A stretch of 64,000 nt of DNA from Salipiger mangrovisoli (GTDB taxonomy: Bacteria; Pseudomonadota; Alphaproteobacteria; Rhodobacterales; Rhodobacteraceae), in assembly GCF_015223355.1 (NCBI RefSeq), contig NZ_JADFFK010000004.1:1-64000 (forward strand). Reading direction: 5' to 3'. Positions 1 through 64,000 of the stretch are shown here, piece after piece. Numbering within the stretch: the stretch's first letter is position 1; each line of letters begins with the position of its first letter. The notes below the pieces were generated by a model. The model worked only from the letters and a program-made list of their open reading frames with translations. It searched no databases and was not told the DNA's origin. The position numbers and the translations under genes were made by a program.

Positions 1-582
1 CAAAACCAGACCAGTGCGCCCTAACTTCCGGCGCGCCCGCCTGCCCGTCTCTCGAAGTCTGTTCCGCCTCGTCTGCGTCAGCCCCGCGTTTCCGCTCGCC
101 GCCGCCCCGTCTGGCGTCCCGTCGTGCGCCTCAGCGCCGCCGGTGAAGGGGCTTTTACGGAGAGTGCCGGGGGGCTGCAAGCGGATTTTCCGGGATGCGC
201 GAAGGTTTTTTGAAAAAACTTACAATAGCGCCTGAAAACAACGCCTTACACCGGAGATTTTTTGCGCGTCCCCGCAGCGGAACGCGCTTTCCCCAGGGTC
301 CGCGAACGGCCGCGAAACCCACATCTTGGGCCCTCCACAGAGTTATCAACAAGACGGTCCACAAAAGGCCCCGAGTCACCGGCCAGTCACAGGCGAGTCA
401 CAGGCGATCCAACCCCAAGCAGCGGGCGAGTCACCCCTGCGCTTCTGGCGTCTCAAAGGGGGGCGGCGCGGCGCGGGGCATCCGCCGAACGGCGCGGACG
501 GGCCAAACGCAGGACGGGCGGCCGCTGCCGCGACCGCCCGTCCTGCGTCTCTTCATGCCATGGCGCCGCGACAGCTTGCGCC
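1..582. other. Non-coding region upstream of the GntR gene
   Basis: No convincing gene is seen here; the open frames are shadow frames of GC-rich DNA. The stretch contains an A/T-tract inverted repeat at 205-219 (six T, G, six A), a DnaA-box-like TTATCAACA at 343-351 (one mismatch to TTATCCACA), a TCCACAG at 334-340, and a set of AGTCAC motifs spaced by multiples of 11 bp. It could be the edge of a replication or regulatory region, but nothing decides this. Confidence 0.5.
374..434. repeat. AGTCAC motifs in 11-bp register
   Basis: AGTCAC begins at 374, 385, 396 and 429, that is, at offsets of 11, 11 and 33 bp. The two central copies form a perfect tandem 11-mer, AGTCACAGGCG at 385-395 and 396-406. 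Spacing by whole helical turns puts the motifs on one face of the DNA. The protein that would read it is unknown. Confidence 0.6.
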
Positions 583-1266
583 CTACCCGCCTGCCCGAAC
601 CGCGGCGGCATTCTCCGCCTCGATCGCGGCGGAGATATCCTCGGCCAGGTTCGACAGGTGCTGGTCCAGGGCGGCATCCACCGCCACTGGATCCCGCGCC
701 CGCAGCGCCTCCATGATCGCCCCGTGGTGCGACACGACGCGCTCGCGGTTGCGCCGCATGGTGGCCGAGAGGAAGCGCGCGCGCCACAGCCGGGCGAGAT
801 AGGCATGGTGGGTCTCGGCCAGCGCCGCGTTATGCGCGGACTCGGCGATCAGCCGGTGAAAGGCCATGTCCATCTCGAAGAGGTCGAGTGCATCGACCTG
901 GTCGTAGGCCTCGGCGATCTTCTCGTTGAGCTCGGCAAGCCGGGCGAGGTCCTGCTCGGTGGCGCGCTCGCAGGCGATCTGCGCCGAGAGCTTTTCCAGC
1001 GCCAGCAGCACGACGACCTGGTCGTGCACCTCCTTCACTGTCGGCCGGGCAACAATCGGGCTGCGCGAGGGGCGCAGCACCACCAGGCCTTCCTGTGCGA
1101 GAATACGGATCGCCTCGCGCATCGGCGTGCGGCTGACCCCCAGCTCGGCGGCATTGTCGCGCTCCTTGATCGCCGTGTCGGGCGGCAGCTTGCCGCGCAG
1201 GATGTCGCGGCGCAGCTGGGCGGCGATCTGCTCGGCCAAGGTGGGCTCGGCAGGGCTATCGGACAT
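583..1266 (-). CDS. GntR family (FadR/FCD subfamily) transcriptional regulator
   Basis: A 227-residue DNA-binding repressor/activator. An N-terminal winged helix (about residues 8-70, with the typical GVSRTPMREAIRIL recognition region) is followed by an FCD ligand-binding domain (about 75-210). The FCD part keeps the Asp/His set expected for a metal site: DMAFHRL, the HH in RVVSHHG, and DQHL. The start at 1266 (MSDSPAEP) was preferred to an upstream ATG at 1305 because the winged helix begins directly after it. It is divergent from the TRAP operon, and two TGGTATACCA palindromes lie between the two. Family members of the UxuR/ExuR type respond to sugar acids, so it is the likely master regulator of the island; the ligand itself is inferred, not seen. 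Confidence 0.9.
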   Translation of the reverse strand: MSDSPAEPTLAEQIAAQLRRDILRGKLPPDTAIKERDNAAELGVSRTPMREAIRILAQEGLVVLRPSRSPIVARPTVKEVHDQVVVLLALEKLSAQIACERATEQDLARLAELNEKIAEAYDQVDALDLFEMDMAFHRLIAESAHNAALAETHHAYLARLWRARFLSATMRRNRERVVSHHGAIMEALRARDPVAVDAALDQHLSNLAEDISAAIEAENAAAVRAGG

Positions 1267-1382
1267 GGTTGGCCTCTCAGTCTCAGCCTTTGCGGCTCTT
1301 GTCATGCGCCCCGTGGTCGAAGCGGTGCGGTATATAGACCGAGGTCCCCGCTGAGGGGAAGGAGACCCGTGCTTTCCTCATC

Positions 1383-1392
1383 TGGTATACCA
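1383..1392. promoter_or_regulatory. Predicted GntR operator, copy 1 (TGGTATACCA)
   Basis: Perfect 10-bp palindrome between the divergent GntR gene and dctP. It is the first of five exact copies in the window. It resembles the hexuronate UxuR/ExuR motif as remembered from the literature. Binding is inferred. Confidence 0.75.
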
Positions 1393-1439
1393 AAAATTGT
1401 TGATTGTCGATCCCACCCTGAGGTAGCCTCGATTCCAGA

Positions 1440-1449
1440 TGGTATACCA
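1440..1449. promoter_or_regulatory. Predicted GntR operator, copy 2 (TGGTATACCA)
   Basis: Second exact copy, extended to ATGGTATACCAT at 1439-1450. It is centred 57 bp from copy 1 and 61 bp upstream of the dctP start codon. Two sites in one divergent promoter fit joint control of the regulator and the transporter. Confidence 0.75.
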
Positions 1450-1509
1450 TCCGGCGCTGTGAGGGAGCGCCGCAACCGGGGGAAAACCCCAAGCTTCTGG
1501 GAGGAAGAC

Positions 1510-2529
1510 ATGAAAGTTAAGACTTTGCTGAAGGCTGCGACCGCGGCCACGGTGCTTGCTGGCCCGGCTCTGGCTCAGGACGTGACGCTGCGCATCCAGA
1601 CGCATTACAACCCCGAGCAGACCTCGGGCAAACTTGCCGCAGAATTCGTCGATGACGTGGAGATGATGTCCGGCGGCGCGATCGACATCGAGATGTTCTA
1701 CGCCTCCTCCGTGGTGGCCACAGTCGAGACCTTCGACGCGGCGGCCAACGGCATTCTCGACTGCGACATGACCGGCGGTGCCTACCAGACCGGCAAGAAC
1801 GCCGGCTTCCAGTTCGTCGGCGACATCATGGGCGGCTATGACACGCCCTACCAGCAGCTGTCGTGGCTCTATTACGGCGGCGGTCTCGAGCAGGCGCAGG
1901 AACTGTACAACCAGTTCGGCATGCAGCTCATCGGCTGGTGGGTCTATGGCCAGGAATCGCTGGTCTCCTCGACCCCGATCACCGGCCCCGAAGACCTGAA
2001 GGACTGGAAGTTCCGCTCGCCGCCGGGGATGGAGACCGAGATCTTCGCCAACCTCGGCGCCTCGCCGATCGTGATGGACTTCACCGAGGTCTTCACCGCG
2101 ATGGAGACCGGCATCATCGAGGGCACCGATTATTCGGGTCTGGCGAACGACGAATCCATCGGCCTGTTCGATCTGGCCAAGCACGCCACCTACCCCGGCT
2201 TCCACTCGATGCCGTCGGACCACCTCGCGTGCAACAAGACCGTCTGGGACGGCCTGTCGGACCAGAACAAGCGCATCATCGAAACCGCCATGGAAAAGCT
2301 GGCCCTGCGCTCGGCGCTCTACTTCGAGAAGGCCAACAACGAGGCCGCTGCCCGTCTGACTGAAGCCGGCGTCACGCTGCACGACTGGTCGGTCGAGGAC
2401 CGCGCCACCTTCCGCAAGGCGGCACAGTCGGCCTGGGATGTCTGGGCCGAGAAGTCGCCGGAAGCCAAGGCGCTGGTCGAGAGCCACAAGGCGTACCTGG
2501 GCCAACTCGGCCTGATCTCTGCGGAATAA
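1510..2529 (+). CDS. dctP: TRAP transporter substrate-binding protein (DctP family)
   Basis: Periplasmic solute-binding protein of 339 residues, which captures an organic acid for the TRAP permease encoded next to it. A clear Sec signal peptide (MKVKTLLKAATAATVLAG, cleavage after PALAQ) fixes the start at 1510, with GGGAGGAAG upstream. The DctP fold is supported by the KFRSPPG segment, where the conserved arginine binds the substrate carboxylate, and by the following GASPIVMDFTEVFTAMETG region. The open frame extends far upstream without a usable start, so a longer product is unlikely. The context (dehydratases, KDG kinase) suggests an aldonate or uronate ligand, which is inference. A strong hairpin follows the gene. 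Confidence 0.93.
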   Translation: MKVKTLLKAATAATVLAGPALAQDVTLRIQTHYNPEQTSGKLAAEFVDDVEMMSGGAIDIEMFYASSVVATVETFDAAANGILDCDMTGGAYQTGKNAGFQFVGDIMGGYDTPYQQLSWLYYGGGLEQAQELYNQFGMQLIGWWVYGQESLVSSTPITGPEDLKDWKFRSPPGMETEIFANLGASPIVMDFTEVFTAMETGIIEGTDYSGLANDESIGLFDLAKHATYPGFHSMPSDHLACNKTVWDGLSDQNKRIIETAMEKLALRSALYFEKANNEAAARLTEAGVTLHDWSVEDRATFRKAAQSAWDVWAEKSPEAKALVESHKAYLGQLGLISAE

Positions 2530-2560
2530 GGCGCGCCCGCGCCTGACCTGAAAAGGCCAT

Positions 2561-2588
2561 GCGGCGGGCCCACGACCGGGCCCGCCGC
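2561..2588 (+). terminator. Hairpin between dctP and dctQ
   Basis: An 11-bp perfect stem (GCGGCGGGCCC against GGGCCCGCCGC) with a 6-nt loop and no T-run. It is better read as a partial terminator or mRNA-stabilising hairpin that keeps the binding protein more abundant than its permease than as a full stop. Confidence 0.6.
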
Positions 2589-2631
2589 TCCTGTCTCAGG
2601 AACCCTGTGACTCCTCCGAAAGGGTTAACCT

Positions 2632-3438
2632 ATGTCCAATCAAAGCCTCTGGCTCGGCGCGCTGCGCGGACCTGTGCGGCTACTGGCGCTCGCCAGCACC
2701 GGGCTGGCGCTGGCGGTCTTCGCCTGGCTCGTCCTAAGCCAGTTCATCTCGGCCGAACCGATCGGCATGTACGAGATGCTGCGCCCCGAGGGCCGACCGC
2801 TGGTGTCGGTGATGCTCTGGGCGCTCTTTGCCGCCCTGCTCTTCGGCTCGATCTTCCTGTCAGACCGTCGCGGCTCGATCGAGATCGAACCCACCGGCCC
2901 GCTCGACATCCTGTCACTGGTGCTCTCTCGCCTGTCGATGATCGGCATCGTCGCCGTGGTGCTGGTGATGTTCTACGAGGTCGTGGCGCGCTACGTCTTC
3001 GAGAAGCCCACGCTCTGGGCCAACGAGCTGTCGCTGTGGATCGCCTCCTTCGTGTTCCTGCTTGCCGGGCTCTACGCCATGCAGCAGCGCAGCCACATCC
3101 GCATCTACATCATCTACGACATGTTCCCGCGCTGGATGCAGAAGCTGGCCGACGTCATTTCGGTCTCGCTGATCTGGGTGTTCTTCTTCTGCCTGCTCTG
3201 GGGTGGCTACAACGAGGCCATGCAGAAGCTTGGCCGGATGGAAACCTTCGGCACCGCCTGGGATCCGCCCCTGCCTGCGACGCTCAAGATCGGGCTCATC
3301 ATCATCATCGGCCTCGTGGCCCTGCAGGCGCTGTCCAACCTCATCGCCGACTGGAACAAGGCCCCCGAACACCATTCGCCCGCGGACGAGATCGACGAAG
3401 TCGAGATCGAGAACATCCGTCGCACCCTGGAGGACTGA
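2632..3438 (+). CDS. dctQ: TRAP transporter small permease subunit (DctQ family)
   Basis: Four-helix membrane subunit that pairs with DctM. At 268 residues it is longer than the usual 160-200, because an N-terminal stretch of about 90 residues with two extra hydrophobic segments (around 15-35 and 60-80) precedes the DctQ core. The core has the typical FYEVVARYVFEKPTLWANELS motif and further helices at about 130-150, 175-195 and 215-240. The acidic C-terminal tail is cytoplasmic by prediction. It is separated from dctM by 5 bp, so the two are translated together. The extra N-terminal helices are the only oddity. Confidence 0.9.
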   Translation: MSNQSLWLGALRGPVRLLALASTGLALAVFAWLVLSQFISAEPIGMYEMLRPEGRPLVSVMLWALFAALLFGSIFLSDRRGSIEIEPTGPLDILSLVLSRLSMIGIVAVVLVMFYEVVARYVFEKPTLWANELSLWIASFVFLLAGLYAMQQRSHIRIYIIYDMFPRWMQKLADVISVSLIWVFFFCLLWGGYNEAMQKLGRMETFGTAWDPPLPATLKIGLIIIIGLVALQALSNLIADWNKAPEHHSPADEIDEVEIENIRRTLED

Positions 3439-3443
3439 CTTAC

Positions 3444-5039
3444 ATGGTGGATATCGGCACAATCAGCCTGATCCTGCTGCTGGCAATGTTCGCATTGCTG
3501 GCCATCGGGATGCCTCTGGGCTTCGCCTCCGCTTTCCTGGCAGTTGCGACACTTGTCATGAAATTCGGCCCCGACCTTCTTTTCGGGCGCTTTGGCATGG
3601 GACCCTTCGCGGTGCTCGGCCAGGCGGTCTACCGGCAGATGGTGAACTACGTTCTCATATCGGTGCCATTGTTCATATTCATGGCCTCGCTACTCGAACG
3701 CTCCGGCATCGCGCGGGACATGTACAGCTCGCTCAACGTGTGGCTGTCGCGCACCCGTGGCGGCATCGCCTTCGTGACCTCGATCATGGCCGTCATCATG
3801 GCCGCAATGTCGGGGATCATCGGCGGCGAGGTCGTGCTGCTGGGCCTCATCGCCCTGCCGCAGATGCTGCGTCTCGGCTACAACCAGAACCTCGCCATCG
3901 GCACGATCTGTGCCTCGGGCTCGCTCGGCACGATGATCCCGCCGTCGATCGTCCTGATCTTCTACGGCCTCGTCACCGAGACCTCGATCAAGGCGCTGTT
4001 CACCGCCTCCTTCCTGCCCGGCTTCATGCTGGCCTCGTTCTTCATGATCTACATCTTCGTCCGCACCCGGATGAACCCCGACGAGGCCCCCCTGCCCCCG
4101 GCAGACCCCAATGCCCCGGCGGGCGGTGAAAAGGCCCTCATGTTCCTCGGCTTCATCTCGCGCTTCGGCATGTGGATCGTGGCGGCGCTCACCCTGCGCG
4201 CGCTGTTCTTCACCGTGACCGGTGCCAACGTGGTGACCGAGGGCGTGGACCCGATCCCGCTCGGCATGGTCTCGGACATCCCGTGGCTCGTCGGCGCGCT
4301 GGTGATCTTTGCCATCGTGGTCTTCTTCATCGTCGGCCGTGAGCGCACCGCCGTCGGCTGGGAGATGGGCAAGGGCCTCATCGCCCCGACCGTGGTGATC
4401 GGCGTCGTGCTGGGCTCGATCTACGGCGGCATCACCGGCATCACCGAGGCCGCGGGCATGGGCGTCGTGGCGGTCTTCGTCATCGGCCTCATCCGCCGCG
4501 AGATGAGCTTCGAGGTGGTCTGGGATGCGGTCATGCGCACGCTCAAGTCCACCGGCACGATCATCTGGGTGACCATCGGCGCGGCAGCCCTCGCGGCGGC
4601 CTACACGCTGGCGGGCGGCCCGACCTACGTGGCCAACATGATCGTCGGCTCGGACCTGCCCACCATGGGGATCATCCTGGTGATGATGTTCATCTTCCTG
4701 ATCATGGGGATGTTCATGGACTGGGTCGGCATCGTGCTGCTGATCATGCCGGTGTTCCTGCCGATCGTCATGCGCCTGCCCGCCGAAGAGATCGGCTGGC
4801 TCGGCCATGTGGACAGCAGCTACATCGGCATCTGGTTCGGCGTGGTCTTCTGCATGAACATGCAGGTCAGCTTCCTGTCGCCGCCCTTCGGCCCCGCGGC
4901 CTTCTACCTGAAGTCCGTCGCCCCGGCGCATATCTCGCTGACCGACATCTTCCGCGGCTTCCTGCCCTTCATCGGGCTGCAACTGCTGGCGCTTCTGGTG
5001 CTGCTGGCCTGGCCGCCGATCGTCACGCTGTTCCTGTAA
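3444..5039 (+). CDS. dctM: TRAP transporter large permease subunit (DctM family), extended
   Basis: The ion-coupled transport subunit, with many membrane helices. The start MVDIGTISLILLL lies 5 bp after dctQ. Family landmarks include the GIIGGEVVLLGLIALPQMLRLGYN region, LGTMIPPSIVLIFYG and, near the end, FLSPPFGPAAFYLKSVAP. Length is 531 residues against about 430 for most DctM proteins. The surplus sits in the middle (about residues 210-320), where a proline-rich loop (PLPPADPNAPAGG) and two further helices are inserted. Together with the long DctQ this marks a distinct TRAP subtype. A 28-nt hairpin at 5048-5075 follows. Confidence 0.92.
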   Translation: MVDIGTISLILLLAMFALLAIGMPLGFASAFLAVATLVMKFGPDLLFGRFGMGPFAVLGQAVYRQMVNYVLISVPLFIFMASLLERSGIARDMYSSLNVWLSRTRGGIAFVTSIMAVIMAAMSGIIGGEVVLLGLIALPQMLRLGYNQNLAIGTICASGSLGTMIPPSIVLIFYGLVTETSIKALFTASFLPGFMLASFFMIYIFVRTRMNPDEAPLPPADPNAPAGGEKALMFLGFISRFGMWIVAALTLRALFFTVTGANVVTEGVDPIPLGMVSDIPWLVGALVIFAIVVFFIVGRERTAVGWEMGKGLIAPTVVIGVVLGSIYGGITGITEAAGMGVVAVFVIGLIRREMSFEVVWDAVMRTLKSTGTIIWVTIGAAALAAAYTLAGGPTYVANMIVGSDLPTMGIILVMMFIFLIMGMFMDWVGIVLLIMPVFLPIVMRLPAEEIGWLGHVDSSYIGIWFGVVFCMNMQVSFLSPPFGPAAFYLKSVAPAHISLTDIFRGFLPFIGLQLLALLVLLAWPPIVTLFL

Positions 5040-5047
5040 CGCGACCC

Positions 5048-5075
5048 CGAAGGGGCGGCCCGCGCCGCCCCTTCG
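5048..5075 (+). terminator. Hairpin after dctM
   Basis: An 11-bp stem, CGAAGGGGCGG against CCGCCCCTTCG, with a 6-nt loop. No T-run follows, so it may attenuate rather than end transcription into the dehydratase gene 115 bp further on. Confidence 0.55.
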
Positions 5076-5189
5076 CTTGACCCTCCCCGCAGGGAGGCAG
5101 AGAGTTCCCCCACGAGAGCCGCTGGCCCCTGTGCGCCGCCCCTCTCCACATCCGACACTCCCCAGCCGCTCCATGGAGCTGAAGCCAAG

Positions 5190-6680
5190 ATGAAAACCGT
5201 CCGCCTTTCCGAACATGACAACGTCGTCACCGCAGTCGTCCCGCTGGAAGTGGGTGACGAGGGCGCGACCGCGCTGATCCCGCGCGGCCACAAGATGGCC
5301 ACCCGCGACATCGCCAAGGGCGAGGCGGTGCGCAAATACGCCCAGATCATCGGCTATGCCGCCGAGGACATCCCGCAGGGCGCCCATATCCACACCCACA
5401 ACCTCGAATTCCGCAACGTCGAAGCCGAGTACGAGTTCGGCACCAACCTGCACCCCGTCGCCCCCGCGGCGCAGCAGGACACGTTCATGGGCTACCGCCG
5501 CGCCACCGGCCGCGTCGGCACGCGCAACTACCTCGCGATCCTCACCTCGGTGAACTGCTCGGCCACCGCCGCGCGGATGATCGCCCAGCATTTCACCCCC
5601 GAGAAGCTCGCCGCCTATCCCAATGTCGACGGGGTGGTCGCCTTCGTGCACGGCACCGGCTGCGCCATGGGCGGCGACGGCACCGGCTTCGAGTTCCTGC
5701 AGCGCGTGCTCTGGGGCTATGCCCGCAACCCCAACATCGGCGGCGTGCTGATGGCGGGGCTCGGCTGCGAGGTCATGCAGATCGACTGGCTGGTGCAGGC
5801 CTACGGGCTCGAGCCCGGCCCGCTCTTCCAGAAGATGAACATCCAGGACGAGGGCGGGCTGCGCAAGACCGTCGAGCACGGCATCGCGCAGGTCGAGAAG
5901 ATGCTGCCCGAGGTCAACAAGGCCACCCGCACCCCCTGCCCCGCCTCGGAACTGATGGTCGCCCTGCAATGCGGCGGCTCGGATGCCTGGTCGGGCATCA
6001 CCGCCAACCCCGCCGTCGGCTACGCCTGCGACCTGCTGGTGGCGCAGGGCGGCACCGGCGTGCTGGCCGAGACGCCCGAGATCTACGGCGCCGAACACCT
6101 GCTCACCGCCCGCGCCGCGACGCCGGAAGTGGGCCACAAGCTGATCGACCTGATCCACTGGTGGGAGGATTACACCGAGCGCAACCGCGGCTCGATGGAC
6201 AACAACCCCTCGCCGGGCAACAAGAAGGGCGGTCTGACCACCATCCTCGAAAAATCCCTCGGCGCGGCGGCCAAGGGCGGCACCACGCCGCTCAACGGTG
6301 TCTACAAGTACGCCGAGCAGGTCACCGCGAAGGGCTTCACCTTCATGGACAGCCCCGGCTACGACCCTGCGTCGGTCACTGGCCAGATCGCCTCGGGCTG
6401 CAACCTCGTGTGCTTCACCACCGGCCGCGGCTCGGCCTTCGGCGCCAAGCCCAGCCCCTCGATGAAGGTCGCCTCGAACAACGAGCTCTACCAGCGCCAG
6501 ACCGAGGACATGGACGTCAACGCCGGGCGCATTCTCACCGAGGGCGCGACGGTCGAGGAGGTCGGCCGCGAGATCTACGAGATGTGGCTGCGCATGGCCT
6601 CGGGCGAGCAGAGCAAATCCGAAGCGCTGGGGCTTGGCGACTACGAGTTCGTGCCCTGGCAGGTCGGCGCGGTGATGTGA
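5190..6680 (+). CDS. uxaA: Altronate/galactarate-type dehydratase (UxaA family)
   Basis: Sugar-acid dehydratase of 496 residues, matching the usual length of full UxaA. Its family removes water from altronate (or a related aldarate) to give a 2-keto-3-deoxy acid. An N-terminal SAF domain (about 1-90, ending in AHIHTHNLEFRNV) is followed by the D-galactarate dehydratase/altronate hydrolase core. Core landmarks are TRNYLAILTSVNCSATAARMI, HGTGCAMGGDGTGF, ALQCGGSDAWSGITANPA and DNNPSPGNKKGGLTTILEKS. Conserved cysteines and histidines suit the iron or metal requirement of the family. The gene lies downstream of the TRAP genes and just upstream of a hydroxyacid dehydrogenase, so import and dehydration are probably co-expressed. 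Galactarate or another aldarate cannot be excluded. Confidence 0.85.
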   Translation: MKTVRLSEHDNVVTAVVPLEVGDEGATALIPRGHKMATRDIAKGEAVRKYAQIIGYAAEDIPQGAHIHTHNLEFRNVEAEYEFGTNLHPVAPAAQQDTFMGYRRATGRVGTRNYLAILTSVNCSATAARMIAQHFTPEKLAAYPNVDGVVAFVHGTGCAMGGDGTGFEFLQRVLWGYARNPNIGGVLMAGLGCEVMQIDWLVQAYGLEPGPLFQKMNIQDEGGLRKTVEHGIAQVEKMLPEVNKATRTPCPASELMVALQCGGSDAWSGITANPAVGYACDLLVAQGGTGVLAETPEIYGAEHLLTARAATPEVGHKLIDLIHWWEDYTERNRGSMDNNPSPGNKKGGLTTILEKSLGAAAKGGTTPLNGVYKYAEQVTAKGFTFMDSPGYDPASVTGQIASGCNLVCFTTGRGSAFGAKPSPSMKVASNNELYQRQTEDMDVNAGRILTEGATVEEVGREIYEMWLRMASGEQSKSEALGLGDYEFVPWQVGAVM

Positions 6681-6717
6681 CCGCCGCGCCTTCCTCTCCA
6701 CACAGGAAGGACAAGAC

Positions 6718-7602
6718 ATGAGCAAGCCCAGTATCGGGTTCATCGGGCTCGGCCTCATGGGCCGGGCCATGGTCGAATGCCTGCAGACGGCGGGCTACGA
6801 CGTGACCGTCCTCGGCAACCGCGACCGCAGCGGTGTCGAGGAGGCGCTGGCCCGCGGCGGCAGCGAGGCCCCCTCGGCCCGCGCGCTGGCCGAGACGAGC
6901 GACATCGTGATGCTCTGCGTCGGCACCTCCGAGCAGGTCGAGAGCCGCATCTTCGGCGAGGACGGCGTGCTGGCCGGCACAAGGGAGGGCCAGATCGTCA
7001 TCGACTTCGGCACCTCCCTGCCCGGCTCGACCAAGCGCATCGGCGCCGAACTGGCCGAGAAGGGCGCCACTTATCTCGACGCACCGCTGGGCCGGACGCC
7101 CGCCCACGCCAAGGAAGGCAAGCTCAACATCATGTGCGCCGGGGACGAGACGGCCTACGCGCAGGTCAAGCCGGTGCTCGACGTGCTAGGCGAGAACGTC
7201 TTCCACCTCGGCCCGCTCGGCGCGGGCCATACGATCAAGCTGATCAACAACTTCTTCGCCATGACCACCGCCATGGCCATGTCCGAGGCCTTTGCCATGG
7301 CCGATGCCGCGGGCGTGCCGCGCGACAAGCTCTACGGCGTGCTCGCGGCGGGGCCGAACCATTCCGGCATGATGGATTTCGTGAAGAGCTGGGCAATGGA
7401 CGGCAAGATCGACCTCGCCTTCTCGGTGGACAACGCCGCCAAGGACGTGGGCTACTACCGCGCCATGGCCGAGGAGCTGGGGGCGCAATCGCGCATGTCC
7501 GGCTGTGCATCGGAAACGCTGGCCGAGGCCTTGCGGAACGGCTTCGCCGGGCACATGGTGCCGGAAATGGTCGACTACCTCTCCAAGCACCTGAAAGGCT
7601 GA
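6718..7602 (+). CDS. NAD(P)-dependent beta-hydroxyacid dehydrogenase (3-hydroxyisobutyrate dehydrogenase family)
   Basis: Oxidoreductase of 294 residues acting on a beta-hydroxy acid such as a tartronate semialdehyde or 3-hydroxyisobutyrate analogue. A Rossmann motif (GFIGLGLMGRAM) starts at residue 6, the substrate loop is DAPLGRTPAHAKEGKL, and the catalytic lysine lies in GAGHTIKLINN. AGGAAGG upstream supports the ATG at 6718. It is one of three paralogues of this family in the window (others at 15694-16617 and 27899-28792) and is most similar in wording to the 15694 protein. The substrate is probably downstream of a keto-deoxy acid aldol cleavage, but this is inference. Confidence 0.87.
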   Translation: MSKPSIGFIGLGLMGRAMVECLQTAGYDVTVLGNRDRSGVEEALARGGSEAPSARALAETSDIVMLCVGTSEQVESRIFGEDGVLAGTREGQIVIDFGTSLPGSTKRIGAELAEKGATYLDAPLGRTPAHAKEGKLNIMCAGDETAYAQVKPVLDVLGENVFHLGPLGAGHTIKLINNFFAMTTAMAMSEAFAMADAAGVPRDKLYGVLAAGPNHSGMMDFVKSWAMDGKIDLAFSVDNAAKDVGYYRAMAEELGAQSRMSGCASETLAEALRNGFAGHMVPEMVDYLSKHLKG

Positions 7603-7639
7603 GTTTATGTCCCTCCTCCCGGCGCGGACGCGCTGAGCC

Positions 7640-8548
7640 ATGGCGATTGCCCCCCGCGAAGACCGGACGGCTTTTGGCCTGACGCTGATGGCGCTTGCCG
7701 TGCTCGGCTTCACCTGCATCGACACCTCGGCCAAATGGCTGCTGCAGCACGGGCAGCCGGCGTTGCAGGTGGTCTGGTGCCGCTACGCCGGTCACCTCGT
7801 GCTGGTGCTGCTGACCTTCCTGCCGCGCGAGGGGGTGGCGCTGTTCCGCACGGCGCATCCCTGGAAACAGACGATGCGCGCCGCCGGGCTCTTCGGCAGC
7901 ACCATGCTGAACTTCCTCGCGCTGGCCTACCTGCCGATCACCGTGACCACCACGATCATGTTCGCCGGCCCCATCGTGGTGACCCTGCTGGCGATCCCGA
8001 TGCTGGGCGAGAAGGTCGGCCCGCACCGCATCGGCGCGGTCTGCGTGGGCTTCCTGGGCGTGCTGGTGGTGATGCAACCCTGGGGGGCCGAGTTTCACCC
8101 GGCGATGCTGCTGTCGATGGGCGCGCTCTGCTGCGCAGCGCTCTATTTCATCCTGACCCGGCAGCTGGCGGGCAAGGAGAGCAACGCCACCTCGCAGGTC
8201 TGGGGCGGTGCCTTGCCGACGCTGCTGCTGGCACCCTTCGTGCTGCCGCACTGGCAGGTGCCGGAAACCACCGGCACCAGCGTCGTGCTGGTGATCATCG
8301 GCATCTTCGGAGCGGTGTCGCACATGCTGGCGACAGCGGCGCACCGCTATGCCGACGCCTCGGTGCTGGCCCCGATGGTCTACCTGCAGCTGATGAGCGC
8401 GGCAGCGGCAGGGCTGCTGATCTTCGGCAGCTGGCCGACGGTCTGGACGCTGCTCGGGGCGCTGATCATCATCGGCGCGGGGCTCTACATCTGGCACCGC
8501 GAACGGCGGCGCGGGGTGCCCCATTCGAAGATCACCCCCCGGCTCTGA
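7640..8548 (+). CDS. DMT superfamily (EamA) permease
   Basis: Integral membrane protein of 302 residues with about ten hydrophobic segments in two EamA repeats (roughly residues 12-145 and 160-290). The first repeat opens with ALAVLGFTCIDTSAKWLLQ and the second contains GAVSHMLATAAHRYADASVLAPM. EamA proteins export or exchange small metabolites. It lies 37 bp after the dehydrogenase gene and is the last plus-strand gene of the TRAP operon. Substrate unknown. A hairpin-containing intergenic repeat follows directly. Confidence 0.88.
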   Translation: MAIAPREDRTAFGLTLMALAVLGFTCIDTSAKWLLQHGQPALQVVWCRYAGHLVLVLLTFLPREGVALFRTAHPWKQTMRAAGLFGSTMLNFLALAYLPITVTTTIMFAGPIVVTLLAIPMLGEKVGPHRIGAVCVGFLGVLVVMQPWGAEFHPAMLLSMGALCCAALYFILTRQLAGKESNATSQVWGGALPTLLLAPFVLPHWQVPETTGTSVVLVIIGIFGAVSHMLATAAHRYADASVLAPMVYLQLMSAAAAGLLIFGSWPTVWTLLGALIIIGAGLYIWHRERRRGVPHSKITPRL

Positions 8549-8559
8549 GGGGGCCGACA

Positions 8560-8613
8560 GGGGGCTCCGCCCCCGCCCTGCGGGCTCCCCCGGCGTAGTT
8601 TCAAAGAGAAGAA
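8560..8613. repeat. Dispersed intergenic hairpin repeat, copy 1
   Basis: A hairpin GGGGGC-TCC-GCCCCC (8560-8574) is followed by a conserved tail CTCCCCCGGCGTAGTTT and CAAAGAGAAGAA. Two further copies with the same layout lie at 28931-28980 and 61781-61828. All three are between genes, downstream of an operon end or before the next gene. Confidence 0.7.
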
Positions 8614-8651
8614 CCGCAGCCTCGGGCCGCCTCGGGCCCGTTCAGGTCGTC

Positions 8652-9653
8652 TCAGGCGGCGTAATAGGCGCGATACCAGTCGACGAAGCGGCGCACGCCC
8701 TCGGTCACCGGGGTGTATTGCGACTCGCCCGCGAGCTGCGCAAGCAGCGCCGTGTCGGCCCAGGTGGCGGGCACGTCGCCAGGCTGCATCGGCATCAGGT
8801 TGCGCTTGGCAGGCAGCCCGGTGGCCGCCTCGATCGCCTCGATGAACGCGCCGAGCTTGACCGGGCTGCCATTGCCGATATTGACCACGCGCCAGGGCGC
8901 GACGGGAGAGAGGCTGTCCTCGGGGCCGGTCGGCGCGCCGCGCTGCGGCGCCGCGGGGGCGAGCCGGAGCAGCGCCGCCACCAGGTCCTCGACGTAGGTG
9001 AAGTCGCGCATCATGTCACCGTGGTTGTAGACGTCGATCGGCGCGCCGCCGAGGATCGCCTTGGTGAACTTGAAAAGCGCCATGTCCGGACGGCCCCAGG
9101 GACCGTAGACGGTGAAGAAGCGGAACATGGTGACCGGCAGGTCGTAGAGATGCGCGTAGCTGTGCGCCATGTTCTCGGTGGCCTTCTTCGTCGCCGCGTA
9201 GAAGGACATCTGGTGGTCGGTCTTCATCGTCTCGCGATAGGGCATCTCGGTGTTCGAGCCGTAGGCCGAGGAGGTCGAGGCGATCAGCATGTGCTTCGGC
9301 GGGTAGGCCCGCGCCGCCTCGAGCAGCTCGAAGGTGCCGATGATGTTGCTGTCGAGATAGTCGCGCGGCTTCTCGATGGAATGGCGCACGCCGGCCTGCG
9401 CGGCGAGGTGGTAGACATAGTCGAAGCGATGCGCGTCGAAAAGGTCGATCAGCACACCGCGCGTCTCGACCCGTTCCTCGACGAAGGTGAAGCCCGCGCC
9501 TTCGAGCTGCGCCAGGCGGGCGCGCTTGAGCGCCGTGTCGTAATAGTCGGTCACCGCGTCGAGGCCGACGACCTCGTGCCCGTCCTCGAGCAAGCGCTTG
9601 CACAGGTGGAAACCGATAAAGCCGGCGGCGCCGGTCACGAGAGTCTTGGGCAT
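8652..9653 (-). CDS. NAD-dependent epimerase (UDP-glucuronate 4-epimerase-like)
   Basis: Extended short-chain dehydrogenase of 333 residues. It has the NAD motif GAAGFIGFHL at residue 7, the STSSAYG segment, and the YAATKKATE catalytic Tyr/Lys pair. The C-terminal half (VYGPWGRPDMALFKFTKAILGG, DFTYVEDLVAAL) is the signature of UDP-uronate/UDP-hexose 4-epimerases. It is therefore more likely an envelope polysaccharide enzyme than a sugar-acid catabolic one. The start at 9653 (MPKTLVTG) was chosen over 9668 because the Rossmann strand begins there. It follows the SDR gene on the same strand by about 80 bp. Confidence 0.85.
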   Translation of the reverse strand: MPKTLVTGAAGFIGFHLCKRLLEDGHEVVGLDAVTDYYDTALKRARLAQLEGAGFTFVEERVETRGVLIDLFDAHRFDYVYHLAAQAGVRHSIEKPRDYLDSNIIGTFELLEAARAYPPKHMLIASTSSAYGSNTEMPYRETMKTDHQMSFYAATKKATENMAHSYAHLYDLPVTMFRFFTVYGPWGRPDMALFKFTKAILGGAPIDVYNHGDMMRDFTYVEDLVAALLRLAPAAPQRGAPTGPEDSLSPVAPWRVVNIGNGSPVKLGAFIEAIEAATGLPAKRNLMPMQPGDVPATWADTALLAQLAGESQYTPVTEGVRRFVDWYRAYYAA

Positions 9654-9732
9654 CAGGGGCCGCCTCATCCTTCTGGTGCGTCCCCGATAGGACAGAGCCC
9701 GCCGATTGTAAATCGCCGGGGCTCCTGCTGGT

Positions 9733-10467
9733 TCAGCCGCGCCCGATATACGGCATGCCCGGCGCCATCACGGTGACGAACTGCACGTTCGCATCGAGCG
9801 GCAGCGTCGCCATGTGCAGCACCGTGCTGGCGACATGGGCGGCATCCATCACCGGCTCGACGGCAATCGAGCCATCGGCCTGCGGCACGCCCTGGGTCAT
9901 CGCCTGCGCCATGTCGGTCAGCGCGTTGCCGATATCGATCTGGCCGCAGGCGATGTTGAACGCCCGCCCGTCCAGCGACAGCGAGCGCGTCAGCCCGGTG
10001 ACCGCATGTTTCGAGGTGGTGTAGGGCGACGAACCCCAGCGCGGCACATGCGCCGAGACCGAGCCATTGTTGATGATCCGCCCGCCCTGCGGGTCCTGCC
10101 GGCGCATCCGGCCGAAGGCGGCGCGGGCGCAGAGGAACACCCCGGTGATGTTGATGGACGAGAGCTTCAGCCAGTCCTCGGCCGGGATCTCGTCGATCAT
10201 CGCGCCCTTGAGCCCGACGCCGGCGTTGTTGAACAGCGCGTCGATGCGGCCCCACTCGGCCATCGCCTTGTCGAAGCCGGCCTCGACCGACTCGGGGTCC
10301 GCCACGTCGAAGGGCAGAACGAGCGCATTGGGGTGGCCGTCCGCCGTCTCTTCCAGCGGCGCTTCGCGGCGACCGACCAGGCCGACCTTCCAGCCCGCGT
10401 CGAGAAAGGCCTTCGCGGTCAGCCGGCCGATGCCGCTGCCGGCACCGGTGATGATGATGCTCTGCAT
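9733..10467 (-). CDS. SDR family NAD(P)-dependent oxidoreductase
   Basis: Classical short-chain dehydrogenase of 244 residues. The cofactor motif is GAGSGIG (7-13), the structural NNAG is followed by the catalytic serine in NGSVSAH, and the active site reads YTTSK. It has the expected size for a single-domain sugar-acid or polyol dehydrogenase. The start at 10467 is preceded by AGGAAA. The dehydratase gene ends 61 bp upstream on the same strand, so the two form an operon that would oxidise a sugar acid before or after dehydration. The substrate cannot be read from sequence. Confidence 0.88.
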   Translation of the reverse strand: MQSIIITGAGSGIGRLTAKAFLDAGWKVGLVGRREAPLEETADGHPNALVLPFDVADPESVEAGFDKAMAEWGRIDALFNNAGVGLKGAMIDEIPAEDWLKLSSINITGVFLCARAAFGRMRRQDPQGGRIINNGSVSAHVPRWGSSPYTTSKHAVTGLTRSLSLDGRAFNIACGQIDIGNALTDMAQAMTQGVPQADGSIAVEPVMDAAHVASTVLHMATLPLDANVQFVTVMAPGMPYIGRG

Positions 10468-10528
10468 GAATTTCCTCCCAAGGAAACGGCGCGGGCGTTG
10501 GTCTCGCCCGCGCCGGAAAAGCTTCGTG

Positions 10529-12310
10529 TCAGTGGTTGTCGCGCGGCAGGCTGCGGGCGACCTTCTGGTAGGCGGTCGCCAGCTCGAGGCAGCCGCCATC
10601 CGACAGCTGACCCACATGCTTGCGGTAAATCTCCTGCCAGGGGGTCTGGTGCACCAGCTCGGGCGCGGTCCACTCGGCCTTGCGCTTCTCCCATTCGGCA
10701 TCCGCGACCAGCGCGTTCATCGTGCTGGCATTGAGATCGAGCCGCACCCGGTCGCCGGTCTGCAGGAAGGCGAGCCCACCCCCGACCACCGCCTCGGGCG
10801 AGGCGTTGAGGATCGAGGGGCTTTCCGAGGTGCCGGACTGGCGCCCGTCGCCGACCGTCGGCATGTGCGTGATGCCCTGCCGGATCAGCGCATCCGGTGG
10901 CTGCATGTTCACGACCTCGGCCGAGCCGGGATAGCCGACGCAGCCGACGTTGCGGATGAACAGGATGCAGTGCTCGTCGATCTCGAGCGCCGGATCGTTG
11001 ATCCGGTCGTGGTAATCCTCCGGCCCCTCGAAGACGATGGCGCGGGCTTCGAGGATGCCCTCCCTGCCCGGCTCCGACAGGAAGCGCTTCTGGAAGTCGG
11101 CGGAGATCACCGAGGTCTTCATCAGCGCAGAGTCGAAGAGGTTGCCCGAGAGCACCTTGAACCCGGCGTTCTGGCGCATCGGCGCGTCGTAGGTCTTGAT
11201 CACGTCGGTGTCCTGGCTGCCCAGCCCGGTGACGTTCTCGCCCATGGTCTTGCCGGTGGCGGTCATCGCGCCCTCGTGGATGCGGCCGGCCTTGCGCAGC
11301 TCTTCCATCACCGCGGGAACGCCGCCGGCGCGGAAGAAGCTCTCGCCGAGGTATTCACCGGCGGGCTGCATGTTGACCAGCAGCGGCACGTCGAAGCCGA
11401 TGGTCTCCCAGTCCTTGACGTTCAGCTCGACCCCTGCATGACGGGCCACCGCCTGCAGATGCGGCGGGGCATTGGTCGAGCCGCCGATGGCGCCGTTGAC
11501 GACGATGGCGTTCTCGAAGGCCTCGCGGGTCAGGATGTCCGAGGGCTTGAGGTCCTCGTAGACCATCTCGACGATGCGCTTGCCGGTCTGATAGGCCATG
11601 GCCATGCGCTCGCGGAACGGCGCCGGGATCGCGGAGTTGCCGGTGAGCGACATGCCGAGCGCCTCGGCCATGGCGTTCATCGTCGAAGCGGTGCCCATGG
11701 TGTTGCAGTGCCCCAGCGAGGGCGCCGAGGAGCAGACCCGCGACATGAACTCGTCGTAGTCGATCTTGCCCTCGGAAAGCAGCCGACGCGATTCCCAGAC
11801 GATGGTGCCCGAGCCGGCGCGCTTGCCCTTCCACCAGCCATCCAGCATCGGCCCGCCGTTGAGCGCGATGGCCGGGATGTCGACCGTGGCCGCGCCCATC
11901 AGCATCGCCGGGGTGGTCTTGTCGCAGCCGGTGGTCAGCACCACGCCGTCGAGCGGGTAGCCGTGCAGCACCTCGACGAGACCGAGGTAGCTGAGGTTGC
12001 GGTCGAGCGCCGCGGTGGGGCGCTTGCCGGTTTCCTGGATCGGGTGCACCGGGAATTCCATCGGGATACCGCCCGCCTCGCGGATGCCCGCCTTGATCCG
12101 GTCCATCAGGAAGACGTGGATCTTGTTGCAGGGCGCGATGTCCGAGCCGCTGTTGGCGATGCCGATGATCGGCTTCTCCGCCTGCAGCTCGTCACGGGTG
12201 TATTCCTGGTTCTGATAGCGCTCGATATAGAGCGCGGTCATGCCGGGATTGTTGGGGTTGTCGAACCACTCCTGCGAGCGGAACCGTTTGTTGGCGCGTG
12301 TGTCGGACAC
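10529..12310 (-). CDS. IlvD/Edd family sugar-acid dehydratase (arabinonate/xylonate type)
   Basis: Dehydratase of 593 residues, the size of sugar-acid members of the IlvD/Edd family. Candidate iron-sulfur ligands are Cys61 ([12 protein letters not shown]), Cys129 ([10 protein letters not shown]) and Cys202 (LGHCNTMG), the pattern of [2Fe-2S] pentonate dehydratases. The leading [18 protein letters not shown] resembles L-arabinonate/D-xylonate dehydratases more than biosynthetic IlvD. It would yield a 2-keto-3-deoxy acid. A TGGTATACCA palindrome lies 90 bp upstream of the start. The exact sugar acid is undecided. Biosynthetic dihydroxy-acid dehydratase is unlikely in this setting. Confidence 0.88.
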
Positions 12311-12399
12311 GGGTAGCTTCCTCTCCTTGACGCGCCTCCCCGCGCGCCTTCCTCAGGCGCGCCGCGTGACGCGCTCGTTCTTGCAGCAGCTTCCCAATT

Positions 12400-12409
12400 T
12401 GGTATACCA
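12400..12409. promoter_or_regulatory. Predicted GntR operator, copy 3 (TGGTATACCA)
   Basis: Exact copy inside a longer perfect palindrome, ATTTGGTATACCAAAT at 12397-12412. It lies between the divergent dehydratase gene (start 12310) and azlC (start 12533), so it may serve either side. Confidence 0.75.
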
Positions 12410-12532
12410 AATGCAAGAGCAATCATGGGAGGAGGGCGCGAAGATGCGTGAAATTTCGCTCGCCGTCTGGCTATTTCCGCGCATTTTCAGAGCGATGCGT
12501 ATTTCATGTGGCGACGTTCTGAAGGCACGCGC

Positions 12533-13255
12533 ATGACACGCAAAGCGTTCTGGCAGGGCTACCGCGACTGCGCGCCCTTCATCGCGGTCGTCGTGCCCTT
12601 CTCGCTGCTCTTCGGAGTCGTCGCGCGCGACGCCGGGCTCGACCTGCTGCAGGTGATGGCGATGGCGGTGCTGGTCATCGCGGGGGCCTCGCAGTTCACC
12701 GCCTTGGCGCTCCTCCAGGAGCACGCACCGGTTTTCATCGCGCTCATCGCGGCGCTGGCAGTCAACCTGCGCATGGCGCTCTACTCGGCGGCGCTGGTGC
12801 CGCACGTGGGCCACGCGCGGCTGGGGATCCGGGCCCTGATGGCCTATCTGATGGTCGATCAGGCCTACGCGGTCGCGGTGAAGACCTACGAGGAAAAGCC
12901 CGGCATGAGTCGCGCGGAGAAGGTCGCCTACTACTTCGGTGTCATGGCGCTGATCTGCCCCTTCTGGTACGGCTGCACGCTGATCGGCGCGCTTGTGGGC
13001 ACGGCGATCCCGACCTCGCTCCAGCTCGATTTCGCCGCCCCCGTCTGCTTCATCGCGATCGCCGCGCCGCTCTTGCGCTCGCTGCCACACATGCTGGCGG
13101 CGGCGGTCTCGGTGGGCTGCGCAATCCTCTTCGCAGGTTTCCCGGCGGGGCTTGGCCTCATCGCCGCGGCGCTGGTGGCAATGCTGGTCGGCGCGCAGGC
13201 CGAACTTGCGCTGCGCCGCCGCGCGGCCCGGCGCGAGGCGGAGGGCCGGGCATGA
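12533..13255 (+). CDS. azlC: AzlC family permease
   Basis: Membrane protein of 240 residues, the large subunit of AzlCD-type exporters known for branched-chain amino acids. Hydrophobic helices fill the sequence, and the family segment AGASQFTALALL is present near residue 55, followed by NLRMALYSAALVPH. The ATG at 12533 (MTRKAFWQGYRDC) was chosen over an in-frame ATG 27 bp upstream because family members begin near this point. Its stop overlaps the azlD start by 4 bp. Its place beside a sugar-acid operator is unexpected; it may export an acid intermediate instead of an amino acid, which is speculation. Confidence 0.87.
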   Translation: MTRKAFWQGYRDCAPFIAVVVPFSLLFGVVARDAGLDLLQVMAMAVLVIAGASQFTALALLQEHAPVFIALIAALAVNLRMALYSAALVPHVGHARLGIRALMAYLMVDQAYAVAVKTYEEKPGMSRAEKVAYYFGVMALICPFWYGCTLIGALVGTAIPTSLQLDFAAPVCFIAIAAPLLRSLPHMLAAAVSVGCAILFAGFPAGLGLIAAALVAMLVGAQAELALRRRAARREAEGRA

Positions 13256-13572
13256 TCGACGACGCAACCTTCTGGACACTGACGGTCCTGCTGGGCATCG
13301 GCACCTTCCTCATCCGCTTTTCGTTCCTCGGCTTCTTCGGGCGCAGGCAACTGCCCGACTGGGTCGTGCTGCATTTGAAATACGTGGGCGTCGGGGTGTT
13401 GCCCGCCATGGTGACACCCTTGGTGCTCTGGCCGCAGGCCACCGGCGGCGAGACCGACCCCGCCCGCGTCATCGCGGCGCTGGTCACCTTCCTCGTGGCG
13501 CTGCGACTGTCGGTCACCGGCGCGCTGCTGGCGGGGATGGGCACGCTCTATCTGATGCAGGCGCTGCTCTGA
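13252..13572 (+). CDS. azlD: AzlD domain protein
   Basis: Small membrane partner of AzlC, 106 residues, with about four hydrophobic segments. FLIRFSFLGFFGRRQLPDWV and the VGVGVLPAMVTPLVLWP region are typical of AzlD. It begins inside the azlC stop (ATGA overlap), which implies translational coupling and a heteromeric complex. It converges on the dioxygenase gene and is followed by a strong terminator-like hairpin. Confidence 0.87.
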   Translation: MIDDATFWTLTVLLGIGTFLIRFSFLGFFGRRQLPDWVVLHLKYVGVGVLPAMVTPLVLWPQATGGETDPARVIAALVTFLVALRLSVTGALLAGMGTLYLMQALL

Positions 13573-13592
13573 GGCACCCCTGAAAAAGGTGA

Positions 13593-13621
13593 GGGCCGGT
13601 CTCCTCCTCCGAGACCGGCCC
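13593..13621. terminator. Bidirectional hairpin between convergent genes
   Basis: An 11-bp perfect stem, GGGCCGGTCTC against GAGACCGGCCC, with a 7-nt loop. It sits between the convergent azlD and dioxygenase genes. Confidence 0.7.
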
Positions 13622-13667
13622 CCTGCGAGGCTCCGCCGGTTGCGAGGGCGGCGGGCCCCGCAATCCG

Positions 13668-14558
13668 TCAGGCGAAGGCGCTCTTGGCCCCCGCCGATTG
13701 CTGCATGCGGAAGATCGAGCCGGTGTCCGGCGCCGGCGGCAGCGGCATGGTGACCGGCACCGATTCGAGCCGCGGCGTCAGGCAGGGCTCGCCGGTGATC
13801 GTCCGGCTCTGAAGATCGTCCCAGAACCTCTTCTGCCCGAGCGCATGGAAATACGAATTGCTGCCGAGGATCGGCCAGGCGTCGGCCTTGGCGATCTCGT
13901 AGAACAGCAGCAGCCGCGCCCGGTCCGACACGTTTGGTGCCGAGCCGTGCAGGATGCGCGCGTGATGCACCGTCATGCTGCCCGCCTTGCCCGTCAGCGT
14001 CACCGCCCTGTCGCGTTCGAAGAGCGGATCCTCGGGGTTGATCGCCCCGGCGAAGACGCCATTGGCCATGTGGCTCAGAATCGGCCCCTTGTGGGTGCCG
14101 GGGATCACCATGAGAGGGCCGGTGTCCTCGTCAACGTCCTCGAGCATGATCCCGAAGGCCAGAAGGTCGTCGTTGGTATGCGGGTAGAAGGCCCAGTCCT
14201 GGTGCCATTCCACCGCCGCGCCGCCACCCGGTGCCTTGGTGTTCAGCTTCGAGGTCAGGATCGTCGTGTCCGGCCCCAGCAGGTCGTTCAGCACTTCGGT
14301 CACCCGCGAGCCGCGCAGGAGGTCCCAGAAATACGGGTCCTGCTTGTGCGGCAGCTTGATCCGCGTGAGCTTCGGCTGCGCCTCCGAATGCCCCTTGTCG
14401 AGGTCGTAGACCTCGTTGCTCTCGGTCACCCCGCGCGAGCTTTCGATCAGCCCGTAGGTGATCTCCCGCAGCCGCGCCAGCTCCTCCGGGCGCAGCACGT
14501 CCTCGACCATGAGGTAGCCGTTTTCGTCGTAAAATGCCTTCTGGTCAGCCGTCAGCAT
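13668..14558 (-). CDS. Phytanoyl-CoA dioxygenase (PhyH) family iron/2-oxoglutarate enzyme
   Basis: Non-heme iron dioxygenase of 296 residues. The metal triad is visible as His119 and Asp121 in EWHQDWAF and His204 in RILHGSAPN. The arginine of SDRARLLLFY follows, where family members bind the 2-oxoglutarate carboxylate. The start at 14558 is fixed by GGAGGAG 5 bp upstream; an in-frame ATG 24 bp earlier is less likely. The family hydroxylates diverse small molecules. The divergent LacI-type regulator with two tandem operators suggests induction by a carbohydrate-like compound. The substrate is unknown. Confidence 0.88.
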   Translation of the reverse strand: MLTADQKAFYDENGYLMVEDVLRPEELARLREITYGLIESSRGVTESNEVYDLDKGHSEAQPKLTRIKLPHKQDPYFWDLLRGSRVTEVLNDLLGPDTTILTSKLNTKAPGGGAAVEWHQDWAFYPHTNDDLLAFGIMLEDVDEDTGPLMVIPGTHKGPILSHMANGVFAGAINPEDPLFERDRAVTLTGKAGSMTVHHARILHGSAPNVSDRARLLLFYEIAKADAWPILGSNSYFHALGQKRFWDDLQSRTITGEPCLTPRLESVPVTMPLPPAPDTGSIFRMQQSAGAKSAFA

Positions 14559-14596
14559 CGCTTCTCCTCCATCGCGACTCACGAACCTGCGATTCT

Positions 14597-14612
14597 ATGG
14601 TATCGATACCAT
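14597..14612. promoter_or_regulatory. Predicted LacI-type operator O1
   Basis: Perfect 16-bp palindrome ATGGTATCGATACCAT between the dioxygenase and LacI genes; with flanking bases it extends to 18 bp (14596-14613). The CpG-like CG centre is typical of LacI-family operators. Confidence 0.8.
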
Positions 14613-14618
14613 ACTTTC

Positions 14619-14634
14619 ATGGTATCGATACCAT
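14619..14634. promoter_or_regulatory. Predicted LacI-type operator O2
   Basis: Identical 16-bp palindrome, centred 22 bp from O1 (about two helical turns), so two dimers could bind the same face of the DNA. It ends 39 bp before the lacI-type start codon, consistent with autoregulation and control of the divergent dioxygenase. Confidence 0.8.
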
Positions 14635-14673
14635 CAGTTATGCGAAGGCGCAACGACGGCAGGCGGGCAGAAC

Positions 14674-15678
14674 ATGGCAGACGGCAGGAAATGGGTGACG
14701 ATGGGCGATGTGGCGCAGCGTGCGGGGGTCGGCACGATCACCGTCAGCCGCGCGCTGCGCACGCCGGGCAAGGTGCGCCCCGAGACGCTGCGCAAGGTGC
14801 GCGCGGCGGTGGACGAGCTGGGCTACGTGCTCGACGAGACGGCGGGGGCGCTCAGCTCGCAGCGCTCGCGGGTGGTGGCGGCGCTTGTCTCGACGCTCGA
14901 GGAGCCGGTATTCGCCGCGACGATCCGGGGCCTCACCGAGGGGCTGGCGGAGGCCGGGCTGCAGCTCATGCTCTCGACCACGCAATACGACCCCGAGACC
15001 GAGGCGGCGCTGATCCCCACACTGCTCGGACGCCGCCCCGAGGCGCTGGTGCTGACCTCGGACCGGCACACCGACTCCGCCCGCGCGCTGCTCTCGCGCG
15101 CCGGGATCCCGGTGCTGGAACTCTGGGGGCTGCCGGATGAGCCGGTGCACGCGGCGGTCGGGTTTTCCAACCGCGCGGGCGGGGCGGCGATCACCCGGCA
15201 CATGGTCGAGACCGGGCGGCGGCGGGTCGCCTTCCTCGGGCTCGACCGGCCGCATGACACGCGCGCCAAGCTGCGGCTCGAGGGCTACCGCGACTGCGTC
15301 GGCCAGCTGGCAGGCGAGCGGATCGTGGCGCTGCCGCCCGCGCCGGATCGCAGCGGCCCCGACATGGGCGCCGCCGGTCTGGCCGAGATCCTGCGGCGCT
15401 GGCCCGACACCGAGGCGGTGGTCTGCGTCAGCGACATGCTGGCGAGCGGCGCGCTCTGCGAGGCCTGGCGGCGCGGCATCGACGTGCCGGGGCGGCTGGC
15501 GATCTCGGGTTTCGGCGATTTCGACATGGCCGGCGTCTCGGCGCTGGCGCTGACCACGATCCGCATCGACGGTGCCGCCATCGGCCGCCGCGCCGCAGAG
15601 CTGATCCTTTCGGGCGACTTGCCGATGGGGCTGCGCGAGGACATGGGCTTCACGCTGGTCCGGCGCGCGACGACCTGA
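14674..15678 (+). CDS. LacI family transcriptional regulator
   Basis: A 334-residue regulator. The N-terminal helix-turn-helix with hinge (about 8-60; VTMGDVAQRAGVGTITVSRAL) is followed by a periplasmic-binding-protein-like sensor domain (about 65-330). The sensor has the usual DRPHDTRAKLRLEGYRDC and VPGRLAISGFGDFDMAG segments. It resembles GntR/IdnR-like gluconate repressors of the LacI family. It is divergent from the PhyH-family dioxygenase with two identical operators between them. It converges on the dehydrogenase gene at 15694. Its inducer is probably a sugar or sugar acid. Confidence 0.92.
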   Translation: MADGRKWVTMGDVAQRAGVGTITVSRALRTPGKVRPETLRKVRAAVDELGYVLDETAGALSSQRSRVVAALVSTLEEPVFAATIRGLTEGLAEAGLQLMLSTTQYDPETEAALIPTLLGRRPEALVLTSDRHTDSARALLSRAGIPVLELWGLPDEPVHAAVGFSNRAGGAAITRHMVETGRRRVAFLGLDRPHDTRAKLRLEGYRDCVGQLAGERIVALPPAPDRSGPDMGAAGLAEILRRWPDTEAVVCVSDMLASGALCEAWRRGIDVPGRLAISGFGDFDMAGVSALALTTIRIDGAAIGRRAAELILSGDLPMGLREDMGFTLVRRATT

Positions 15679-15693
15679 GGTGGCCAGCGCGGA

Positions 15694-16617
15694 TCACTCC
15701 GCGCCCTTGCGCACCTCCTCGGCCAGATCGATCCCGCCCATCTCGGCGATCCGGTCCGACAGGCTCGGCACGTAGTCGGCACCGTGCCCGGTCGCCTCGG
15801 CGGTGGCGAAATAGTGCCGCGTCGCGCTGGCGATCAACGCCGGAGCGCCGACCTTGGCGGCCATGGCATTGGCGTAGCGCACGTCCTTGCCGCCGTTGAA
15901 GATGCTGAACTTATGCGCCTCCATGTCCCGATCCACCGCGTAGCGCATGAAAGTGTCGAAGAAGCCGTTGCCGAGGCGGCTCGAGCCGATCACCTGCCTG
16001 ACGGTCTGCGGCGAGATGCCGGACTTGGCCGCCAGCACCGTCGCCTCGGCGTAGAGCGCGGCGTAGCTCATCGAGATGAGGTTCATCACCAGCTTCATCT
16101 TGTGGCCCGCGCCGACCCCGCCGACGCGGTTGATGTTGCCCGCCCAGCATTCGATCACCGGGCGCACCTTCTCGAAGGTTTCGTCATCGGCGCCGACCAT
16201 CGCGTCGAGCGCCCCTTCCTCGGCCTCCTTCGGCGTGCGCCCAAGCGGCGCATCGACCATCGCCCCACCCTTTTCGGCCAGTTCGGCCGCCAGTGCCTCG
16301 GTCGAAGCCGGGTCAGCCGTGGAGCAGTCGACCACGATCAGGCCGGGCCGCGCACCGGCGAGGATGCCATCCTCGCCGCGCATCACCGACTCGACCTGCG
16401 GCGAGTTCGACAGGCACAGGTGGATGATGTCGCAGGTCTCGGCCATTGCCTTGGGCGAGGCCGCCTCCTGCGCCCCCCGCCCCAGCAAATCCTCGACCGG
16501 CGCGCGGTCGCGGTTGCCCTTCACCCAGAGCGGGTAACCGCCCTTTAGGATGTTCTTTGCCATGCCGTGGCCCATCAGGCCGACGCCGATGAAGCCCACT
16601 ACGGGTGTGTCGCCCAT
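15694..16617 (-). CDS. NAD(P)-dependent beta-hydroxyacid dehydrogenase (second paralogue)
   Basis: A 307-residue member of the 3-hydroxyisobutyrate/tartronate-semialdehyde dehydrogenase family. The dinucleotide motif is GFIGVGLMGHGMA (residue 8 on), the substrate loop is DAPLGRTPKEAEEG, and the catalytic lysine falls in GVGAGHKMKLVMN. GGAGGAGA precedes the start. It lies 23 bp downstream of the gluconate-5-dehydrogenase-like SDR on the same strand, and both sit under operator copy 4. Its long helical C-terminal domain has the normal length. Substrate is unassigned; context favours a C3-C4 hydroxy acid. Confidence 0.87.
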   Translation of the reverse strand: MGDTPVVGFIGVGLMGHGMAKNILKGGYPLWVKGNRDRAPVEDLLGRGAQEAASPKAMAETCDIIHLCLSNSPQVESVMRGEDGILAGARPGLIVVDCSTADPASTEALAAELAEKGGAMVDAPLGRTPKEAEEGALDAMVGADDETFEKVRPVIECWAGNINRVGGVGAGHKMKLVMNLISMSYAALYAEATVLAAKSGISPQTVRQVIGSSRLGNGFFDTFMRYAVDRDMEAHKFSIFNGGKDVRYANAMAAKVGAPALIASATRHYFATAEATGHGADYVPSLSDRIAEMGGIDLAEEVRKGAE

Positions 16618-16640
16618 GAATCTCTCCTCCCAAAGATGGT

Positions 16641-17402
16641 TTACAGCGAGGCGGTAATGCCGCCGTCGACGAACAGCGTGTGACCGTTCACGAAGCTCGA
16701 TGCCGGGGCGCAGAGGAAGACGCAGGCGCCGACCAGCTCATCGACCTCGCCCCAGCGGCCCGCCGGGGTGCGCTTCTCCAGCCAGGCGCTGAACTCCGGA
16801 TCGGCAACCAGCGCAGCGTTGAGCGGCGTCTTGAAGTAGCCCGGCGCGATGGCATTGCAGTTGAGCCCGTGTTTCGCCCAGTCGGTCGCCATGCCCTTTG
16901 TCAGGTTGGTGATCGCCCCCTTCGAGGCAGTGTAGGGCGCGATCCCCGGCCGCGCGAGCGCGCTCTGCACCGAGGCGATGTTGACGATCCGCCCCTGCCC
17001 GCGCCCGATCATGTGCCGCGCGCAGGCCTGCCCGACGTAGAAGGCCGAGTAGACGTTGGTGCGCATCAGCCGGTCGAAGGCCTCGGGCTCGAAGTCCTCG
17101 AGCGGGCCGCGGTGCTGCATCCCGGCGTTGTTGATCAGGATGTCGATGGGGCCGGCCTCTGCCTCGTAGCCGTCGATGGCGGCGCGGGCACTCTCGTGGT
17201 CGGTGACGTCGAAGCCAAGCGCCTCGGCCTGATGCCCCTCGGCCTTCAGCGCCTCGACCGCCTCTTCCAGCCGCTGCGGGTTGCGCCCGTTCAGCAGCAC
17301 CTTGGCGCCCGCCTGCGCAAGGCCCCGCGCCAGCGCGTAGCCGATACCCATGGTCGAGCCGGTCACCAGCGCGGTGCGGCCCGTCAGATCAAACAGGGAC
17401 AT
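16641..17402 (-). CDS. SDR oxidoreductase, gluconate 5-dehydrogenase (IdnO)-like
   Basis: Short-chain dehydrogenase of 253 residues. Seen motifs are GSTMGIG (cofactor), NNAG, the serine of NIASVQSALA and the catalytic YTASK. The sequence LTGRTALVTGSTMGIGYAL with GMATDWAKHGLNCNAIAPGY and FVNGHTLFVDGG is typical of the gluconate/2-deoxygluconate dehydrogenase branch. Its likely reaction is interconversion of a keto-aldonate and an aldonate, or oxidation of a keto-deoxy acid. AGGAG lies 7 bp upstream of the ATG at 17402. Operator copy 4 lies 100 bp upstream. Confidence 0.87.
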   Translation of the reverse strand: MSLFDLTGRTALVTGSTMGIGYALARGLAQAGAKVLLNGRNPQRLEEAVEALKAEGHQAEALGFDVTDHESARAAIDGYEAEAGPIDILINNAGMQHRGPLEDFEPEAFDRLMRTNVYSAFYVGQACARHMIGRGQGRIVNIASVQSALARPGIAPYTASKGAITNLTKGMATDWAKHGLNCNAIAPGYFKTPLNAALVADPEFSAWLEKRTPAGRWGEVDELVGACVFLCAPASSFVNGHTLFVDGGITASL

Positions 17403-17501
17403 AGTTGCTCCTCTTCCCCTGGCCCCACCGCAAGGCGCGGGAGGGCTGCGGTGATCCGCAACCCCCATTGACAAACAGGGGCGGGACCGTATTCAGGAAA
17501 A

Positions 17502-17511
17502 TGGTATACCA
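17502..17511. promoter_or_regulatory. Predicted GntR operator, copy 4 (TGGTATACCA)
   Basis: Exact copy between the divergent SDR gene (start 17402) and the LysE-type gene (start 17632). It could control both the minus-strand dehydrogenase pair and the plus-strand run up to the MFS gene. Confidence 0.75.
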
Positions 17512-17631
17512 AATGTTCCCGGATGCAAGCGGGCGCGGCGCGACCGCGCGGCTCTCGCGCCAGGGACGACGAGGAGGACGAGGCGAGGTGAGGAGACCCG
17601 GCGCAGCCCTGTTGGACCGAGAGCGCGGCCC

Positions 17632-18231
17632 ATGCTGAGCTTTGCCGCTGCCGTTTTCCTGCTGTTCATCACCCCCGGTCCGGGGGTGCTGTCGCTGGCC
17701 GGGGTGGGCTCGGCCTATGGCTGGCACAACGGATTGCGCTACGGCACCGGGCTATTCATTGGCACCAACCTCGTGATGACGCTGGTGCTCACCGGGTTTG
17801 CCGCGGTGGTGCTTGCCGTCCCCGCGGTGCGCGTGGTGCTGATGGCGCTGTCGGTGTGCTATCTGGTCTACCTCGCAGCCCGCATCGCGCTGGCAGGCAG
17901 CCGCATCGCCTTCATCGAGGCCAAGAGCGCCCCCGGCGTCCGTGCCGGCATCCTGCTGCAGGCGATCAACCCCAAGGCCTACGCGGTCAACACCGCCATG
18001 TTCACCGGGTTTTCCTTTGCGCCCGAGGCGCTCGGCTTCGAGACCGCGTCCAAGATCCTCATCATGAACGCGATCTGGATCCCGGTGCACCTTGCATGGC
18101 TCAAGGCCGGGGTGACCCTGCACCGTCTCAACCTCAGCTACCGCACCCAGCGGCTGATCAATTACGGCATGGCGCTGGCCATGCTGGGCGTCGTCGCGCT
18201 GGCCCTCGTGTCGGCCTTCGGCGCGTCCTGA
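17632..18231 (+). CDS. LysE family translocator
   Basis: Membrane exporter of 199 residues with about six helices. The N-terminal FITPGPGVLSLAGVGSAYGW is the hallmark of the LysE/RhtB family, and FLQAINPKAYAVNTAMF-like wording (LLQAINPKAYAVNTA) marks the second conserved loop. Family members export amino acids or related acids. It begins a probable plus-strand operon: the DapA-like gene starts 29 bp after its stop. In a sugar-acid island it may bleed off an acid metabolite, but the substrate is not shown. Confidence 0.88.
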   Translation: MLSFAAAVFLLFITPGPGVLSLAGVGSAYGWHNGLRYGTGLFIGTNLVMTLVLTGFAAVVLAVPAVRVVLMALSVCYLVYLAARIALAGSRIAFIEAKSAPGVRAGILLQAINPKAYAVNTAMFTGFSFAPEALGFETASKILIMNAIWIPVHLAWLKAGVTLHRLNLSYRTQRLINYGMALAMLGVVALALVSAFGAS

Positions 18232-18260
18232 CACATGACGACCTATCGGGAGGACCCATA

Positions 18261-19172
18261 ATGACCACTTACACCGGATGCTGGCCCGTCGTGCCGACCC
18301 CCTTCCACGAGGACGGCACGCTCGACCTCGAGGGCATGAAGCGCGTTCTGGACTGCACCATCGACATGGGCGTAGACGGCATCTGCATCCTTGCCAACTT
18401 CTCCGAGCAGTTCCTGATCTCGGACGACGAGCGCGCCATCCTCACCAAGCTCTGCCTCGAGCACGTGGCGGGCCGGGTGCCGGTGATCGTGACCATCTCG
18501 CATTACGCCACGCCCATCGTCGTGGAGCGTGCGCAGAGCGCCAAGGATCTTGGCGCCGACATCGTGATGATGATGCCGCCCTACCACGGCGCGCTGCTAA
18601 AGGGCACCGCCGAGCAGACCTTCGAGCAGTTCCGGCAGGTGGGCGAGGTCGGCATCCCGATCATGCTGCAGGATGCGCCGCTCTCGGGCGTCGATCTGCC
18701 GGTGCCGCTGCTGGTCAAGATGGCGAACGAGATCGAGATGCTGAAGCTCTTCAAGATCGAGTGCCCGCAGGCCGCCGCCAAGCTGCGCAGCCTGATCGCC
18801 GAGGGAGGCGCCGCCATCGAGGCACCCTTCGACGGCGAAGAGGCGATCACCCTGCTCGCCGATCTCGACGCGGGTGCGACGGGCTGCATGACCTCGGCGA
18901 TGATCCCCGACCAGATCCGCCCCATCGTCTTCGACTTCCTCGCCGGCAACCGGCAGGCGGCCTTCGACGGCTACGCCCGCATCCTGCCGGCGGTGAACCA
19001 TGAGAACCGCCAATGCGGCTTCCGTTCGGCCAAGCATGCGATGATGGTCGGCGGGGTGATCAAGTCGGCCTTCTGCCGCCACCCGATTGCCCCCTTGCAT
19101 CCGGACACCGCTTCGATGTTGATCGAGCTGATCAAGCCGCTCGATCCGCTCGTGCTGAACTGGGGCAAGTAA
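18261..19172 (+). CDS. Dihydrodipicolinate synthase (DapA) family lyase/dehydratase
   Basis: TIM-barrel protein of 303 residues in the class I aldolase superfamily that includes DapA, KDG aldolase and keto-deoxy-pentonate dehydratases. TPFHEDGTLDLEG and the GICILANFSEQFLIS phosphate/carboxylate loop are clear. The Schiff-base lysine is probably the one in LFKIECPQA (about 171). GGGAGGA precedes the start. Acting on the 2-keto-3-deoxy acid formed by the dehydratases, it would either cleave it to pyruvate or dehydrate it further. True DapA is unlikely because of the neighbours and the altered NxS loop. Confidence 0.85.
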   Translation: MTTYTGCWPVVPTPFHEDGTLDLEGMKRVLDCTIDMGVDGICILANFSEQFLISDDERAILTKLCLEHVAGRVPVIVTISHYATPIVVERAQSAKDLGADIVMMMPPYHGALLKGTAEQTFEQFRQVGEVGIPIMLQDAPLSGVDLPVPLLVKMANEIEMLKLFKIECPQAAAKLRSLIAEGGAAIEAPFDGEEAITLLADLDAGATGCMTSAMIPDQIRPIVFDFLAGNRQAAFDGYARILPAVNHENRQCGFRSAKHAMMVGGVIKSAFCRHPIAPLHPDTASMLIELIKPLDPLVLNWGK

Positions 19173-19208
19173 CCCCGCGCCGGTCCGCCCGGACGCAAGG
19201 CAAAGCCG

Positions 19209-19228
19209 CCGGGCGGTCAACCGCCCGG
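19209..19228 (+). terminator. Hairpin after the DapA-like gene
   Basis: A 9-bp stem CCGGGCGGT/ACCGCCCGG with a 2-nt loop and no T-run. Probably an mRNA processing or attenuation structure inside the operon. Confidence 0.45.
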
Positions 19229-19302
19229 CTCCCGAGGCGCTGGCCCCTGCCCCGGTTGAGGACGGAGCTGCGCCCGGCACGCCACCTTTGGAGACCCACG
19301 CA

Positions 19303-20676
19303 ATGACCCTCTTCGCGCCCCTCGAACAGCTCCTCGGCGAGCGCCTTGCGACCAGCGACGCCATCCGCGCGCAGAACGCGCGCAACGAGGCGCATTTCCC
19401 GTTGGCGATGCCCGATGCCGTGGCCTTCCCCGAGACCACCGAGGAAGTGGCCGCCATCGTCCGCTTCTGCGCCGAGACCGGCACGCCGGTCACCCCCTTC
19501 GGCACCGGCACCTCGCTCGAGGGGCAGCACCTCGCGATCAAGGGCGGCATCAGCCTCGACTTCTCGCGCATGAAGAAGGTGCTGGCGATCAACGCCGAGG
19601 ACCTCAACGTCGTCGTTCAGCCCGGCGTCACCCGCACCGAGCTGAACGAGGAACTGCGCGCCACCGGGCTTTTCTTCCCGATCGACCCCGGTGCCGACGC
19701 CTCGCTCGGCGGCATGGCGGCGACCCGTGCCTCGGGCACCACGGCGGTGCGCTACGGCACGCTGCGCGAAAACGTGCTGGCGCTCGAGGCGGTGATGTCC
19801 GACGGCAGCATCATCCGCACCGGCACCAAGGCGCGGAAAAGCTCGGCCGGCTATGACCTGACGCACCTCTTGGTGGGCAGCGAAGGCACGCTGGGCATCA
19901 TTACCGAACTGACGCTGAAGCTGCATGGGCTGCCCGAGGGCATCGCCTCGGCCACCTGCCGCTTCCCCTCGGTCGAGGAGGCGGTGAACTGCGTGATCCT
20001 GACCATCCAGTCTGGCCTGCCGATGGCGCGGATCGAACTGGTGGACGAGATGATGGTGCGCGGCTTCAACATCCACGCCGGGTCCGACCTGCCCGAGCAG
20101 CCGCATCTCTTCGTCGAGTTCCACGGCAGCCCGGCGGGCGTTGCCGAGCAGTCGCAGAGCTTCCGCGAGATCGCCGAGGAATTCGGCATGGAGGCCTGGG
20201 CCGAGGCGAACACCACCGAGGCCCGCAATGCCCTGTGGAAGATGCGCCACGGCGCGCATTTCGCCTCTTCGGCGCTGCGCCCCGGCGCAGAGTTCGGCAC
20301 GCTGGCCACGGACGTCTGCGTGCCGATCTCGCAACTCGCCGAGGCGGTGCTGCAGGCACAGGCCGATGCCCGCGCCGCCGATCTCGTCTGCACCATCGTC
20401 GGCCATGTCGGCGACGGCAACTTCCACTGCGCCGTGCGCTTCGATCCGAACGCTCCCGCCGAGGTCGAAGCCGTTCACGCCTTTGCCGGCAAGCTCAACG
20501 AGACCGCGCTGCGGCTCGGCGGCACGGTGACCGGCGAGCATGGCATCGGCATCGGCAAGCAGAAATACATGAAGGCCGAGCACGGGCCCGCGCTCGACTG
20601 GATGCGGCGGATCAAGACCGCCTTCGACCCGCAGGGCATCCTGAACCCGGGCAAGCTGCTGCCGCCGGCGGACTGA
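19303..20676 (+). CDS. FAD-linked oxidase (D-lactate dehydrogenase/GlcD type)
   Basis: Flavoprotein of 457 residues that oxidises a 2-hydroxy acid. The PCMH FAD-binding domain (about 35-215) shows PFGTGTSLEGQ, DPGADASLGGMAATRASGT and VGSEGTLGIITELTL. The C-terminal cap (about 220-450) has the GHVGDGNFH metal-site motif and the closing GEHGIGIGKQKYM. Both are typical of D-lactate/glycolate/2-hydroxyglutarate oxidoreductases. The electron acceptor is usually a quinone or cytochrome. It lies within the plus-strand sugar-acid run, so it probably acts on D-lactate or a hydroxy-acid product of the pathway. Confidence 0.9.
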   Translation: MTLFAPLEQLLGERLATSDAIRAQNARNEAHFPLAMPDAVAFPETTEEVAAIVRFCAETGTPVTPFGTGTSLEGQHLAIKGGISLDFSRMKKVLAINAEDLNVVVQPGVTRTELNEELRATGLFFPIDPGADASLGGMAATRASGTTAVRYGTLRENVLALEAVMSDGSIIRTGTKARKSSAGYDLTHLLVGSEGTLGIITELTLKLHGLPEGIASATCRFPSVEEAVNCVILTIQSGLPMARIELVDEMMVRGFNIHAGSDLPEQPHLFVEFHGSPAGVAEQSQSFREIAEEFGMEAWAEANTTEARNALWKMRHGAHFASSALRPGAEFGTLATDVCVPISQLAEAVLQAQADARAADLVCTIVGHVGDGNFHCAVRFDPNAPAEVEAVHAFAGKLNETALRLGGTVTGEHGIGIGKQKYMKAEHGPALDWMRRIKTAFDPQGILNPGKLLPPAD

Positions 20677-20725
20677 CCGCCCGCCCCACACCTGACATGC
20701 AAGACTGAAGACGGAGGAGACCCCC

Positions 20726-21877
20726 ATGCTGCCGCAGAGCAACCCCACCCCCGAAGCGCTTCTCGTTGGCCGCGTCTGGCGCCCCGGCGTCGGCCCGGCG
20801 ATCGTCGCCCTGCGCGGCGAGGTGCTGGTGGACATCACCAGCAAGACCCTCCCCACCATGCGCGACCTGCTGGAGAGCGAAAACCCCGCCGCCACCCTGC
20901 GCGCCGCCAGTGGCGAGGAGATCGGCACGCTGGCCGATCTGGTCGCGGGCTCGACAGAAGGCGCGGGCGAGGACGTGCTGCACCTGCTCGCCCCCTGCGA
21001 CCTGCAGGCGGTGAAGGCCTCGGGCGTGACCTTCGCGCAGTCGATGGTCGAGCGGGTCATCGAGGAGCAGGCGGCAGGCGATCCCGACGCCGCCGAGGCG
21101 ATCCGTGCCAAGGTGAAATCCATCATCGGCGACTCGCTCTCGGGCATCGAGCCCGGCTCGGAGAAGGCGATGGAGGTGAAGCGCGTGCTGCAGCAGGAAG
21201 GCATGTGGTCGCAATACCTCGAGGTGGGCATCGGCCCCGACGCCGAGGTCTTCACAAAGTCGCAGCCCATGGCGGCGGTCGGCTTCGGCGCGACGGTCGG
21301 CCTGCACCCGATCAGCAAGTGGAACAACCCCGAGCCCGAGATCGTGCTGGCGATCAACTCGCGCGGCGACATCCTCGGCGCGACGCTGGGCAATGACGTC
21401 AACCTGCGCGACGTCGAGGGGCGCTCGGCGCTGCTGCTCGGCAAGGCCAAGGACAACAACGCCTCCTGCGCCATCGGCCCGTTCATCCGCCTCTTCGACG
21501 AGACCTACACGCTCGACGACGTGCGCAGGGCGGAACTCACGATGACGGTCAAGGGCGAGGATGGATTCGTGCTCGACGGCGCGTCGTCGATGAGCCAGAT
21601 CAGCCGCGACCCGGCATCGATCGTGGCGCAGACCATCGGCCGCCATCACCAGTACCCGGACGGCTTCGTTTTGTTCCTCGGCACGCTCTTTGCGCCCACC
21701 GAGGACCGCGATGCACCCGGTCAGGGGTTTACACATCACGTCGGAGACGTTGTAACGATCTCCGAACCCGCGCTCGGCGCGCTGCAGAACACCGTCCGGC
21801 TCTCCACCGAGGCCCCGGAATGGACCTTCGGCACCGGCGCGCTGATGCGTAACCTTGCCCGGAGAAATCTTCTGTGA
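20726..21877 (+). CDS. Fumarylacetoacetate hydrolase (FAH) family protein, XylX-like length
   Basis: A 383-residue enzyme. The FAH fold occupies the C-terminal two thirds, with the metal ligand region EVGIGPDAEVFTKSQP, NPEPEIVLAINSRGDILG, LGNDVNLRDVEG and RHHQYPDGFVLFLGTLFAP. The N-terminal 150 residues form the extension seen in 2-keto-3-deoxy-pentonate dehydratases (Caulobacter XylX type), and the total length agrees. It would dehydrate a 2-keto-3-deoxy acid or hydrolyse a diketo acid. GGAGGAGA precedes the start, and its stop overlaps the next start (GTGA). Choice between dehydratase and hydrolase is open. Confidence 0.85.
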   Translation: MLPQSNPTPEALLVGRVWRPGVGPAIVALRGEVLVDITSKTLPTMRDLLESENPAATLRAASGEEIGTLADLVAGSTEGAGEDVLHLLAPCDLQAVKASGVTFAQSMVERVIEEQAAGDPDAAEAIRAKVKSIIGDSLSGIEPGSEKAMEVKRVLQQEGMWSQYLEVGIGPDAEVFTKSQPMAAVGFGATVGLHPISKWNNPEPEIVLAINSRGDILGATLGNDVNLRDVEGRSALLLGKAKDNNASCAIGPFIRLFDETYTLDDVRRAELTMTVKGEDGFVLDGASSMSQISRDPASIVAQTIGRHHQYPDGFVLFLGTLFAPTEDRDAPGQGFTHHVGDVVTISEPALGALQNTVRLSTEAPEWTFGTGALMRNLARRNLL

Positions 21878-22779
21878 CCGCCTTCCTCGCCCTCGGAGAA
21901 TGTATGGTGGAACTGTCGCAGGCCGGAGACGGCCTCTACAAGCGCGGCTTTGCCGGCGACACGTTCAACACCGCCTGGTATGCCCGCCGCCTGCTGCCGC
22001 AGGACTGGACGGTGAGCTACGGCACCTGCGTGGGCGAGGATGCGGTGAGCAGCGAGATGCTCGAGTTCATCTCGGGCGAAGGCGTCGATGTCTCGACCGT
22101 GCGCCGCGTCGCGGACCGCACCGTCGGGCTCTACATGATCTCGCTCGAGAACGGCGAGCGCAGCTTCTCCTATTGGCGCGGCCAGTCCGCGGCCAAGCTG
22201 ATGGCCGACGACCTTGGCTGGCTCGACGGCATCCTCAAGGGCCGCGAGATGATCCACTTCTCTGGCATCACGCTCGCCATCCTGCCGCCGAAGCAGCGCG
22301 AGGCCTTCTGCGGCGCGCTGGCCCGCGCCCGCGCCAAGGGGGCGATCGTGTCCTTCGACACCAACCTGCGCCCGCGCCTCTGGGAAAGTGCCGACGCCAT
22401 GCGCGCCGGGCTGACCATGGGCGCGCGCACCGCCGACATCGTGCTGCCGAGCTTCGACGAGGAAGAAGAGCTCTTCGGCGACGCCTCGCCGCTGGAGACC
22501 ATCGAGCGCTATCGCACCGGAGGCGCGGATATGGTGGCGGTGAAACAGGGCGGCGCGGCGCTGCACCTGTGGCAGCGCGAGGCGGGTCAGCACGAGATCG
22601 CCGCAGAGCTCGTGACCGAGGTGGTCGACACCACCGCCGCGGGCGACAGCTTTGCCGCCGGGCTGCTGGCCGGGCTGGCGCAGGGCAAGGCCCCGCAGGC
22701 CGCCGCCGCAGAAGCCATGCAGCTCGCCGCCAAGGTAATCCAGGCGCGCGGCGCGCTGGTGCCCTCGATCTTCGGCTGA
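21874..22779 (+). CDS. kdgK: PfkB family 2-keto-3-deoxygluconate kinase
   Basis: Sugar kinase of 301 residues with the ribokinase fold. The N-terminal GECMVELSQAG and GGD-like FAGDTFNTAWYARRL region, plus the PfkB signature DTTAAGDSFAAGLLAG with its catalytic aspartate, are typical of KdgK. It phosphorylates 2-keto-3-deoxy-gluconate or a homologue, feeding the Entner-Doudoroff route. The start is GTG at 21874, which overlaps the FAH-family stop by 4 bp, so translation is coupled. No KDPG aldolase gene is found in the window, so that step must be encoded elsewhere or replaced by the DapA-like lyase. Confidence 0.87.
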   Translation: MTAFLALGECMVELSQAGDGLYKRGFAGDTFNTAWYARRLLPQDWTVSYGTCVGEDAVSSEMLEFISGEGVDVSTVRRVADRTVGLYMISLENGERSFSYWRGQSAAKLMADDLGWLDGILKGREMIHFSGITLAILPPKQREAFCGALARARAKGAIVSFDTNLRPRLWESADAMRAGLTMGARTADIVLPSFDEEEELFGDASPLETIERYRTGGADMVAVKQGGAALHLWQREAGQHEIAAELVTEVVDTTAAGDSFAAGLLAGLAQGKAPQAAAAEAMQLAAKVIQARGALVPSIFG

Positions 22780-22919
22780 GCCCGGCGCAGGCGGCGATGC
22801 GCCGCCTGCCGCCACGACACGGAGCATTGTGGCGGCGTGCCGGCGGGTTCCTGTTGACCTCAACCGGACTTGGGGAACTACGGTCCTTGCGACTCGACTG
22901 ACCCTTCGAAGGACACGCC

Positions 22920-24203
22920 GTGACCCTGTCTGCCTCAAGCCCCCTGCGCCGATTCATTCTGGCCAGCGGCGTGACCAACCTCGCCGATGGCGTCGCGGTT
23001 GTGGTCTGGGCCTGGCTCGCCACGCTGCTGACCCGCGATCCGCTGCTGGTCACGCTGATGCCGATCACGCTGCGGCTGCCGTGGTTCCTGTTTGCACTGC
23101 CCGCCGGGGTGATCACCGACCGCACGGACCGGCGGCGTCTCATCCTTTGCATGGACGTGGTCCGCGCCTGCGCCTTCGCGCTGGCGGCGCTGGCGATCTG
23201 GCTGGCACTGCCGCTGCCGCCCGCGCCGGACAGCGGCACCGCCAGCCCCACCCTCTTCGCCGCGCTGCTGGCCTGTGCGCTGCTGGTCGGCACCGCCGAG
23301 GTGTTCCGCGACAGCGCCGCGCAGACCATGCTGCCCGCCATCGTCCCCCACGATCAGCTGGAGCGCGCCAACGGGCGGCTGTGGAGCGTCGAAATGGTTG
23401 GCAACGCGCTGCTCGGCCCAGCGGTCGGGGCGTTTCTCATCGCCTCGGTGGTCTGGCTGCCGTTCGCGCTGAACGCCGTCTGCTTCCTTCTCGCGGTCGG
23501 TCTGATGCGGTCGCTGCGCGGCCGCTTTGCCCCGCGCCGCGCCGAAGCCCGCGACTGGAAGCAGGATCTCGGCGAGGGGCTGGTCTTTCTGCGCGGCTCG
23601 GCGCTGCTGCGGCTCCTGGCAGTGATCACCGGCGTGTGGAACCTGTTGCACCAGATGGTGGTGATCGCGCTTGTGCTGCACGTGCAGGAGAACCTCGGGC
23701 TCGGCGCCTCGGGCTACGGGCTGATCCTCGCCGCCGGGGCGGTGGGCGGCGTGCTGGGCGGGATCTTCGCCGAGCGCATCGTGCGCAGGCTCGGCAACGG
23801 CCCCTCGGCGCAATGGATGACGCTGGCCTCGGCGCTGGCCTTCGCCGCGCTGCCGCTGGCGCCGACCGGCTGGGCGCTGGCGGCGGTCTTGGCGGCGTTC
23901 GAGTTCTGCGGGCTGGTGTGGAACACGGTCTCGGTCTCTTACCGGCAGCGCCACGTGCCCGACGAGATCCTCGGACGGGTCAATGCCACCTACCGGCTTT
24001 TCGCCTGGGGGATGATGCCGCTCGGCCTGCTGCTGTCTGGGCTGGTGATCCGCCTCGCCGAGGCGGGGATGCCCCGCGCGCTGGCGCTTCAGATGCCCTT
24101 TGTCGCCGCCGCAGCCGGGGTCATCGTGCTGACCGTCTGGGCCTGGAGACGTCTCGACGCGGGCTTTGCCGGGGCAGACAAGACAGGCGCGCGCTCGGCC
24201 TGA
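22920..24203 (+). CDS. MFS transporter (EntS/MFS_3 type)
   Basis: Major facilitator of 427 residues with about twelve helices. The signature loop after helix 2-3 reads GVITDRTDRRRLILCMD, and the central half-repeat contains RGSALLRLLAVITGVWN. This subgroup mostly exports small molecules. The GTG start at 22920 has AAGGA upstream. A 140-bp gap from kdgK leaves open whether it shares the operon. It converges with the hydroxyacid dehydrogenase gene and is followed by stacked hairpins. Confidence 0.88.
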   Translation: MTLSASSPLRRFILASGVTNLADGVAVVVWAWLATLLTRDPLLVTLMPITLRLPWFLFALPAGVITDRTDRRRLILCMDVVRACAFALAALAIWLALPLPPAPDSGTASPTLFAALLACALLVGTAEVFRDSAAQTMLPAIVPHDQLERANGRLWSVEMVGNALLGPAVGAFLIASVVWLPFALNAVCFLLAVGLMRSLRGRFAPRRAEARDWKQDLGEGLVFLRGSALLRLLAVITGVWNLLHQMVVIALVLHVQENLGLGASGYGLILAAGAVGGVLGGIFAERIVRRLGNGPSAQWMTLASALAFAALPLAPTGWALAAVLAAFEFCGLVWNTVSVSYRQRHVPDEILGRVNATYRLFAWGMMPLGLLLSGLVIRLAEAGMPRALALQMPFVAAAAGVIVLTVWAWRRLDAGFAGADKTGARSA

Positions 24204-24210
24204 ATGAAAA

Positions 24211-24276
24211 GACCCCCGCAAGGGCGGGGGCCAAATCTCTTCGAAGAGATTTGCAAGGTCCTTCGAAGGACCTTGC
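24211..24276. repeat. Stacked TTCGAA hairpins between convergent genes (pair A)
   Basis: A GC hairpin (ACCCCCGCAAGGGCGGGGG region, 24212-24230) is followed by two perfect palindromes: AAATCTCTTCGAAGAGATTT at 24233-24252 and a 24-nt one at 24253-24276 with half-stem GCAAGGTCCTTC. The palindromes share the central TTCGAA. The same two-hairpin layout with different stems occurs at 39354-39399. The most likely role is bidirectional termination. Confidence 0.8.
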
Positions 24277-24293
24277 GGCCCGGTCGACAGGCG

Positions 24294-25229
24294 TCAGTTC
24301 ACCGGCGTCAGCAGCGCCTTGCCGGCAAGGAAGGCCGCGATGTTGTCGCGCTGGAGCTGGCCCATGGCGCTGCGCGTCTCCTTGGTCGCCGAGGCCTGGT
24401 GCGGTTGCAGCACCACGTTCTCGAGCGCCAAGAAGCGCGCGTCGGGGTTCGGTTCGTTGAGGAAGACGTCGAGGCCCGCGCCCTGGATCGTGCCCTGTTG
24501 CAGTGCCGCGATCAGCGCCTCCTCGTCCACGGTGGTGCCGCGGGAAATGTTGATCAACACGCCGGTCGGGCCGAGCGCCTCGATCACTTCCCTGGACACG
24601 TAGCCCTCGGTGGCCGGCCCGCCAACCAGCGCGATCACCAGGAAGTCCACCTCGCGCGCCAGCGACACGGGATCGGCGTGGAAGGTCCAGCCGGGCGTCT
24701 CCTTCTCGGAGCGCGCGTGGTAGTGCATCTCCATCTTGAAGGCCGCCAGCCGGTCGGCGATCTCGCGGCCGATCCGGCCCATGCCGAGGATGCCCACCTT
24801 CTGGCCGCTCATCTTGCGCTGCAGCGGGTGCGACCCCTCTTTGCCCCAGGCGCCCGAGCGCACCCGCGCCTCGGCCCGGCGCATGTCGCGGCAGAAGTCG
24901 AGCAGCATGGCCACGGCAAGATCGGCCACGTCGTCGTTCAGCACGTCGGGCGTGTTGGTCACCTTGATGCCGCGCGCCGAGGCGTCGCCGACGTTGATTG
25001 CGTCATAGCCCACGCCGAAGTTGGCGATCAGACCCAGCGCGGGAAAGGCGTCCATCTCTGCGCCGGCAAAGGGGGTGTGGCCGTAGAAGGCGATGGCCTT
25101 CACGCCCTTGCGGGTCTCTTCGTCCAGCGCCTGCGCGGCATCGAGGCTTTCCACGTGGGTCCAGCCCAGCCCGGCCAGCGCCTCGCGGCTCATCTGGTCG
25201 GGCTTGCCGACTGCCAGTACGTCCGTCAT
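24294..25229 (-). CDS. D-isomer-specific 2-hydroxyacid dehydrogenase
   Basis: NAD(P)-dependent reductase of 311 residues. The NAD-binding domain is inserted at about 100-280 with GILGMGRIGREIADRL. The catalytic arginine lies in NISRGTTVDEEAL, and the acid-base histidine in QPHQASATKETR. It belongs to the glyoxylate/hydroxypyruvate reductase branch. The start at 25229 (MTDVLAVGKPDQ) was preferred to upstream starts lacking homology. It ends the five-gene tetronate operon, 19 bp after the OtnI-like gene, so reduction or oxidation of hydroxypyruvate or glycerate-like products is likely. Confidence 0.88.
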   Translation of the reverse strand: MTDVLAVGKPDQMSREALAGLGWTHVESLDAAQALDEETRKGVKAIAFYGHTPFAGAEMDAFPALGLIANFGVGYDAINVGDASARGIKVTNTPDVLNDDVADLAVAMLLDFCRDMRRAEARVRSGAWGKEGSHPLQRKMSGQKVGILGMGRIGREIADRLAAFKMEMHYHARSEKETPGWTFHADPVSLAREVDFLVIALVGGPATEGYVSREVIEALGPTGVLINISRGTTVDEEALIAALQQGTIQGAGLDVFLNEPNPDARFLALENVVLQPHQASATKETRSAMGQLQRDNIAAFLAGKALLTPVN

Positions 25230-25248
25230 CCGTTCAATCCTTCTCGGT

Positions 25249-26028
25249 TCAAGCCAGCGCCGCGCGCAGGGGGGCCAGCCAGCCGAGACCGGCCTTCGTG
25301 TCCCCGCCGCGCGGCTTGTATTCCGCACCCACCGGCGCTTCCCACCCGGCGTCCGCGAAGGAGGCCAGCAGGCGTTCGAAGCAGATCTCGCCGCCATCGG
25401 GCTCGCCGCGATCGGGCACTGCGGCGATCTGCACGTGGCCGATCATCGGCAGGTGCGCGGCGAAGCGTTTCGTCAGGTCGCCCTGCATGATCTGCGTGTG
25501 GTAGCAGTCGAACATGATGCGCAGGTTGTCGCGGCCGAGCGCCTCGACGATCTCGGCGGCATGCTCGACGCGGGCAAGGTGATAGCCCGCCACGTCGCGG
25601 TGGTTGATCGGCTCGATCAGCACGCCCATGCCCGCAGCCCCTGCCAGATCGCAGGCGAGCGAGAGCGTCTCGCGGTAGGCCGCCTCGGCCGCCGCGCCGC
25701 CATCGGTGCGGCCCGCCATCACGTGCACGTTGCGCGCGCCGATCGCCGCGCCGTAGGCCACCGCCTGCCGCACCGCCGCCGCCGCGTCCTCGCGCCGGTC
25801 CGGCAGGGCGGCGAGGCCGAAGTCGCCCGCCGCGGGGTTGCCCGGTATGGTGTTGAGCCCGAGCATGGCAAAGCCGGTCTCGTCCAGCGCCGCCTTCATC
25901 TCGGCAGCGGGCACGTCATAGGGGAAGTGGCATTCCACCGCGTCGAAGCCGTCGCGTTTCGCCGCGCGGATGCGCTCGGGCAGCGGCAGTTCGGTGTAAA
26001 GAAAGCCGATATTGGCGGAAAACTTCAT
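25249..26028 (-). CDS. otnI: Hydroxypyruvate isomerase family, 2-oxo-tetronate isomerase (OtnI)-like
   Basis: TIM-barrel isomerase of 259 residues. It has the family start MKFSANIGFLYTELPL, with metal ligands visible as Glu in LIEPINH, Asp/His in MFDCYHTQI, His in GHVQIAAVP and Glu in GAEYKP. In D-erythronate/threonate catabolism OtnI moves the keto group from C2 to C3. Placement directly behind OtnC- and OtnK-like genes (3-bp gap) supports this over plain hydroxypyruvate isomerase (Hyi). The two cannot be separated by sequence reading alone. Confidence 0.82.
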   Translation of the reverse strand: MKFSANIGFLYTELPLPERIRAAKRDGFDAVECHFPYDVPAAEMKAALDETGFAMLGLNTIPGNPAAGDFGLAALPDRREDAAAAVRQAVAYGAAIGARNVHVMAGRTDGGAAAEAAYRETLSLACDLAGAAGMGVLIEPINHRDVAGYHLARVEHAAEIVEALGRDNLRIMFDCYHTQIMQGDLTKRFAAHLPMIGHVQIAAVPDRGEPDGGEICFERLLASFADAGWEAPVGAEYKPRGGDTKAGLGWLAPLRAALA

Positions 26029-26031
26029 GTC

Positions 26032-26676
26032 TCAGTCCCAGTCCACGTCAAACTTGTCGACCACCTTCTTCACCTGTCCGGAGGTCAGAATCCGCGGCTG
26101 GCGGCCATGCAGCAGCAGCGCAAGCTTGGCGGTCTCCTCGAGCTCTTCCATCGCGTAGACGGCGGCCTCGAGGTCCTTGCCCGCCACCACGGGGCCATGG
26201 TTGGCCAGCACCACCGCCGAGCGCTTGCCGGCAAGCCCGCGCACCGCGTCGCCCATGGCCGGATCGCCCGGCACGAAGAAGGGCAGCAGCCGCACCTTGC
26301 CGAGCCGCATGACCGCATAGGCGGTGAGCGGAGGCAGCAGGTTCTCGGGGTCGATGTCGGGCATCATCGACCAGGCGACGGCGTGGCACGAATGCAGGTG
26401 CACCACCGCCCCGGTCTTGCCGCGCGTCTCGTAGAAGGCGCTGTGCAGCGGCATTTCCTTGGTCGGGGCGTCACCGCTTATGAGGGTGCCCTGCGCATCG
26501 AAGCGCGACAGCCGCGCCGGATCGAGGCTGCCGAAACTCGAGCCGGTGGGCGAGACCAGCAGCCCGCCATCCTCGGTGCGCGCCGAGATGTTGCCCGAGG
26601 CGCCGCCGGTGAGGCCGCGCGCGAACATCGACGCGGCCATCTCGCAGATCTGCTCGCGCAGCTTGCTCTCGCTCAT
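26032..26676 (-). CDS. otnC: Class II aldolase/adducin family, 3-oxo-tetronate 4-phosphate decarboxylase (OtnC)-like
   Basis: Zinc-dependent class II aldolase-fold protein of 214 residues. The segments GGASGNISART, PTGSSFG, EMPLHSAFYE, the zinc histidines of VVHLHSCHAVAW and the late VLANHGPVV are all in order. In tetronate pathways this family decarboxylates 3-oxo-tetronate 4-phosphate to dihydroxyacetone phosphate. The start overlaps the stop of the OtnK-like gene by 4 bp. L-fuculose-phosphate-type aldolase is the alternative, but the kinase partner favours OtnC. Confidence 0.85.
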   Translation of the reverse strand: MSESKLREQICEMAASMFARGLTGGASGNISARTEDGGLLVSPTGSSFGSLDPARLSRFDAQGTLISGDAPTKEMPLHSAFYETRGKTGAVVHLHSCHAVAWSMMPDIDPENLLPPLTAYAVMRLGKVRLLPFFVPGDPAMGDAVRGLAGKRSAVVLANHGPVVAGKDLEAAVYAMEELEETAKLALLLHGRQPRILTSGQVKKVVDKFDVDWD

Positions 26677-27899
26677 GCGCCCTGCTCCATGACCCGCGCC
26701 GCCTTGGCAAAGAAATCCACCGCGCCGAAGTTGCCGGATTTCAGCGCAAGCACCATCTCGCCGGCGCGCATGACCGGCACGCCGGGGTCAATCTCGGGGC
26801 CGATCTCAAGCGCCTCGGGGGCCAGCGCCTCGACCACCGCGCCCGAGGTCTCGCCCCCGGCGCTGATGATGCGCTTCACGCCCTTGGCGGCCAGCGCGGC
26901 AGCGGTCCGGGCAAAGAGCCCCTCGAGCGCGGCGGCGACCTTCTCGCGGCCATGCCTACGCTGTGCCTCAGCCACCGTCGCGGGCTCGGCCGAGGAATAG
27001 ATCAGCGGCAGCCCGTCCTGCGCCAGCGCCCAGTCCGCAAGCGTGTCCGCCGAGAGCCCGCCGAGCGCCTCCTCGGCGGTGACCTCGCGCTTCGGGCCTT
27101 CGTGGGCAGCGACCTGCGCCCGCGTGGCGTTCGAGCAGGAGCCCGACAGCGCGACCGCTCGCCCGCCCTGCCCGGTCCATGCCCCGGCCTTGCCCGACAG
27201 CGCGAAGTTGCCCGGCAGACCGAGCGCGATGCCCGAACCGCCGGTGAGCAGCGTGGTGCCTTTCAGCGCCTTGCCCCAGGTCAGCAGGTCCTCGTCGCGG
27301 ATCGCGTCGGCGATGACGAAGCCGCGGTCCGCCTCCGTTTCGGAGGCCAGCCGCGCGCGGATTGCCTCGGGCCCCTGCCAGACGGTGCTGGCGGGCACAT
27401 GGCCGACGCCGCGCGATACCTGCGCGGCGAGCACGCGCCGCAGGTCCGGATCGGTCATCGGGGTCAGCGGGTGGTTTTCCATGCCCGACTCCGAGAGCAG
27501 GTGATCCTGCACGAAGAGATGGCCCTGGTAGATCGTCCGCCCTGTCGCCGGGAAGGCCGGGCAGAAGATCACGCTCCGGGTGCCGAGCGCATCCGCCAGC
27601 GCCTCGGCGACCGGGCCGATATTGCCCTCGGGTGTCGAGTCGAAGGTCGAGCAATACTTGAAGAGGAATTGCTCGCAGCCCTGCGCCTTCAGCCACTCCA
27701 GAGCCTCCAGCGACAGTTTCACCGCCTCGGCGGCGGGGATGGACCGCGATTTGAGCGCCACCACCCCGGCCTCGACCTCGGGCGCGGCATCGTCCTTCGG
27801 CACACCGACGTATTGCACGGTGCGCATGCCCTGCTTGACCAGCGTGTTGCCAAGATCGCTCGAGCCGGTGAAATCGTCGCCGATACAGCCCAGCAGCAT
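26673..27899 (-). CDS. otnK: Four-carbon acid sugar kinase (OtnK/LtnK, DUF1537 family)
   Basis: Kinase of 408 residues with the N-terminal sugar-acid-binding domain (MLLGCIGDDFTGSSDLGNTL at residue 1) and the C-terminal nucleotide-binding domain (ISAGGETSGAVVEAL near 345, then GPEIDPGVPVM). These are the hallmarks of the DUF1537 tetronate kinases. It phosphorylates a 3-oxo-tetronate at C4. It overlaps both neighbours by a few bases (ATGA-type), a sign of tight coupling. D- versus L-specificity (OtnK or LtnK) is not resolved. Confidence 0.9.
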   Translation of the reverse strand: MLLGCIGDDFTGSSDLGNTLVKQGMRTVQYVGVPKDDAAPEVEAGVVALKSRSIPAAEAVKLSLEALEWLKAQGCEQFLFKYCSTFDSTPEGNIGPVAEALADALGTRSVIFCPAFPATGRTIYQGHLFVQDHLLSESGMENHPLTPMTDPDLRRVLAAQVSRGVGHVPASTVWQGPEAIRARLASETEADRGFVIADAIRDEDLLTWGKALKGTTLLTGGSGIALGLPGNFALSGKAGAWTGQGGRAVALSGSCSNATRAQVAAHEGPKREVTAEEALGGLSADTLADWALAQDGLPLIYSSAEPATVAEAQRRHGREKVAAALEGLFARTAAALAAKGVKRIISAGGETSGAVVEALAPEALEIGPEIDPGVPVMRAGEMVLALKSGNFGAVDFFAKAARVMEQGA

Positions 27900-28792
27900 C
27901 AGGCGTCTCCGGGCAGGGTGAGGCCGGCCGCGCGGGCGTAGACCTTGATCACCGCGGCATCATCGACCAGCCCGTCCCCTGCCTCGGCGGCGGACTTGAA
28001 CTGCGCCAGCGCGGCCTCGGTCATCGGCACCGGCAGTTTCGCCTCGCCTGCAATGCCGCCGACGATCCCCAGATCCTTGGGCCAGATATTGACCGCCGAG
28101 CGCGGCGTGTAGTCGCCCTCGACCACATGTGGGCCGCGGTTCTCGAACATCCAGCTGCTGCCCGCCGAGGCGGAGATCACCTCGACGATGCGCGCCGGAT
28201 CGAGCCCCTGGCTGATGCCGAGCGCCATCGCCTCGCCCATGGCGGCGATATGCACCCCCGCGAGAAGCTGGTTCACCGCCTTCATCGCGCTGCCCGCCCC
28301 GGCGTCGTCGCCCAGACAGTGCACGGTGGCAGCCATGGCGTCGAGCGCCGGCTCGGCGGCGGCAAAGGCCTCGGGTGCACCCGAGGCCATGATCGAGAGC
28401 TGCCCCTGCGCCGCCTTGATGGCCCCGCCTGAGATCGGCGCGTCGAGGTAGTGCAGGCCCTTGGCAGAGGCCATGTCCGCGAACTCACGCGCCTGGCTGG
28501 GCGCGATGGTTGCACAGGAGATGATCGCCGCGCCCTCGGGCAAATGCGCTGCCGCGCCGCCCTCGGCGAAGAGCACCTCGTGCGTCTGAGCGGCGTTGAG
28601 CACCACGCAAACTAGGATCGAGCTTGCGCCCAGCGCCTCAGCGAGGCTGCCAGGAGCCCCGCCCTCGGCCTCGAAGGCCGCCGTCCGCTCGCTCGAGATG
28701 TCCAGACCGTGCACCACGTGCCCCGCGCGCAGCAGGGATTGTGCCATGCCCATGCCCATCGAGCCGAGCCCGATCACCGTGATCTCTGCCAA
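27899..28792 (-). CDS. ltnD: L-threonate dehydrogenase-like protein (LtnD, HIBADH family)
   Basis: First gene of the tetronate operon: a 297-residue NAD-dependent dehydrogenase that would oxidise L-threonate or D-erythronate at C2. It has GLGSMGMGMA at residue 6, DAPISGGAIKAAQGQL as substrate loop, and the catalytic lysine in GAGSAMKAVNQLL. The short GGAIKAA loop differs from the GRTP loop of the two other paralogues here, matching the LtnD branch. GGGAGGAGC precedes the start. TGGTATACCA (copy 5) lies 18 bp upstream of the start codon, close enough to block transcription or initiation. Confidence 0.87.
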   Translation of the reverse strand: MAEITVIGLGSMGMGMAQSLLRAGHVVHGLDISSERTAAFEAEGGAPGSLAEALGASSILVCVVLNAAQTHEVLFAEGGAAAHLPEGAAIISCATIAPSQAREFADMASAKGLHYLDAPISGGAIKAAQGQLSIMASGAPEAFAAAEPALDAMAATVHCLGDDAGAGSAMKAVNQLLAGVHIAAMGEAMALGISQGLDPARIVEVISASAGSSWMFENRGPHVVEGDYTPRSAVNIWPKDLGIVGGIAGEAKLPVPMTEAALAQFKSAAEAGDGLVDDAAVIKVYARAAGLTLPGDA

Positions 28793-28810
28793 AGTGCTCC
28801 TCCCGCAAAA

Positions 28811-28820
28811 TGGTATACCA
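28811..28820. promoter_or_regulatory. Predicted GntR operator, copy 5 (TGGTATACCA)
   Basis: Exact copy 18 bp upstream of the ltnD-like start codon on the minus strand. This places the tetronate operon in the same predicted regulon as the TRAP/UxaA operon 27 kb away. Confidence 0.75.
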
Positions 28821-28930
28821 AATGAGGATGAAGCCTGTGCAGGGCAGAGTCAATGCGGCTGGTGGCGTTAACGCGCCTGACCGCGCGGCGGACGCGAAGC
28901 CCCGCGCGCCAGGGGCGCGGCAGACGTCAA

Positions 28931-28980
28931 GCGAGGGGCGCTGCCCCTCGCGCTCCCCGGCGTATTTGAAAAGAGAAGAA
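28931..28980. repeat. Dispersed intergenic hairpin repeat, copy 2
   Basis: Hairpin GCGAGGGGC-GCT-GCCCCTCGC (28931-28951), then the tail GCTCCCCGGCGTATTTGAAA and AGAGAAGAA. The layout is the same as at 8560-8613 and 61781-61828. Confidence 0.75.
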
Positions 28981-29020
28981 GGGGTGAAGCCGCGCCGGGC
29001 GGGCAAGGATGGGGCAGGCA

Positions 29021-29053
29021 TGAGAAAGCCGCGCTCGGCGGGCGGCGCGGCTT
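29021..29053 (-). terminator. Rho-independent terminator of trpA
   Basis: On the minus strand a 9-bp stem (AAGCCGCGC/GCGCGGCTT) is followed by a short T-containing tail (TTTCTCA). It lies 26 bp beyond the trpA stop. Confidence 0.7.
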
Positions 29054-29078
29054 ACTCGGGATCGGGATGGGTCGGCGT

Positions 29079-29870
29079 TCAGGCGCGGTGGGCGCCGTCG
29101 GCCAGGGACTTCACGAAGCCCAGCACTTCCGACACCGGCTTGCCCTCGGCCATGGCCCCGACAATCGCCGAGCCCACGACGCAGCCATCGGCCACGGCAG
29201 CGATGCTCTCTGCCGCCTCGGGGGTGCGGATGCCGAAGCCGACGATGACCGGCAGGTCGGTCCCCGCCTTGATCCGCGCGACCTCGGGGCCGACATCGGT
29301 GGCCTGCGCCGCCGCCGCGCCGGTGATTCCGGTGATCGAGACGTAGTAGACAAAACCAGAAGTGTTCTGCAGCACTTTCGGCAGGCGCTTGTCGTCGGTG
29401 GTCGGCGTCGCGAGGCGGATGAAGTTGAGACCCGCCTTCTGCGCCGGGATGCAGAGCTCCTCATCCTCTTCGGGCGGCAGGTCGACGATGATCAGCCCGT
29501 CGATACCAGCCTCGCGTGCATCCTCGAGGAACTTGTCCACGCCGTGGCTGTAGATCGGGTTGTAATAGCCCATCATGACAATCGGCGTGGTCTCGTCGCC
29601 GGTGCGGAAATCGCGCACCAGTTGCAGCGTGCGGTTCAGTGTCATGCCGGCCTCGAGCGCGCGCTGGCCGGCAAGCTGGATGGTCTCGCCATCGGCCATC
29701 GGGTCGGTGAACGGCAGGCCCAGTTCGATGACGTCAACGCCTGCATCCGGCAGGCCGCGCACCAGTTCGAGCGAGCTGTCGTAGTCGGGATCCCCGGCCA
29801 TCACATAGGCGACGAAGCCCTTCTTTCCCTCGGCTTTCAGGGCGGCGAACTTGGCGTCGATGCGGGTCAT
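29079..29870 (-). CDS. trpA: Tryptophan synthase alpha subunit
   Basis: Cleaves indole-3-glycerol phosphate to indole and glyceraldehyde 3-phosphate as partner of TrpB. The 263-residue TIM barrel has the catalytic Glu in [17 protein letters not shown] (about 50) and the catalytic Asp in [14 protein letters not shown] (about 130). The phosphate loop is [13 protein letters not shown]. The start is 29870 ([29 protein letters not shown]). It stands alone: neither trpB nor trpF is beside it and the neighbours are unrelated, so it has its own promoter and terminator. Confidence 0.96.
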
Positions 29871-30029
29871 GGCGGTCCTTCCCTTCGCAGGCGGCTCTTT
29901 GGTGGGGGCGCGAGGGCCCCCGGGTATGTCGCGAAACCTGTGCCGGATACGTAGGGGAAAATCAATGGCCCCTCTGGACCTTCCCGCCATTGACCGGAAT
30001 GCTGTGCCCAAGGAGCGAAGGAGGACGAC

Positions 30030-30920
30030 ATGCGCATTCTGTTCACCGGTGGCAGCGGCAAGGCGGGGCGGCACGTGGTGCGGCATCTGGCCGACCAGGG
30101 CCACCGCATCCTGAACGCGGACCTTGCGCCGCTGGGCCATCCGGGGGTGCACGACCTGATCACCGACCTGACCGATCCGGGTCAGGTTTGGGGGGCGATG
30201 ACCTCGCTCGCGGGATTCGACGATCTGGACGCGGGGCCGAATGCTGCGGGCTTCGACGCCGTGGTGCATTTCGGCGCGCTCGCCCGCATCCTCATCAAAC
30301 CCGACTGCGAGACCTACCGGGTCAACACGCTCTCGACCTACAACGTGCTCGAAGCGGCGGCGAAGCTCGGCATCCCCAAGGTGGTCTTCGCCAGTTCCGA
30401 GACCACCTACGGCATCTGTTTCGCGCAGGGCGAGCGGCGGCCCGACTACCTGCCCATCGACGAGGAGCACCCGGTGGTGCCCGAGGATGCCTATGCGCTG
30501 TCGAAGGTGGCGAACGAGGTCACCGCGCGCGGCATCCAGCGGCGCAGCGGGCAGGACATCTATGGCCTGCGCATCTCCAACGTCTGCGAGATCGAGGACT
30601 ATCACCGTGACTTCCCGGCCTACGCCGAGGACCCTGCCCCGCGCCTGCGCAACATCTTCGGCTATATCGACGTGCGGGACCTGGCTCAGATGGTCAGCCG
30701 CTGCCTCGCCACCGACGGGCTCGGCTTCCAGCTCTTCAACGTCGCCAATGACGACCTTGCGGTGCCGCAGGACAACGAGACGCTCCGCGCGCGCTTTTAC
30801 GACGGCGTTCCCGTGACGCAGCCGATGCAGGCGCGGCAGGCCTTCTACAGCAACGCCAAGGCGCGTGAGATGCTCGGGTTTTCGCCGCAGCACGACTGGC
30901 GCAGCGCGCTCGAGGGCTGA
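30030..30920 (+). CDS. Extended SDR / NAD-dependent epimerase-dehydratase family protein
   Basis: Protein of 296 residues with the NAD motif [15 protein letters not shown] at residue 6. The active-site region is FASSETTYG, followed by YALSKVANE with the Tyr-x3-Lys pair. It is close in layout to nucleotide-sugar epimerases and uronate dehydrogenases. GGAGGACGAC precedes the ATG. It faces away from trpA and stands upstream of ppk2 on the same strand. The substrate is not evident. Confidence 0.85.
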
Positions 30921-30992
30921 TCGGCGCCGCGCGGTTTGACAGGCTTTGAGGCAGGGCGCAGGCTGTGTTCAGCAGGCCCGGAGGACGCCGCC

Positions 30993-31994
30993 ATGACCGA
31001 GATGCCGAAATCGCCCGATCCAGACGTGCCTGCCTCCGAGGTCGCGGCGCGAGGCGGCCCCGAAGGCACGGCGGGCAGCGCTCCGGTGCCTTCGACCGCG
31101 CCGCCGCCCGTCGCCACGCCTGACCGGCTGGCGCGGCGCGGCGCGCCGACACCGGACGAGATCCGCCGCGCCTTCGAGACAGGCGAATATCCCTATGCCC
31201 AGAAGATGGCGCGACGCAGCTACGAGCGCCAGAAGGCGAAGTTGCAGGCCGAGCTGCTGAAGGTGCAGATCTGGGCGCAGGAGACCGGGCAGAAATTCGT
31301 CCTGCTGTTCGAGGGGCGCGACGCCGCCGGCAAGGGCGGCACGATCAAGCGCTTCACCGAGCATCTCAACCCGCGCGCCGCCCGTGTCGTGGCGCTCAAC
31401 AAGCCCAGCCTCGAGGAACGCGGGCAATGGTATTTCCAGCGCTACGTCGCGCATCTACCCACCGCCGGAGAGATCGTTCTCTATGACCGCTCGTGGTACA
31501 ACCGCGCCGGGGTCGAGCGGGTGATGGGGTTCTGCGAGCCGAACGAATACCTCGAGTTCATGCGTCAGACCCCCGAGCTCGAGAGGATGCTCGTGCGCTC
31601 GGGGGTCCGGCTCTACAAGTACTGGTTCTCGGTCACCCGCGACGAGCAGAAAGCCCGATTCCTGAGCCGCGAGACCGATCCGCTGAAGCAATGGAAGCTC
31701 TCGCCCATCGACAAGGCGAGCCTTGGCAAGTGGGACGAGTACACCGAGGCCAAGGAAGCGATGTTTTTCTACACCGACACCGCCGATGCGCCCTGGACCG
31801 TGGTCAAATCCGACGACAAGAAGCGCGCCCGCCTCAACTGCATGCGGCACTTCCTGTCGACACTGGACTATCCCGGCAAGGATCTCCGAGTCGCCAGCCC
31901 GCCCGATCCGCTGATCGTCGGCGGCGCCGCCCATGTCATCCATCGCTCGGAACATATCCTCGGCACCACGCCGGGGCCGAACGGAAGCGCCTGA
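30993..31994 (+). CDS. Polyphosphate kinase 2 (PPK2) family protein
   Basis: Transfers phosphate between polyphosphate and nucleotides. The 333-residue protein has a proline/alanine-rich N-terminal tail of about 55 residues and then the PPK2 domain. That domain has the Walker A motif EGRDAAGKGGTIKRF, the Walker B motif LYDRSWYNRAGVERVMGF, and the lid region FWFSVTRDEQ-like (KYWFSVTRDEQKARF). GGAGG at 30980 supports the start at 30993 rather than an earlier in-frame ATG. Single-domain length suggests a class I enzyme (NDP to NTP). Confidence 0.92.
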   Translation: MTEMPKSPDPDVPASEVAARGGPEGTAGSAPVPSTAPPPVATPDRLARRGAPTPDEIRRAFETGEYPYAQKMARRSYERQKAKLQAELLKVQIWAQETGQKFVLLFEGRDAAGKGGTIKRFTEHLNPRAARVVALNKPSLEERGQWYFQRYVAHLPTAGEIVLYDRSWYNRAGVERVMGFCEPNEYLEFMRQTPELERMLVRSGVRLYKYWFSVTRDEQKARFLSRETDPLKQWKLSPIDKASLGKWDEYTEAKEAMFFYTDTADAPWTVVKSDDKKRARLNCMRHFLSTLDYPGKDLRVASPPDPLIVGGAAHVIHRSEHILGTTPGPNGSA

Positions 31995-32003
31995 TCGCCG
32001 CGA

Positions 32004-32636
32004 TCAGAGGCGCTTGCCAAGCCAGTCCTGCAACGGCTGGAGCCGCGCGTAGCAGTGCAACAGCGCTGCCACGGGGTCGGGCGTGAGGTCTTCGTAGATG
32101 CCATCGATCCACAGCACGCAGCCGGGACGCCGCATCAGCTCGGCACGCGGACCCGGCGGGACCTCCGTACCGGGATCGGGAGCCGGATCGATCCGTGCGC
32201 CGCTGCGGGCGATGATCCGCTCGAGCTCGTCGCCCTCGCGCCCCATGAGCGCCGCCTGCCAGGCCAGCATCTGCCGAGCGTCGAATGTCAGCAGCCCGGC
32301 CCCCGCGGTCGCGTAGTCCTTCGACAGCGCGAAATACCAGGCCCGCCCGTCCGGCAACGACCACAGCGCATGAAGATGGGTGTGAAAAGGCAGCTTGTCG
32401 TCGCTGTAGCGCACGTCACGATGCGGCCGGAACAGCTTCGGTCTCGGCCGATCTCCGCTCAACACCTCGAGGTCGGGGGTGATCTGGGCCATCATCAGCT
32501 CGGCGGGACGCTTGACCTCGGTGTCGTAGCGTTGCTTGTTGGCGTTGAACCACGCCCGGTCATTGTTCGCCTCGAGCTCGGACAGAAAACGCCGGGCCTG
32601 CGGCGCAAACGCCGTCAGATCAATCAAACTAGCCAT
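32004..32636 (-). CDS. DUF2461 family protein
   Basis: Conserved protein of 210 residues of unknown biochemical role (DUF2461/TIGR02453). The opening MASLIDLTAFAPQARRFLSELEANNDRAWFNANK and the RPRPKLFRPHRDVRYSDDKLPFHTH block are the family signature. No signal peptide or membrane helix. It converges with ppk2 and is divergent from the DUF1007 gene with a 64-bp gap that holds TTCCCAAGGGAA. No function should be assigned. Confidence 0.85.
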   Translation of the reverse strand: MASLIDLTAFAPQARRFLSELEANNDRAWFNANKQRYDTEVKRPAELMMAQITPDLEVLSGDRPRPKLFRPHRDVRYSDDKLPFHTHLHALWSLPDGRAWYFALSKDYATAGAGLLTFDARQMLAWQAALMGREGDELERIIARSGARIDPAPDPGTEVPPGPRAELMRRPGCVLWIDGIYEDLTPDPVAALLHCYARLQPLQDWLGKRL

Positions 32637-32700
32637 AAAAAATTTCCCAAGGGAATCATGTCTCAAATATGGCCAGACTATCACGAAGCCGCGGAATGGC

Positions 32701-33378
32701 ATGTCCCTAGCTAGACAAAAATCTGACGCAGTCCCGCGCCGCCGCCACGCGGCGCGCATTTGCACCCTGCTCGCGGGGCTTGGGCCCGCGGCGCCGGCCC
32801 TCGCGCATCCGCATGTCTTCGCGGATGTCGGGCTGGCGCTCGACCTCGATTCCGAGCGCCGGGTTGTCTCGGTTGATGTCACCTGGCGCTACGACGACTT
32901 TTTCTCGTTGCTGGTCCTGCAGGACATGGGGCTCGACGCCGACGGCGACGGCGCGCTCACCCCCTCGGAGCTGGAAAGCCTTGAGCGGTTCGACCTCGAC
33001 AACTGGTACGAAGGCTTCGAGGGCGATCTCTACCTCTATTCGGGCGGCGAGAAGCTGGGGCTCGGTGCGCCCGAGTTCGTCTCGGTCAGCATCGACGAGG
33101 GGCGGATCACCTCGGTGCACCGCCGCAGTGTCACGCCGACCCCGGCCGAGGGGCTGGTGATCGAGCCCTATGATCCGACCTACTACATCGCCTTCACCGC
33201 GAGCCTGCCGATCACCCTGCCCTCCCCCTGTGCCGCCACGGTGCTCAAGCCCGACCTCGACGCCGCGGCACGCAAGATGCAGGCCGAGCTGGCACAGATT
33301 CCCGAAGACCAATTTCTCGAGATTGAACCGGGACGCGATTTTGCCGACCGGATCGAGGTGACATGCGGCGGCTCGTGA
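32701..33378 (+). CDS. DUF1007 family periplasmic protein
   Basis: Exported protein of 225 residues commonly found beside NicO-type nickel/cobalt transporters. A signal peptide ([23 protein letters not shown], cleaved before HPHVF) leads into the DUF1007 domain with [15 protein letters not shown] and the long [20 protein letters not shown] segment. The start at 32701 is the ATG nearest to the signal peptide. Its end overlaps the transporter gene by 16 bp, so the two are coupled. It may deliver or sense divalent metal outside the membrane, which is inference. Confidence 0.85.
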
Positions 33379-34310
33379 CGCTGGCGGCCCTGGCGGTGCT
33401 TTGTCTCGCGATCTGGCTCTGGGGGTTCGGCGGGGCCGACCGCGTCTCGCTGCTGGCAATCGAGGGCCAGCGCGAGGCGCAGAACGCCATGGCACGAGGT
33501 CTGCGGGCGCTGCGCGCCGGCGAGCCCGGCGCACTTATGGCGCTGATGACGGTCTGCTTCGGCTACGGCTTTTTCCATGCCGCCGGGCCGGGCCACGGCA
33601 AGCTGCTGATCGGCGGTTACGGGCTGGGCCGCCGCATTGCGCTCTGGCGGCTCTCGGCGCTGGCGGTGGTCTCGAGCCTGGCGCAGGCGGGCGCGGCGGT
33701 GCTGCTGGTCTACGCTGGCGTGTGGCTGCTGGGCTGGGGGCGCGAGCAGATGACGCTGGCGGCCGAGGCGTGGTTCGCCCCGGCGAGCTATGCGGCGATC
33801 GTGGCGGTCGGCCTGTGGCTGCTGACCCGCGGAGGCCGCAAGCTCTGGGCCGCGCGCCGGGCGGCACGGCCGCACGCGCACGCCCATGAAACCGCCCATG
33901 ACACTGCCCATGACACTGCCCATGACAACGACCATCGGGGCGTCTGCCTCAGCTGCGGTCATGCTCATGGCCCGAGCCTCGAGCAGGCGCAGGCCATCCA
34001 TTCGCCGCGCGACGCGCTGCTGCTGGTCGGTGCCATCGCCCTGCGTCCCTGCACCGGCGCGCTGTTCCTGCTGATCCTGACCTGGCGCATGGGCATCAGC
34101 GGTGCCGGCATCCTCGGCGCCTTTGCCATGGGGCTCGGCACGGCGAGCGTGACGCTGGTGGTCGCCCTCGCCTCGGTCACCCTGCGCGAGGGAGCCCTGT
34201 CGCGGCTTGCCTCCGGCCCAACCACCCTACGGGCGCTGGCCTTGCTCGAGACGACGGCGGGCGCTTTGGTCACAGTCCTGGCGGGGCAGCTGCTGCTGCG
34301 CTCAGTCTGA
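33363..34310 (+). CDS. NicO-type nickel/cobalt transporter
   Basis: Membrane transporter of 315 residues of the NicO/RcnA group. Helices are seen around 5-22, 55-80, 95-120, 140-160, 220-240, 255-280 and 290-312, with [20 protein letters not shown] and the late [16 protein letters not shown] motif. A cytoplasmic histidine-rich loop (about 172-205) reads [15 protein letters not shown] then more of the same, ending in [10 protein letters not shown]. It is built by a 12-bp DNA repeat. The family moves Ni2+ or Co2+ out of or into the cell. No cobalamin riboswitch is visible upstream. Confidence 0.87.
33882..33929 (+). repeat. 12-bp tandem repeat coding the histidine loop
   Basis: GCCCATGA starts at 33882, 33894, 33906 and 33918, a 12-bp unit (GCCCATGACACT in its commonest form) repeated four times in frame. 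It yields [16 protein letters not shown] in the metal-binding loop of the transporter. Copy number may vary among strains. Confidence 0.85.
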
Positions 34311-34347
34311 GGTTGCGCGACTCCCTGCGGCCACCTAAAGCCCAATC

Positions 34348-35733
34348 ATGACGCAGGAACTCCCCTATTCCGCCCATATCCGCGCCGTTCTGGTGATGGG
34401 TCTGCCGCTGATCGGCGGTCATCTGGCGCAGCTGACCATCGGTCTCACCGACACGGTAATGATGGGCCGATACGGCGTTCCCGAGCTGGCCGCACTCAGT
34501 CTGTCGATGACGGTATTCTCGGTGCTCTTCCTGTTCGGCTCGGGCTTTGCCTTCGCGGTCATGCCGATGGTGGCGCAATACGCCGCGCGCGGTGACGAGC
34601 GGCACGTGCGCCGCGCCACCCGCATGGCGCTCTGGTTGTCGACCGGCTTCTTCCTGCTGGCTCTGCCGCTGTTCTGGTTCGCGAAACCGCTGCTGCTGGC
34701 CCTCGGCCAGACCGAGCTGGTCGCCGGCCACGCCCAGACCTACCTGCGCATCGCCGGCTGCGGACTGCTACCGGCGCTCGGCGTCATGGTGTTCAAGAGC
34801 TACCTCGCGGCGCTCGAGCACACCCGCGCGGTGCTCTGGATCACCGTCACCGCCGCGCTGGTCAACGGCTTTGCCAACTACGCGCTGATCTTCGGCAACT
34901 GGGGCGCGCCAGAGCTCGGCATCACCGGCGCTGCCGTCGCCTCGCTCTTCGCGCATGGCGCAGCCTTCGCCGGAGTGGTGTTCTACGCCCGGCTGCGGCT
35001 GCCGGAACACCAGATCTGGTATCACTTCTGGCGCCCCGACACGGAGATGCTGCGCGAAGTCTTCCACCTCGGCTGGCCGATCGGGCTGACCACGCTGGCC
35101 GAGGTCGGCCTGTTCGCCGCCACCGCCGTCATGGTCGGCTGGCTTGGCACGGTGCCCCTGGCGGCGCATGGCATCGCCATGCAGCTCTCGGGGGCGATCT
35201 TCATGGTCCACCTCGGGTTGTCGAACGTCGCAACCGTGCGCGCGGGACAGGCGATGGGCCGCAGGGACCTGTCCTTCCTCACCCGCAGCACGGTCGCCGC
35301 GCAGGTCCTGTCGCTCGGAATCGTGGTGATCACGGTGATCCTCTTCCTCGGCGTCCCCGAGAGGCTGATCGCCCTGTTCCTGTCGCCGGACGATCCGCAG
35401 CGGTCCGAGATCCTGCGCATCGGCACGCTGCTTCTCGCGATGGCCGCGGTGTTCCAGCTGGTCGACTCGATCCAGGTGATCGTGCTCGGCGTGCTGCGCG
35501 GGATGCAGGACACCCGGGCCCCGATGCTGATCGCCGCGATCTCCTACTGGCTCGTCGGCATGCCGGTGGCCTACGTGCTCGGCTTCCCGCTCGGCTTCGG
35601 CGCCGGCGGGGTCTGGATGGGCCTGAGCATCGGGCTGGGGCTGGCCTCGGTGCTGCTCTACTGGCGCTTCTGGCATCGCAAGGTCCCGCATCTGTCGGGC
35701 CTCGCGCTTGCAAGGGCGGCGGACGCCGACTAG
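34348..35733 (+). CDS. MATE family efflux transporter
   Basis: Multidrug/toxin extrusion pump of 461 residues with twelve predicted helices in two halves. NorM-like landmarks are GLPLIGGHLAQLTIGLTDTVMMGRYG (residue 15 on) and, in the second half, LGWPIGLTTLAEVGLFAATAVMVGWLG and MGRRDLSFL. It is followed directly by ychF on the same strand (43-bp gap). The substrate is unknown; family members exchange cationic drugs for Na+ or H+. Confidence 0.92.
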   Translation: MTQELPYSAHIRAVLVMGLPLIGGHLAQLTIGLTDTVMMGRYGVPELAALSLSMTVFSVLFLFGSGFAFAVMPMVAQYAARGDERHVRRATRMALWLSTGFFLLALPLFWFAKPLLLALGQTELVAGHAQTYLRIAGCGLLPALGVMVFKSYLAALEHTRAVLWITVTAALVNGFANYALIFGNWGAPELGITGAAVASLFAHGAAFAGVVFYARLRLPEHQIWYHFWRPDTEMLREVFHLGWPIGLTTLAEVGLFAATAVMVGWLGTVPLAAHGIAMQLSGAIFMVHLGLSNVATVRAGQAMGRRDLSFLTRSTVAAQVLSLGIVVITVILFLGVPERLIALFLSPDDPQRSEILRIGTLLLAMAAVFQLVDSIQVIVLGVLRGMQDTRAPMLIAAISYWLVGMPVAYVLGFPLGFGAGGVWMGLSIGLGLASVLLYWRFWHRKVPHLSGLALARAADAD

Positions 35734-35776
35734 AAGCGGCGCGATCATACGCCAAGCCCGAGCCAAGGAGCACGAC

Positions 35777-36874
35777 ATGGGATTTCGCATGGGGATCGTG
35801 GGTCTGCCCAACGTGGGCAAATCGACCCTCTTTAACGCCCTGACCAAGACCGCCGCCGCGCAGGCGGCCAACTTCCCCTTCTGCACCATCGAGCCCAACG
35901 TCGGTGACGTGGCGGTGCCCGACCCGCGGCTGGACACGCTGGCCGAGATCGCCGGCTCGAAGCAGATCATCCCCACCCGGATGACCTTCGTCGACATCGC
36001 GGGCCTGGTGAAGGGCGCGTCCAAGGGCGAGGGCCTCGGCAACCAGTTCCTCGCCAACATCCGCGAGACCGACGCCATCGCCCACGTGCTGCGCTGCTTC
36101 GAGGATGACGACGTCACCCACGTCGACGGCCGCGTCGATCCGGTCTCGGACGCCGAGACGATCGAGACCGAGCTGATCATCGCCGACATGGAATCGCTGG
36201 AAAAGCGCCTGCAGAACATCACCCGCAAGGTGCGCGGCGGCGACAAGGAGGCGGTCCAGCAGGAGCGTCTCATGAAGGACGCCATGGCGATGCTCGAGCA
36301 GGGCAAGCCGGCGCGCCTCGTCGAGGTCGACGCTGAGGACGCCAAGCAGTGGCGGATGCTGCAGCTGTTGACCTCGAAGCCGGTGCTCTACGTCTGCAAC
36401 GTCTCCGAGGAAGAGGCCGCCACCGGCAACGCGCTGTCGCAGCAGGTCGCCGAGATGGCCGCCGCGCAGGGCAACAGCCACGTGGTGATCTCCGCCAAGA
36501 TCGAGGAAGAGATCAGCCAGCTCGACGCCGAGGAAGCCGAGATGTTCCTCTCGGAGCTGGGGCTCGAAGAAGCCGGTCTCGACCGCCTGATCCGCGCCGG
36601 CTACGAGTTGCTGCACCTCGAGACCTATTTCACCGTCGGCCCCAAGGAAGCCCGCGCCTGGACCATCCGGCAGGGCACCGCGGCGCCGCAGGCCGCCGGG
36701 GTGATCCACGGCGACTTCGAACGCGGCTTCATCCGCGCCGAGACCATCGCCTATGACGATTACGTCTCGAACAAGGGCGAACAGGGCGCCAAGGAAGCCG
36801 GCAAGATGCGCGCCGAGGGCAAGACCTACGTGGTCAAGGACGGCGACGTCCTGCACTTCCTCTTCAACACCTGA
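35777..36874 (+). CDS. ychF: Redox-regulated ATPase YchF (OLA1 family)
   Basis: Ribosome-associated Obg-family ATPase of 365 residues. The G1 motif is GLPNVGKSTLFN (8-19), the switch I region is NFPFCTIEPNVG, and G3 lies in FVDIAGLVKGASKGEGLGN. A coiled-coil insert spans about 120-200. The C-terminal TGS domain contains ARAWTIRQGTAAPQAAGVIHGDFERGFIRAE. The start at 35777 is preceded by AAGGAG. A strong terminator follows. Neighbours are functionally unrelated. Confidence 0.97.
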   Translation: MGFRMGIVGLPNVGKSTLFNALTKTAAAQAANFPFCTIEPNVGDVAVPDPRLDTLAEIAGSKQIIPTRMTFVDIAGLVKGASKGEGLGNQFLANIRETDAIAHVLRCFEDDDVTHVDGRVDPVSDAETIETELIIADMESLEKRLQNITRKVRGGDKEAVQQERLMKDAMAMLEQGKPARLVEVDAEDAKQWRMLQLLTSKPVLYVCNVSEEEAATGNALSQQVAEMAAAQGNSHVVISAKIEEEISQLDAEEAEMFLSELGLEEAGLDRLIRAGYELLHLETYFTVGPKEARAWTIRQGTAAPQAAGVIHGDFERGFIRAETIAYDDYVSNKGEQGAKEAGKMRAEGKTYVVKDGDVLHFLFNT

Positions 36875-36902
36875 TCCGCCCCTAAAGGCGTGACGGACAC
36901 GG

Positions 36903-36935
36903 TGCGGCGCTCCCCCGGAGCGCCGCATTTTCTTT
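36903..36935 (+). terminator. Rho-independent terminator of ychF
   Basis: An 11-bp perfect stem TGCGGCGCTCC/GGAGCGCCGCA with a 3-nt loop, followed by TTTTCTTT. Confidence 0.9.
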
Positions 36936-37085
36936 GCCCGGCGCTGCTGCGAGCAGCCGGCGCGCCACACCGTCCACTTTGAGGGACCCCCGGTCGCCCG
37001 TCGATGCGTCCGAACACTCAGCGCAGTGAGGGGCGTTGTTGCGCGATACAGCGTTCGGTCTTGAGGGCCCTTTTCCCGCGCCTGT

Positions 37086-37670
37086 TCAGGCGACGGCCCC
37101 CATCTCGGCCCTGCCGCGGGCCAAGACCCGGTTGCTGATGGCGATGCGGATCCGAATTTCGACTGTCTGGCGGTCGGGTTCTCGTGACATGATCCGCTCG
37201 CCGAAAAGCTTCAGGCAAATCAATTGAGCCTAGGCCCGACTCCGGACATGCTCACCGGCCCGCTTCCTCCAGGGTCCCCTGCAGAGGTGTTGCGTCGCCC
37301 GCAGGGTGTCGTTTCATGGCAATGCCGCGGGGCAGTCTTCCTTCCAGGCGCGGCCGTCCCGACAATGTGGACCGTCCTCAATTGCCTGCGACGCGACATT
37401 CGATCCCGGTGCTGTCCACAGGAAGTTTCAAGGGTTTCCCGGAACGGCGATACGGGATCCGCGCGCCGATCCGCACCCGCCGTCGGCACAGCGTCGAACA
37501 GCCCGGAAGCGACCATTAGCCCAGCCATCCGGACCGGGCTTTCGACCAGGCCAGCCGTCTGTCGAAGGGAAAGGCCGAAGAGCTGTTTCAGTGTCAGGCG
37601 CGCCTGGATGGCGGCTTCCGAAAACACTCACTGGCCGCCCCCTGCTGCTCACCGGCATGTTCGGTGCCGG
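37086..37670 (-). pseudogene. IS5-type transposase relic
   Basis: On the minus strand, pieces of an IS5-superfamily transposase survive in shifting frames. An N-terminal piece (FSEAAIQARLTLKQLFGL then SLRQTAGLVES, about 37515-37627) is preceded by SRGRPVSV in another frame. A middle piece follows (PLKLPVDSTGIECRVAG). The C-terminal end (LKLFGERIMSREPDRQTVEI, RIRIAISNRVLARGRAEMG) runs to a TGA at 37086. The central catalytic part is missing or scrambled. GAGGGGCGTTGTTGCGCG at 37028 on the plus strand may be the old terminal repeat; no opposite end was found. The element cannot be active. Confidence 0.75.
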
Positions 37671-37755
37671 TCTGTTGCGCCGCCGCCGGTCCGCCTGAGC
37701 TGGTCATGCAGGGGGCGCGACGTGCCCTGCACCTTCCAGAAGAAGCGATTTCAAT

Positions 37756-38313
37756 ATGTTCTCGATCTCCAGCCACGTCTTCGCCCTTGCCGTTCTCGGC
37801 TGCCTCGCGCCGCCCGGACCGATCCTCGCCGCCAACGTCTCCAGGACCTTCGCCTTCAAGGGGGGAACAAAGCTGCGCCGGTTTCAGGACAAGCTGGACA
37901 GGCAGTTCGAAAGACCTGCTGCTCCAGGGCGGCTGGCTCGACGGTTACGTCACCGCCTTCAACCGGAGCCGCGCCGAGACCTTCGACGTTGCGCCCTTGC
38001 CGTCGACCCAGACGCCCCTCGGGCTTGCGACATCGGACTGTGACCAAATGCCGGACGAAACTCCCTAGGCACAGGCCGCACGGAAGCTGCCTCGGGCGCC
38101 GGGTCCGGAACGGATCGACACCCCGTCAACCGCTTTGGGGCTGACGGAAGGCGACAGGCAGACGGCGATCTGCGCGGCGCCGATGCCGCGGCTCCGGGCC
38201 GAGCCCGCGCGCGAAGGGCACGAGCTTGGGGATCTGCGTGACAGGGACTTCCCGGTACGACTTCCCGGAACGGCCGAGACGCGCGCCCGGTCCATCCGGG
38301 CAGGCGGCGCATG
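37756..38313 (+). pseudogene. Disrupted secreted protein gene, Rap1a/immunity-like with possible peptidoglycan-binding end
   Basis: It opens with a good signal peptide (MFSISSHVFALAVLGCLAP, cleaved near ILAA) and continues RTFAFKGGTKLRRFQDKLDR. It then shifts frame near 37915 to KDLLLQGGWLDGYVTAFNRS and FDVAPLPSTQTPLGLATSDC. An in-frame TAG at 38066 breaks it, after which the same frame reads LTEGDRQTAICAAPMPRL and AEPAREGHELGDLRD to a TGA at 38311. The GGWLDGY part recalls Rap1a/Tai-type small secreted proteins, and the end recalls peptidoglycan-binding repeats; both are by eye. One frameshift plus one stop argue for decay, though assembly error at either site is possible. Confidence 0.6.
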
Positions 38314-38332
38314 AAGCGCCGCCCGATCATGC

Positions 38333-39274
38333 TCAGGCCGCGGCGGAGGCCGCCGCCTCGAGCCCTGCCGCCTCGTCGCAGCCGAGCATGATGTTGAGGT
38401 TCTGCACCGCAGCCCCCGAAGCCCCCTTGCCGAGGTTGTCGAGCACCGCCACCAGCGTCACCGCGCCGGTCGCCGGGTTGCCGTGCACCGATAGCTCCAG
38501 CGCGTTGGTGCCGTTGAGACGCTGCGGCATCACCCGCGGCTCGTGCACCGACGCGTCAACCACCGACACGAAGCGCTCGCCGGCGTAGGCCGCCTTCAGC
38601 GCCGCTTCTGCCGCCGCGATGCCCTCCGTGCCCATGGCCGGAAGCTGCACCGCCACCGCCATGCCCTGCGCGTAGGCCCCCACCGAGGGGACGAAGACCG
38701 GTACCGCACTCAGCAGCCCGTGCTTGACGATCTCCGGCAGGTGCTTGTGACCCTGAGAGGCCGCATAGAGGAACGAGCCGTTCACCTCGCCGCTCTCATA
38801 CTCGGCGATCATGCCCTTGCCGCCGCCGGTGTAGCCCGAGACGCCCGAGATCGCCGGACCAGACGCCGGATCGATCAGTCCCGCGCCGACCAGCGGGCGG
38901 ATCAGCGCGATGGCGCAGGTCGACCAGCAGCCCGGGTTCGACACGTATCTCGCGCCGGCAATCGCCGCGCGCTGTCCCTCGGCCATCTCGGCAAAGCCGA
39001 AGACCCAGCCCTCGGCGACGCGGTGCGCGGTCGAGGCGTCGATGATCTTGGTGCCGTGCGGTTCGGCCAGCGTCACGGTCTCGCGCGCGGCATCGTCGGG
39101 CAGGCAGAGGATGGCGACATCGGCCTCGGCCAGCGCCTCGGAGCGCGCACCGGCGTCCTTGCGTCGGGCCGGGTCCACCTGAACGAGCGTGATGTCCGCG
39201 CGCTGCTCGAGCCGCTCGCGGATCTGCAGACCGGTCGTACCGGCCTCGCCGTCGATGAACACCTTGTGGGCCAT
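38333..39274 (-). CDS. argC: N-acetyl-gamma-glutamyl-phosphate reductase (type 2)
   Basis: Arginine biosynthesis enzyme that reduces N-acetylglutamyl phosphate to the semialdehyde. Its 313 residues match the short type 2 ArgC. The NADP motif GEAGTTGLQI is near residue 8, the catalytic cysteine is in SNPGCWSTCAIA (about 113), and GVSGYTGGGKGMI and PSVGAYAQGM follow in the C-terminal domain. An alternative call as aspartate-semialdehyde dehydrogenase is excluded by this motif set. It lies on the minus strand next to uvrC. Confidence 0.95.
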   Translation of the reverse strand: MAHKVFIDGEAGTTGLQIRERLEQRADITLVQVDPARRKDAGARSEALAEADVAILCLPDDAARETVTLAEPHGTKIIDASTAHRVAEGWVFGFAEMAEGQRAAIAGARYVSNPGCWSTCAIALIRPLVGAGLIDPASGPAISGVSGYTGGGKGMIAEYESGEVNGSFLYAASQGHKHLPEIVKHGLLSAVPVFVPSVGAYAQGMAVAVQLPAMGTEGIAAAEAALKAAYAGERFVSVVDASVHEPRVMPQRLNGTNALELSVHGNPATGAVTLVAVLDNLGKGASGAAVQNLNIMLGCDEAAGLEAAASAAA

Positions 39275-39353
39275 GGCCTCTCTCCTTGGGTAACCGTGGC
39301 GCCCCTATAGCAGAGACGTCGTGGCAGATAAACTATGGCCGCCGCACGCGCGG

Positions 39354-39399
39354 GCAAAAGCCTTCGAAGGCTTTTGCAAGTTTCTTGGAAGAAACTTGC
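39354..39399. repeat. Stacked hairpins, TTCGAA type (pair B)
   Basis: A 24-nt perfect palindrome at 39354-39377 (half-stem GCAAAAGCCTTC) overlaps by the two bases GC with a second hairpin at 39376-39399 (half-stem GCAAGTTTCTT, 2-nt GG loop). The plan is identical to that at 24233-24276 while the stem sequences differ. It lies just after the uvrC stop on the minus strand. Confidence 0.8.
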
Positions 39400-39401
39400 C
39401 C

Positions 39402-41285
39402 CTACCCCTTCTCGTGGAAGAAGGCGTAGATGCGCTCGGCCAGCGCCTCGCTGACCCCGTCCACCGCCTTGAGATCCGCCAGATTCGCCCGCGCCACCGC
39501 CTTCGCCGAGCCGAAGTGCTGCAGGAGCGCGCGCTTGCGCGTGGCGCCGACGCCGGGCACCTCGTCGAGCGGGTTGGCCATCTGCGCCTTGGCGCGCTTG
39601 GCGCGGTGGGTGCCGATCGCCCAGCGGTGCGCCTCGTCGCGCAGGCGCTGGATGAAATAGAGCACGGGATCGTTGCGCTGCAGCGCAAAGGGTCGCGTGC
39701 CGATGCGGTGGAACTCTTCCTTGCCGTGGTCGCGGTCGACACCCTTGGCGACGCCAACCATCGGGATGTCATCGACCCCCTGCTCCTGCATGATCTCCCA
39801 GACCGCCGAGACCTGCCCGGCACCGCCGTCGATCAGCAGCAGATCCGGCCACAGCCCCTTGGAGCGGTCCGGGTCTTCCTTCAACAGCCGGGTGAAGCGG
39901 CGCGTCAGCACCTCCTTCATCATGCCGAAGTCGTCGCCCGGCACGAGGTCCTCGCCGCGGATGTTGTACTTGCGATAGTGGTTTTTCATGAACCCCTCGG
40001 GGCCCGCGACGATCATCCCGCCGACGGCATTGGTGCCCATGATGTGCGAGTTGTCGTAGACCTCGATGCGCTGCGGCGGCGCGTCGAGACCGAAGGCCTC
40101 GCCCACGCCGCGCAGCAGCTTGGCCTGCGTCGCGGTCTCGGCCATGCGCCGGGCGAGGCTCTCGCGGGCGTTGCGCGCCGCCCCCTCGACCAGCTCTGCC
40201 TTCTCGCCACGCTTCGGCACCGCGAGCTCGACCTTGCGCCCGAGCTTGCCGGAAAGCGCCTCGGACATCAGGTCGGGATTCTCGATCTCATGGGAGAGCA
40301 GCACAAGTCGCGGCGGCTCCTTGCTGTCGTAGAACTGGCCGAGGAAGGCTTCGAGCACCTCGGCCTCTTCCACGTCCTCGCCGACGCGCGGGTAGAAGTC
40401 GCGGTTGCCCCAGTTCTGGCCCGAGCGGATGAAGAACACCTGCACGCAGGCTTGGCCGTGCTCGAGGTGAAGCGCCACCACATCGGCCTCCTCCACCCCC
40501 TGCGGGTTGATCCCCTGCACCGACTGCACCTGCGTCAGCGCCCGGATCCGGTCGCGCAGCGCCGCGGCGCGCTCGAATTCCATCGCCTCCGAGGCCGCCA
40601 TCATCTGGTCCGCCAGCCGCGCCTGCATCTCGGTGGACTTGCCCGACAGGAAGCGCTGCGCATCGGCAACCGACTCGGCGTAATCCTCGCCGCTGATCTC
40701 GCCGGTGCAGGGCCCCGAGCATCGGCGGATCTGGAACAGCAGGCAGGGCCGGCTGCGACCTTCGAACATCGAGTCGGTGCAGTTGCGCAGCAGGAACACC
40801 CGCTGCAACTGCGTCAGCGTCCGGTTCACCGCACCGGCGCTGGCGAAGGGACCGTAGTAGGCCCCCTTCTCGGTCTTGGCACCGCGGTGTTTCTTGATCT
40901 GCGGGAAGTCGTGCTCGGTGGTGACCAGGATGTTCGGAAAACTCTTGTCATCGCGCAGCAGCACGTTGAACTTCGGCTTCAGCTGCTTGATCAGGTTCTG
41001 TTCGAGCAGCAGCGCCTCGGTCTCGGTGCGCGTGGTGAGGAACATCATCGAGGCGGTGTCCGAGATCATCCGGGTGATCCGCCGCGAGTGCTGTGCCGAG
41101 GGCCGCGAGTAGCTCGACACCCGCGCCTTGAGATTGCGCGCCTTGCCAACGTAGAGCACGCGGCTCTGGTCATCGAGCATGCGGTAGACGCCGGGACTGG
41201 AATCCAGCGTCCTGAGGTACCCCTGGATCACCTCGTAGCCGCGCTTCGGCACCGTTTTCGGGATGTCTTGTTCGTCGGTCATCAC
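39402..41285 (-). CDS. uvrC: Excinuclease ABC subunit C
   Basis: Makes both incisions in nucleotide excision repair. The 627-residue protein has the GIY-YIG domain at about 28-110 ([31 protein letters not shown]), four-cysteine clustering in [20 protein letters not shown] and [10 protein letters not shown], and a UVR domain near 220. The RNase H-like C-terminal nuclease begins at [11 protein letters not shown] and includes [13 protein letters not shown] helix-hairpin-helix pair ends the protein. The start is 41285 ([20 protein letters not shown]). No LexA box of the alphaproteobacterial GTTC-N7-GTTC type was seen upstream. Confidence 0.97.
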
Positions 41286-41612
41286 GTCGTTTCCGGTATG
41301 TTCACGGCTTGCCTTGATTCTGCATCCCGCTGCAATGCCGGGACCCCGAGATCAAGGAAGATTACATCCACCATTCCTGTGGATAAGCCTGAGGGGGAAA
41401 TCCAGACTACCGCGATTTTCCCTTGAATCCGGGCGGTTTCGTTGATTTGCCCAAAAAATGGGCGCATTTATAAGGCACTGTAAACACTAGAAAGATTTCT
41501 AGAACACGCCACAAAGCCTTGAAAGCTTGACGCTTTCCTAACGGTTCCGTGAAGCAAACGTGACAGGTGCACAACTTGCCGCAGGGTGCGCGCCGCAGGG
41601 GAAGGCACGCGC
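41286..41612. other. Intergenic region between uvrC and the SDR gene
   Basis: No gene seen in this 327-bp stretch. It is more AT-rich than its surroundings around 41420-41540 and probably carries the minus-strand uvrC promoter. A perfect DnaA-box sequence TTATCCACA is on the minus strand at 41378-41386. Confidence 0.55.
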
Positions 41613-42401
41613 CTACTCGCGGTCGCAGGTGTCGGGTGTTTCCCAGGCCAGGTGCTGGCCGCCATCGGTACACAGGAACTGCCCCGTCACGCCCGGCGCG
41701 TCGAGGAAGTAGCCGAGCGCGCCGCAGATGTCCTCTGGGTTCGAGCCGCGCTTGAGCACGGTGGCGGCGCGCTGCTTGGCGAACCCCTCGGCGCTCTGGT
41801 CCGCACCCTGAAGGGTCGGGCCCGGTCCGATGGCGTTGATCCGCACCTTGGGTGCCAAGGCCCGCGCCCCGGTCTGGGTCAGCGTCCAAAGAGCCGACTT
41901 GGCCAGCGTGTAGCTGATGAACTCGGGTGTCAGCTTGCGCAGCCGCTGGTCCAGCATGTTGACGCAGAGCGCCCTTGCCCGCGGCTCGCCGCGGGTGTCG
42001 GTCTCGGCCTCGGGGGCCTGAGCGGCGAAGTGCTGCAACAGCACGAAGGGCGCGCGCAGGTTCGACCCCATCGCGCGGTCCCAGCTCTCACGGCTCGCGG
42101 TCTGAATGTCGTCATGCTCGAAGATCGAGGCATTGTTGACCAGCACGCCCAGCGGACCGCCAAGCGCTTCGGCGGCGCGTGCCACCAACGTCTCGCTCTG
42201 CGCCTCGTCGAGCAGGTCCGCCTGCAGCACCACCGCCTTGCGGCCCATGCCGCGGATCAGCCCGGCAACCTCCTCGGCCGCCTCTGCCGATCCGCCGTAA
42301 TGCACAGCGACATCAAAGCCGCGCTCGCCGAGGTAGAGCGCCATCGCGCGGCCCAGCCGTTTTCCTGCGCCGGTCACCAGCGCGCGCGTCTCGATACCCA
42401 T
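41613..42401 (-). CDS. SDR family oxidoreductase
   Basis: Short-chain dehydrogenase of 262 residues. The cofactor motif is VTGAGKRLGRAMA (residue 9 on), followed by NNASIFEHDD and the active site YTLAKSALWTLT. The GAGKRLG form and the NNAS instead of NNAG are typical of the pteridine-reductase/FolM-like branch, so NADPH use and a pterin-like substrate are possible but not shown. It lies 22 bp downstream of the antiporter gene on the same strand and is probably the last member of that operon. Confidence 0.87.
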   Translation of the reverse strand: MGIETRALVTGAGKRLGRAMALYLGERGFDVAVHYGGSAEAAEEVAGLIRGMGRKAVVLQADLLDEAQSETLVARAAEALGGPLGVLVNNASIFEHDDIQTASRESWDRAMGSNLRAPFVLLQHFAAQAPEAETDTRGEPRARALCVNMLDQRLRKLTPEFISYTLAKSALWTLTQTGARALAPKVRINAIGPGPTLQGADQSAEGFAKQRAATVLKRGSNPEDICGALGYFLDAPGVTGQFLCTDGGQHLAWETPDTCDRE

Positions 42402-42423
42402 ATTTCTTCCCCCCGAAACTCAC

Positions 42424-43389
42424 TCAGACCAGCACGGCCACCACATAGCCGACATAGAGAGCCGACAGGATCGCCCCCCAGATACGGCCAATGTCGCGAC
42501 CGAGGAAGACAAAAGGCACGAGGATCAACGACGCCCCCAGCATCACCCAGAGATCGAAGCGGAGGAACTGCGGATCTACCTGCAACGGCTTGATCAGCGC
42601 GGCCACCCCGATGATCGCCAGCAGGTTGAAGACGTTCGAGCCGATCACATTGCCCAGCGCAACGTCCGCCTGCTTGCGGATCGCCGCCATGACCGTGGTC
42701 GCCAGTTCCGGCAACGAGGTACCCAGAGCCACCAGCGTCAGGCCGATCACCGTGTCGGGCACGCCGAACATCTCGGCGATCTCGGTGGCGCTGTCGATCA
42801 GCAAATTGGCACCGACGGGCAGGCCGACGAGGCCCAGCAGCAGGTAGAGCGCGATCTTCCAGCCCGGCATGTCGGGATCGGCGCCCTCGGGATCTTCGAG
42901 TTCCTCGACTTCGCAGGCCGCCGCCTCTTCCTTGCCGTTGCGCCGGTGGCAGAGCGCATCTCGCACCGAATCCCACAGGATCAGTGCCATGACCGCCAGC
43001 ATCCCCAGTCCCGCGATCCAGTCAAAGACCCCGCGGAAGGCGAGCGCGATGAACAGGACGGTCGAGCCCAGCATGATCAGGTAGCTCTTGCGCGTGTCAT
43101 GCGTCGAAGAGTGGATTACCGTGATCAGCGCCGGAATGCCCAGCACCAGCAGCACATTGGCGGTATTCGAGCCCACCACATTGCCGAGCGCGATGCCCGG
43201 CACGCCATCGAGCGCCGCCTGGATCGAAATCAGCAGTTCAGGCGCCGAGGTTCCGAAAGCCACGATGGTCAGGCTGACGATCAGCGCCGGGATACCCATC
43301 CGCAAAGACAGGTTCACCGCTCCCTTGACCAGCGCATCCCCCGCCAGAAGCAGGATCACAAGGCCCAGGGCCGCGTAGACAAAAACCAT
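42424..43389 (-). CDS. Calcium/sodium antiporter (CaCA family, YrbG-like)
   Basis: Membrane cation exchanger of 321 residues with ten helices in two inverted halves. The two alpha-repeat motifs are visible: VAFGTSAPELLISIQAAL (about 45) and VALGTSLPELATTVMAAI (about 215), each with the ion-binding Glu. The acidic loop between the halves (AACEVEELEDPEGADPD, about 150-170) is a plausible Ca2+ regulatory segment. Its start is 1 bp after the stop of the small zinc-ribbon gene. Confidence 0.92.
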   Translation of the reverse strand: MVFVYAALGLVILLLAGDALVKGAVNLSLRMGIPALIVSLTIVAFGTSAPELLISIQAALDGVPGIALGNVVGSNTANVLLVLGIPALITVIHSSTHDTRKSYLIMLGSTVLFIALAFRGVFDWIAGLGMLAVMALILWDSVRDALCHRRNGKEEAAACEVEELEDPEGADPDMPGWKIALYLLLGLVGLPVGANLLIDSATEIAEMFGVPDTVIGLTLVALGTSLPELATTVMAAIRKQADVALGNVIGSNVFNLLAIIGVAALIKPLQVDPQFLRFDLWVMLGASLILVPFVFLGRDIGRIWGAILSALYVGYVVAVLV

Positions 43390-43390
43390 T

Positions 43391-43570
43391 TCAGACCTTT
43401 CGTTCGCCGCAGGGGCATGGGCCCTTGCCGATCTTGTGCCGGCCGCAGCGCGGACATTTCCTTCCCGCCTCGCGGCGGCTCAGCCGTCCCAACCCGGGCA
43501 TGCGCAGCTTGCCGAAAATCCCCAGCACCGCGATCACCACGAGAAAAAGGGCGACGACCTTTGCAAGCAT
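43391..43570 (-). CDS. Small membrane-anchored zinc-ribbon protein
   Basis: A 59-residue protein wedged between the S49 peptidase and antiporter genes, with gaps of 1 bp on each side. An N-terminal helix (MLAKVVALFLVVIAVLGIFG) is followed by a basic stretch and two CxxC-type pairs: KCPRCGRHK and GPCPCGERK. Together they can form one four-cysteine zinc site. The tight packing between two real genes is the main support for it being translated. Function is unknown; it may recruit or regulate its membrane neighbours. Confidence 0.75.
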   Translation of the reverse strand: MLAKVVALFLVVIAVLGIFGKLRMPGLGRLSRREAGRKCPRCGRHKIGKGPCPCGERKV

Positions 43571-43571
43571 G

Positions 43572-44369
43572 TCAGAGCCCGAAGCGCGCGTAGCCCGCGC
43601 GTTCCTCGATCAGCCCCAATGTCTCTTCCGCGAGGCTCAGGCCCAGTCGCGGGATCAGGCGCTTCTTTGCGCCGTAGCGGCGGAAGCGGACCTTGTCGCC
43701 GAAGCGGGCCTTCATGCCCGGAACGAGATGCGCAACGCCGTCCGCAAGCCCGACCTCGACCGCCGAGCGGCCGATCCAGATCTCACCGGTGAACAGGTCG
43801 GGATCGTTCGTCAGCTTGGCTCCACGGCGCGCCTTGACCTGCGCGATGAATGTCTCATGCAGTTGCCCCAGGATGCGGTTCAGCCGCGCCACATCCTCCT
43901 CGGTCTCGGGGCGGAACGGGTCGAGCATGCTCTTGGATTTCCCCGCGGTGTGCACCCGCCGCTCGATCCCCTGCCGGTTGAGGAAGACCTGCGCGCCGAA
44001 GCCCGCAGAGATCACGCCGATCGAACCGAGGATCGAGCTCTCGTCGGCGAAGATTTCGTCCGCCGCCGAGGCGATCCAGTAGCCGCCCGAAGCCGCCACG
44101 TCCTCGACAAAGGCGAAAACCGGCACCTTGGTCTCTTCCGACAGGCGGCGGATGCGCGCGCCTATCAGCGAGCTCTGCACCGGCGAGCCGCCGGGCGAGT
44201 TGATCTCCAACGCCACCGCCTTTGGCTTGCCGCGGCGAAAGGCGCGCTCGAGCACCGGTGCCAGCGCCGCGTCGTTCAGCGCACCACGCCCCTGCATGCC
44301 GATGGCACCCTGCAGGCGCACGACCGAGACGAGAGGCTTGGATTTCAGGAAGGGGATCGGAATTTGCAT
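43572..44369 (-). CDS. S49 family signal peptide peptidase-like protease
   Basis: SppA/SohB-like membrane-associated serine protease of 265 residues. INSPGGSPVQSSLIGARIR, the nucleophile serine in VAASGGYWIASAADEI (about 105), and the catalytic lysine candidate in AGKSKSMLDPFRPET (about 155) form the Ser-Lys dyad pattern. The start at 44369 (MQIPIPFLKSKPLVSVVRLQG) was chosen over an upstream ATG because homology begins here. There is no strong N-terminal membrane anchor, unlike full-length SohB. It heads the operon with the zinc-ribbon protein, antiporter and SDR. Confidence 0.9.
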   Translation of the reverse strand: MQIPIPFLKSKPLVSVVRLQGAIGMQGRGALNDAALAPVLERAFRRGKPKAVALEINSPGGSPVQSSLIGARIRRLSEETKVPVFAFVEDVAASGGYWIASAADEIFADESSILGSIGVISAGFGAQVFLNRQGIERRVHTAGKSKSMLDPFRPETEEDVARLNRILGQLHETFIAQVKARRGAKLTNDPDLFTGEIWIGRSAVEVGLADGVAHLVPGMKARFGDKVRFRRYGAKKRLIPRLGLSLAEETLGLIEERAGYARFGL

Positions 44370-44599
44370 GCGGGTGATGTAGACACGCGCCGCTGCGACG
44401 ACAAGGCGGCGACAGAAAAGAACTCTTCGCCGATGCGGCGCAGGCGCGCGCCGCCGCGCCGGTGCCATTCCTCTAGGCGGAAACCAGGCGCAAATATCGA
44501 AAAAGCATGCGATCCGTTGGGACACGCATCGGCAAAGCCGCCTCCACGCGACATGCAGGCAAATCGGCCGAACCCCTTCCTTCTAGGGGACTGCACGTC

Positions 44600-44626
44600 A
44601 AAAGGGCGGGAGCCGTGCCCCCGCCC
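44600..44626 (-). terminator. Rho-independent terminator of the acidic protein gene
   Basis: Read on the minus strand, a 7-bp GGGCGGG/CCCGCCC stem is followed directly by TTTT, 27 bp beyond the stop codon. Confidence 0.75.
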
Positions 44627-44652
44627 ATCCGACGTCTTGGCAGTCTTTGCGT

Positions 44653-47004
44653 TCAGCCCGCAGCGCGGGCCGACGGCTTGAAGCTGATCCGGTCAGAGAC
44701 GGTGAACCGCCCGCCGCCGGTCTTCTCGATCTTGCCCTCGCGCAGGAGCTGGCCAAAGCTGCGCAGCCGGTCCTCGCGGCTGGAATCCTGGCCCTCGACC
44801 TGACGCACCTTGGTCATCAGCTGCGGGCGCGAGAACTGCGTGCGGCCCTCGACGTAGGAAAGATACGCCGCGGCGGCCTCGAGCAGCTCGGGAAGATCAT
44901 GCGCCCCGACACTTTCGGCGTAATCCGCGAACCCGCCCGGCACGTCGCCGTCGCCGGTCTCGATGTCCGCCAGCGTCACGCGGCGCGGTCTCAGCGGGGC
45001 CGCCGGAGCCGCAATGGCGCCAGCGGTTTCATCCACCCTTTGCTCTGCGACGAGCTTCAGCGGCGCGGGACGCAGCGCGGGCTCCTGCTCCGGGCGCTCA
45101 TTGCGCAGCGGGGCGGCAGGGCGGCGCGGGCGGACCACATCGGCGAGATCCTCGCGATAAGGCTGCGCCTGCGCCTCCACGTCCTTCTTCCGTCCCAGCA
45201 GGCGATCGGCGCGGGTTGCGGCCACGGCGGCACGCAGATGCGCGATGGCGCTGCGGCGGCGGTTGCCCTCGGGCTCTTCCAGCTGGGTGTTGGTCTCGTC
45301 GAGGATGCGCGAGGCGTCATTGTCCTTGACGCTCTGCTCGGTGAGCATGACCCGCGCCGGGCTCGACAGCTTCACCGCCTTGCGCACATCTTCCCGTGCC
45401 ATGCGGGCAATGGCGTTTTCCAGGTCGTCGGCCTGCGCATCGCCGGAACCCTGAGGCTCGGAGAGATCGTCGAAGGCCGCGGCGAAGGCGGCAGCCTCCT
45501 CTTCCTCGTCGTCCTGCTCGGCGTCGTCACTTGCCGCGGCCTCCGGCAGGGTCTCGGGCAAGGGTTCCGGCGCGGAATCTGCCGCTTGCTCATCGTCCGA
45601 GTCATCCCAGGCCGCGGCGTCCAAATCCGCCTCCTCGGAGTCCGCTTCGTCCCAGGCGTCGTCATCCGATGCGTCGTCGTCCAGCGCCTCGTCGTCCCAG
45701 GCATCGCCCGCGGCGCTGTCCGCCTCAAGCTCGGCAAGCATCGCCGCCGCCTCGACCGGGAGCTCCCGGCCCGGAGTCGCGGAGAGCGCATCGAGGTCTT
45801 CCACCTCGTCCCACTCGTCCTCGAGGCCGGCGGCAAGCTCTGCCTTGACCGCTTCGAGCTCGCGGGCGAGTTCTGCCTCGTCCTCGGCGCTCAGGCTGCT
45901 CGACGGCTTGGGCTCGTCCATCTGCTCGAGCTGACCGCTCGCGACCGCCGCATCAAAGGCGGCACGGGTCACCTTGACCACGCGCACCCGGCGCGGGCTC
46001 GGCTTCGGCTCCGCCGCGACTTTGGGTGCGGGGACATCGGCGGAAAACTCCGGTGTCAGCGCCAACGGCGGGACCGCCGGGCCGGAAGCCCCCGCGCCCA
46101 CGGTCTTGTCGGCCGCGACCTTGTCAGCCGCAACGACCTCATTGATCAGCGTGGCCGCAAGGTCATCTTGCTCGGGCTCTTGCTCGAAGGCAGCGGTCTG
46201 CGCGTCCTCAGAGGCCAAAGCACCGAGCATGGCGGAGACGGCTGCCACCGTGTCCGCGCCCTCCAGCGCCGTGTTCTGCTGGTCCGGGTCCTCCTGGGCC
46301 ACCTGCGCCAGACCCGCAGGGGTACCGGCCCCGCCCGAGACCACGGCACGGATACGGCGCAGCTTTGCGGCAACGCTGTCCTCCTCCTCGTCTGGCAGCG
46401 CGGTCACCGGCGCGGCGGCGCGCGGTGCAGACGTGGACAGGGCAAAATCGGCTTCCTCGTAGTCATAGTCCTCGGTCGGACCCTGACCGGCTTCGGCCGC
46501 GAAGAAGGCAGCCTCGGCCGCAAGGCTGTCCTCGCCCTGCGGCTCGGCAATTGCCGGCATCTCGGCGGTCTTGGACGCGGCGGCCGCGGCCTCGGCGGCC
46601 TCATGTTCTGCCTGCGCTTCGGCGGCCGCGCGGGCGGCGGTGATGGCCAGCGCCTCTTCCATGCCGCGGTCGGCGTCCGGCCCGATCACCGGCTGGGAAG
46701 CCGGCTGCGAGGTCGCAGCGGACCTTGGCACGGCAGCAGCACCCTGAGCGGCCACATCGGCAAGCGGGCCGCGCAGGATGAGCCGCCCCCCCTGCGCCTC
46801 GGCGTCGATCTGCGCTTGCATAAGCTGGGCGGCAAGTTCCGGATCGAATTGCGGCGGTTCTGCCCCAAAGAAGCGGTCCTCGCGCACCACCCCCCGGAAG
46901 AATTGCGTGGTGTCCTTGACCACACCAAGGGGATCCTCGAAGCCTTCTGCCGTGCAGGAGAAAGTGCCGTAAGACACCGTCAGGATCTTGCTCGAACTCA
47001 CCAT
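44653..47004 (-). CDS. Large acidic protein of unknown function
   Basis: A 783-residue protein with no catalytic motif. The N-terminus MVSSSKILTVSYGTFSCTAEGFEDPL with VVREDRFFGAEPPQFDP (1-60) and the C-terminal 180 residues (GNRRRSAIAHLRAAVAATRAD, DLPELLEAAAAYLSYVEG, RPQLMTKVRQ, KTGGGRFTVSDRISFKPSARA) look folded and conserved. The middle (about 90-560) is alanine-, aspartate- and glutamate-rich and probably disordered, with a D/E run around 415-490 (SAAGDAWDDEALDDDASDDD). Conserved copies in related bacteria are sometimes labelled as chemotaxis proteins, which nothing here supports. The ATG at 47004 is preferred to a GTG at 47022. Confidence 0.8.
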   Translation of the reverse strand: MVSSSKILTVSYGTFSCTAEGFEDPLGVVKDTTQFFRGVVREDRFFGAEPPQFDPELAAQLMQAQIDAEAQGGRLILRGPLADVAAQGAAAVPRSAATSQPASQPVIGPDADRGMEEALAITAARAAAEAQAEHEAAEAAAAASKTAEMPAIAEPQGEDSLAAEAAFFAAEAGQGPTEDYDYEEADFALSTSAPRAAAPVTALPDEEEDSVAAKLRRIRAVVSGGAGTPAGLAQVAQEDPDQQNTALEGADTVAAVSAMLGALASEDAQTAAFEQEPEQDDLAATLINEVVAADKVAADKTVGAGASGPAVPPLALTPEFSADVPAPKVAAEPKPSPRRVRVVKVTRAAFDAAVASGQLEQMDEPKPSSSLSAEDEAELARELEAVKAELAAGLEDEWDEVEDLDALSATPGRELPVEAAAMLAELEADSAAGDAWDDEALDDDASDDDAWDEADSEEADLDAAAWDDSDDEQAADSAPEPLPETLPEAAASDDAEQDDEEEEAAAFAAAFDDLSEPQGSGDAQADDLENAIARMAREDVRKAVKLSSPARVMLTEQSVKDNDASRILDETNTQLEEPEGNRRRSAIAHLRAAVAATRADRLLGRKKDVEAQAQPYREDLADVVRPRRPAAPLRNERPEQEPALRPAPLKLVAEQRVDETAGAIAAPAAPLRPRRVTLADIETGDGDVPGGFADYAESVGAHDLPELLEAAAAYLSYVEGRTQFSRPQLMTKVRQVEGQDSSREDRLRSFGQLLREGKIEKTGGGRFTVSDRISFKPSARAAG

Positions 47005-47143
47005 GTTCCGCTCACTTTTCACTCAATCTGCAACCGATTGTTTACCATCTACTAGGAGACCAAAGCTGACCGAATCTGAGGTTTTCACAGTATCATTTCA
47101 TGACCAGATTGTGGTCGTTTTCAAGGAAAGCCACTAAAAAGCC

Positions 47144-47833
47144 ATGAACTCCGGACTGATCCGATCACAACTGCCCGTTCTGCTGGTCGGCGGCGGCGAC
47201 TGCCCGCCAGAGATGCTTGCGCCGCTGCTGGAGCGCTGCCCGGTCCGCGTGGGCGCCGACGGCGGCGGCGCCGCCCTGCTGGCCGCCGGGGTGATGCCCG
47301 ACGCGGTGATCGGCGATCTCGACTCGCTCGGCCCAGACGCACGCGCCCGCATCCCCGCCCCGCGGATTCACCACATCGCGGAGCAGAACAGCACCGACTT
47401 CGACAAATGCCTGCGCAACATCGACGCGCCGCTCGTCTATGCGGCGGGCTTTCTGGGTGCGCGGCTCGATCACCAGCTCTCGGCGATGACCGTCCTGGTC
47501 CGACGGCCCGAGCGGCCCTGCCTGCTGGTCGGGCGCGAGGATGTGGTCGCGCTCTGCCCGCCCGAACTGGCGCTGGAGCTGCCGCTCGGCACCCGCGCCT
47601 CGCTCTTCCCGATGGCGGAGGTCGGCGGCCACAGCCGGGGGTTGCGCTGGCCCATCGACGGGTTGCGCTTCACCCCCGACCGGCTCACCGGCACCTCGAA
47701 CGAGACCGACGCGCCACGCGTCGAGCTGCGGCTCGACGCCCCGAAGATGCTGGTCATTCTGCCGGTTCAGGCGCAGGCCGCGCTGGAGCGGGGGCTTCTC
47801 GAAGCCGCCGCGCGATGGCCCGCTCGCGCATGA
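47144..47833 (+). CDS. Thiamine pyrophosphokinase
   Basis: Adds pyrophosphate to thiamine. The 229-residue protein has the family order VRVGADGGGAALLAAGVMPDAVIGDLDSLG (about 30-60), then EQNSTDFDKCL (about 80), then the GARLDHQLSAM motif (about 105). The C-terminal TPK thiamine-binding beta domain has SRGLRWPIDGLRF and TGTSNETDAP. It is divergent from the acidic protein gene. Its last 80 bp overlap tail-to-tail with the DMT permease gene. Confidence 0.92.
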   Translation: MNSGLIRSQLPVLLVGGGDCPPEMLAPLLERCPVRVGADGGGAALLAAGVMPDAVIGDLDSLGPDARARIPAPRIHHIAEQNSTDFDKCLRNIDAPLVYAAGFLGARLDHQLSAMTVLVRRPERPCLLVGREDVVALCPPELALELPLGTRASLFPMAEVGGHSRGLRWPIDGLRFTPDRLTGTSNETDAPRVELRLDAPKMLVILPVQAQAALERGLLEAAARWPARA

Positions 47834-48704
47834 GGATATAAAGTCCCGAGGCGACGGTGATGCAGATGCCGACCGTCGCCAGCCCGTTCGGCAGGTCACC
47901 GAAAACCGCGTAGCCGATGAGCGTGGCAAAGGGGATCTCGAGGTATTGCATCGGCGCCAGCGTCGCCCCCGGCGCGAACCGCAGCGACCACGTCATCAGC
48001 AGGTGCGCCAGCGTGCCGAGCAGCGAGATCGCCAGGATCAGCCCCCAGACCGGCGCGCCCGGCCAAGTCAGCTCGAGCGCCGGAACCATTCCGCCCGGCA
48101 CCAGCAGCATCACCGGGGTCATCAGGATCACCGCGATCCCCCCCGAGACCGCCTGAAGCGAGATCGCGTCGATCTCGCGCGCAATCTGCCGGGTGACCAG
48201 CATGAAAAGCGAGAAGTTCAACGCCACGCCCAGCGGCAGCAGCGCCGGCCAACCGACCTCGGCGAAGGCGGGTTGCACCACCAGCAACGTCCCGATGAAG
48301 CCGACGCCGCAGGCCGCCATGCGCCGCCAGCCGACCTCTTCGCCCAAGACGTAATGGCCGAGCAACAGCATGAAGAAGGGCATGACGAAGGCGATGGCCA
48401 CCGCATCCGCCAGCGGCAGGTGGCGCAGCGCGGCAAACATCATGCCGATGCCCAGCATGTGCATCAGCGTGCGCAGCACCGTGAGCCAGAGCACCCGGCC
48501 GCGCAGCCGCCACACGCCGCGCGTCGCGATGACGAGGGGAATCAGCACCAGGGCCTGGATGGCGAAACGAAACAAAAGGAGTTGTCCGATCGAGACCTTG
48601 TCGCTCAGCAGCTTGGCCGCGGCGTCTCCCATAGGGGCAACGACGCAGAAACCAAGCATCAGCAGAACACCGCGAAGGGGACGATCATCAACCATGACGA
48701 CCAT
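47754..48704 (-). CDS. DMT superfamily (EamA) permease
   Basis: Membrane permease of 316 residues with two EamA repeats and about ten helices (VLLMLGFCVVAPMGDAAAKLL at the start, MQYLEIPFATLIGYAVFGDLPN near the end). The start at 48704 has GGAGG 9 bp upstream. The C-terminal tail is proline/alanine-rich (EAPAPARPAPEPAE) and is encoded within the 80-bp region that also encodes the end of thiamine pyrophosphokinase on the other strand. Substrate is unknown. Confidence 0.87.
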   Translation of the reverse strand: MVVMVDDRPLRGVLLMLGFCVVAPMGDAAAKLLSDKVSIGQLLLFRFAIQALVLIPLVIATRGVWRLRGRVLWLTVLRTLMHMLGIGMMFAALRHLPLADAVAIAFVMPFFMLLLGHYVLGEEVGWRRMAACGVGFIGTLLVVQPAFAEVGWPALLPLGVALNFSLFMLVTRQIAREIDAISLQAVSGGIAVILMTPVMLLVPGGMVPALELTWPGAPVWGLILAISLLGTLAHLLMTWSLRFAPGATLAPMQYLEIPFATLIGYAVFGDLPNGLATVGICITVASGLYILMRERAIARRLREAPAPARPAPEPAE

Positions 48705-49000
48705 CGTTAGCCACCTCCACCCGCTGCAACAAGAACTTCCGTCGGCCACGATCCGCGGCCGGCGTCCACAGGGCTCGCGACATCCCGGGACCTTCCAACT
48801 GCGATCCGCCCGCACCGTGAGCTTGGCAGTTTTCACAGCAAGTCCGGAGCGTTTGCCCGCGGACGCGCGGATTGAGACCGCGCTCGGCGGGCACCATCTG
48901 CGAGGCGCATCGGCGCTGTCGCCAAGTGTCGGGTTGCGTGTGCATCCGCCATGGCCTACATAGCGCCCGTTCAACACAGCCGGAATGCCTGAGACGCCCC

Positions 49001-49378
49001 ATGGAAAACGTGATCCTTATCGTGCACCTCCTCCTTGCGCTCGCGCTGATCGGCGTCGTGCTGCTTCAGCGCTCCGAGGGCGGCGGTCTCGGCATGGGCG
49101 GTGGCGGTGCGATGAGCCAGCGTGCGGCTGCCACCGCGCTTGGCAAGATCACCTGGGGTCTGGCCGCGGCCTTCATCATCACCTCGATCACCCTCACGGT
49201 GCTCGCGGCGAGCGATGCCAGCGGCGTGTCGGTCATGGACCGTCTCTCCGGCTCCGCTCCGGCAACTGAAACCGAAGGCTCGGCACCGGCTCCGCTGGAC
49301 ACCGATGGGCTTCTGCCCCCGCCGTCGGGCGGAAATGACGCAGGCGCAGATGCGCCGATGGTTCCGAGCGCCGACTAA
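49001..49378 (+). CDS. secG: Preprotein translocase subunit SecG
   Basis: Small subunit of the SecYEG channel, 125 residues. Two helices (about 3-20 and 52-72) flank the conserved loop VLLQRSEGGGLGMGGGGAM, which settles the identity. The C-terminal 45 residues are a low-complexity Ala/Pro/Asp tail, as usual in alphaproteobacterial SecG. It precedes pyrG on the same strand, a common neighbourhood in this group. Confidence 0.96.
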   Translation: MENVILIVHLLLALALIGVVLLQRSEGGGLGMGGGGAMSQRAAATALGKITWGLAAAFIITSITLTVLAASDASGVSVMDRLSGSAPATETEGSAPAPLDTDGLLPPPSGGNDAGADAPMVPSAD

Positions 49379-49547
49379 GAACTGCTCGACTAACAACAGC
49401 TTGAGGGCCGCCTGTCAGCCGCAACAGTATCTTGCGGTTGACTAGACAGTGCGGCCCGAATCCTTTATACGTGGACTCCCGTGATGCTGCGGTCTTCGGA
49501 CCGTGGGTGTCCTCCTTTTTGACGCAAATCACGGGGTCGCGCTGCCA

Positions 49548-51191
<1,644 letters not shown>

Positions 51192-51215
51192 CCCGGCGCA
51201 CCGGCTGAAACAAGG

Positions 51216-51250
51216 ACGCCCCTGCGGAGATCCGCGGGGGCGTTTTCTTT
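51216..51250 (+). terminator. Rho-independent terminator of pyrG
   Basis: A stem of about 13 bp (ACGCCCCTGCGGA with TCCGCGGGGGCGT, one T-G pair) followed by TTTCTTTT. Confidence 0.9.
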
Positions 51251-51280
51251 TGCGGAATCACGGCTCCCGCCCCTCTTCCG

Positions 51281-52408
51281 CTAGACCGGCGTGTGCCATC
51301 CCGACAGCGCCGGCAGGCTGCGCATGATCCTGCATTCCAGCGCAAAGACCTGCTGGCGCAGCTTCAGCGCCGGTCGCTCGATGCCGACCCAGGACAAATG
51401 CGCGACCAATAGGGTGACCGGCAGCGAGATGGCGGCGATCCAGTACCATTCGTGCACCCCCGGCAGCAGGTATGCGACCAGCTGCTGAATGATGAAGTGA
51501 TAAAGGAAGATGCCGTAGCTCAGGTCTGCCTGCTTGAGCAGATCGAGGCGCGGCAGGTTCAGGATCCCCAGCGCCACGGTGACATAGGAGGCCGCCGCGA
51601 TTCCCACGTATTGACCAAGCCCGCTCAGGCTGAAGGAGATCACCGCCACCGCCGCGGCGATGGTCACAAGGTAGCCACGAACGTGGATCCTGTCGCGGTA
51701 GGCGTGCAGCGTGACCCCGCAGAGAAAGGCCAGCACCAGCGCCCGTCCGGTCACCGGCCCGACCCAGGCGTCGAACTGCCACCCGGTCTTCAACCCCATC
51801 TTGATCACCGACATCGCAAGAAAGGCCAGCAAGCCTAGAAGCAGCACGCGCCGGTCCTTGCGCGCGCCCAGCAACGCCAGCACGCCAAGGCCGATGTAGC
51901 ACATCAACTCGTAGGGCACTGTCCAGAGCTGGCCGTTCGCCATGCCCGGCGTGGGATTTCCCTCGAAGGCCCCCGGCAGGTAAAGCGACGCGGAGCTGAC
52001 GTGGCCGGTGACGTTGAACAGGTAGCGGAAGAAGCCCTCGTGGGTGAAGTAGTCCGACCAGCTGAGGCTGGTGACCAACGGTCCGATGAGCAGCGCCGAG
52101 ATCGTCACCTCGACCGCCAGCGCCGGGTAGATGCGGATGAACCGCAGACCCATGAAACTGAGCAGGGTGCGGCATCGGTATAGGCTTCCCGCGACCAGAA
52201 ACCCCGACAAGGCGAAGAACATCGGCAGCACGGTCATCGCCAACCCGTCGATCGGGAAATGCCCCCAGACGGCATTCATGTAGATCGTGTGGCCGTAGGC
52301 GATCTGCCCGCTGTGAATCACCAGAACCAGAACCGAGAGAATGAGCCGCATGTAGTCGAATCCGCTTGGCCGTCCCTTGGCTGCGTCCATGTAATCATTG
52401 ATGGTCAC
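51281..52408 (-). CDS. Acyltransferase 3 family membrane protein
   Basis: A 375-residue integral membrane O-acyltransferase that decorates surface polysaccharides or lipids. About ten helices are visible. The family signature GFDYMRLILSVLVLVIHSGQ (start of helix 1 with the catalytic histidine) is followed by the second motif FFALSGFLVAGSLYRCRTLLSFMGLRFIRIYPAL. The start is a GTG at 52408 with AAAGGAG 6 bp upstream. It converges with pyrG. The acyl acceptor is unknown. Confidence 0.88.
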   Translation of the reverse strand: MTINDYMDAAKGRPSGFDYMRLILSVLVLVIHSGQIAYGHTIYMNAVWGHFPIDGLAMTVLPMFFALSGFLVAGSLYRCRTLLSFMGLRFIRIYPALAVEVTISALLIGPLVTSLSWSDYFTHEGFFRYLFNVTGHVSSASLYLPGAFEGNPTPGMANGQLWTVPYELMCYIGLGVLALLGARKDRRVLLLGLLAFLAMSVIKMGLKTGWQFDAWVGPVTGRALVLAFLCGVTLHAYRDRIHVRGYLVTIAAAVAVISFSLSGLGQYVGIAAASYVTVALGILNLPRLDLLKQADLSYGIFLYHFIIQQLVAYLLPGVHEWYWIAAISLPVTLLVAHLSWVGIERPALKLRQQVFALECRIMRSLPALSGWHTPV

Positions 52409-52764
52409 GGTATGCTCCTTTGCGCACGGCCTGGCGTCTGCGCCGGAGTGAGGCCTCGGAATCGCTGGCTGGGAGTGCGCGAGAAATTTCAAATATCACT
52501 TCGGACAATGGCGGGGAGCGTTGCCCAGCTTCTCACCCGCGACAAGCATGAAGTGTGCAGTTGCCACTTCGCTCGCCTCGGCTGGCGGTGTCCCGCCACA
52601 CGCGCGCCCTCCGATGCGCCAAATGCCCATTTGCTGCGCACTCGACTTCGCGGTGCGCAGGGTCTATCTGCGCAAGGATGCACACGGGGTGCGCCGGGGC
52701 CATGCACGCAGGGGTCCTCGCCTTGCCCGCCCCTTCCCCGATCCGCCCAGCTGCCGAGGCCGCG
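52409..52764. other. Intergenic region between the acyltransferase and rlmJ genes
   Basis: A 356-bp divergent spacer. No gene could be supported. It contains an AT-rich patch around 52480-52500 and repeated short GTGCGC/TGCGCA words around 52635-52700, but no clear palindrome or RNA fold was recognised. Confidence 0.5.
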
Positions 52765-53553
52765 ATGCTCTCCTACCAACACGCTTTCCACGCCGGAAAT
52801 CTCGCCGACCTCCAGAAGCACGCGCTGCTCGCTGAACTGCTTGCCTACATGACGAAAAAGGACAAGCCGATCAGCTATATTGAGACCCACGCGGGCCGCG
52901 GGCTTTACGACCTGACGTCCGCGGAGGCGGTGAAGACCGGCGAGGCGGCGCAGGGAATCGAGGCCTATCAGAAGGTCTTTCGCAGCGATCACCCCTATCT
53001 CGCGGCGCTCGCCCAAGTGCGCCGGGAGCACGGGTCGAACGCCTATCCCGGCTCGCCGCTGATCGCGGCAAAGCTGCTGCGCCCGCAGGATAAGATCCAC
53101 CTCGCAGAGCTTCACCCGCAGGAACATCAAGCGCTGACCCGCGCCCTGCGCGCGCCCAATATCTCGATCCATCGGCAGGATGGCTTCGACCTCGCGCAGA
53201 GCCTCTGCCCCCCCGATCCTCGCCGCGGCGTCTTGCTGGTCGATCCACCCTACGAGCTGAAGCAGGATTACGTGGAACTGCCAAAGTTCTTTCGCCAGAT
53301 TGCGAAGAAGTGGAACGTCGGGGTTCTGGCGCTTTGGTATCCGATCCTCAGCTCGGCGGCGCATGTGCCCATGCTCGCGGCCCTCACCGAGGACTTCCCC
53401 GACGCGCTTTGTCACGAGATCCGCTTCCCCCCCGTCCGCGAGGGCCATCGGATGATCGGCTCTGGCATGTTCGTCGTGAACCCGCCCTGGGGCCTTGCCG
53501 AGGCAGCCGCAGACCTCACGCATCGGCTGCACAATGCCGGTGCCCTGGGCTGA
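52765..53553 (+). CDS. rlmJ: 23S rRNA (adenine2030-N6)-methyltransferase RlmJ
   Basis: Methylates A2030 of 23S rRNA. The 262-residue protein has the characteristic opening MLSYQHAFHAGNLADLQKH, the SAM-binding region ISYIETHAGRGLYDLTS, and the amino-methyltransferase motif LVDPPYELKQDY (about 160). The ending SGMFVVNPPWGL is also typical. The start at 52765 is set by the conserved N-terminus. It is divergent from the acyltransferase. Confidence 0.96.
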   Translation: MLSYQHAFHAGNLADLQKHALLAELLAYMTKKDKPISYIETHAGRGLYDLTSAEAVKTGEAAQGIEAYQKVFRSDHPYLAALAQVRREHGSNAYPGSPLIAAKLLRPQDKIHLAELHPQEHQALTRALRAPNISIHRQDGFDLAQSLCPPDPRRGVLLVDPPYELKQDYVELPKFFRQIAKKWNVGVLALWYPILSSAAHVPMLAALTEDFPDALCHEIRFPPVREGHRMIGSGMFVVNPPWGLAEAAADLTHRLHNAGALG

Positions 53554-53676
53554 TCGTTTTCGGCCATTGCCCGCTCTTCAAAGCTGACGCAAAGTAATCC
53601 TGTTGACACAAGCCAACGGGAGCAAGATGCCACGTCCCCCCCTGCAGCACGCCGTTGCGCGCCGGTCCCGATCCCT

Positions 53677-54105
53677 ATGGCGCGCGGGTTGAGATTCTGG
53701 ATGGCGGCCCCCGAGGCCACGCCTCTTGAACCCTGCGACGTGCCGCTGGCGCTCGGGGCCCTGCTGCTGCGCGCCGCTGCCGAGGCACAGGAGCAAACGC
53801 CGCTCATCGGCGTGGCGCTCGTTGATGCGGTGCTGGCGCGCCGTCACGAGCTGACCCCACGCGAAGCCGCGGAAATGCGGCTGTCTTGCCAGGCGGTCGC
53901 CGCCGCCGCGCCCGACACCGCCTGTTTCGCTGCCATGCTCGCCCGCGCCGTCGCCTATCGCGACCGGCTGGCCTTGGCGCATTGCCTCTGCGAAGTCATG
54001 GCCGGCAGCGATCCCGCGCCAAGCGATTTGCAAGCCGCGATCTGGCTCTCGGAGCATCTGCTATTCGTCGCCCCCTGCGACCTCTCGCAAAGCCGCGCGA
54101 TCTAG
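53677..54105 (+). CDS. TerB-like protein, degenerate paralogue of the next gene
   Basis: A 142-residue protein aligning by eye with the TerB-like protein at 54212-54652. ALGALLLRAAAEAQ, LTPREAAEMRLSCQAVAAAAPDT and AVAYRDRLALAHCLCEVMAGSDP match ALCALLVRVARAD, LSPFEAARLRRDAEALEAEAPDT and AVAYEDRIAVIEALWQVALADG. The acidic residues that bind metal in TerB domains (ADE..Y and DG.) are lost or replaced, so a non-metal role or decay is possible. A second possible start is the ATG at 53701. Confidence 0.65.
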   Translation: MARGLRFWMAAPEATPLEPCDVPLALGALLLRAAAEAQEQTPLIGVALVDAVLARRHELTPREAAEMRLSCQAVAAAAPDTACFAAMLARAVAYRDRLALAHCLCEVMAGSDPAPSDLQAAIWLSEHLLFVAPCDLSQSRAI

Positions 54106-54211
54106 CCGCCGCCCGCAACAATCCACCTCTCGAGTGCCGCCGCGCGCAGCCTCTGGACACGAATGCGCGCAGGGCGTTGGCGCGGCTCGAAGACACGGCT
54201 ATATCTTGCAC

Positions 54212-54652
54212 ATGTTTGCGGATTTCCTGAAACGGCTGGTCGATCCCGGCCCCGAGCTCCTGCCCGACGCCGATGCGCGGTTGGCGCTCTGCGCTTTGCT
54301 CGTGCGCGTCGCGCGCGCAGATGAGACCTATGACCAGTCCGAGCAGGACCGGATCGATCGCATCGCCGCCACGCGCTATGGGCTTTCGCCCTTCGAGGCC
54401 GCGCGCCTGCGCCGCGACGCCGAGGCGCTGGAGGCCGAAGCGCCCGACACGGTGCGCTTCACCCGCGCCATCAAGGACGCCGTCGCCTACGAGGATCGCA
54501 TCGCGGTGATCGAGGCGCTGTGGCAGGTGGCGCTGGCGGATGGGACCCGCGACGACGAGGAGGATGCGCTGTTGCGCCTCGTGTCGAACCTGCTTGGCAT
54601 CAACGACAGGGATTCGGCGCTGGCGCGGCAAAGGGTGGAAGCCGCGGGTTGA
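54212..54652 (+). CDS. TerB family tellurite resistance-like protein
   Basis: A 146-residue all-helical protein of the TerB group. The typical first helix pair ALLVRVARADETYDQSEQDRIDRI carries the ADE..Y..E acidic set, and the second copy of the pattern is ALWQVALADGTRDDEEDALLRLVSNLLG. TerB domains bind calcium-like metal and sit in membrane stress complexes, but the small free-standing versions have no proven function. The start MFADFLKRL at 54212 gives the family's usual N-terminus. It follows its paralogue by 106 bp. Confidence 0.85.
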   Translation: MFADFLKRLVDPGPELLPDADARLALCALLVRVARADETYDQSEQDRIDRIAATRYGLSPFEAARLRRDAEALEAEAPDTVRFTRAIKDAVAYEDRIAVIEALWQVALADGTRDDEEDALLRLVSNLLGINDRDSALARQRVEAAG

Positions 54653-54798
54653 ACCGTCCGAAGAGCGGCTGAAATCCGGGCACCTATCCGTTTACGCCGC
54701 GCCACCCAGAGAAGGCAGGCCTTTTTGCGCATGGACAATCGGCCGTATTTTCGCTCATTCTCGCCGCCAATATCAGCAATTGCCCAAGAAGGTATGGC

Positions 54799-55581
54799 TT
54801 GACCGATACAGCCCAAGCTCCAGTCATCGAGATCCGCGATCTGCACAAGGCCTACGGCGAGCTCGAAGTGCTCAAGGGGGTCAGCATCACCGCGAAACGC
54901 GGCGACGTGGTGTCTCTGATCGGCTCTTCGGGTTCCGGCAAGTCGACGCTGCTGCGCTGCTGCAACCTGCTCGAGGACAGCCAGCAGGGCGAGATCCTGT
55001 TCAAGGGCGAGCCGGTGCGCTGGCATGGCACCGGTCATCACCGCCGCCCCGCCGACCCCAAGCAAGTGCTGCGCATGCGCACCAACCTGTCGATGGTGTT
55101 CCAGCAATTCAACCTCTGGGCGCATATGACCATCCTGCAAAACGTGATGGAAGCGCCGCTCACCGTGCTGGGCCGACCGCGCGACGAGGTCGAGGCCGCT
55201 GCACGGCGCTATCTCGACAAGGTCGGCATCGGCGACAAGGCCGACGCCTGGCCGGCGCAGTTGTCGGGCGGGCAGCAGCAGCGCGCGGCAATCGCGCGCG
55301 GGCTGTGCATGGAACCCGAGGCGCTGCTCTTCGACGAGCCGACCTCGGCGCTCGACCCCGAGCTCGAACAGGAGGTCGTCAAGGTGATCAAGGATCTCGC
55401 CTCCGAAGGGCGCACCATGATCATCGTGACCCATGACATGAAGATGGCCCATGACGTGAGCGATCACGTGGTGTTCCTGCACAAGGGCCTCATCGAGGAA
55501 GAAGGCGCACCGGCCGAGCTGTTCGGCGCGCCGAGATCAGAGCGGCTGCGGGGCTTCCTGCGGTCGACCAGCCACGTCTGA
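54799..55581 (+). CDS. Polar amino acid ABC transporter ATP-binding protein (HisP/OccP type)
   Basis: ATPase of 260 residues energising the importer encoded downstream. Walker A GSSGSGKST is at about 41-49, followed by the Q-loop VFQQFNLW, the ABC signature LSGGQQQR, Walker B LLFDEPTSALDP and the switch VTHDM. The insert GEPVRWHGTGHHRRPADP is the usual one of the histidine/opine class. The start is a TTG at 54799 with AAGAAGG upstream; no ATG gives a better match. It is the first gene of the importer-ligase cluster. Confidence 0.93.
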   Translation: MTDTAQAPVIEIRDLHKAYGELEVLKGVSITAKRGDVVSLIGSSGSGKSTLLRCCNLLEDSQQGEILFKGEPVRWHGTGHHRRPADPKQVLRMRTNLSMVFQQFNLWAHMTILQNVMEAPLTVLGRPRDEVEAAARRYLDKVGIGDKADAWPAQLSGGQQQRAAIARGLCMEPEALLFDEPTSALDPELEQEVVKVIKDLASEGRTMIIVTHDMKMAHDVSDHVVFLHKGLIEEEGAPAELFGAPRSERLRGFLRSTSHV

Positions 55582-55631
55582 CGGGCGGCAAAGACCACCC
55601 CGGACCCGTACCTAACCAGGGAGCAAATACT

Positions 55632-56354
55632 ATGAAATCCATCCTTCTCGGCACCGCTGCGCTGGCCATGACCGCCTCGATGGCGCTGGCCCAGGACGTC
55701 GTGCGCATGGGTACCGAGGGTGCCTACCCTCCGTACAACTTCATCAACGACAAGGGCGAGGTGGACGGCTTCGAGCGCGAGCTCGGCGACGAGCTCTGCA
55801 AGCGCGCCGAAGTCACCTGCGAGTGGGTGACCAACGACTGGGATTCGATCATCCCCAACCTGGTGTCGGGCAACTACGACACCATCATGGCCGGCATGTC
55901 GATCACGCCCGACCGTGAGGCAGTCATCGGCTTCACCCAGAACTACACCCAGCCCGATCCCTCGGCTTACCTGGCGCTGGCCGGCAACGAGGACATCGAC
56001 CTGTCGGCTGCGGTGATCGCCGCGCAGACCGGCACCATCCAGGCGGCCTTCGTCGCCGAGATGGGTGCAACGCTGGTGGAATACGCCACGCCCGACGAGA
56101 CCGTCGCCGCCGTGCGCAACGGCGAGGCCGACGCGGTGCTCGCGGACAAGAGCTACCTCGTGCCGGTCGCGGACGAGAGCGACGACGTGGTTCTGCTCGA
56201 CAAGGACGAGCTGATCGGCGGCGGCGTCGGCATGGGTCTGCGCCAGAGCGACACCGAGCTGAAGGAAAAGTTCGACGCTGCGATCCAGTCGATGAAGGAT
56301 GACGGCTCGCTCAACGCGCTGCTGGCAAAATGGGAAATCGGCGCGGCCTTCTGA
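55632..56354 (+). CDS. ABC transporter substrate-binding protein (family 3)
   Basis: Periplasmic binding protein of 240 residues. It has a Sec signal peptide (MKSILLGTAALAMTASMALA, cleaved before QDVVRMG). The SBP_bac_3 landmarks are GAYPPYNFINDKGEVDGFERELGDELCKRA, MAGMSITPDREAVIGFTQNY and GVGMGLRQSDTELKEKFDAAI. The group binds polar amino acids or amine-bearing relatives such as ornithine, octopine and histidine. A 22-nt perfect palindrome follows the gene. Confidence 0.93.
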   Translation: MKSILLGTAALAMTASMALAQDVVRMGTEGAYPPYNFINDKGEVDGFERELGDELCKRAEVTCEWVTNDWDSIIPNLVSGNYDTIMAGMSITPDREAVIGFTQNYTQPDPSAYLALAGNEDIDLSAAVIAAQTGTIQAAFVAEMGATLVEYATPDETVAAVRNGEADAVLADKSYLVPVADESDDVVLLDKDELIGGGVGMGLRQSDTELKEKFDAAIQSMKDDGSLNALLAKWEIGAAF

Positions 56355-56366
56355 GCGCACAATCGG

Positions 56367-56388
56367 GAGGGGGCCGCGCGGCCCCCTC
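56367..56388 (+). terminator. Hairpin after the binding-protein gene
   Basis: A perfect 22-nt palindrome with half-stem GAGGGGGCCGC and no T-run. The same arrangement as after dctP suggests mRNA stabilisation or partial termination that raises the amount of binding protein. Confidence 0.65.
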
Positions 56389-56406
56389 GCCTACGGCTGA
56401 TAAGAC

Positions 56407-57288
56407 ATGTTCTCCTGGTGTACCGACCCTAACGCGATCGACGGCCTGGCATGGCTGAGCTGCTACCTGACCACGGGCAAGCACCTGTCGATCTATGTCT
56501 CGGTGGGCACCGTGCTGCTGCTGCTGGCAATCACCGCTCCGGTCGCGCTGGCCTTCGGTTTCGGCGGTGCCATGGCCGCACGGTCGCATTTCCCGCCGCT
56601 GTCCTGGCTCGGCAAGGCCTATATCGCCATCGTGCGCGGCGTGCCGGACATCGCCTTCTTCCTGTTCTTCGTGATCGCCCTCGACCAATTCTTCGAGTGG
56701 ATGCGGCACCAGGTAAAATGCCCCGACTGGGATCAGCCGATCCGGCAGGGCAATGATTTCGTGGTCTGCCCCGAGGCCAAGCTGCCGCTCTCGACCGCCG
56801 CCCAATGGGTGCACGAGACTTACGGCTTCTCGCTTGCAGTGCTGACCTTCTCCATCGTCTTCGGCGCCTTCGCCGCGAACGTGCTTTTCGGCGCCATGCG
56901 CGCCGTCCCGCACGCGCAGCTCGAGACCGCCGAGGCCTATGGCATGACCCGCCGCCAGACCTTCTGGCGGATCCTCGTGCCGCAGATGTGGGTCTATGCC
57001 CTGCCGGGCCTGTCGAACCTGTGGATGGTGCTGATCAAGGCCACGCCGCTGCTGTTCCTGCTGGGCGTCGAGGACATCGTCTACTGGGCGCGCGAGCTGG
57101 GCGGCTCGAAGACCGCGAAGTTCACCGACTACCCGCACCCCGACTGGCGCGTGTGGTACTTCCTGGCGCTGCTGGTCTTCTACCTCGCCTTCACCCGCGT
57201 GTCGGAAATCGTGCTGGACCGAATCATGAGGCGGCTCACCCACGGCCAGGCCACCATGGGCGGCGAAGCGCAGAGGAAGGCGTCATGA
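56407..57288 (+). CDS. ABC transporter permease (HisQ/HisM type), subunit 1
   Basis: Inner-membrane permease of 293 residues. Helices flank the EAA loop AVPHAQLETAEAYGMTRRQTFWRILVPQMW (about 165-200), where the ATPase docks. A cysteine-containing periplasmic loop (KCPDWDQPIRQGNDFVVCPEAK, about 105-125) is inserted after helix 3 and is longer than in HisQ. Its stop overlaps the next permease start by 4 bp, so the two form a coupled heterodimer. Confidence 0.92.
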   Translation: MFSWCTDPNAIDGLAWLSCYLTTGKHLSIYVSVGTVLLLLAITAPVALAFGFGGAMAARSHFPPLSWLGKAYIAIVRGVPDIAFFLFFVIALDQFFEWMRHQVKCPDWDQPIRQGNDFVVCPEAKLPLSTAAQWVHETYGFSLAVLTFSIVFGAFAANVLFGAMRAVPHAQLETAEAYGMTRRQTFWRILVPQMWVYALPGLSNLWMVLIKATPLLFLLGVEDIVYWARELGGSKTAKFTDYPHPDWRVWYFLALLVFYLAFTRVSEIVLDRIMRRLTHGQATMGGEAQRKAS

Positions 57289-58094
57289 GCTGCTGGGAAA
57301 CCATCGCGGATTACGGGCTGCGCTCGATCGGCATCGGCGAGCGGCTGCTGCCGCGCGACAATTTTACCCTCTGTCAGCAGGTCACGCTGATCGGCTCGGG
57401 AATGCTGTGGAACATCTACTTCGGCTTGGTCGCGCTGGTGACCGGCTTCTTCCTTGCCACCGCGCTGGCGCTCGGCAAGGCGTCGAAGATCACGCCGCTG
57501 CGCAAGCTCGCGGAATGGGTGATCTTCGTCTTCCGTGGCTCGCCGCTGTTCATCCAGTTCTTCTTCGCCTACTTCCTGTTTCTCAGCCTGAAGAGCGTTT
57601 CTTCAGCCTTTGATCCGCTGACCTCCGCCTGGCTCGGGGCGGCGCTGGTGCTGTTTCTCAACACCGCCGCCTATACCGGCGAGATTTTCTACGGCGCGCT
57701 GCTGTCGGTGCCCAAAGGCGACGTCGAGGCGGCGGACGCCTATGGCTTCTCCGGATTCCCGCGCTTCCGCCGCATCATCTGGCCAACCATGCTGCGGCTG
57801 GCCTGGCCCGCCTATACCAACGAGGCGATCTTCCTCTTCCACGCCACCACGCTGGTGTTCTTCTCGGGCTTCCCGGCCTGGCAGCAGCGCGGCGACGCGC
57901 TCTATTACGCCAACTACTTCGCCGACAAGACCTTCAACCCCTTCGTCCCCTACCCGATCCTCGCGGGCTATTTCATCCTGCTGACGCTGTGCGTGGTGGG
58001 GGTCTTCGGGCTGATCAACAAGCGCCTGAACCGGCACCTGCCGAAGGAACGCCGCCAGAAGATGCGGATGCGCCCGCGCCTTCTCATGCGGTGA
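57285..58094 (+). CDS. ABC transporter permease (HisQ/HisM type), subunit 2
   Basis: Partner permease of 269 residues. The EAA loop reads SVPKGDVEAADAYGFSGFPRFRRIIWPTMLRL (about 145-175). The early FRGSPLFIQFFFAYF segment is typical of histidine-class permeases. An N-terminal stretch of about 30 residues (MSCWETIADYGLRSIGIGE) precedes the first helix. It ends the importer; a terminator-like hairpin separates it from the ligase genes. Confidence 0.92.
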   Translation: MSCWETIADYGLRSIGIGERLLPRDNFTLCQQVTLIGSGMLWNIYFGLVALVTGFFLATALALGKASKITPLRKLAEWVIFVFRGSPLFIQFFFAYFLFLSLKSVSSAFDPLTSAWLGAALVLFLNTAAYTGEIFYGALLSVPKGDVEAADAYGFSGFPRFRRIIWPTMLRLAWPAYTNEAIFLFHATTLVFFSGFPAWQQRGDALYYANYFADKTFNPFVPYPILAGYFILLTLCVVGVFGLINKRLNRHLPKERRQKMRMRPRLLMR

Positions 58095-58118
58095 GGCGGG
58101 AGCCAAGACAGGCACAGG

Positions 58119-58151
58119 AAAGCCGGACGCCGCGCGCCTCCGGCTTTCTTA
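58119..58151 (+). terminator. Rho-independent terminator of the ABC operon
   Basis: A 9-bp stem AAAGCCGGA/TCCGGCTTT with an 11-nt GC loop, followed by CTTATT. Confidence 0.75.
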
Positions 58152-58274
58152 TTGGCCGGACCGGCCCGCCGCGACCCGGCCGAATGTCCAGCGCCCAGCC
58201 ATTCATCTTTCCAAAAATACTCGCTTTCTTCCCCCCTGCCCCCGCTTGCCAGCCTGCATGCGACTCGCTACGCT

Positions 58275-58290
58275 GAATTTGATCAAATTC
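58275..58290. promoter_or_regulatory. Palindrome GAATTTGATCAAATTC before the first ligase gene
   Basis: Perfect 16-bp palindrome ending 11 bp upstream of the start at 58302, so a bound protein would cover the promoter or start. It is AT-rich in GC-rich DNA. The cognate regulator is not in the window and is unknown. Confidence 0.65.
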
Positions 58291-58301
58291 TTGGACAGAA
58301 A

Positions 58302-59645
58302 ATGACAGACCCGAAAACCTGGCTCCGCAAGAACCCCCAGGTCCGCACCATCCGTGTGGCCGCATGCGACCTCAACGGACAGCCGCGCGGCAAGCGCGTC
58401 CCCTCCCGCTTCGCGCACAAGGTCGTCGAGGACGGCACCCGCTTCCCCTTCTCGGCGCTGAACCTCGACATCTGGGGCGAGGACATCGACGACAGCCCGC
58501 TGGTCTTCGAATCCGGCGACCGTGACGGCGTTCTGAAACCCACCGAGCGCGGCTTCGTGCCGATGCCCTGGCTCGAGGCGCCGAGCGCCCTGCTGCCGAT
58601 CTGGATGTTCCACGAGGGCGGCAAGCCCTACGAGGGCGATCCGCGCCACGCGCTGGCGCAGGTCGTCAACCGCTACAAGCGCCACGGGCTGACGCCGGTG
58701 GTCGCGCTCGAGATGGAATTCTTCCTGATCGACGACAGCGCCAAGAAGCTTCAGGTCCCGGTCTCGCCCCGCTCGGGCAAGCGCCGCAAGGCCGCCGAGG
58801 TGCTGTCGATCCGTGCCCTCGATACCTTCGACATCTTCTTCACTGACCTCTACGACGCCTGCGAGGACATGGACATCCCCGCCGACACCGCCATTTCCGA
58901 GGCGGGTCTGGGCCAGTTCGAGATCAACATGATGCACCAGGACGACGCGCTGCGCGCGGCGGATGACGCCTGGCTCTTCAAGATGCTGCTCAAGGGGCTG
59001 GCGCGCCGTCACGGCTTCGCCGCGTCGTTCATGGCGAAACCTTACGAGGATTATGCCGGCTCGGGGATGCACATGCATTTCTCGGTGCTCGACGAAGAGG
59101 GCAACAACATCTTCGACGACGGCGGCCCGAAGGGCACCGACGTGCTGCGCCACGCCATCGGCGGCTGCGTCAACGCGATGCACGACAGCACGCTGATCTT
59201 CGCGCCGCATCTGAACTCCTACGAACGGCTGATCCCCGAGAACCACGCCCCCTGCGGCATCTCCTGGGCCTACGAGAACCGCACCGCGGCGATCCGCGTG
59301 CCCTCGGGGAGCCCGGCGGCGCGGCGCATCGAGCACCGCGTGGCAGGCGGCGACGTGAACCCCTACCTGCTGATGGCCACCATCCTCGGCGCGGCGCTCA
59401 ACGGGATCGAGGACGAGATCGAGCCGCCCGAGCCGATCACCGGCAATGCCTATGCGCAGGATCTGCCGATGATCCCGGCGGACTGGGAATCGGCGATGGA
59501 CGCCTTCGAGACGAGCGAGATCATGCCGCGCATCCTGCCGCAGGAGCTGATCCGCAACCTGCTGCTGACCAAGCGGCAGGAGCAGCTCTACATGACCGAG
59601 CTCTCGCCGCTCGAACAGGTGGAGATCTACCTCGACACGGTCTGA
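58302..59645 (+). CDS. Glutamine synthetase family ligase (PuuA-like), copy 1
   Basis: ATP-dependent amide ligase of 447 residues that would join glutamate to an amine. The N-terminal beta-grasp domain (about 1-110; VAACDLNGQPRGKRVPSRF) is followed by the catalytic domain. Seen motifs are VALEMEFFLID (metal glutamates), ISEAGLGQFEINMMH, GSGMHMHFSVLDE and ENRTAAIRVPSG. The Tyr adenylylation loop of housekeeping GlnA is missing, which fits gamma-glutamylputrescine synthetase-like enzymes. The start ATG follows a 16-bp palindrome. True GlnA is unlikely. Confidence 0.88.
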   Translation: MTDPKTWLRKNPQVRTIRVAACDLNGQPRGKRVPSRFAHKVVEDGTRFPFSALNLDIWGEDIDDSPLVFESGDRDGVLKPTERGFVPMPWLEAPSALLPIWMFHEGGKPYEGDPRHALAQVVNRYKRHGLTPVVALEMEFFLIDDSAKKLQVPVSPRSGKRRKAAEVLSIRALDTFDIFFTDLYDACEDMDIPADTAISEAGLGQFEINMMHQDDALRAADDAWLFKMLLKGLARRHGFAASFMAKPYEDYAGSGMHMHFSVLDEEGNNIFDDGGPKGTDVLRHAIGGCVNAMHDSTLIFAPHLNSYERLIPENHAPCGISWAYENRTAAIRVPSGSPAARRIEHRVAGGDVNPYLLMATILGAALNGIEDEIEPPEPITGNAYAQDLPMIPADWESAMDAFETSEIMPRILPQELIRNLLLTKRQEQLYMTELSPLEQVEIYLDTV

Positions 59646-59651
59646 CCACGG

Positions 59652-59675
59652 TCTTGCCGCGCCCTTGCGGCAAGA
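59652..59675 (+). terminator. Hairpin after the first ligase gene
   Basis: A 9-bp stem TCTTGCCGC/GCGGCAAGA with a 6-nt loop followed by TTACCTT. Termination may be partial, since the next gene begins 34 bp further on. Confidence 0.55.
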
Positions 59676-59709
59676 TTACCTTCAGGCCAGAAAAACCAAC
59701 GTGTGATCC

Positions 59710-60396
59710 ATGAAAATCGGCATACTGCAAACCGGCCTCGTGCCCGCGGAACTCGCGGCGGAGACCGGCGAATACCCCGACTTCTTCGCCCGGTTGCTCG
59801 CCGACTACGGCTTCGATTTCCAAAGCTGGTCGGTGGTGAACGGCGAATTTCCCGACGGCCCCGAGGCGGCGGATGGCTGGCTCATCACCGGTTCGCGCCA
59901 CGGCGCCTACGAGGACCATGCCTGGATCCCGCCGCTCGAGCAGCTGATCCGCGACATCTATGCCGCCGAAAAGCCTCTGATCGGCGTCTGCTTCGGCCAT
60001 CAGATCATCGCCCAGGCGCTCGGCGGCAAGGTCGAGAAACACCCCGGCGGCTGGGTCGTCGGGCCGACCACCTACCGGTTCAGGGACGGGCAGCAGAAAG
60101 TGATCAACGCCTGGCACCAAGACCAGGTCACCGAGTTGCCCAAGGGGGCCGAGGTCGTGGCCAGTTCCGACTACTGCGACTATGCCGCGCTGCTCTATCC
60201 GGGCCACGCCTACACGGTACAGCCGCACCCGGAATTCAATGACGATTTCACCCGCGCGCTGATCGAGACTCGCGGCCCCGGCGTGGTGCCGCAGGAGCGG
60301 CTCGACGCCGCGGGCCAGGCCCTCGGCATCCCGCTCGACCAGCGCGCCATTGCCGATCAGTTCGCACATTTCTTCAAGCAAAAGGCTCTCGCATGA
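59710..60396 (+). CDS. Class I glutamine amidotransferase-like hydrolase
   Basis: A 228-residue GATase1 protein. The nucleophile cysteine is in GVCFGHQIIAQ (about 95), and the His/Glu pair in VQPHPEFN (about 177). WLITGSRHGAYED forms the oxyanion region. Free-standing members of this type hydrolyse gamma-glutamyl bonds. Between two gamma-glutamyl ligases it could play the role of PuuD, removing the glutamyl group late in the pathway, though PuuD itself has a different nucleophile context (GICRG). Its stop overlaps the next ligase start by 4 bp. Confidence 0.87.
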   Translation: MKIGILQTGLVPAELAAETGEYPDFFARLLADYGFDFQSWSVVNGEFPDGPEAADGWLITGSRHGAYEDHAWIPPLEQLIRDIYAAEKPLIGVCFGHQIIAQALGGKVEKHPGGWVVGPTTYRFRDGQQKVINAWHQDQVTELPKGAEVVASSDYCDYAALLYPGHAYTVQPHPEFNDDFTRALIETRGPGVVPQERLDAAGQALGIPLDQRAIADQFAHFFKQKALA

Positions 60397-61757
60397 CCGA
60401 AGACTGGACCAACCAGCTTCCCCTCCCCGCCACCGCCTACCTGGAAGGCCGGCGCCTCGACGAGGTGGAATGCGTGATCGCCGACCTGCCCGGAATTGCC
60501 CGCGGCAAGGCCGTGCCGGCCTCGAAATTCGCCCGGCAGGACTATTTCCACCTGCCCGAGTCGATCTTTTACCAGACCATCACCGGCGACTGGGGCGAGG
60601 CCGCGGATGAGACCGTCGGCTTCATCGAGCGCGACATGATCCTGCGCCCGGACATGACCACCGCCACCGCCGCGCCCTGGACCGCCGACTGGACGCTGCA
60701 GGTGATCCACGATGCCTTCGACCGCAAGGGCAAGCCGATCCCCAACGCGCCGCGCAACGTGCTCAAGCGCGTGGTGAAGCTCTACGAGGAGCAGGGCTGG
60801 GATCCGATCGTCGCGCCCGAGATGGAATTCTTCCTTGTGGCGCGCAACGTCGATCCCGCCAAGGAGATCGAGCCGATGATGGGCCGTTCGGGACGCCCCG
60901 CCGCCGCCCGCCAGGCCTATTCGATGACCGCCGTCGACGAGTTCGGCCCGGTGATCGACGACATCTACGACTTCGCCGAGGCGCAGGGCTTCGAGATCGA
61001 TGGCATCACCCAGGAAGGCGGCGCCGGCCAGCTCGAGATCAACCTCCAGCACGGCGATCCGGTGAAGCTGGCGGACGAGATCTTCTACTTCAAGCGGCTG
61101 ATCCGCGAGGCGGCGCTGCGCCACAACTGCTTCGCCACCTTCATGGCCAAGCCGATCGCCGACGAGCCCGGCTCGGCCATGCACATCCACCATTCGGTGA
61201 TGGACCGCGAGACCGGCCGCAACATCTTCTCGGGCCCGGCGGGCGGCGAGACCGACGCCTTCTTCCACTTCATCGGCGGGCTGCAGACCTACCTGCCCGC
61301 CGCGATCGCGGTGCTCGCCCCCTACGTGAACAGCTACCGCCGCTACGTGCGCGACAGCGCCGCGCCGATCAACCTCGAATGGGGCCGCGACAACCGCACC
61401 ACCGGCATCCGCATCCCGATCTCGGGACCCGAGGCGCGGCGGGTCGAGAACCGGCTCGCGGGCATGGACTGCAACCCCTACCTCGGCATCGCCGCCTCGC
61501 TGGCCTGCGGCTATCTTGGCCTGATGGAGGAGCGCCGCCCCTCCAAGCAGTTCCGCGGCGACGCCTACGAGGGCGAGGGTGACATCCCGCGCGTGCTGGG
61601 ACAGGCGCTCGACCTTTTCGACGAGGCGACCAAGCTGCACGAGGTGCTGGGACCGGAGTTCGCCCGCGTCTACTCGATCGTGAAGCGCACAGAGTACGAG
61701 GAATTTCTTGCCGTGATCTCGCCGTGGGAGCGCGAGCACCTGCTGCTCAACGTCTGA
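60393..61757 (+). CDS. Glutamine synthetase family ligase (PuuA-like), copy 2
   Basis: Second ligase, 454 residues, clearly divergent from copy 1. It has VECVIADLPGIARGKAVPASKF in the beta-grasp domain, then APEMEFFLVARN, ITQEGGAGQLEINLQHGDP, GSAMHIHHSV and GRDNRTTGIRIPISGPEARR. The ATGA overlap with the amidotransferase implies coupled translation. Having two different paralogues suggests either two substrates or a mixed-subunit enzyme. The NLEWG for NCSWA-like difference near the active site (INLEWGRDNRT against ISWAYENRT) supports different acceptors. Confidence 0.88.
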   Translation: MTEDWTNQLPLPATAYLEGRRLDEVECVIADLPGIARGKAVPASKFARQDYFHLPESIFYQTITGDWGEAADETVGFIERDMILRPDMTTATAAPWTADWTLQVIHDAFDRKGKPIPNAPRNVLKRVVKLYEEQGWDPIVAPEMEFFLVARNVDPAKEIEPMMGRSGRPAAARQAYSMTAVDEFGPVIDDIYDFAEAQGFEIDGITQEGGAGQLEINLQHGDPVKLADEIFYFKRLIREAALRHNCFATFMAKPIADEPGSAMHIHHSVMDRETGRNIFSGPAGGETDAFFHFIGGLQTYLPAAIAVLAPYVNSYRRYVRDSAAPINLEWGRDNRTTGIRIPISGPEARRVENRLAGMDCNPYLGIAASLACGYLGLMEERRPSKQFRGDAYEGEGDIPRVLGQALDLFDEATKLHEVLGPEFARVYSIVKRTEYEEFLAVISPWEREHLLLNV

Positions 61758-61780
61758 GCTGCGCGGCATCCAGGCAGGAG

Positions 61781-61828
61781 CCGGGGGCGCTGCCCCCGGA
61801 CCCCCGAGATATTTGGACCTAGAAGAAG
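61781..61828. repeat. Dispersed intergenic hairpin repeat, copy 3
   Basis: Hairpin CCGGGGGC-GCT-GCCCCCGG (61781-61799), then ACCCCCGAGATATTTGGA and CCTAGAAGAAG. It has the layout of the copies at 8560-8613 and 28931-28980. Confidence 0.75.
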
Positions 61829-61843
61829 ACGGAAGGCGGCGCC

Positions 61844-63145
61844 ATGGACCTGCTGTTCTCCAATGATCGGCGCGGAGAGTATCCGCAGAGCTGGTACGCG
61901 GCGACGGCCGATCTGCTGCCGCCCTTTCCCAAGCTCGAGGGCGAGGCGCGCGCCGATGTCTGCATCATCGGCGGCGGCTACACCGGGCTTTCGGCGGCGC
62001 TGCACCTGGCCGAGGCGGGACTGGACGTGGCGCTGCTGGAAGCGCATCGGGTCGGCTTCGGTGCCTCGGGGCGCAATGGTGGCCAGCTCGGCTCCGGCCA
62101 GCGGCAGGACCAGGTGAGCCTCGAGAAGATGGTCGGCACGGCGAACGCCCGCGTGCTCTGGGAGCTTGGCGAAGAGGCCAAGGACCTGTGCCGGTCGCTG
62201 ATCAGCAAGCACGGCATCGACTGCCACCTGCGCGACGGCGTGGCCTGGTGCGGCTCGTCGAAGAGCGACGTGGAACACCTGCATCACTACGCCGCGCACA
62301 TGGGCGAAAACTACGGATATGAGATCGAAAGCTTGGACGGCGGGGCCTTCCGCGCGCTCTGCCCCTCGCCCGACTACCGCGGCGGCGTGCTCGACATGGG
62401 CGCGGCGCATCTGCACCCGCTGCGCTTCGCGCTCGGTCTGGCGAAGGCCGCCGCGGGTGCCGGAGCACGCATCTATGAAACCAGCCACGTCGAAAGCGTC
62501 GAGCAGGGCCGCGAGGTGCTGATCCACACCAGCGGCGGCACGCTGCGCGCGGGCCAGGTGATCTTTGCCTGCAACGGCTATCTTGGCGGGCTCGAACCGA
62601 AGGTCGCGGCGCGGGTCATGCCGATCAACAATTTCATCGTCGCGACCGAGCCGCTCGGGAATCGCGCCGACGAGGTGCTGACCCGCGACGTGGCGGTGGC
62701 CGATTCGAAGTTCGTGGTGAACTACTTCCGGCTCAGCCATGACGGGCGGCTGCTGTTCGGCGGGGGGGAGAGCTACGGTTACCGCTTCCCGCGCGACATT
62801 GCCGCGCTGGTGCGCAAACCGATGCTGGAGATCTTCCCGCATCTGGCGGACGTGCGCATCGATCACGCCTGGGGGGGCACGCTGGCGATCACCATGAAGC
62901 GCCTGCCGCTGCTCGCCCGGCTTGCGCCCAACATGCTGACCGCCTCGGGCTATTCCGGCCACGGCGTCGGCACCGCCGTGCACGCGGGTCGGCTGCTGGC
63001 CGAGGCGGTGCGCGGCCAATCCGCCGGCTTCGACGCCATGGCCGCCCTGCCGGTGCCCGGCTTCCCCGGCGGCGCAGCGCTGCGCGCGCCGCTGCTGGCT
63101 CTGGCGATGAGCTGGTACGCGCTGCGCGATCGTCTCGGCTTCTGA
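61844..63145 (+). CDS. FAD-dependent oxidoreductase (gamma-glutamylputrescine oxidase PuuB-like)
   Basis: DAO-family flavoprotein of 433 residues. The opening SWYAATADLLPPFPKLEGEARADVCIIGGGYTGLSAALHLAE combines the PuuB-type leader with the GxGxxG FAD motif (about 42). The sequence GFGASGRNGGQLGSGQRQ and the closing SGYSGHGVGTAVHAGRLLAE are typical of PuuB/OrdL enzymes. It would oxidise the gamma-glutamylated amine to an aldehyde plus ammonia or amine. No aldehyde dehydrogenase follows within the window. Confidence 0.9.
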   Translation: MDLLFSNDRRGEYPQSWYAATADLLPPFPKLEGEARADVCIIGGGYTGLSAALHLAEAGLDVALLEAHRVGFGASGRNGGQLGSGQRQDQVSLEKMVGTANARVLWELGEEAKDLCRSLISKHGIDCHLRDGVAWCGSSKSDVEHLHHYAAHMGENYGYEIESLDGGAFRALCPSPDYRGGVLDMGAAHLHPLRFALGLAKAAAGAGARIYETSHVESVEQGREVLIHTSGGTLRAGQVIFACNGYLGGLEPKVAARVMPINNFIVATEPLGNRADEVLTRDVAVADSKFVVNYFRLSHDGRLLFGGGESYGYRFPRDIAALVRKPMLEIFPHLADVRIDHAWGGTLAITMKRLPLLARLAPNMLTASGYSGHGVGTAVHAGRLLAEAVRGQSAGFDAMAALPVPGFPGGAALRAPLLALAMSWYALRDRLGF

Positions 63146-63256
63146 GAGAAAATCCGCTGATCTCGGGCGAATGCTTCCCACGGGGAAGGATTTTCACTTG
63201 GGTGTCACAGGGGTGATGTTTAAGATTTTCAAAAGAAACTATTTGGGTTTATCAAT

Positions 63257-64000
63257 ATGAGCCGTCTTCCGAACATGCATGACGCGGAACCCATTCCCGA
63301 GGAGGCCCGCGCCGAGATCGACCGCCTGCTGCTGTCTGGCGACCTGTTCCGCTACACCGCCCCCGAGGATGCCCCCGTTGCGCTGCTCGAACGCGAGTTC
63401 GCGGCGCTGCTCGGTACCAAATACGCGCTGGCGGTGTCGAGCTGCTCGGCGGCCCTGTTTCTCTCGCTGAAGGCGCTCGACCTGCCGCGCGGCGCGCGCG
63501 TGCTGATCCCCGGTTTCACCTTTGCCGCGGTGCCCTCGGCGGTCGTGCATGCCGACTGCGTGCCGGTGCTCTGCGAGGTCGGCGAGACCTACCGCATCGA
63601 CCTGTCCGACTTCGAAGCCAAGCTGGACGGCGTCAGCGCGGTGATCATCAGCCACATGCGCGGGCATACCTCGGACATGGACGCGATCCTGCGGCTCTGC
63701 GATGCGCGCGGTCTGCCGGTGATCGAGGATGCGGCGCATTCGCTCGGCACCAAGTGGGCTGGCCGCAACATCGGCACGCTCGGTCGAATCGGCTGCTTTT
63801 CCTTTCAGAGCTACAAGCTGGTCAACGCAGGCGAAGGCGGCATCCTGATCACCGATGACGCCGAACTGGTGGCCCGCGCGGTGATCCTCTCGGGGGCCTA
63901 CGAGCACAACTGGAAAAAACACATGGCGCCGGGGGACAATTCGTCCGAGCTCGAGGAGGCCTTTGCGCGCTGGCAGAACCGCCTGCCGCTCTACAACCTG
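63257..64000 (+). CDS. DegT/DnrJ/EryC1/StrS family aminotransferase (partial, cut by window end)
   Basis: PLP-dependent enzyme; the first 248 residues are present. ALAVSSCSAALFLSLKAL (phosphate cup), FTFAAVPSAVVHADCVPV, VIEDAAHSLGTKWAG (the Asp that pairs with the PLP nitrogen) and CFSFQSYKLVNAGEGG (the Schiff-base lysine, about 190) are in order. The family usually aminates sugar nucleotides. In this gamma-glutamyl cluster it may act on an aldehyde or keto intermediate, which is inference. The 110-bp upstream gap is AT-rich and may hold its own promoter. Confidence 0.9.
   Translation, partial: MSRLPNMHDAEPIPEEARAEIDRLLLSGDLFRYTAPEDAPVALLEREFAALLGTKYALAVSSCSAALFLSLKALDLPRGARVLIPGFTFAAVPSAVVHADCVPVLCEVGETYRIDLSDFEAKLDGVSAVIISHMRGHTSDMDAILRLCDARGLPVIEDAAHSLGTKWAGRNIGTLGRIGCFSFQSYKLVNAGEGGILITDDAELVARAVILSGAYEHNWKKHMAPGDNSSELEEAFARWQNRLPLYNL

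Follow-up and report, generated by a model that had tools for sequence, protein, structure and literature searches.

A conserved palindrome, repeated in a sugar-acid gene island of Salipiger mangrovisoli and very probably read by the adjacent FCD-type GntR regulator

The window analyzed here, meaning the whole stretch of 64,000 nt from the marine bacterium Salipiger mangrovisoli, carries the ten-base palindrome TGGTATACCA at several places among genes for the uptake and breakdown of sugar acids, and the question that this locus raises is which protein reads these copies and how far its control extends. We propose that the regulator encoded beside two of the copies (583..1266, minus strand) very probably binds TGGTATACCA, and that the palindrome has been retained in this role across many related bacteria. 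In its full form, to which we assign a probability of roughly 80%, this reading makes the palindrome the core operator of the 583-1266 protein, a dimer of which would repress the operons of the island together with some distant genes until a sugar-acid ligand releases it. Such control is well supported, if ordinary in kind.

Palindrome copies and the genes that they precede

TGGTATACCA is matched exactly at 1383, 1440, 12400, 17502 and 28811, just as originally noted, and the window has no other exact match. All five copies are intergenic, in agreement with the claim that each occupies a promoter gap, although called coding sequence makes up 87.8% of the window (gene starts and coding fraction refer to gene calls made in the present analysis). 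They are 24-122 bp from the nearest gene start. The expected number, first put at about 0.06 copies in 64 kb, is 0.016 at the window GC of 0.672; dinucleotide shuffling of the window gave no match in 100 shuffles, and of 29 further palindromes built from identical half-site letters none is present more than once. The sole one-mismatch copy in the window (50797) is within a gene call (49548-51191). The whole genome (6.35 Mb) has 11 exact copies and none of the pattern read backwards. Measured from the site center, the six copies outside the window precede a gene start by 19-92 bp (one start re-assigned), and one of the 11 is within the 3' end of the preceding gene, yet 62 bp before the next start, so the genome-wide scan, in keeping with an operator role, gave few copies outside promoters. 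With one mismatch allowed there are 31 further places, versus 60 for the backwards control; the near-matches are therefore background, and we reject them as a class of additional regulon members.

The first two copies, operators O1 (1383..1392) and O2 (1440..1449), are in the gap between gntR and the plus-strand genes for a TRAP transporter (dctP, dctQ and dctM, 1510..5039; Pfam DctP, DctQ and DctM), which are followed on the same strand by those for a UxaA/GarD-like dehydratase, a GarR-like beta-hydroxyacid dehydrogenase and an EamA transporter (5190..8548; Pfam). The UxaA/GarD-like protein scores 399.5 bits on the NCBIfam galactarate dehydratase model, below the cutoff of 730.85. The operator between ilvD and azlC (12400..12409) has on one side minus-strand genes for an epimerase, an SDR and an IlvD/EDD-type dehydratase (8652..12310; Pfam), a proposed unit reading away from 12400 whose IlvD-type protein is above the cutoff of the NF009560 'dihydroxy-acid dehydratase' subfamily, and on the other side azlC and azlD on the plus strand (12533..13572; Pfam AzlC for 12533-13255, azlD by gene order and size). 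Midway along the island is a LacI-type regulator (14701-15678), after which comes a minus-strand pair encoding a beta-hydroxyacid dehydrogenase and an SDR (15694..17402; Pfam), the latter above the NF005711 subfamily cutoff. The operator at 17502..17511 coincides with the predicted start of a candidate lysE promoter (TTGACA at 17468-17473, 16 bp, TATTCA at 17490-17495, hand-counted), and downstream on the plus strand are LysE, a DHDPS-family protein, a GlcD-like FAD oxidase, a FAH-family protein, a KdgK-like kinase and an MFS transporter (17632..24203; Pfam), whose NCBIfam matches are all under cutoff. The last operator (28811..28820), 19 bp ahead of the start of ltnD, precedes a minus-strand tetronate (Otn/Ltn) operon for a 2-hydroxyacid dehydrogenase, OtnI, OtnC, OtnK and LtnD (24294..28792; NCBIfam), in which OtnC (NF043034), OtnK (NF043035) and LtnD (NF043037) score above their cutoffs and OtnI (261 bits) is below its cutoff of 325. 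No copy was found before the LacI or PhyH gene.

Copies outside the island precede genes for an HpaI/GarL-like aldolase, an aldehyde dehydrogenase, a KGSADH-like dehydrogenase and an AEC-like transporter, and the 27-kb extent first given to the regulon is thus too small. Aldehyde-dehydrogenase loci number five, from four genomes. The genes of the island would come under a single response, but the LacI-type regulator, of gluconate type, is retained among them in 8/8 relatives. The regulon would join TRAP uptake to enzymes of UxaA/GarD-like, IlvD-type, KGSADH-like and tetronate types, whose substrates could then be searched for as one pathway set.

The neighboring regulator and the conservation of its candidate sites

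The 583-1266 protein matches Pfam GntR (58.4 bits) and FCD (86.5 bits), both above the model cutoffs, and with an N-terminal winged helix and a C-terminal FCD domain it belongs to the FCD (FadR/VanR) subfamily of the GntR family, while none of its 12 NCBIfam matches reaches its own cutoff. Its sequence matches include FCD structures, among them PDB entry 6z74, which we take to be Atu1419. The recognition helix (V44-I55) is invariant in 81 of 81 sequences, and the putative metal-site residues, in the pattern D/N-x3-H ... H ... H of the FCD domain, are conserved: D133, H137 and H181 are present in all 81 and H203 in 80; by analogy with Atu1419, as treated in passages of PMC7797058, these four residues may bind a metal. 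The form of the palindrome, TGGT-AT-ACCA, fits the TKGT/ACMA box consensus (PMC4494728).

Eight relatives have the island, and the site is kept in 8/8 at ilvD/azlC, at sdr/lysE and at ltnD. In these single-site gaps the core is an invariant block in the nine aligned genomes, as is the TTGACA of the lysE promoter. The gntR/dctP gap has at least one copy in all six readable relatives and the pair in five (G005, G009, G010, G016 and G015, the last being L012), and G008 combines a single copy in this gap with a pair before a second dctP. Hence every readable orthologous promoter retains at least one copy, as an operator role had implied. Among 36 listed sites from relatives, a set without the non-island copies of G011, G014 and G015, most of those of G010, and the copies of G001, G003, G004, G012, G017, G026, G029 and G030, three are without a start within 300 bp and six are in an upstream gene call.

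The same picture emerges from 80 loci that contain relatives of the 583-1266 gene; five of these loci (L012-L016) apparently come from five genomes already among the eight relatives, and related genomes are a non-independent sample. The 80 loci contain 164 exact copies, 149 in promoter position and none reaching further than 30 bp into a called gene, and 29 palindromes of equal composition occur in them 0-5 times each. An exact copy is present within 300 bp upstream of gntR in 64 of the 80; of the other 16, eight have one elsewhere in the locus, six have a one-mismatch copy only and two have neither. In favor of a chance cluster or a dispersed repeat with no regulatory function, 15 of the 164 have no called start within 350 bp, but nothing else was found for this idea, promoter placement and conservation speak against it, and a chance origin is rejected by the shuffles, the zero count of backwards copies and the rarity of equal-composition palindromes. 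We regard it as the least probable of the explanations considered.

Copy number also follows the regulator across the family. In 120 family genomes, the 17 with the regulator have 3-11 copies and the 103 that lack it have 0-7 (median 1; p=6e-11, own genome excluded), with presence scored on the best 24 candidates per genome, and two genomes with many copies (G086 with seven and G093 with five) gave no match to the regulator at E<=1e-60. With corrections, the regulon reading stands, because the sites are conserved and copy number follows the regulator. The gluconate-type LacI regulator of the island might be the reader instead, given its mid-island position, its retention in 8/8 relatives and its similarity, below cutoff, to gluconate repressors, but a homologue (45% identity, half coverage, up to 10 kb of flank) is present in 0/80 GntR loci and its own gene is not preceded by a copy. 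LacI operators, moreover, usually have a central CG. We found no support for LacI as the reader of the palindrome and consider this most improbable.

Operator placement at the TRAP promoter

The gntR/dctP gap suggests how such a repressor would act. O1 is on the gntR side, upstream of a predicted TRAP operon -35 box (TTGATT, 1400..1405, plus strand), which is followed after a spacer of 18 by a predicted -10 box (TAGCCT, 1424..1429; hand-counted coordinates), and O2 is about 10 bp downstream of the latter. Pairs of this type, 54-60 bp apart and with one mismatch in a few members, are present in 49 of the 80 GntR loci and in the window. With boxes located by best match to a consensus from the same loci and spacers limited to 16-18, the -35 box is 7 bp past the O1 core in 49/50 pairs (TTGATT in 42/50), and the -10 box is TAGCGT-like with a spacer of 17 in 43/50 and 18 in 7/50. 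The inter-site distance is near-constant (s.d. 1.0 bp) while the gap length, with the dctP start assigned by rule, varies (s.d. 20.7 bp; correlation 0.37, 50 cases), as is typical of a common double-site divergon (PMC4494728).

The original prediction spoke of one palindrome. Instead there are two conserved operator subtypes, TTTGGTATACCAAA and GATGGTATACCATC, at the 1383/1440 pair: type A, in relatives, has AA outward and is at O1, and type B has flanks GA...TC and is at O2, with type B on both sides in 31/44 O2 copies versus 0/44 O1 copies. A second FCD paralogue dedicated to O2 was considered and rejected, as no other copy in the own genome has GA...TC on both sides. The predicted TRAP promoter would thus be clamped between two slightly different operator copies, an unusual arrangement. 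A further, tentative suggestion is that a single FCD repressor of the Rhodobacteraceae uses two separately conserved subtypes of the same core to clamp a promoter at fixed spacing, the two ends answering different repressor or ligand levels, and that flanking bases separate paralogous FCD regulators with the same core.

In the mechanism that we propose, a dimer would sit on each copy, at or close to where transcription of the TRAP-UxaA, ilvD/azlC, sdr/lysE and tetronate operons begins, and block RNA polymerase, and the same repressor would sit before the aldolase and dehydrogenase genes farther off. The TRAP promoter would be clamped by O1, immediately before its -35 box, and O2, immediately after the start, and O1 would also let gntR limit itself. 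A sugar acid or a dehydrated sugar-acid intermediate in the FCD pocket, at the metal site, would free the repressor, and uptake and breakdown of several sugar acids would therefore switch on together. By alignment and box search, operators overlie the predicted transcription start. From the sites, their positions and conservation, gene co-occurrence and the conserved promoter-like boxes we infer binding, repression rather than activation, autoregulation, the transcription starts and the ligand. Activation from O1, which precedes the -35 box, would account for the fixed 7-bp distance between the two and for the weak -10 boxes (TAGCGT), but the O2, lysE and ltnD sites are downstream of the predicted -10 box and over the predicted start, a blocking position, and characterized FCD relatives repress, namely Atu1419 and NanR (in passages of PMC7797058 and PMC8012715) and UxuR according to record annotation. 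An activator role is hence very unlikely.

Other FCD regulators and known systems

The original claim of a single FCD-type GntR gene, the one at 583-1266, is correct for the window, and indeed for the contig, and wrong for the genome, which has 56 FCD matches. Two other FCD regulators, that of locus L003 and a GntR-Ldh_2 fusion, carry their own adjacent copy with other flanks, and these copies are kept in relatives. The 10-bp core alone therefore cannot identify the 583-1266 regulator, and the proposed regulator-operator pairing is upheld by conservation and co-occurrence but not as an exclusive one. The comparison of paralogues covered 17 of 30 FCD loci by pattern, plus L003, L197 and L199, the first and last of these three being genes already in the count. 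Taking FCD genes with long open frames for fusions was considered and rejected: of four such stretches (C55, C68, C15 and C3), C55 is a fusion and the gene in C15 is 216 aa long.

The core could be a shared FCD-family operator that several paralogues read, perhaps including others of about 50, with a mixture of them controlling the island. The wing residues of the fusion (RPNRSP) are nearly the same as those of the 583-1266 protein (RPSRSP), and a flank matrix whose training set included part of the island gives the fusion-gene site 3.0, above the own aldolase (-1.4) and aldehyde-dehydrogenase (-3.8) sites, with 8.0 and 10.5 for the aldolase sites found in two relatives. The L003 site, by contrast, is flanked by G/C and reaches only -25.7, whereas the four type A sites of the window range from 6.6 to 12.8 (three of them are in the matrix), and family-wide copy number follows the 583-1266 regulator. 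Shared control is accordingly unlikely, if the strongest of the alternatives, and repression by the 583-1266 protein is preferred. The fixed operator-promoter-operator clamp with its two flank subtypes, together with the same-core paralogues, makes a clean natural system for testing how flanking bases are read by GntR wings, and the analysis provides a concrete regulon for an uncharacterized FCD regulator that occurs in many Rhodobacteraceae.

No paper naming the island regulon was found by titles and abstract starts in the open-access literature, passages of PMC5343134 and PMC5507952 do not describe it, and among the listed open-access text matches to the letters of TGGTATACCA the titles look unrelated. 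The nearest known systems are other GntR regulators. Atu1419 of Agrobacterium fabrum (VanR group), according to passages of PMC7797058, reads a 10-bp palindrome with central GTATAC, ATGTATACAT, which occurs in three copies at -10 elements, two of them in one promoter region; a tetramer can loop its paired sites, which are separated by 190 bp, whereas the island pair spans 54-60 bp around one promoter, and it serves a hydroxycinnamate pathway with a proposed folate effector, whereas the island has sugar-acid genes. E. coli NanR likewise represses through operators with GGTATA units, but it reads close repeats of them (passages of PMC8012715), whereas here the repeat is inverted and single or widely spaced; the 583-1266 protein scores 70 bits on the NanR model (cutoff 260).

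E. coli UxuR and ExuR (FadR subfamily) share with the island an FCD GntR protein, TGGT/ACCA half-sites and sugar-acid genes. The UxuR group has two bases between GT and AC in these half-sites (PMC4494728), and the island operator falls in this UxuR-like class with TGGTNNACCA, which occurs twice in the E. coli uxu region, as TGGTCAACCA and TGGTTAACCA of the gntP-uxuA gap, both with the two-base spacing. The core TGGTATACCA is absent from the uxu region even within one mismatch, and the uxuA region was rejected as an exact-core match on the same result. At 42.7 bits on the ExuR model (cutoff 396), the 583-1266 protein is by this measure not a UxuR/ExuR orthologue, and the genes differ too, as those of the island are of TRAP, IlvD, tetronate and KGSADH-like types. 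The GntR regulons named GguR or UxuR in Halomonas and others, predicted by comparative genomics to include galactarate/glucuronate genes and a tripartite transporter (passages of PMC5507952), are set apart from the island by organism and gene content.

The core palindrome in the island and in the genome

The 10-bp palindromic core TGGTATACCA, the proposed operator of the sugar-acid island, was found at 1383, 1440, 12400, 17502 and 28811, as in the original prediction, and nowhere else in the window. The exact five-fold repeat thus stands, but the expectation of about 0.06 copies had to be lowered to 0.016 because the window has a G+C content of 67.2%; 100 shuffles of the window gave no copy of TGGTATACCA, and each of the 29 other palindromes of the same letters occurs there at most once. 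The location in promoter gaps also holds, as all five copies are intergenic by our own gene calls although 87.8% of the window is coding. The pair at 1383 (O1) and 1440 (O2) lies between gntR (583-1266, minus strand), encoding the proposed GntR/FCD regulator, and dctP (start 1510), while ilvD and azlC flank the copy at 12400, and SDR and lysE genes that at 17502. The copy at 28811 is 19 bp from ltnD and, on the opposite side, 259 bp from trpA, which reads in the same direction as ltnD.

By Pfam and NCBIfam, most island genes belong to sugar-acid metabolism, and they include a TRAP transporter, a UxaA/GarD-like dehydratase, GarR-like dehydrogenases, an IlvD/EDD dehydratase, a KdgK-like kinase and a tetronate set. 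In the latter, OtnK, OtnC and LtnD score above curated NCBIfam cutoffs, and no other island enzyme exceeded a substrate-specific cutoff in Pfam or NCBIfam. A gluconate-type LacI regulator (window 14701-15678) is kept in the island in 8/8 relatives, without TGGTATACCA in front.

The 6.35-Mb genome contains 11 exact copies of TGGTATACCA and none of the backwards pattern; the window is the beginning of a 301-kb contig. Hence the idea of a regulon is retained but not its confinement to a 27-kb island, as six copies lie outside the window, each before a gene, with the site centre 19-92 bp from the gene start (one start re-assigned). They precede an HpaI/GarL-like aldolase gene (scoring below cutoffs), a scanned aldehyde dehydrogenase gene (the site lying inside the end of the preceding gene), an AEC-like transporter gene, a GntR-FCD::Ldh_2 fusion gene and a KGSADH-like gene cut by the contig end, and one lies between divergent FCD-GntR and HMG-CoA-lyase-like genes; the HMG-CoA-lyase-like, AEC-like and KGSADH-like names are our assumptions from the look of the sequences. 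The start of the KGSADH-like gene was re-assigned because four aldehyde dehydrogenases from relatives, one of which was scanned and all of which have an upstream TGGTATACCA, match it at the N-terminus; the site centre then lies 60 bp upstream of the start.

Distribution with the regulator and conservation

Across genomes, the copy number of TGGTATACCA follows the regulator. At the genus level there are 9-13 copies where the regulator orthologue is at least 80% identical (7 genomes), 2-4 where it is 60-69% (7 genomes) and 0-2 where there is no match at E<=1e-40 (15 genomes), and the two exceptions without a match, with 9 and 11 copies, are the two genomes with an unreadable (N) stretch. The family-level comparison scored the best 24 candidates of each genome: copies number 3-11 in the 17 genomes where the regulator is matched at E<=1e-60, against 0-7 in the other 103, with a median of 1 (p=5.9e-11 by a Mann-Whitney test without our own genome). 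Shared ancestry makes these counts non-independent. Two genomes without a match at E<=1e-60, G086 and G093, have 7 and 5 copies, and perhaps another FCD regulator uses the core in them. Our own genome has 56 FCD matches.

Of 30 relatives searched, eight have a close OtnK orthologue (81-95%), and in their islands TGGTATACCA is kept at ilvD/azlC, sdr/lysE and ltnD in 8/8 cases each. The gntR/dctP gap is readable in six of the eight (an N stretch in the other two), and five of these six have the copy pair, that of G015 being read through locus L012, apparently of the same genome; the sixth, G008, has a single copy in this gap and a pair before a second dctP. When the three single-site gaps were aligned over nine genomes, the core was an invariant block, with 10-27% of gap columns invariant. 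Outside the island, and with our own genome included, copies are found before orthologues of the aldolase gene in at least three genomes, of the aldehyde dehydrogenase gene at no fewer than five loci in four genomes, of the fusion gene in at least three genomes (the genes of two relatives being cut by stretch ends) and of the AEC-like gene in at least two, and at orthologues of the FCD/lyase pair in at least four. For three of the 36 relative sites listed, gene calling placed no start within 300 bp, and six of the 36 lie inside the upstream gene call.

The best 80 of 126 loci with a GntR relative (54-96% identity, 1.46 Mb in all), of which L012-L016 appear to be genomes of the near-relative set, hold 164 exact copies of TGGTATACCA; 149 are at most 350 bp upstream of a start, 15 are unplaced and no copy reaches deeper than 30 bp into a called gene. 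In the same loci, each of the 29 other palindromes of like composition occurs 0-5 times. An exact copy lies within 300 bp upstream of gntR in 64/80 loci, and two do so in 44/80. Among the 16 without one, the locus contains exact copies at other places in eight and only a one-mismatch copy in six; L022 and L042 contain neither. The downstream genes are mainly DctP (60) and GntR (55), followed by IlvD (10), with a few of HIBADH, SDR, azlC, ltnD and DHDPS types and 24 without a window homologue, three of these with KGSADH-like N-termini. At L020, L032 and L034 a copy lies 71-73 bp before the gene for a 389-aa protein, the N-terminus of which presumably resembles an enolase-superfamily sugar-acid dehydratase.

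The proposed operator pair around the predicted dctP promoter

Two copies 54-60 bp apart are found in 49/80 loci and in the window, one member having a mismatch in six loci, and they enclose a conserved block, GTTGATTGTCGA (at most two mismatches in 44/50), and a TAGCGT-like box. With promoter boxes sought by best match, the O1 core is followed at 7 bp by the start of the predicted -35 box in 49/50; the -35/-10 spacer is 17 (43/50) or 18 (7/50), and 8-13 bp separate the -10 box from O2. The O1-O2 spacing has a standard deviation of 1.0 bp versus 20.7 bp for the gntR-dctP gap (178-262 bp, dctP starts being fixed by a rule), with a correlation of 0.37. Constant spacing despite a variable gap defines the 'common double site' type in PMC4494728, and by that criterion the O1/O2 pair is of this type. 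Both dimer-dimer contact and a fixed promoter between the copies could keep the distance constant, and we think that the promoter is the simpler cause. By our reading of the gap alignment, the lysE and ltnD copies, like O2, lie just downstream of predicted -10 boxes.

Further dctP genes with their own operator pair, 57 or 55 bp apart, are present at L148:1582-3118, L016 and L080 (L148 and L016 apparently being one genome), which suggests that the promoter clamp was duplicated along with the gene. At L055, L019, L029, G069:C12 and G141:C3 the two members of a pair are separated by just 23-25 bp, or roughly two turns of the helix.

Regulator, flank subtypes and related FCD proteins

The predicted regulon largely holds, amended in that it reaches beyond the island, shares its core with other FCD regulators and has two operator subtypes. 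It is of a well-known kind, reached by a standard prediction route, and its specific novelty lies in the reach outside the island, in a core that is not exclusive to one regulator, and in the clamp built from two subtypes. The 583-1266 protein is most likely a dimeric repressor that would release the operator when its FCD pocket, in which the D-x3-H...H...H residues are kept, binds a sugar-acid-derived ligand. The PDB entries that match it in sequence, among them NanR (6on4) and 6z74, which we take to be Atu1419, belong to the GntR family. According to PMC7797058, Atu1419 uses a 10-bp palindrome in three identical copies, located at -10 elements. The E. coli gntP-uxuA gap holds TGGTCAACCA and TGGTTAACCA, with half-sites identical to those of the window operator; the ExuR equivalog test failed, and the regulator would therefore work like UxuR/ExuR yet not be filed as one.

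The same core is present in all copies, but the operator is not uniform. On either side of O1 the core is followed outward by A and then A/T in 38/44, whereas TC outward on both sides is found at O2 in 31/44 and at O1 in 0/44. Of 20 single copies before gntR, nine have O1-type and six O2-type flanks, and among 56 copies elsewhere TC occurs on both sides three times, two of these in pairs before extra dctP genes. The two copies linked to other FCD genes have flanks that differ again, CCG...C at L003 and TATA-like at the fusion gene. All 81 regulator sequences have an identical recognition helix (V44-I55), and wing residues P66, R68, S69 and P70 are kept in 79-81 of them; the wing is nearly the same in the fusion protein and different in the L003 regulator, and we infer that the GntR wing reads the operator flank. 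A clean wing-flank code is made less likely by the flank matrix, trained partly on island sites, on which the fusion site (3.0) outscores our own aldolase site (-1.4).

The fusion gene (L197:3147-4889, own contig C55) encodes 580 aa, with GntR-FCD in frame with a malate/L-lactate dehydrogenase (Ldh_2) domain; its own TGGTATACCA is centred 37 bp upstream, and related genes have a copy in at least two relatives. At L003:754-1550 (own contig C33), an FCD-GntR gene diverges from what is presumably an HMG-CoA-lyase-like gene, and the G/C-flanked TGGTATACCA between them is kept in at least three relatives.
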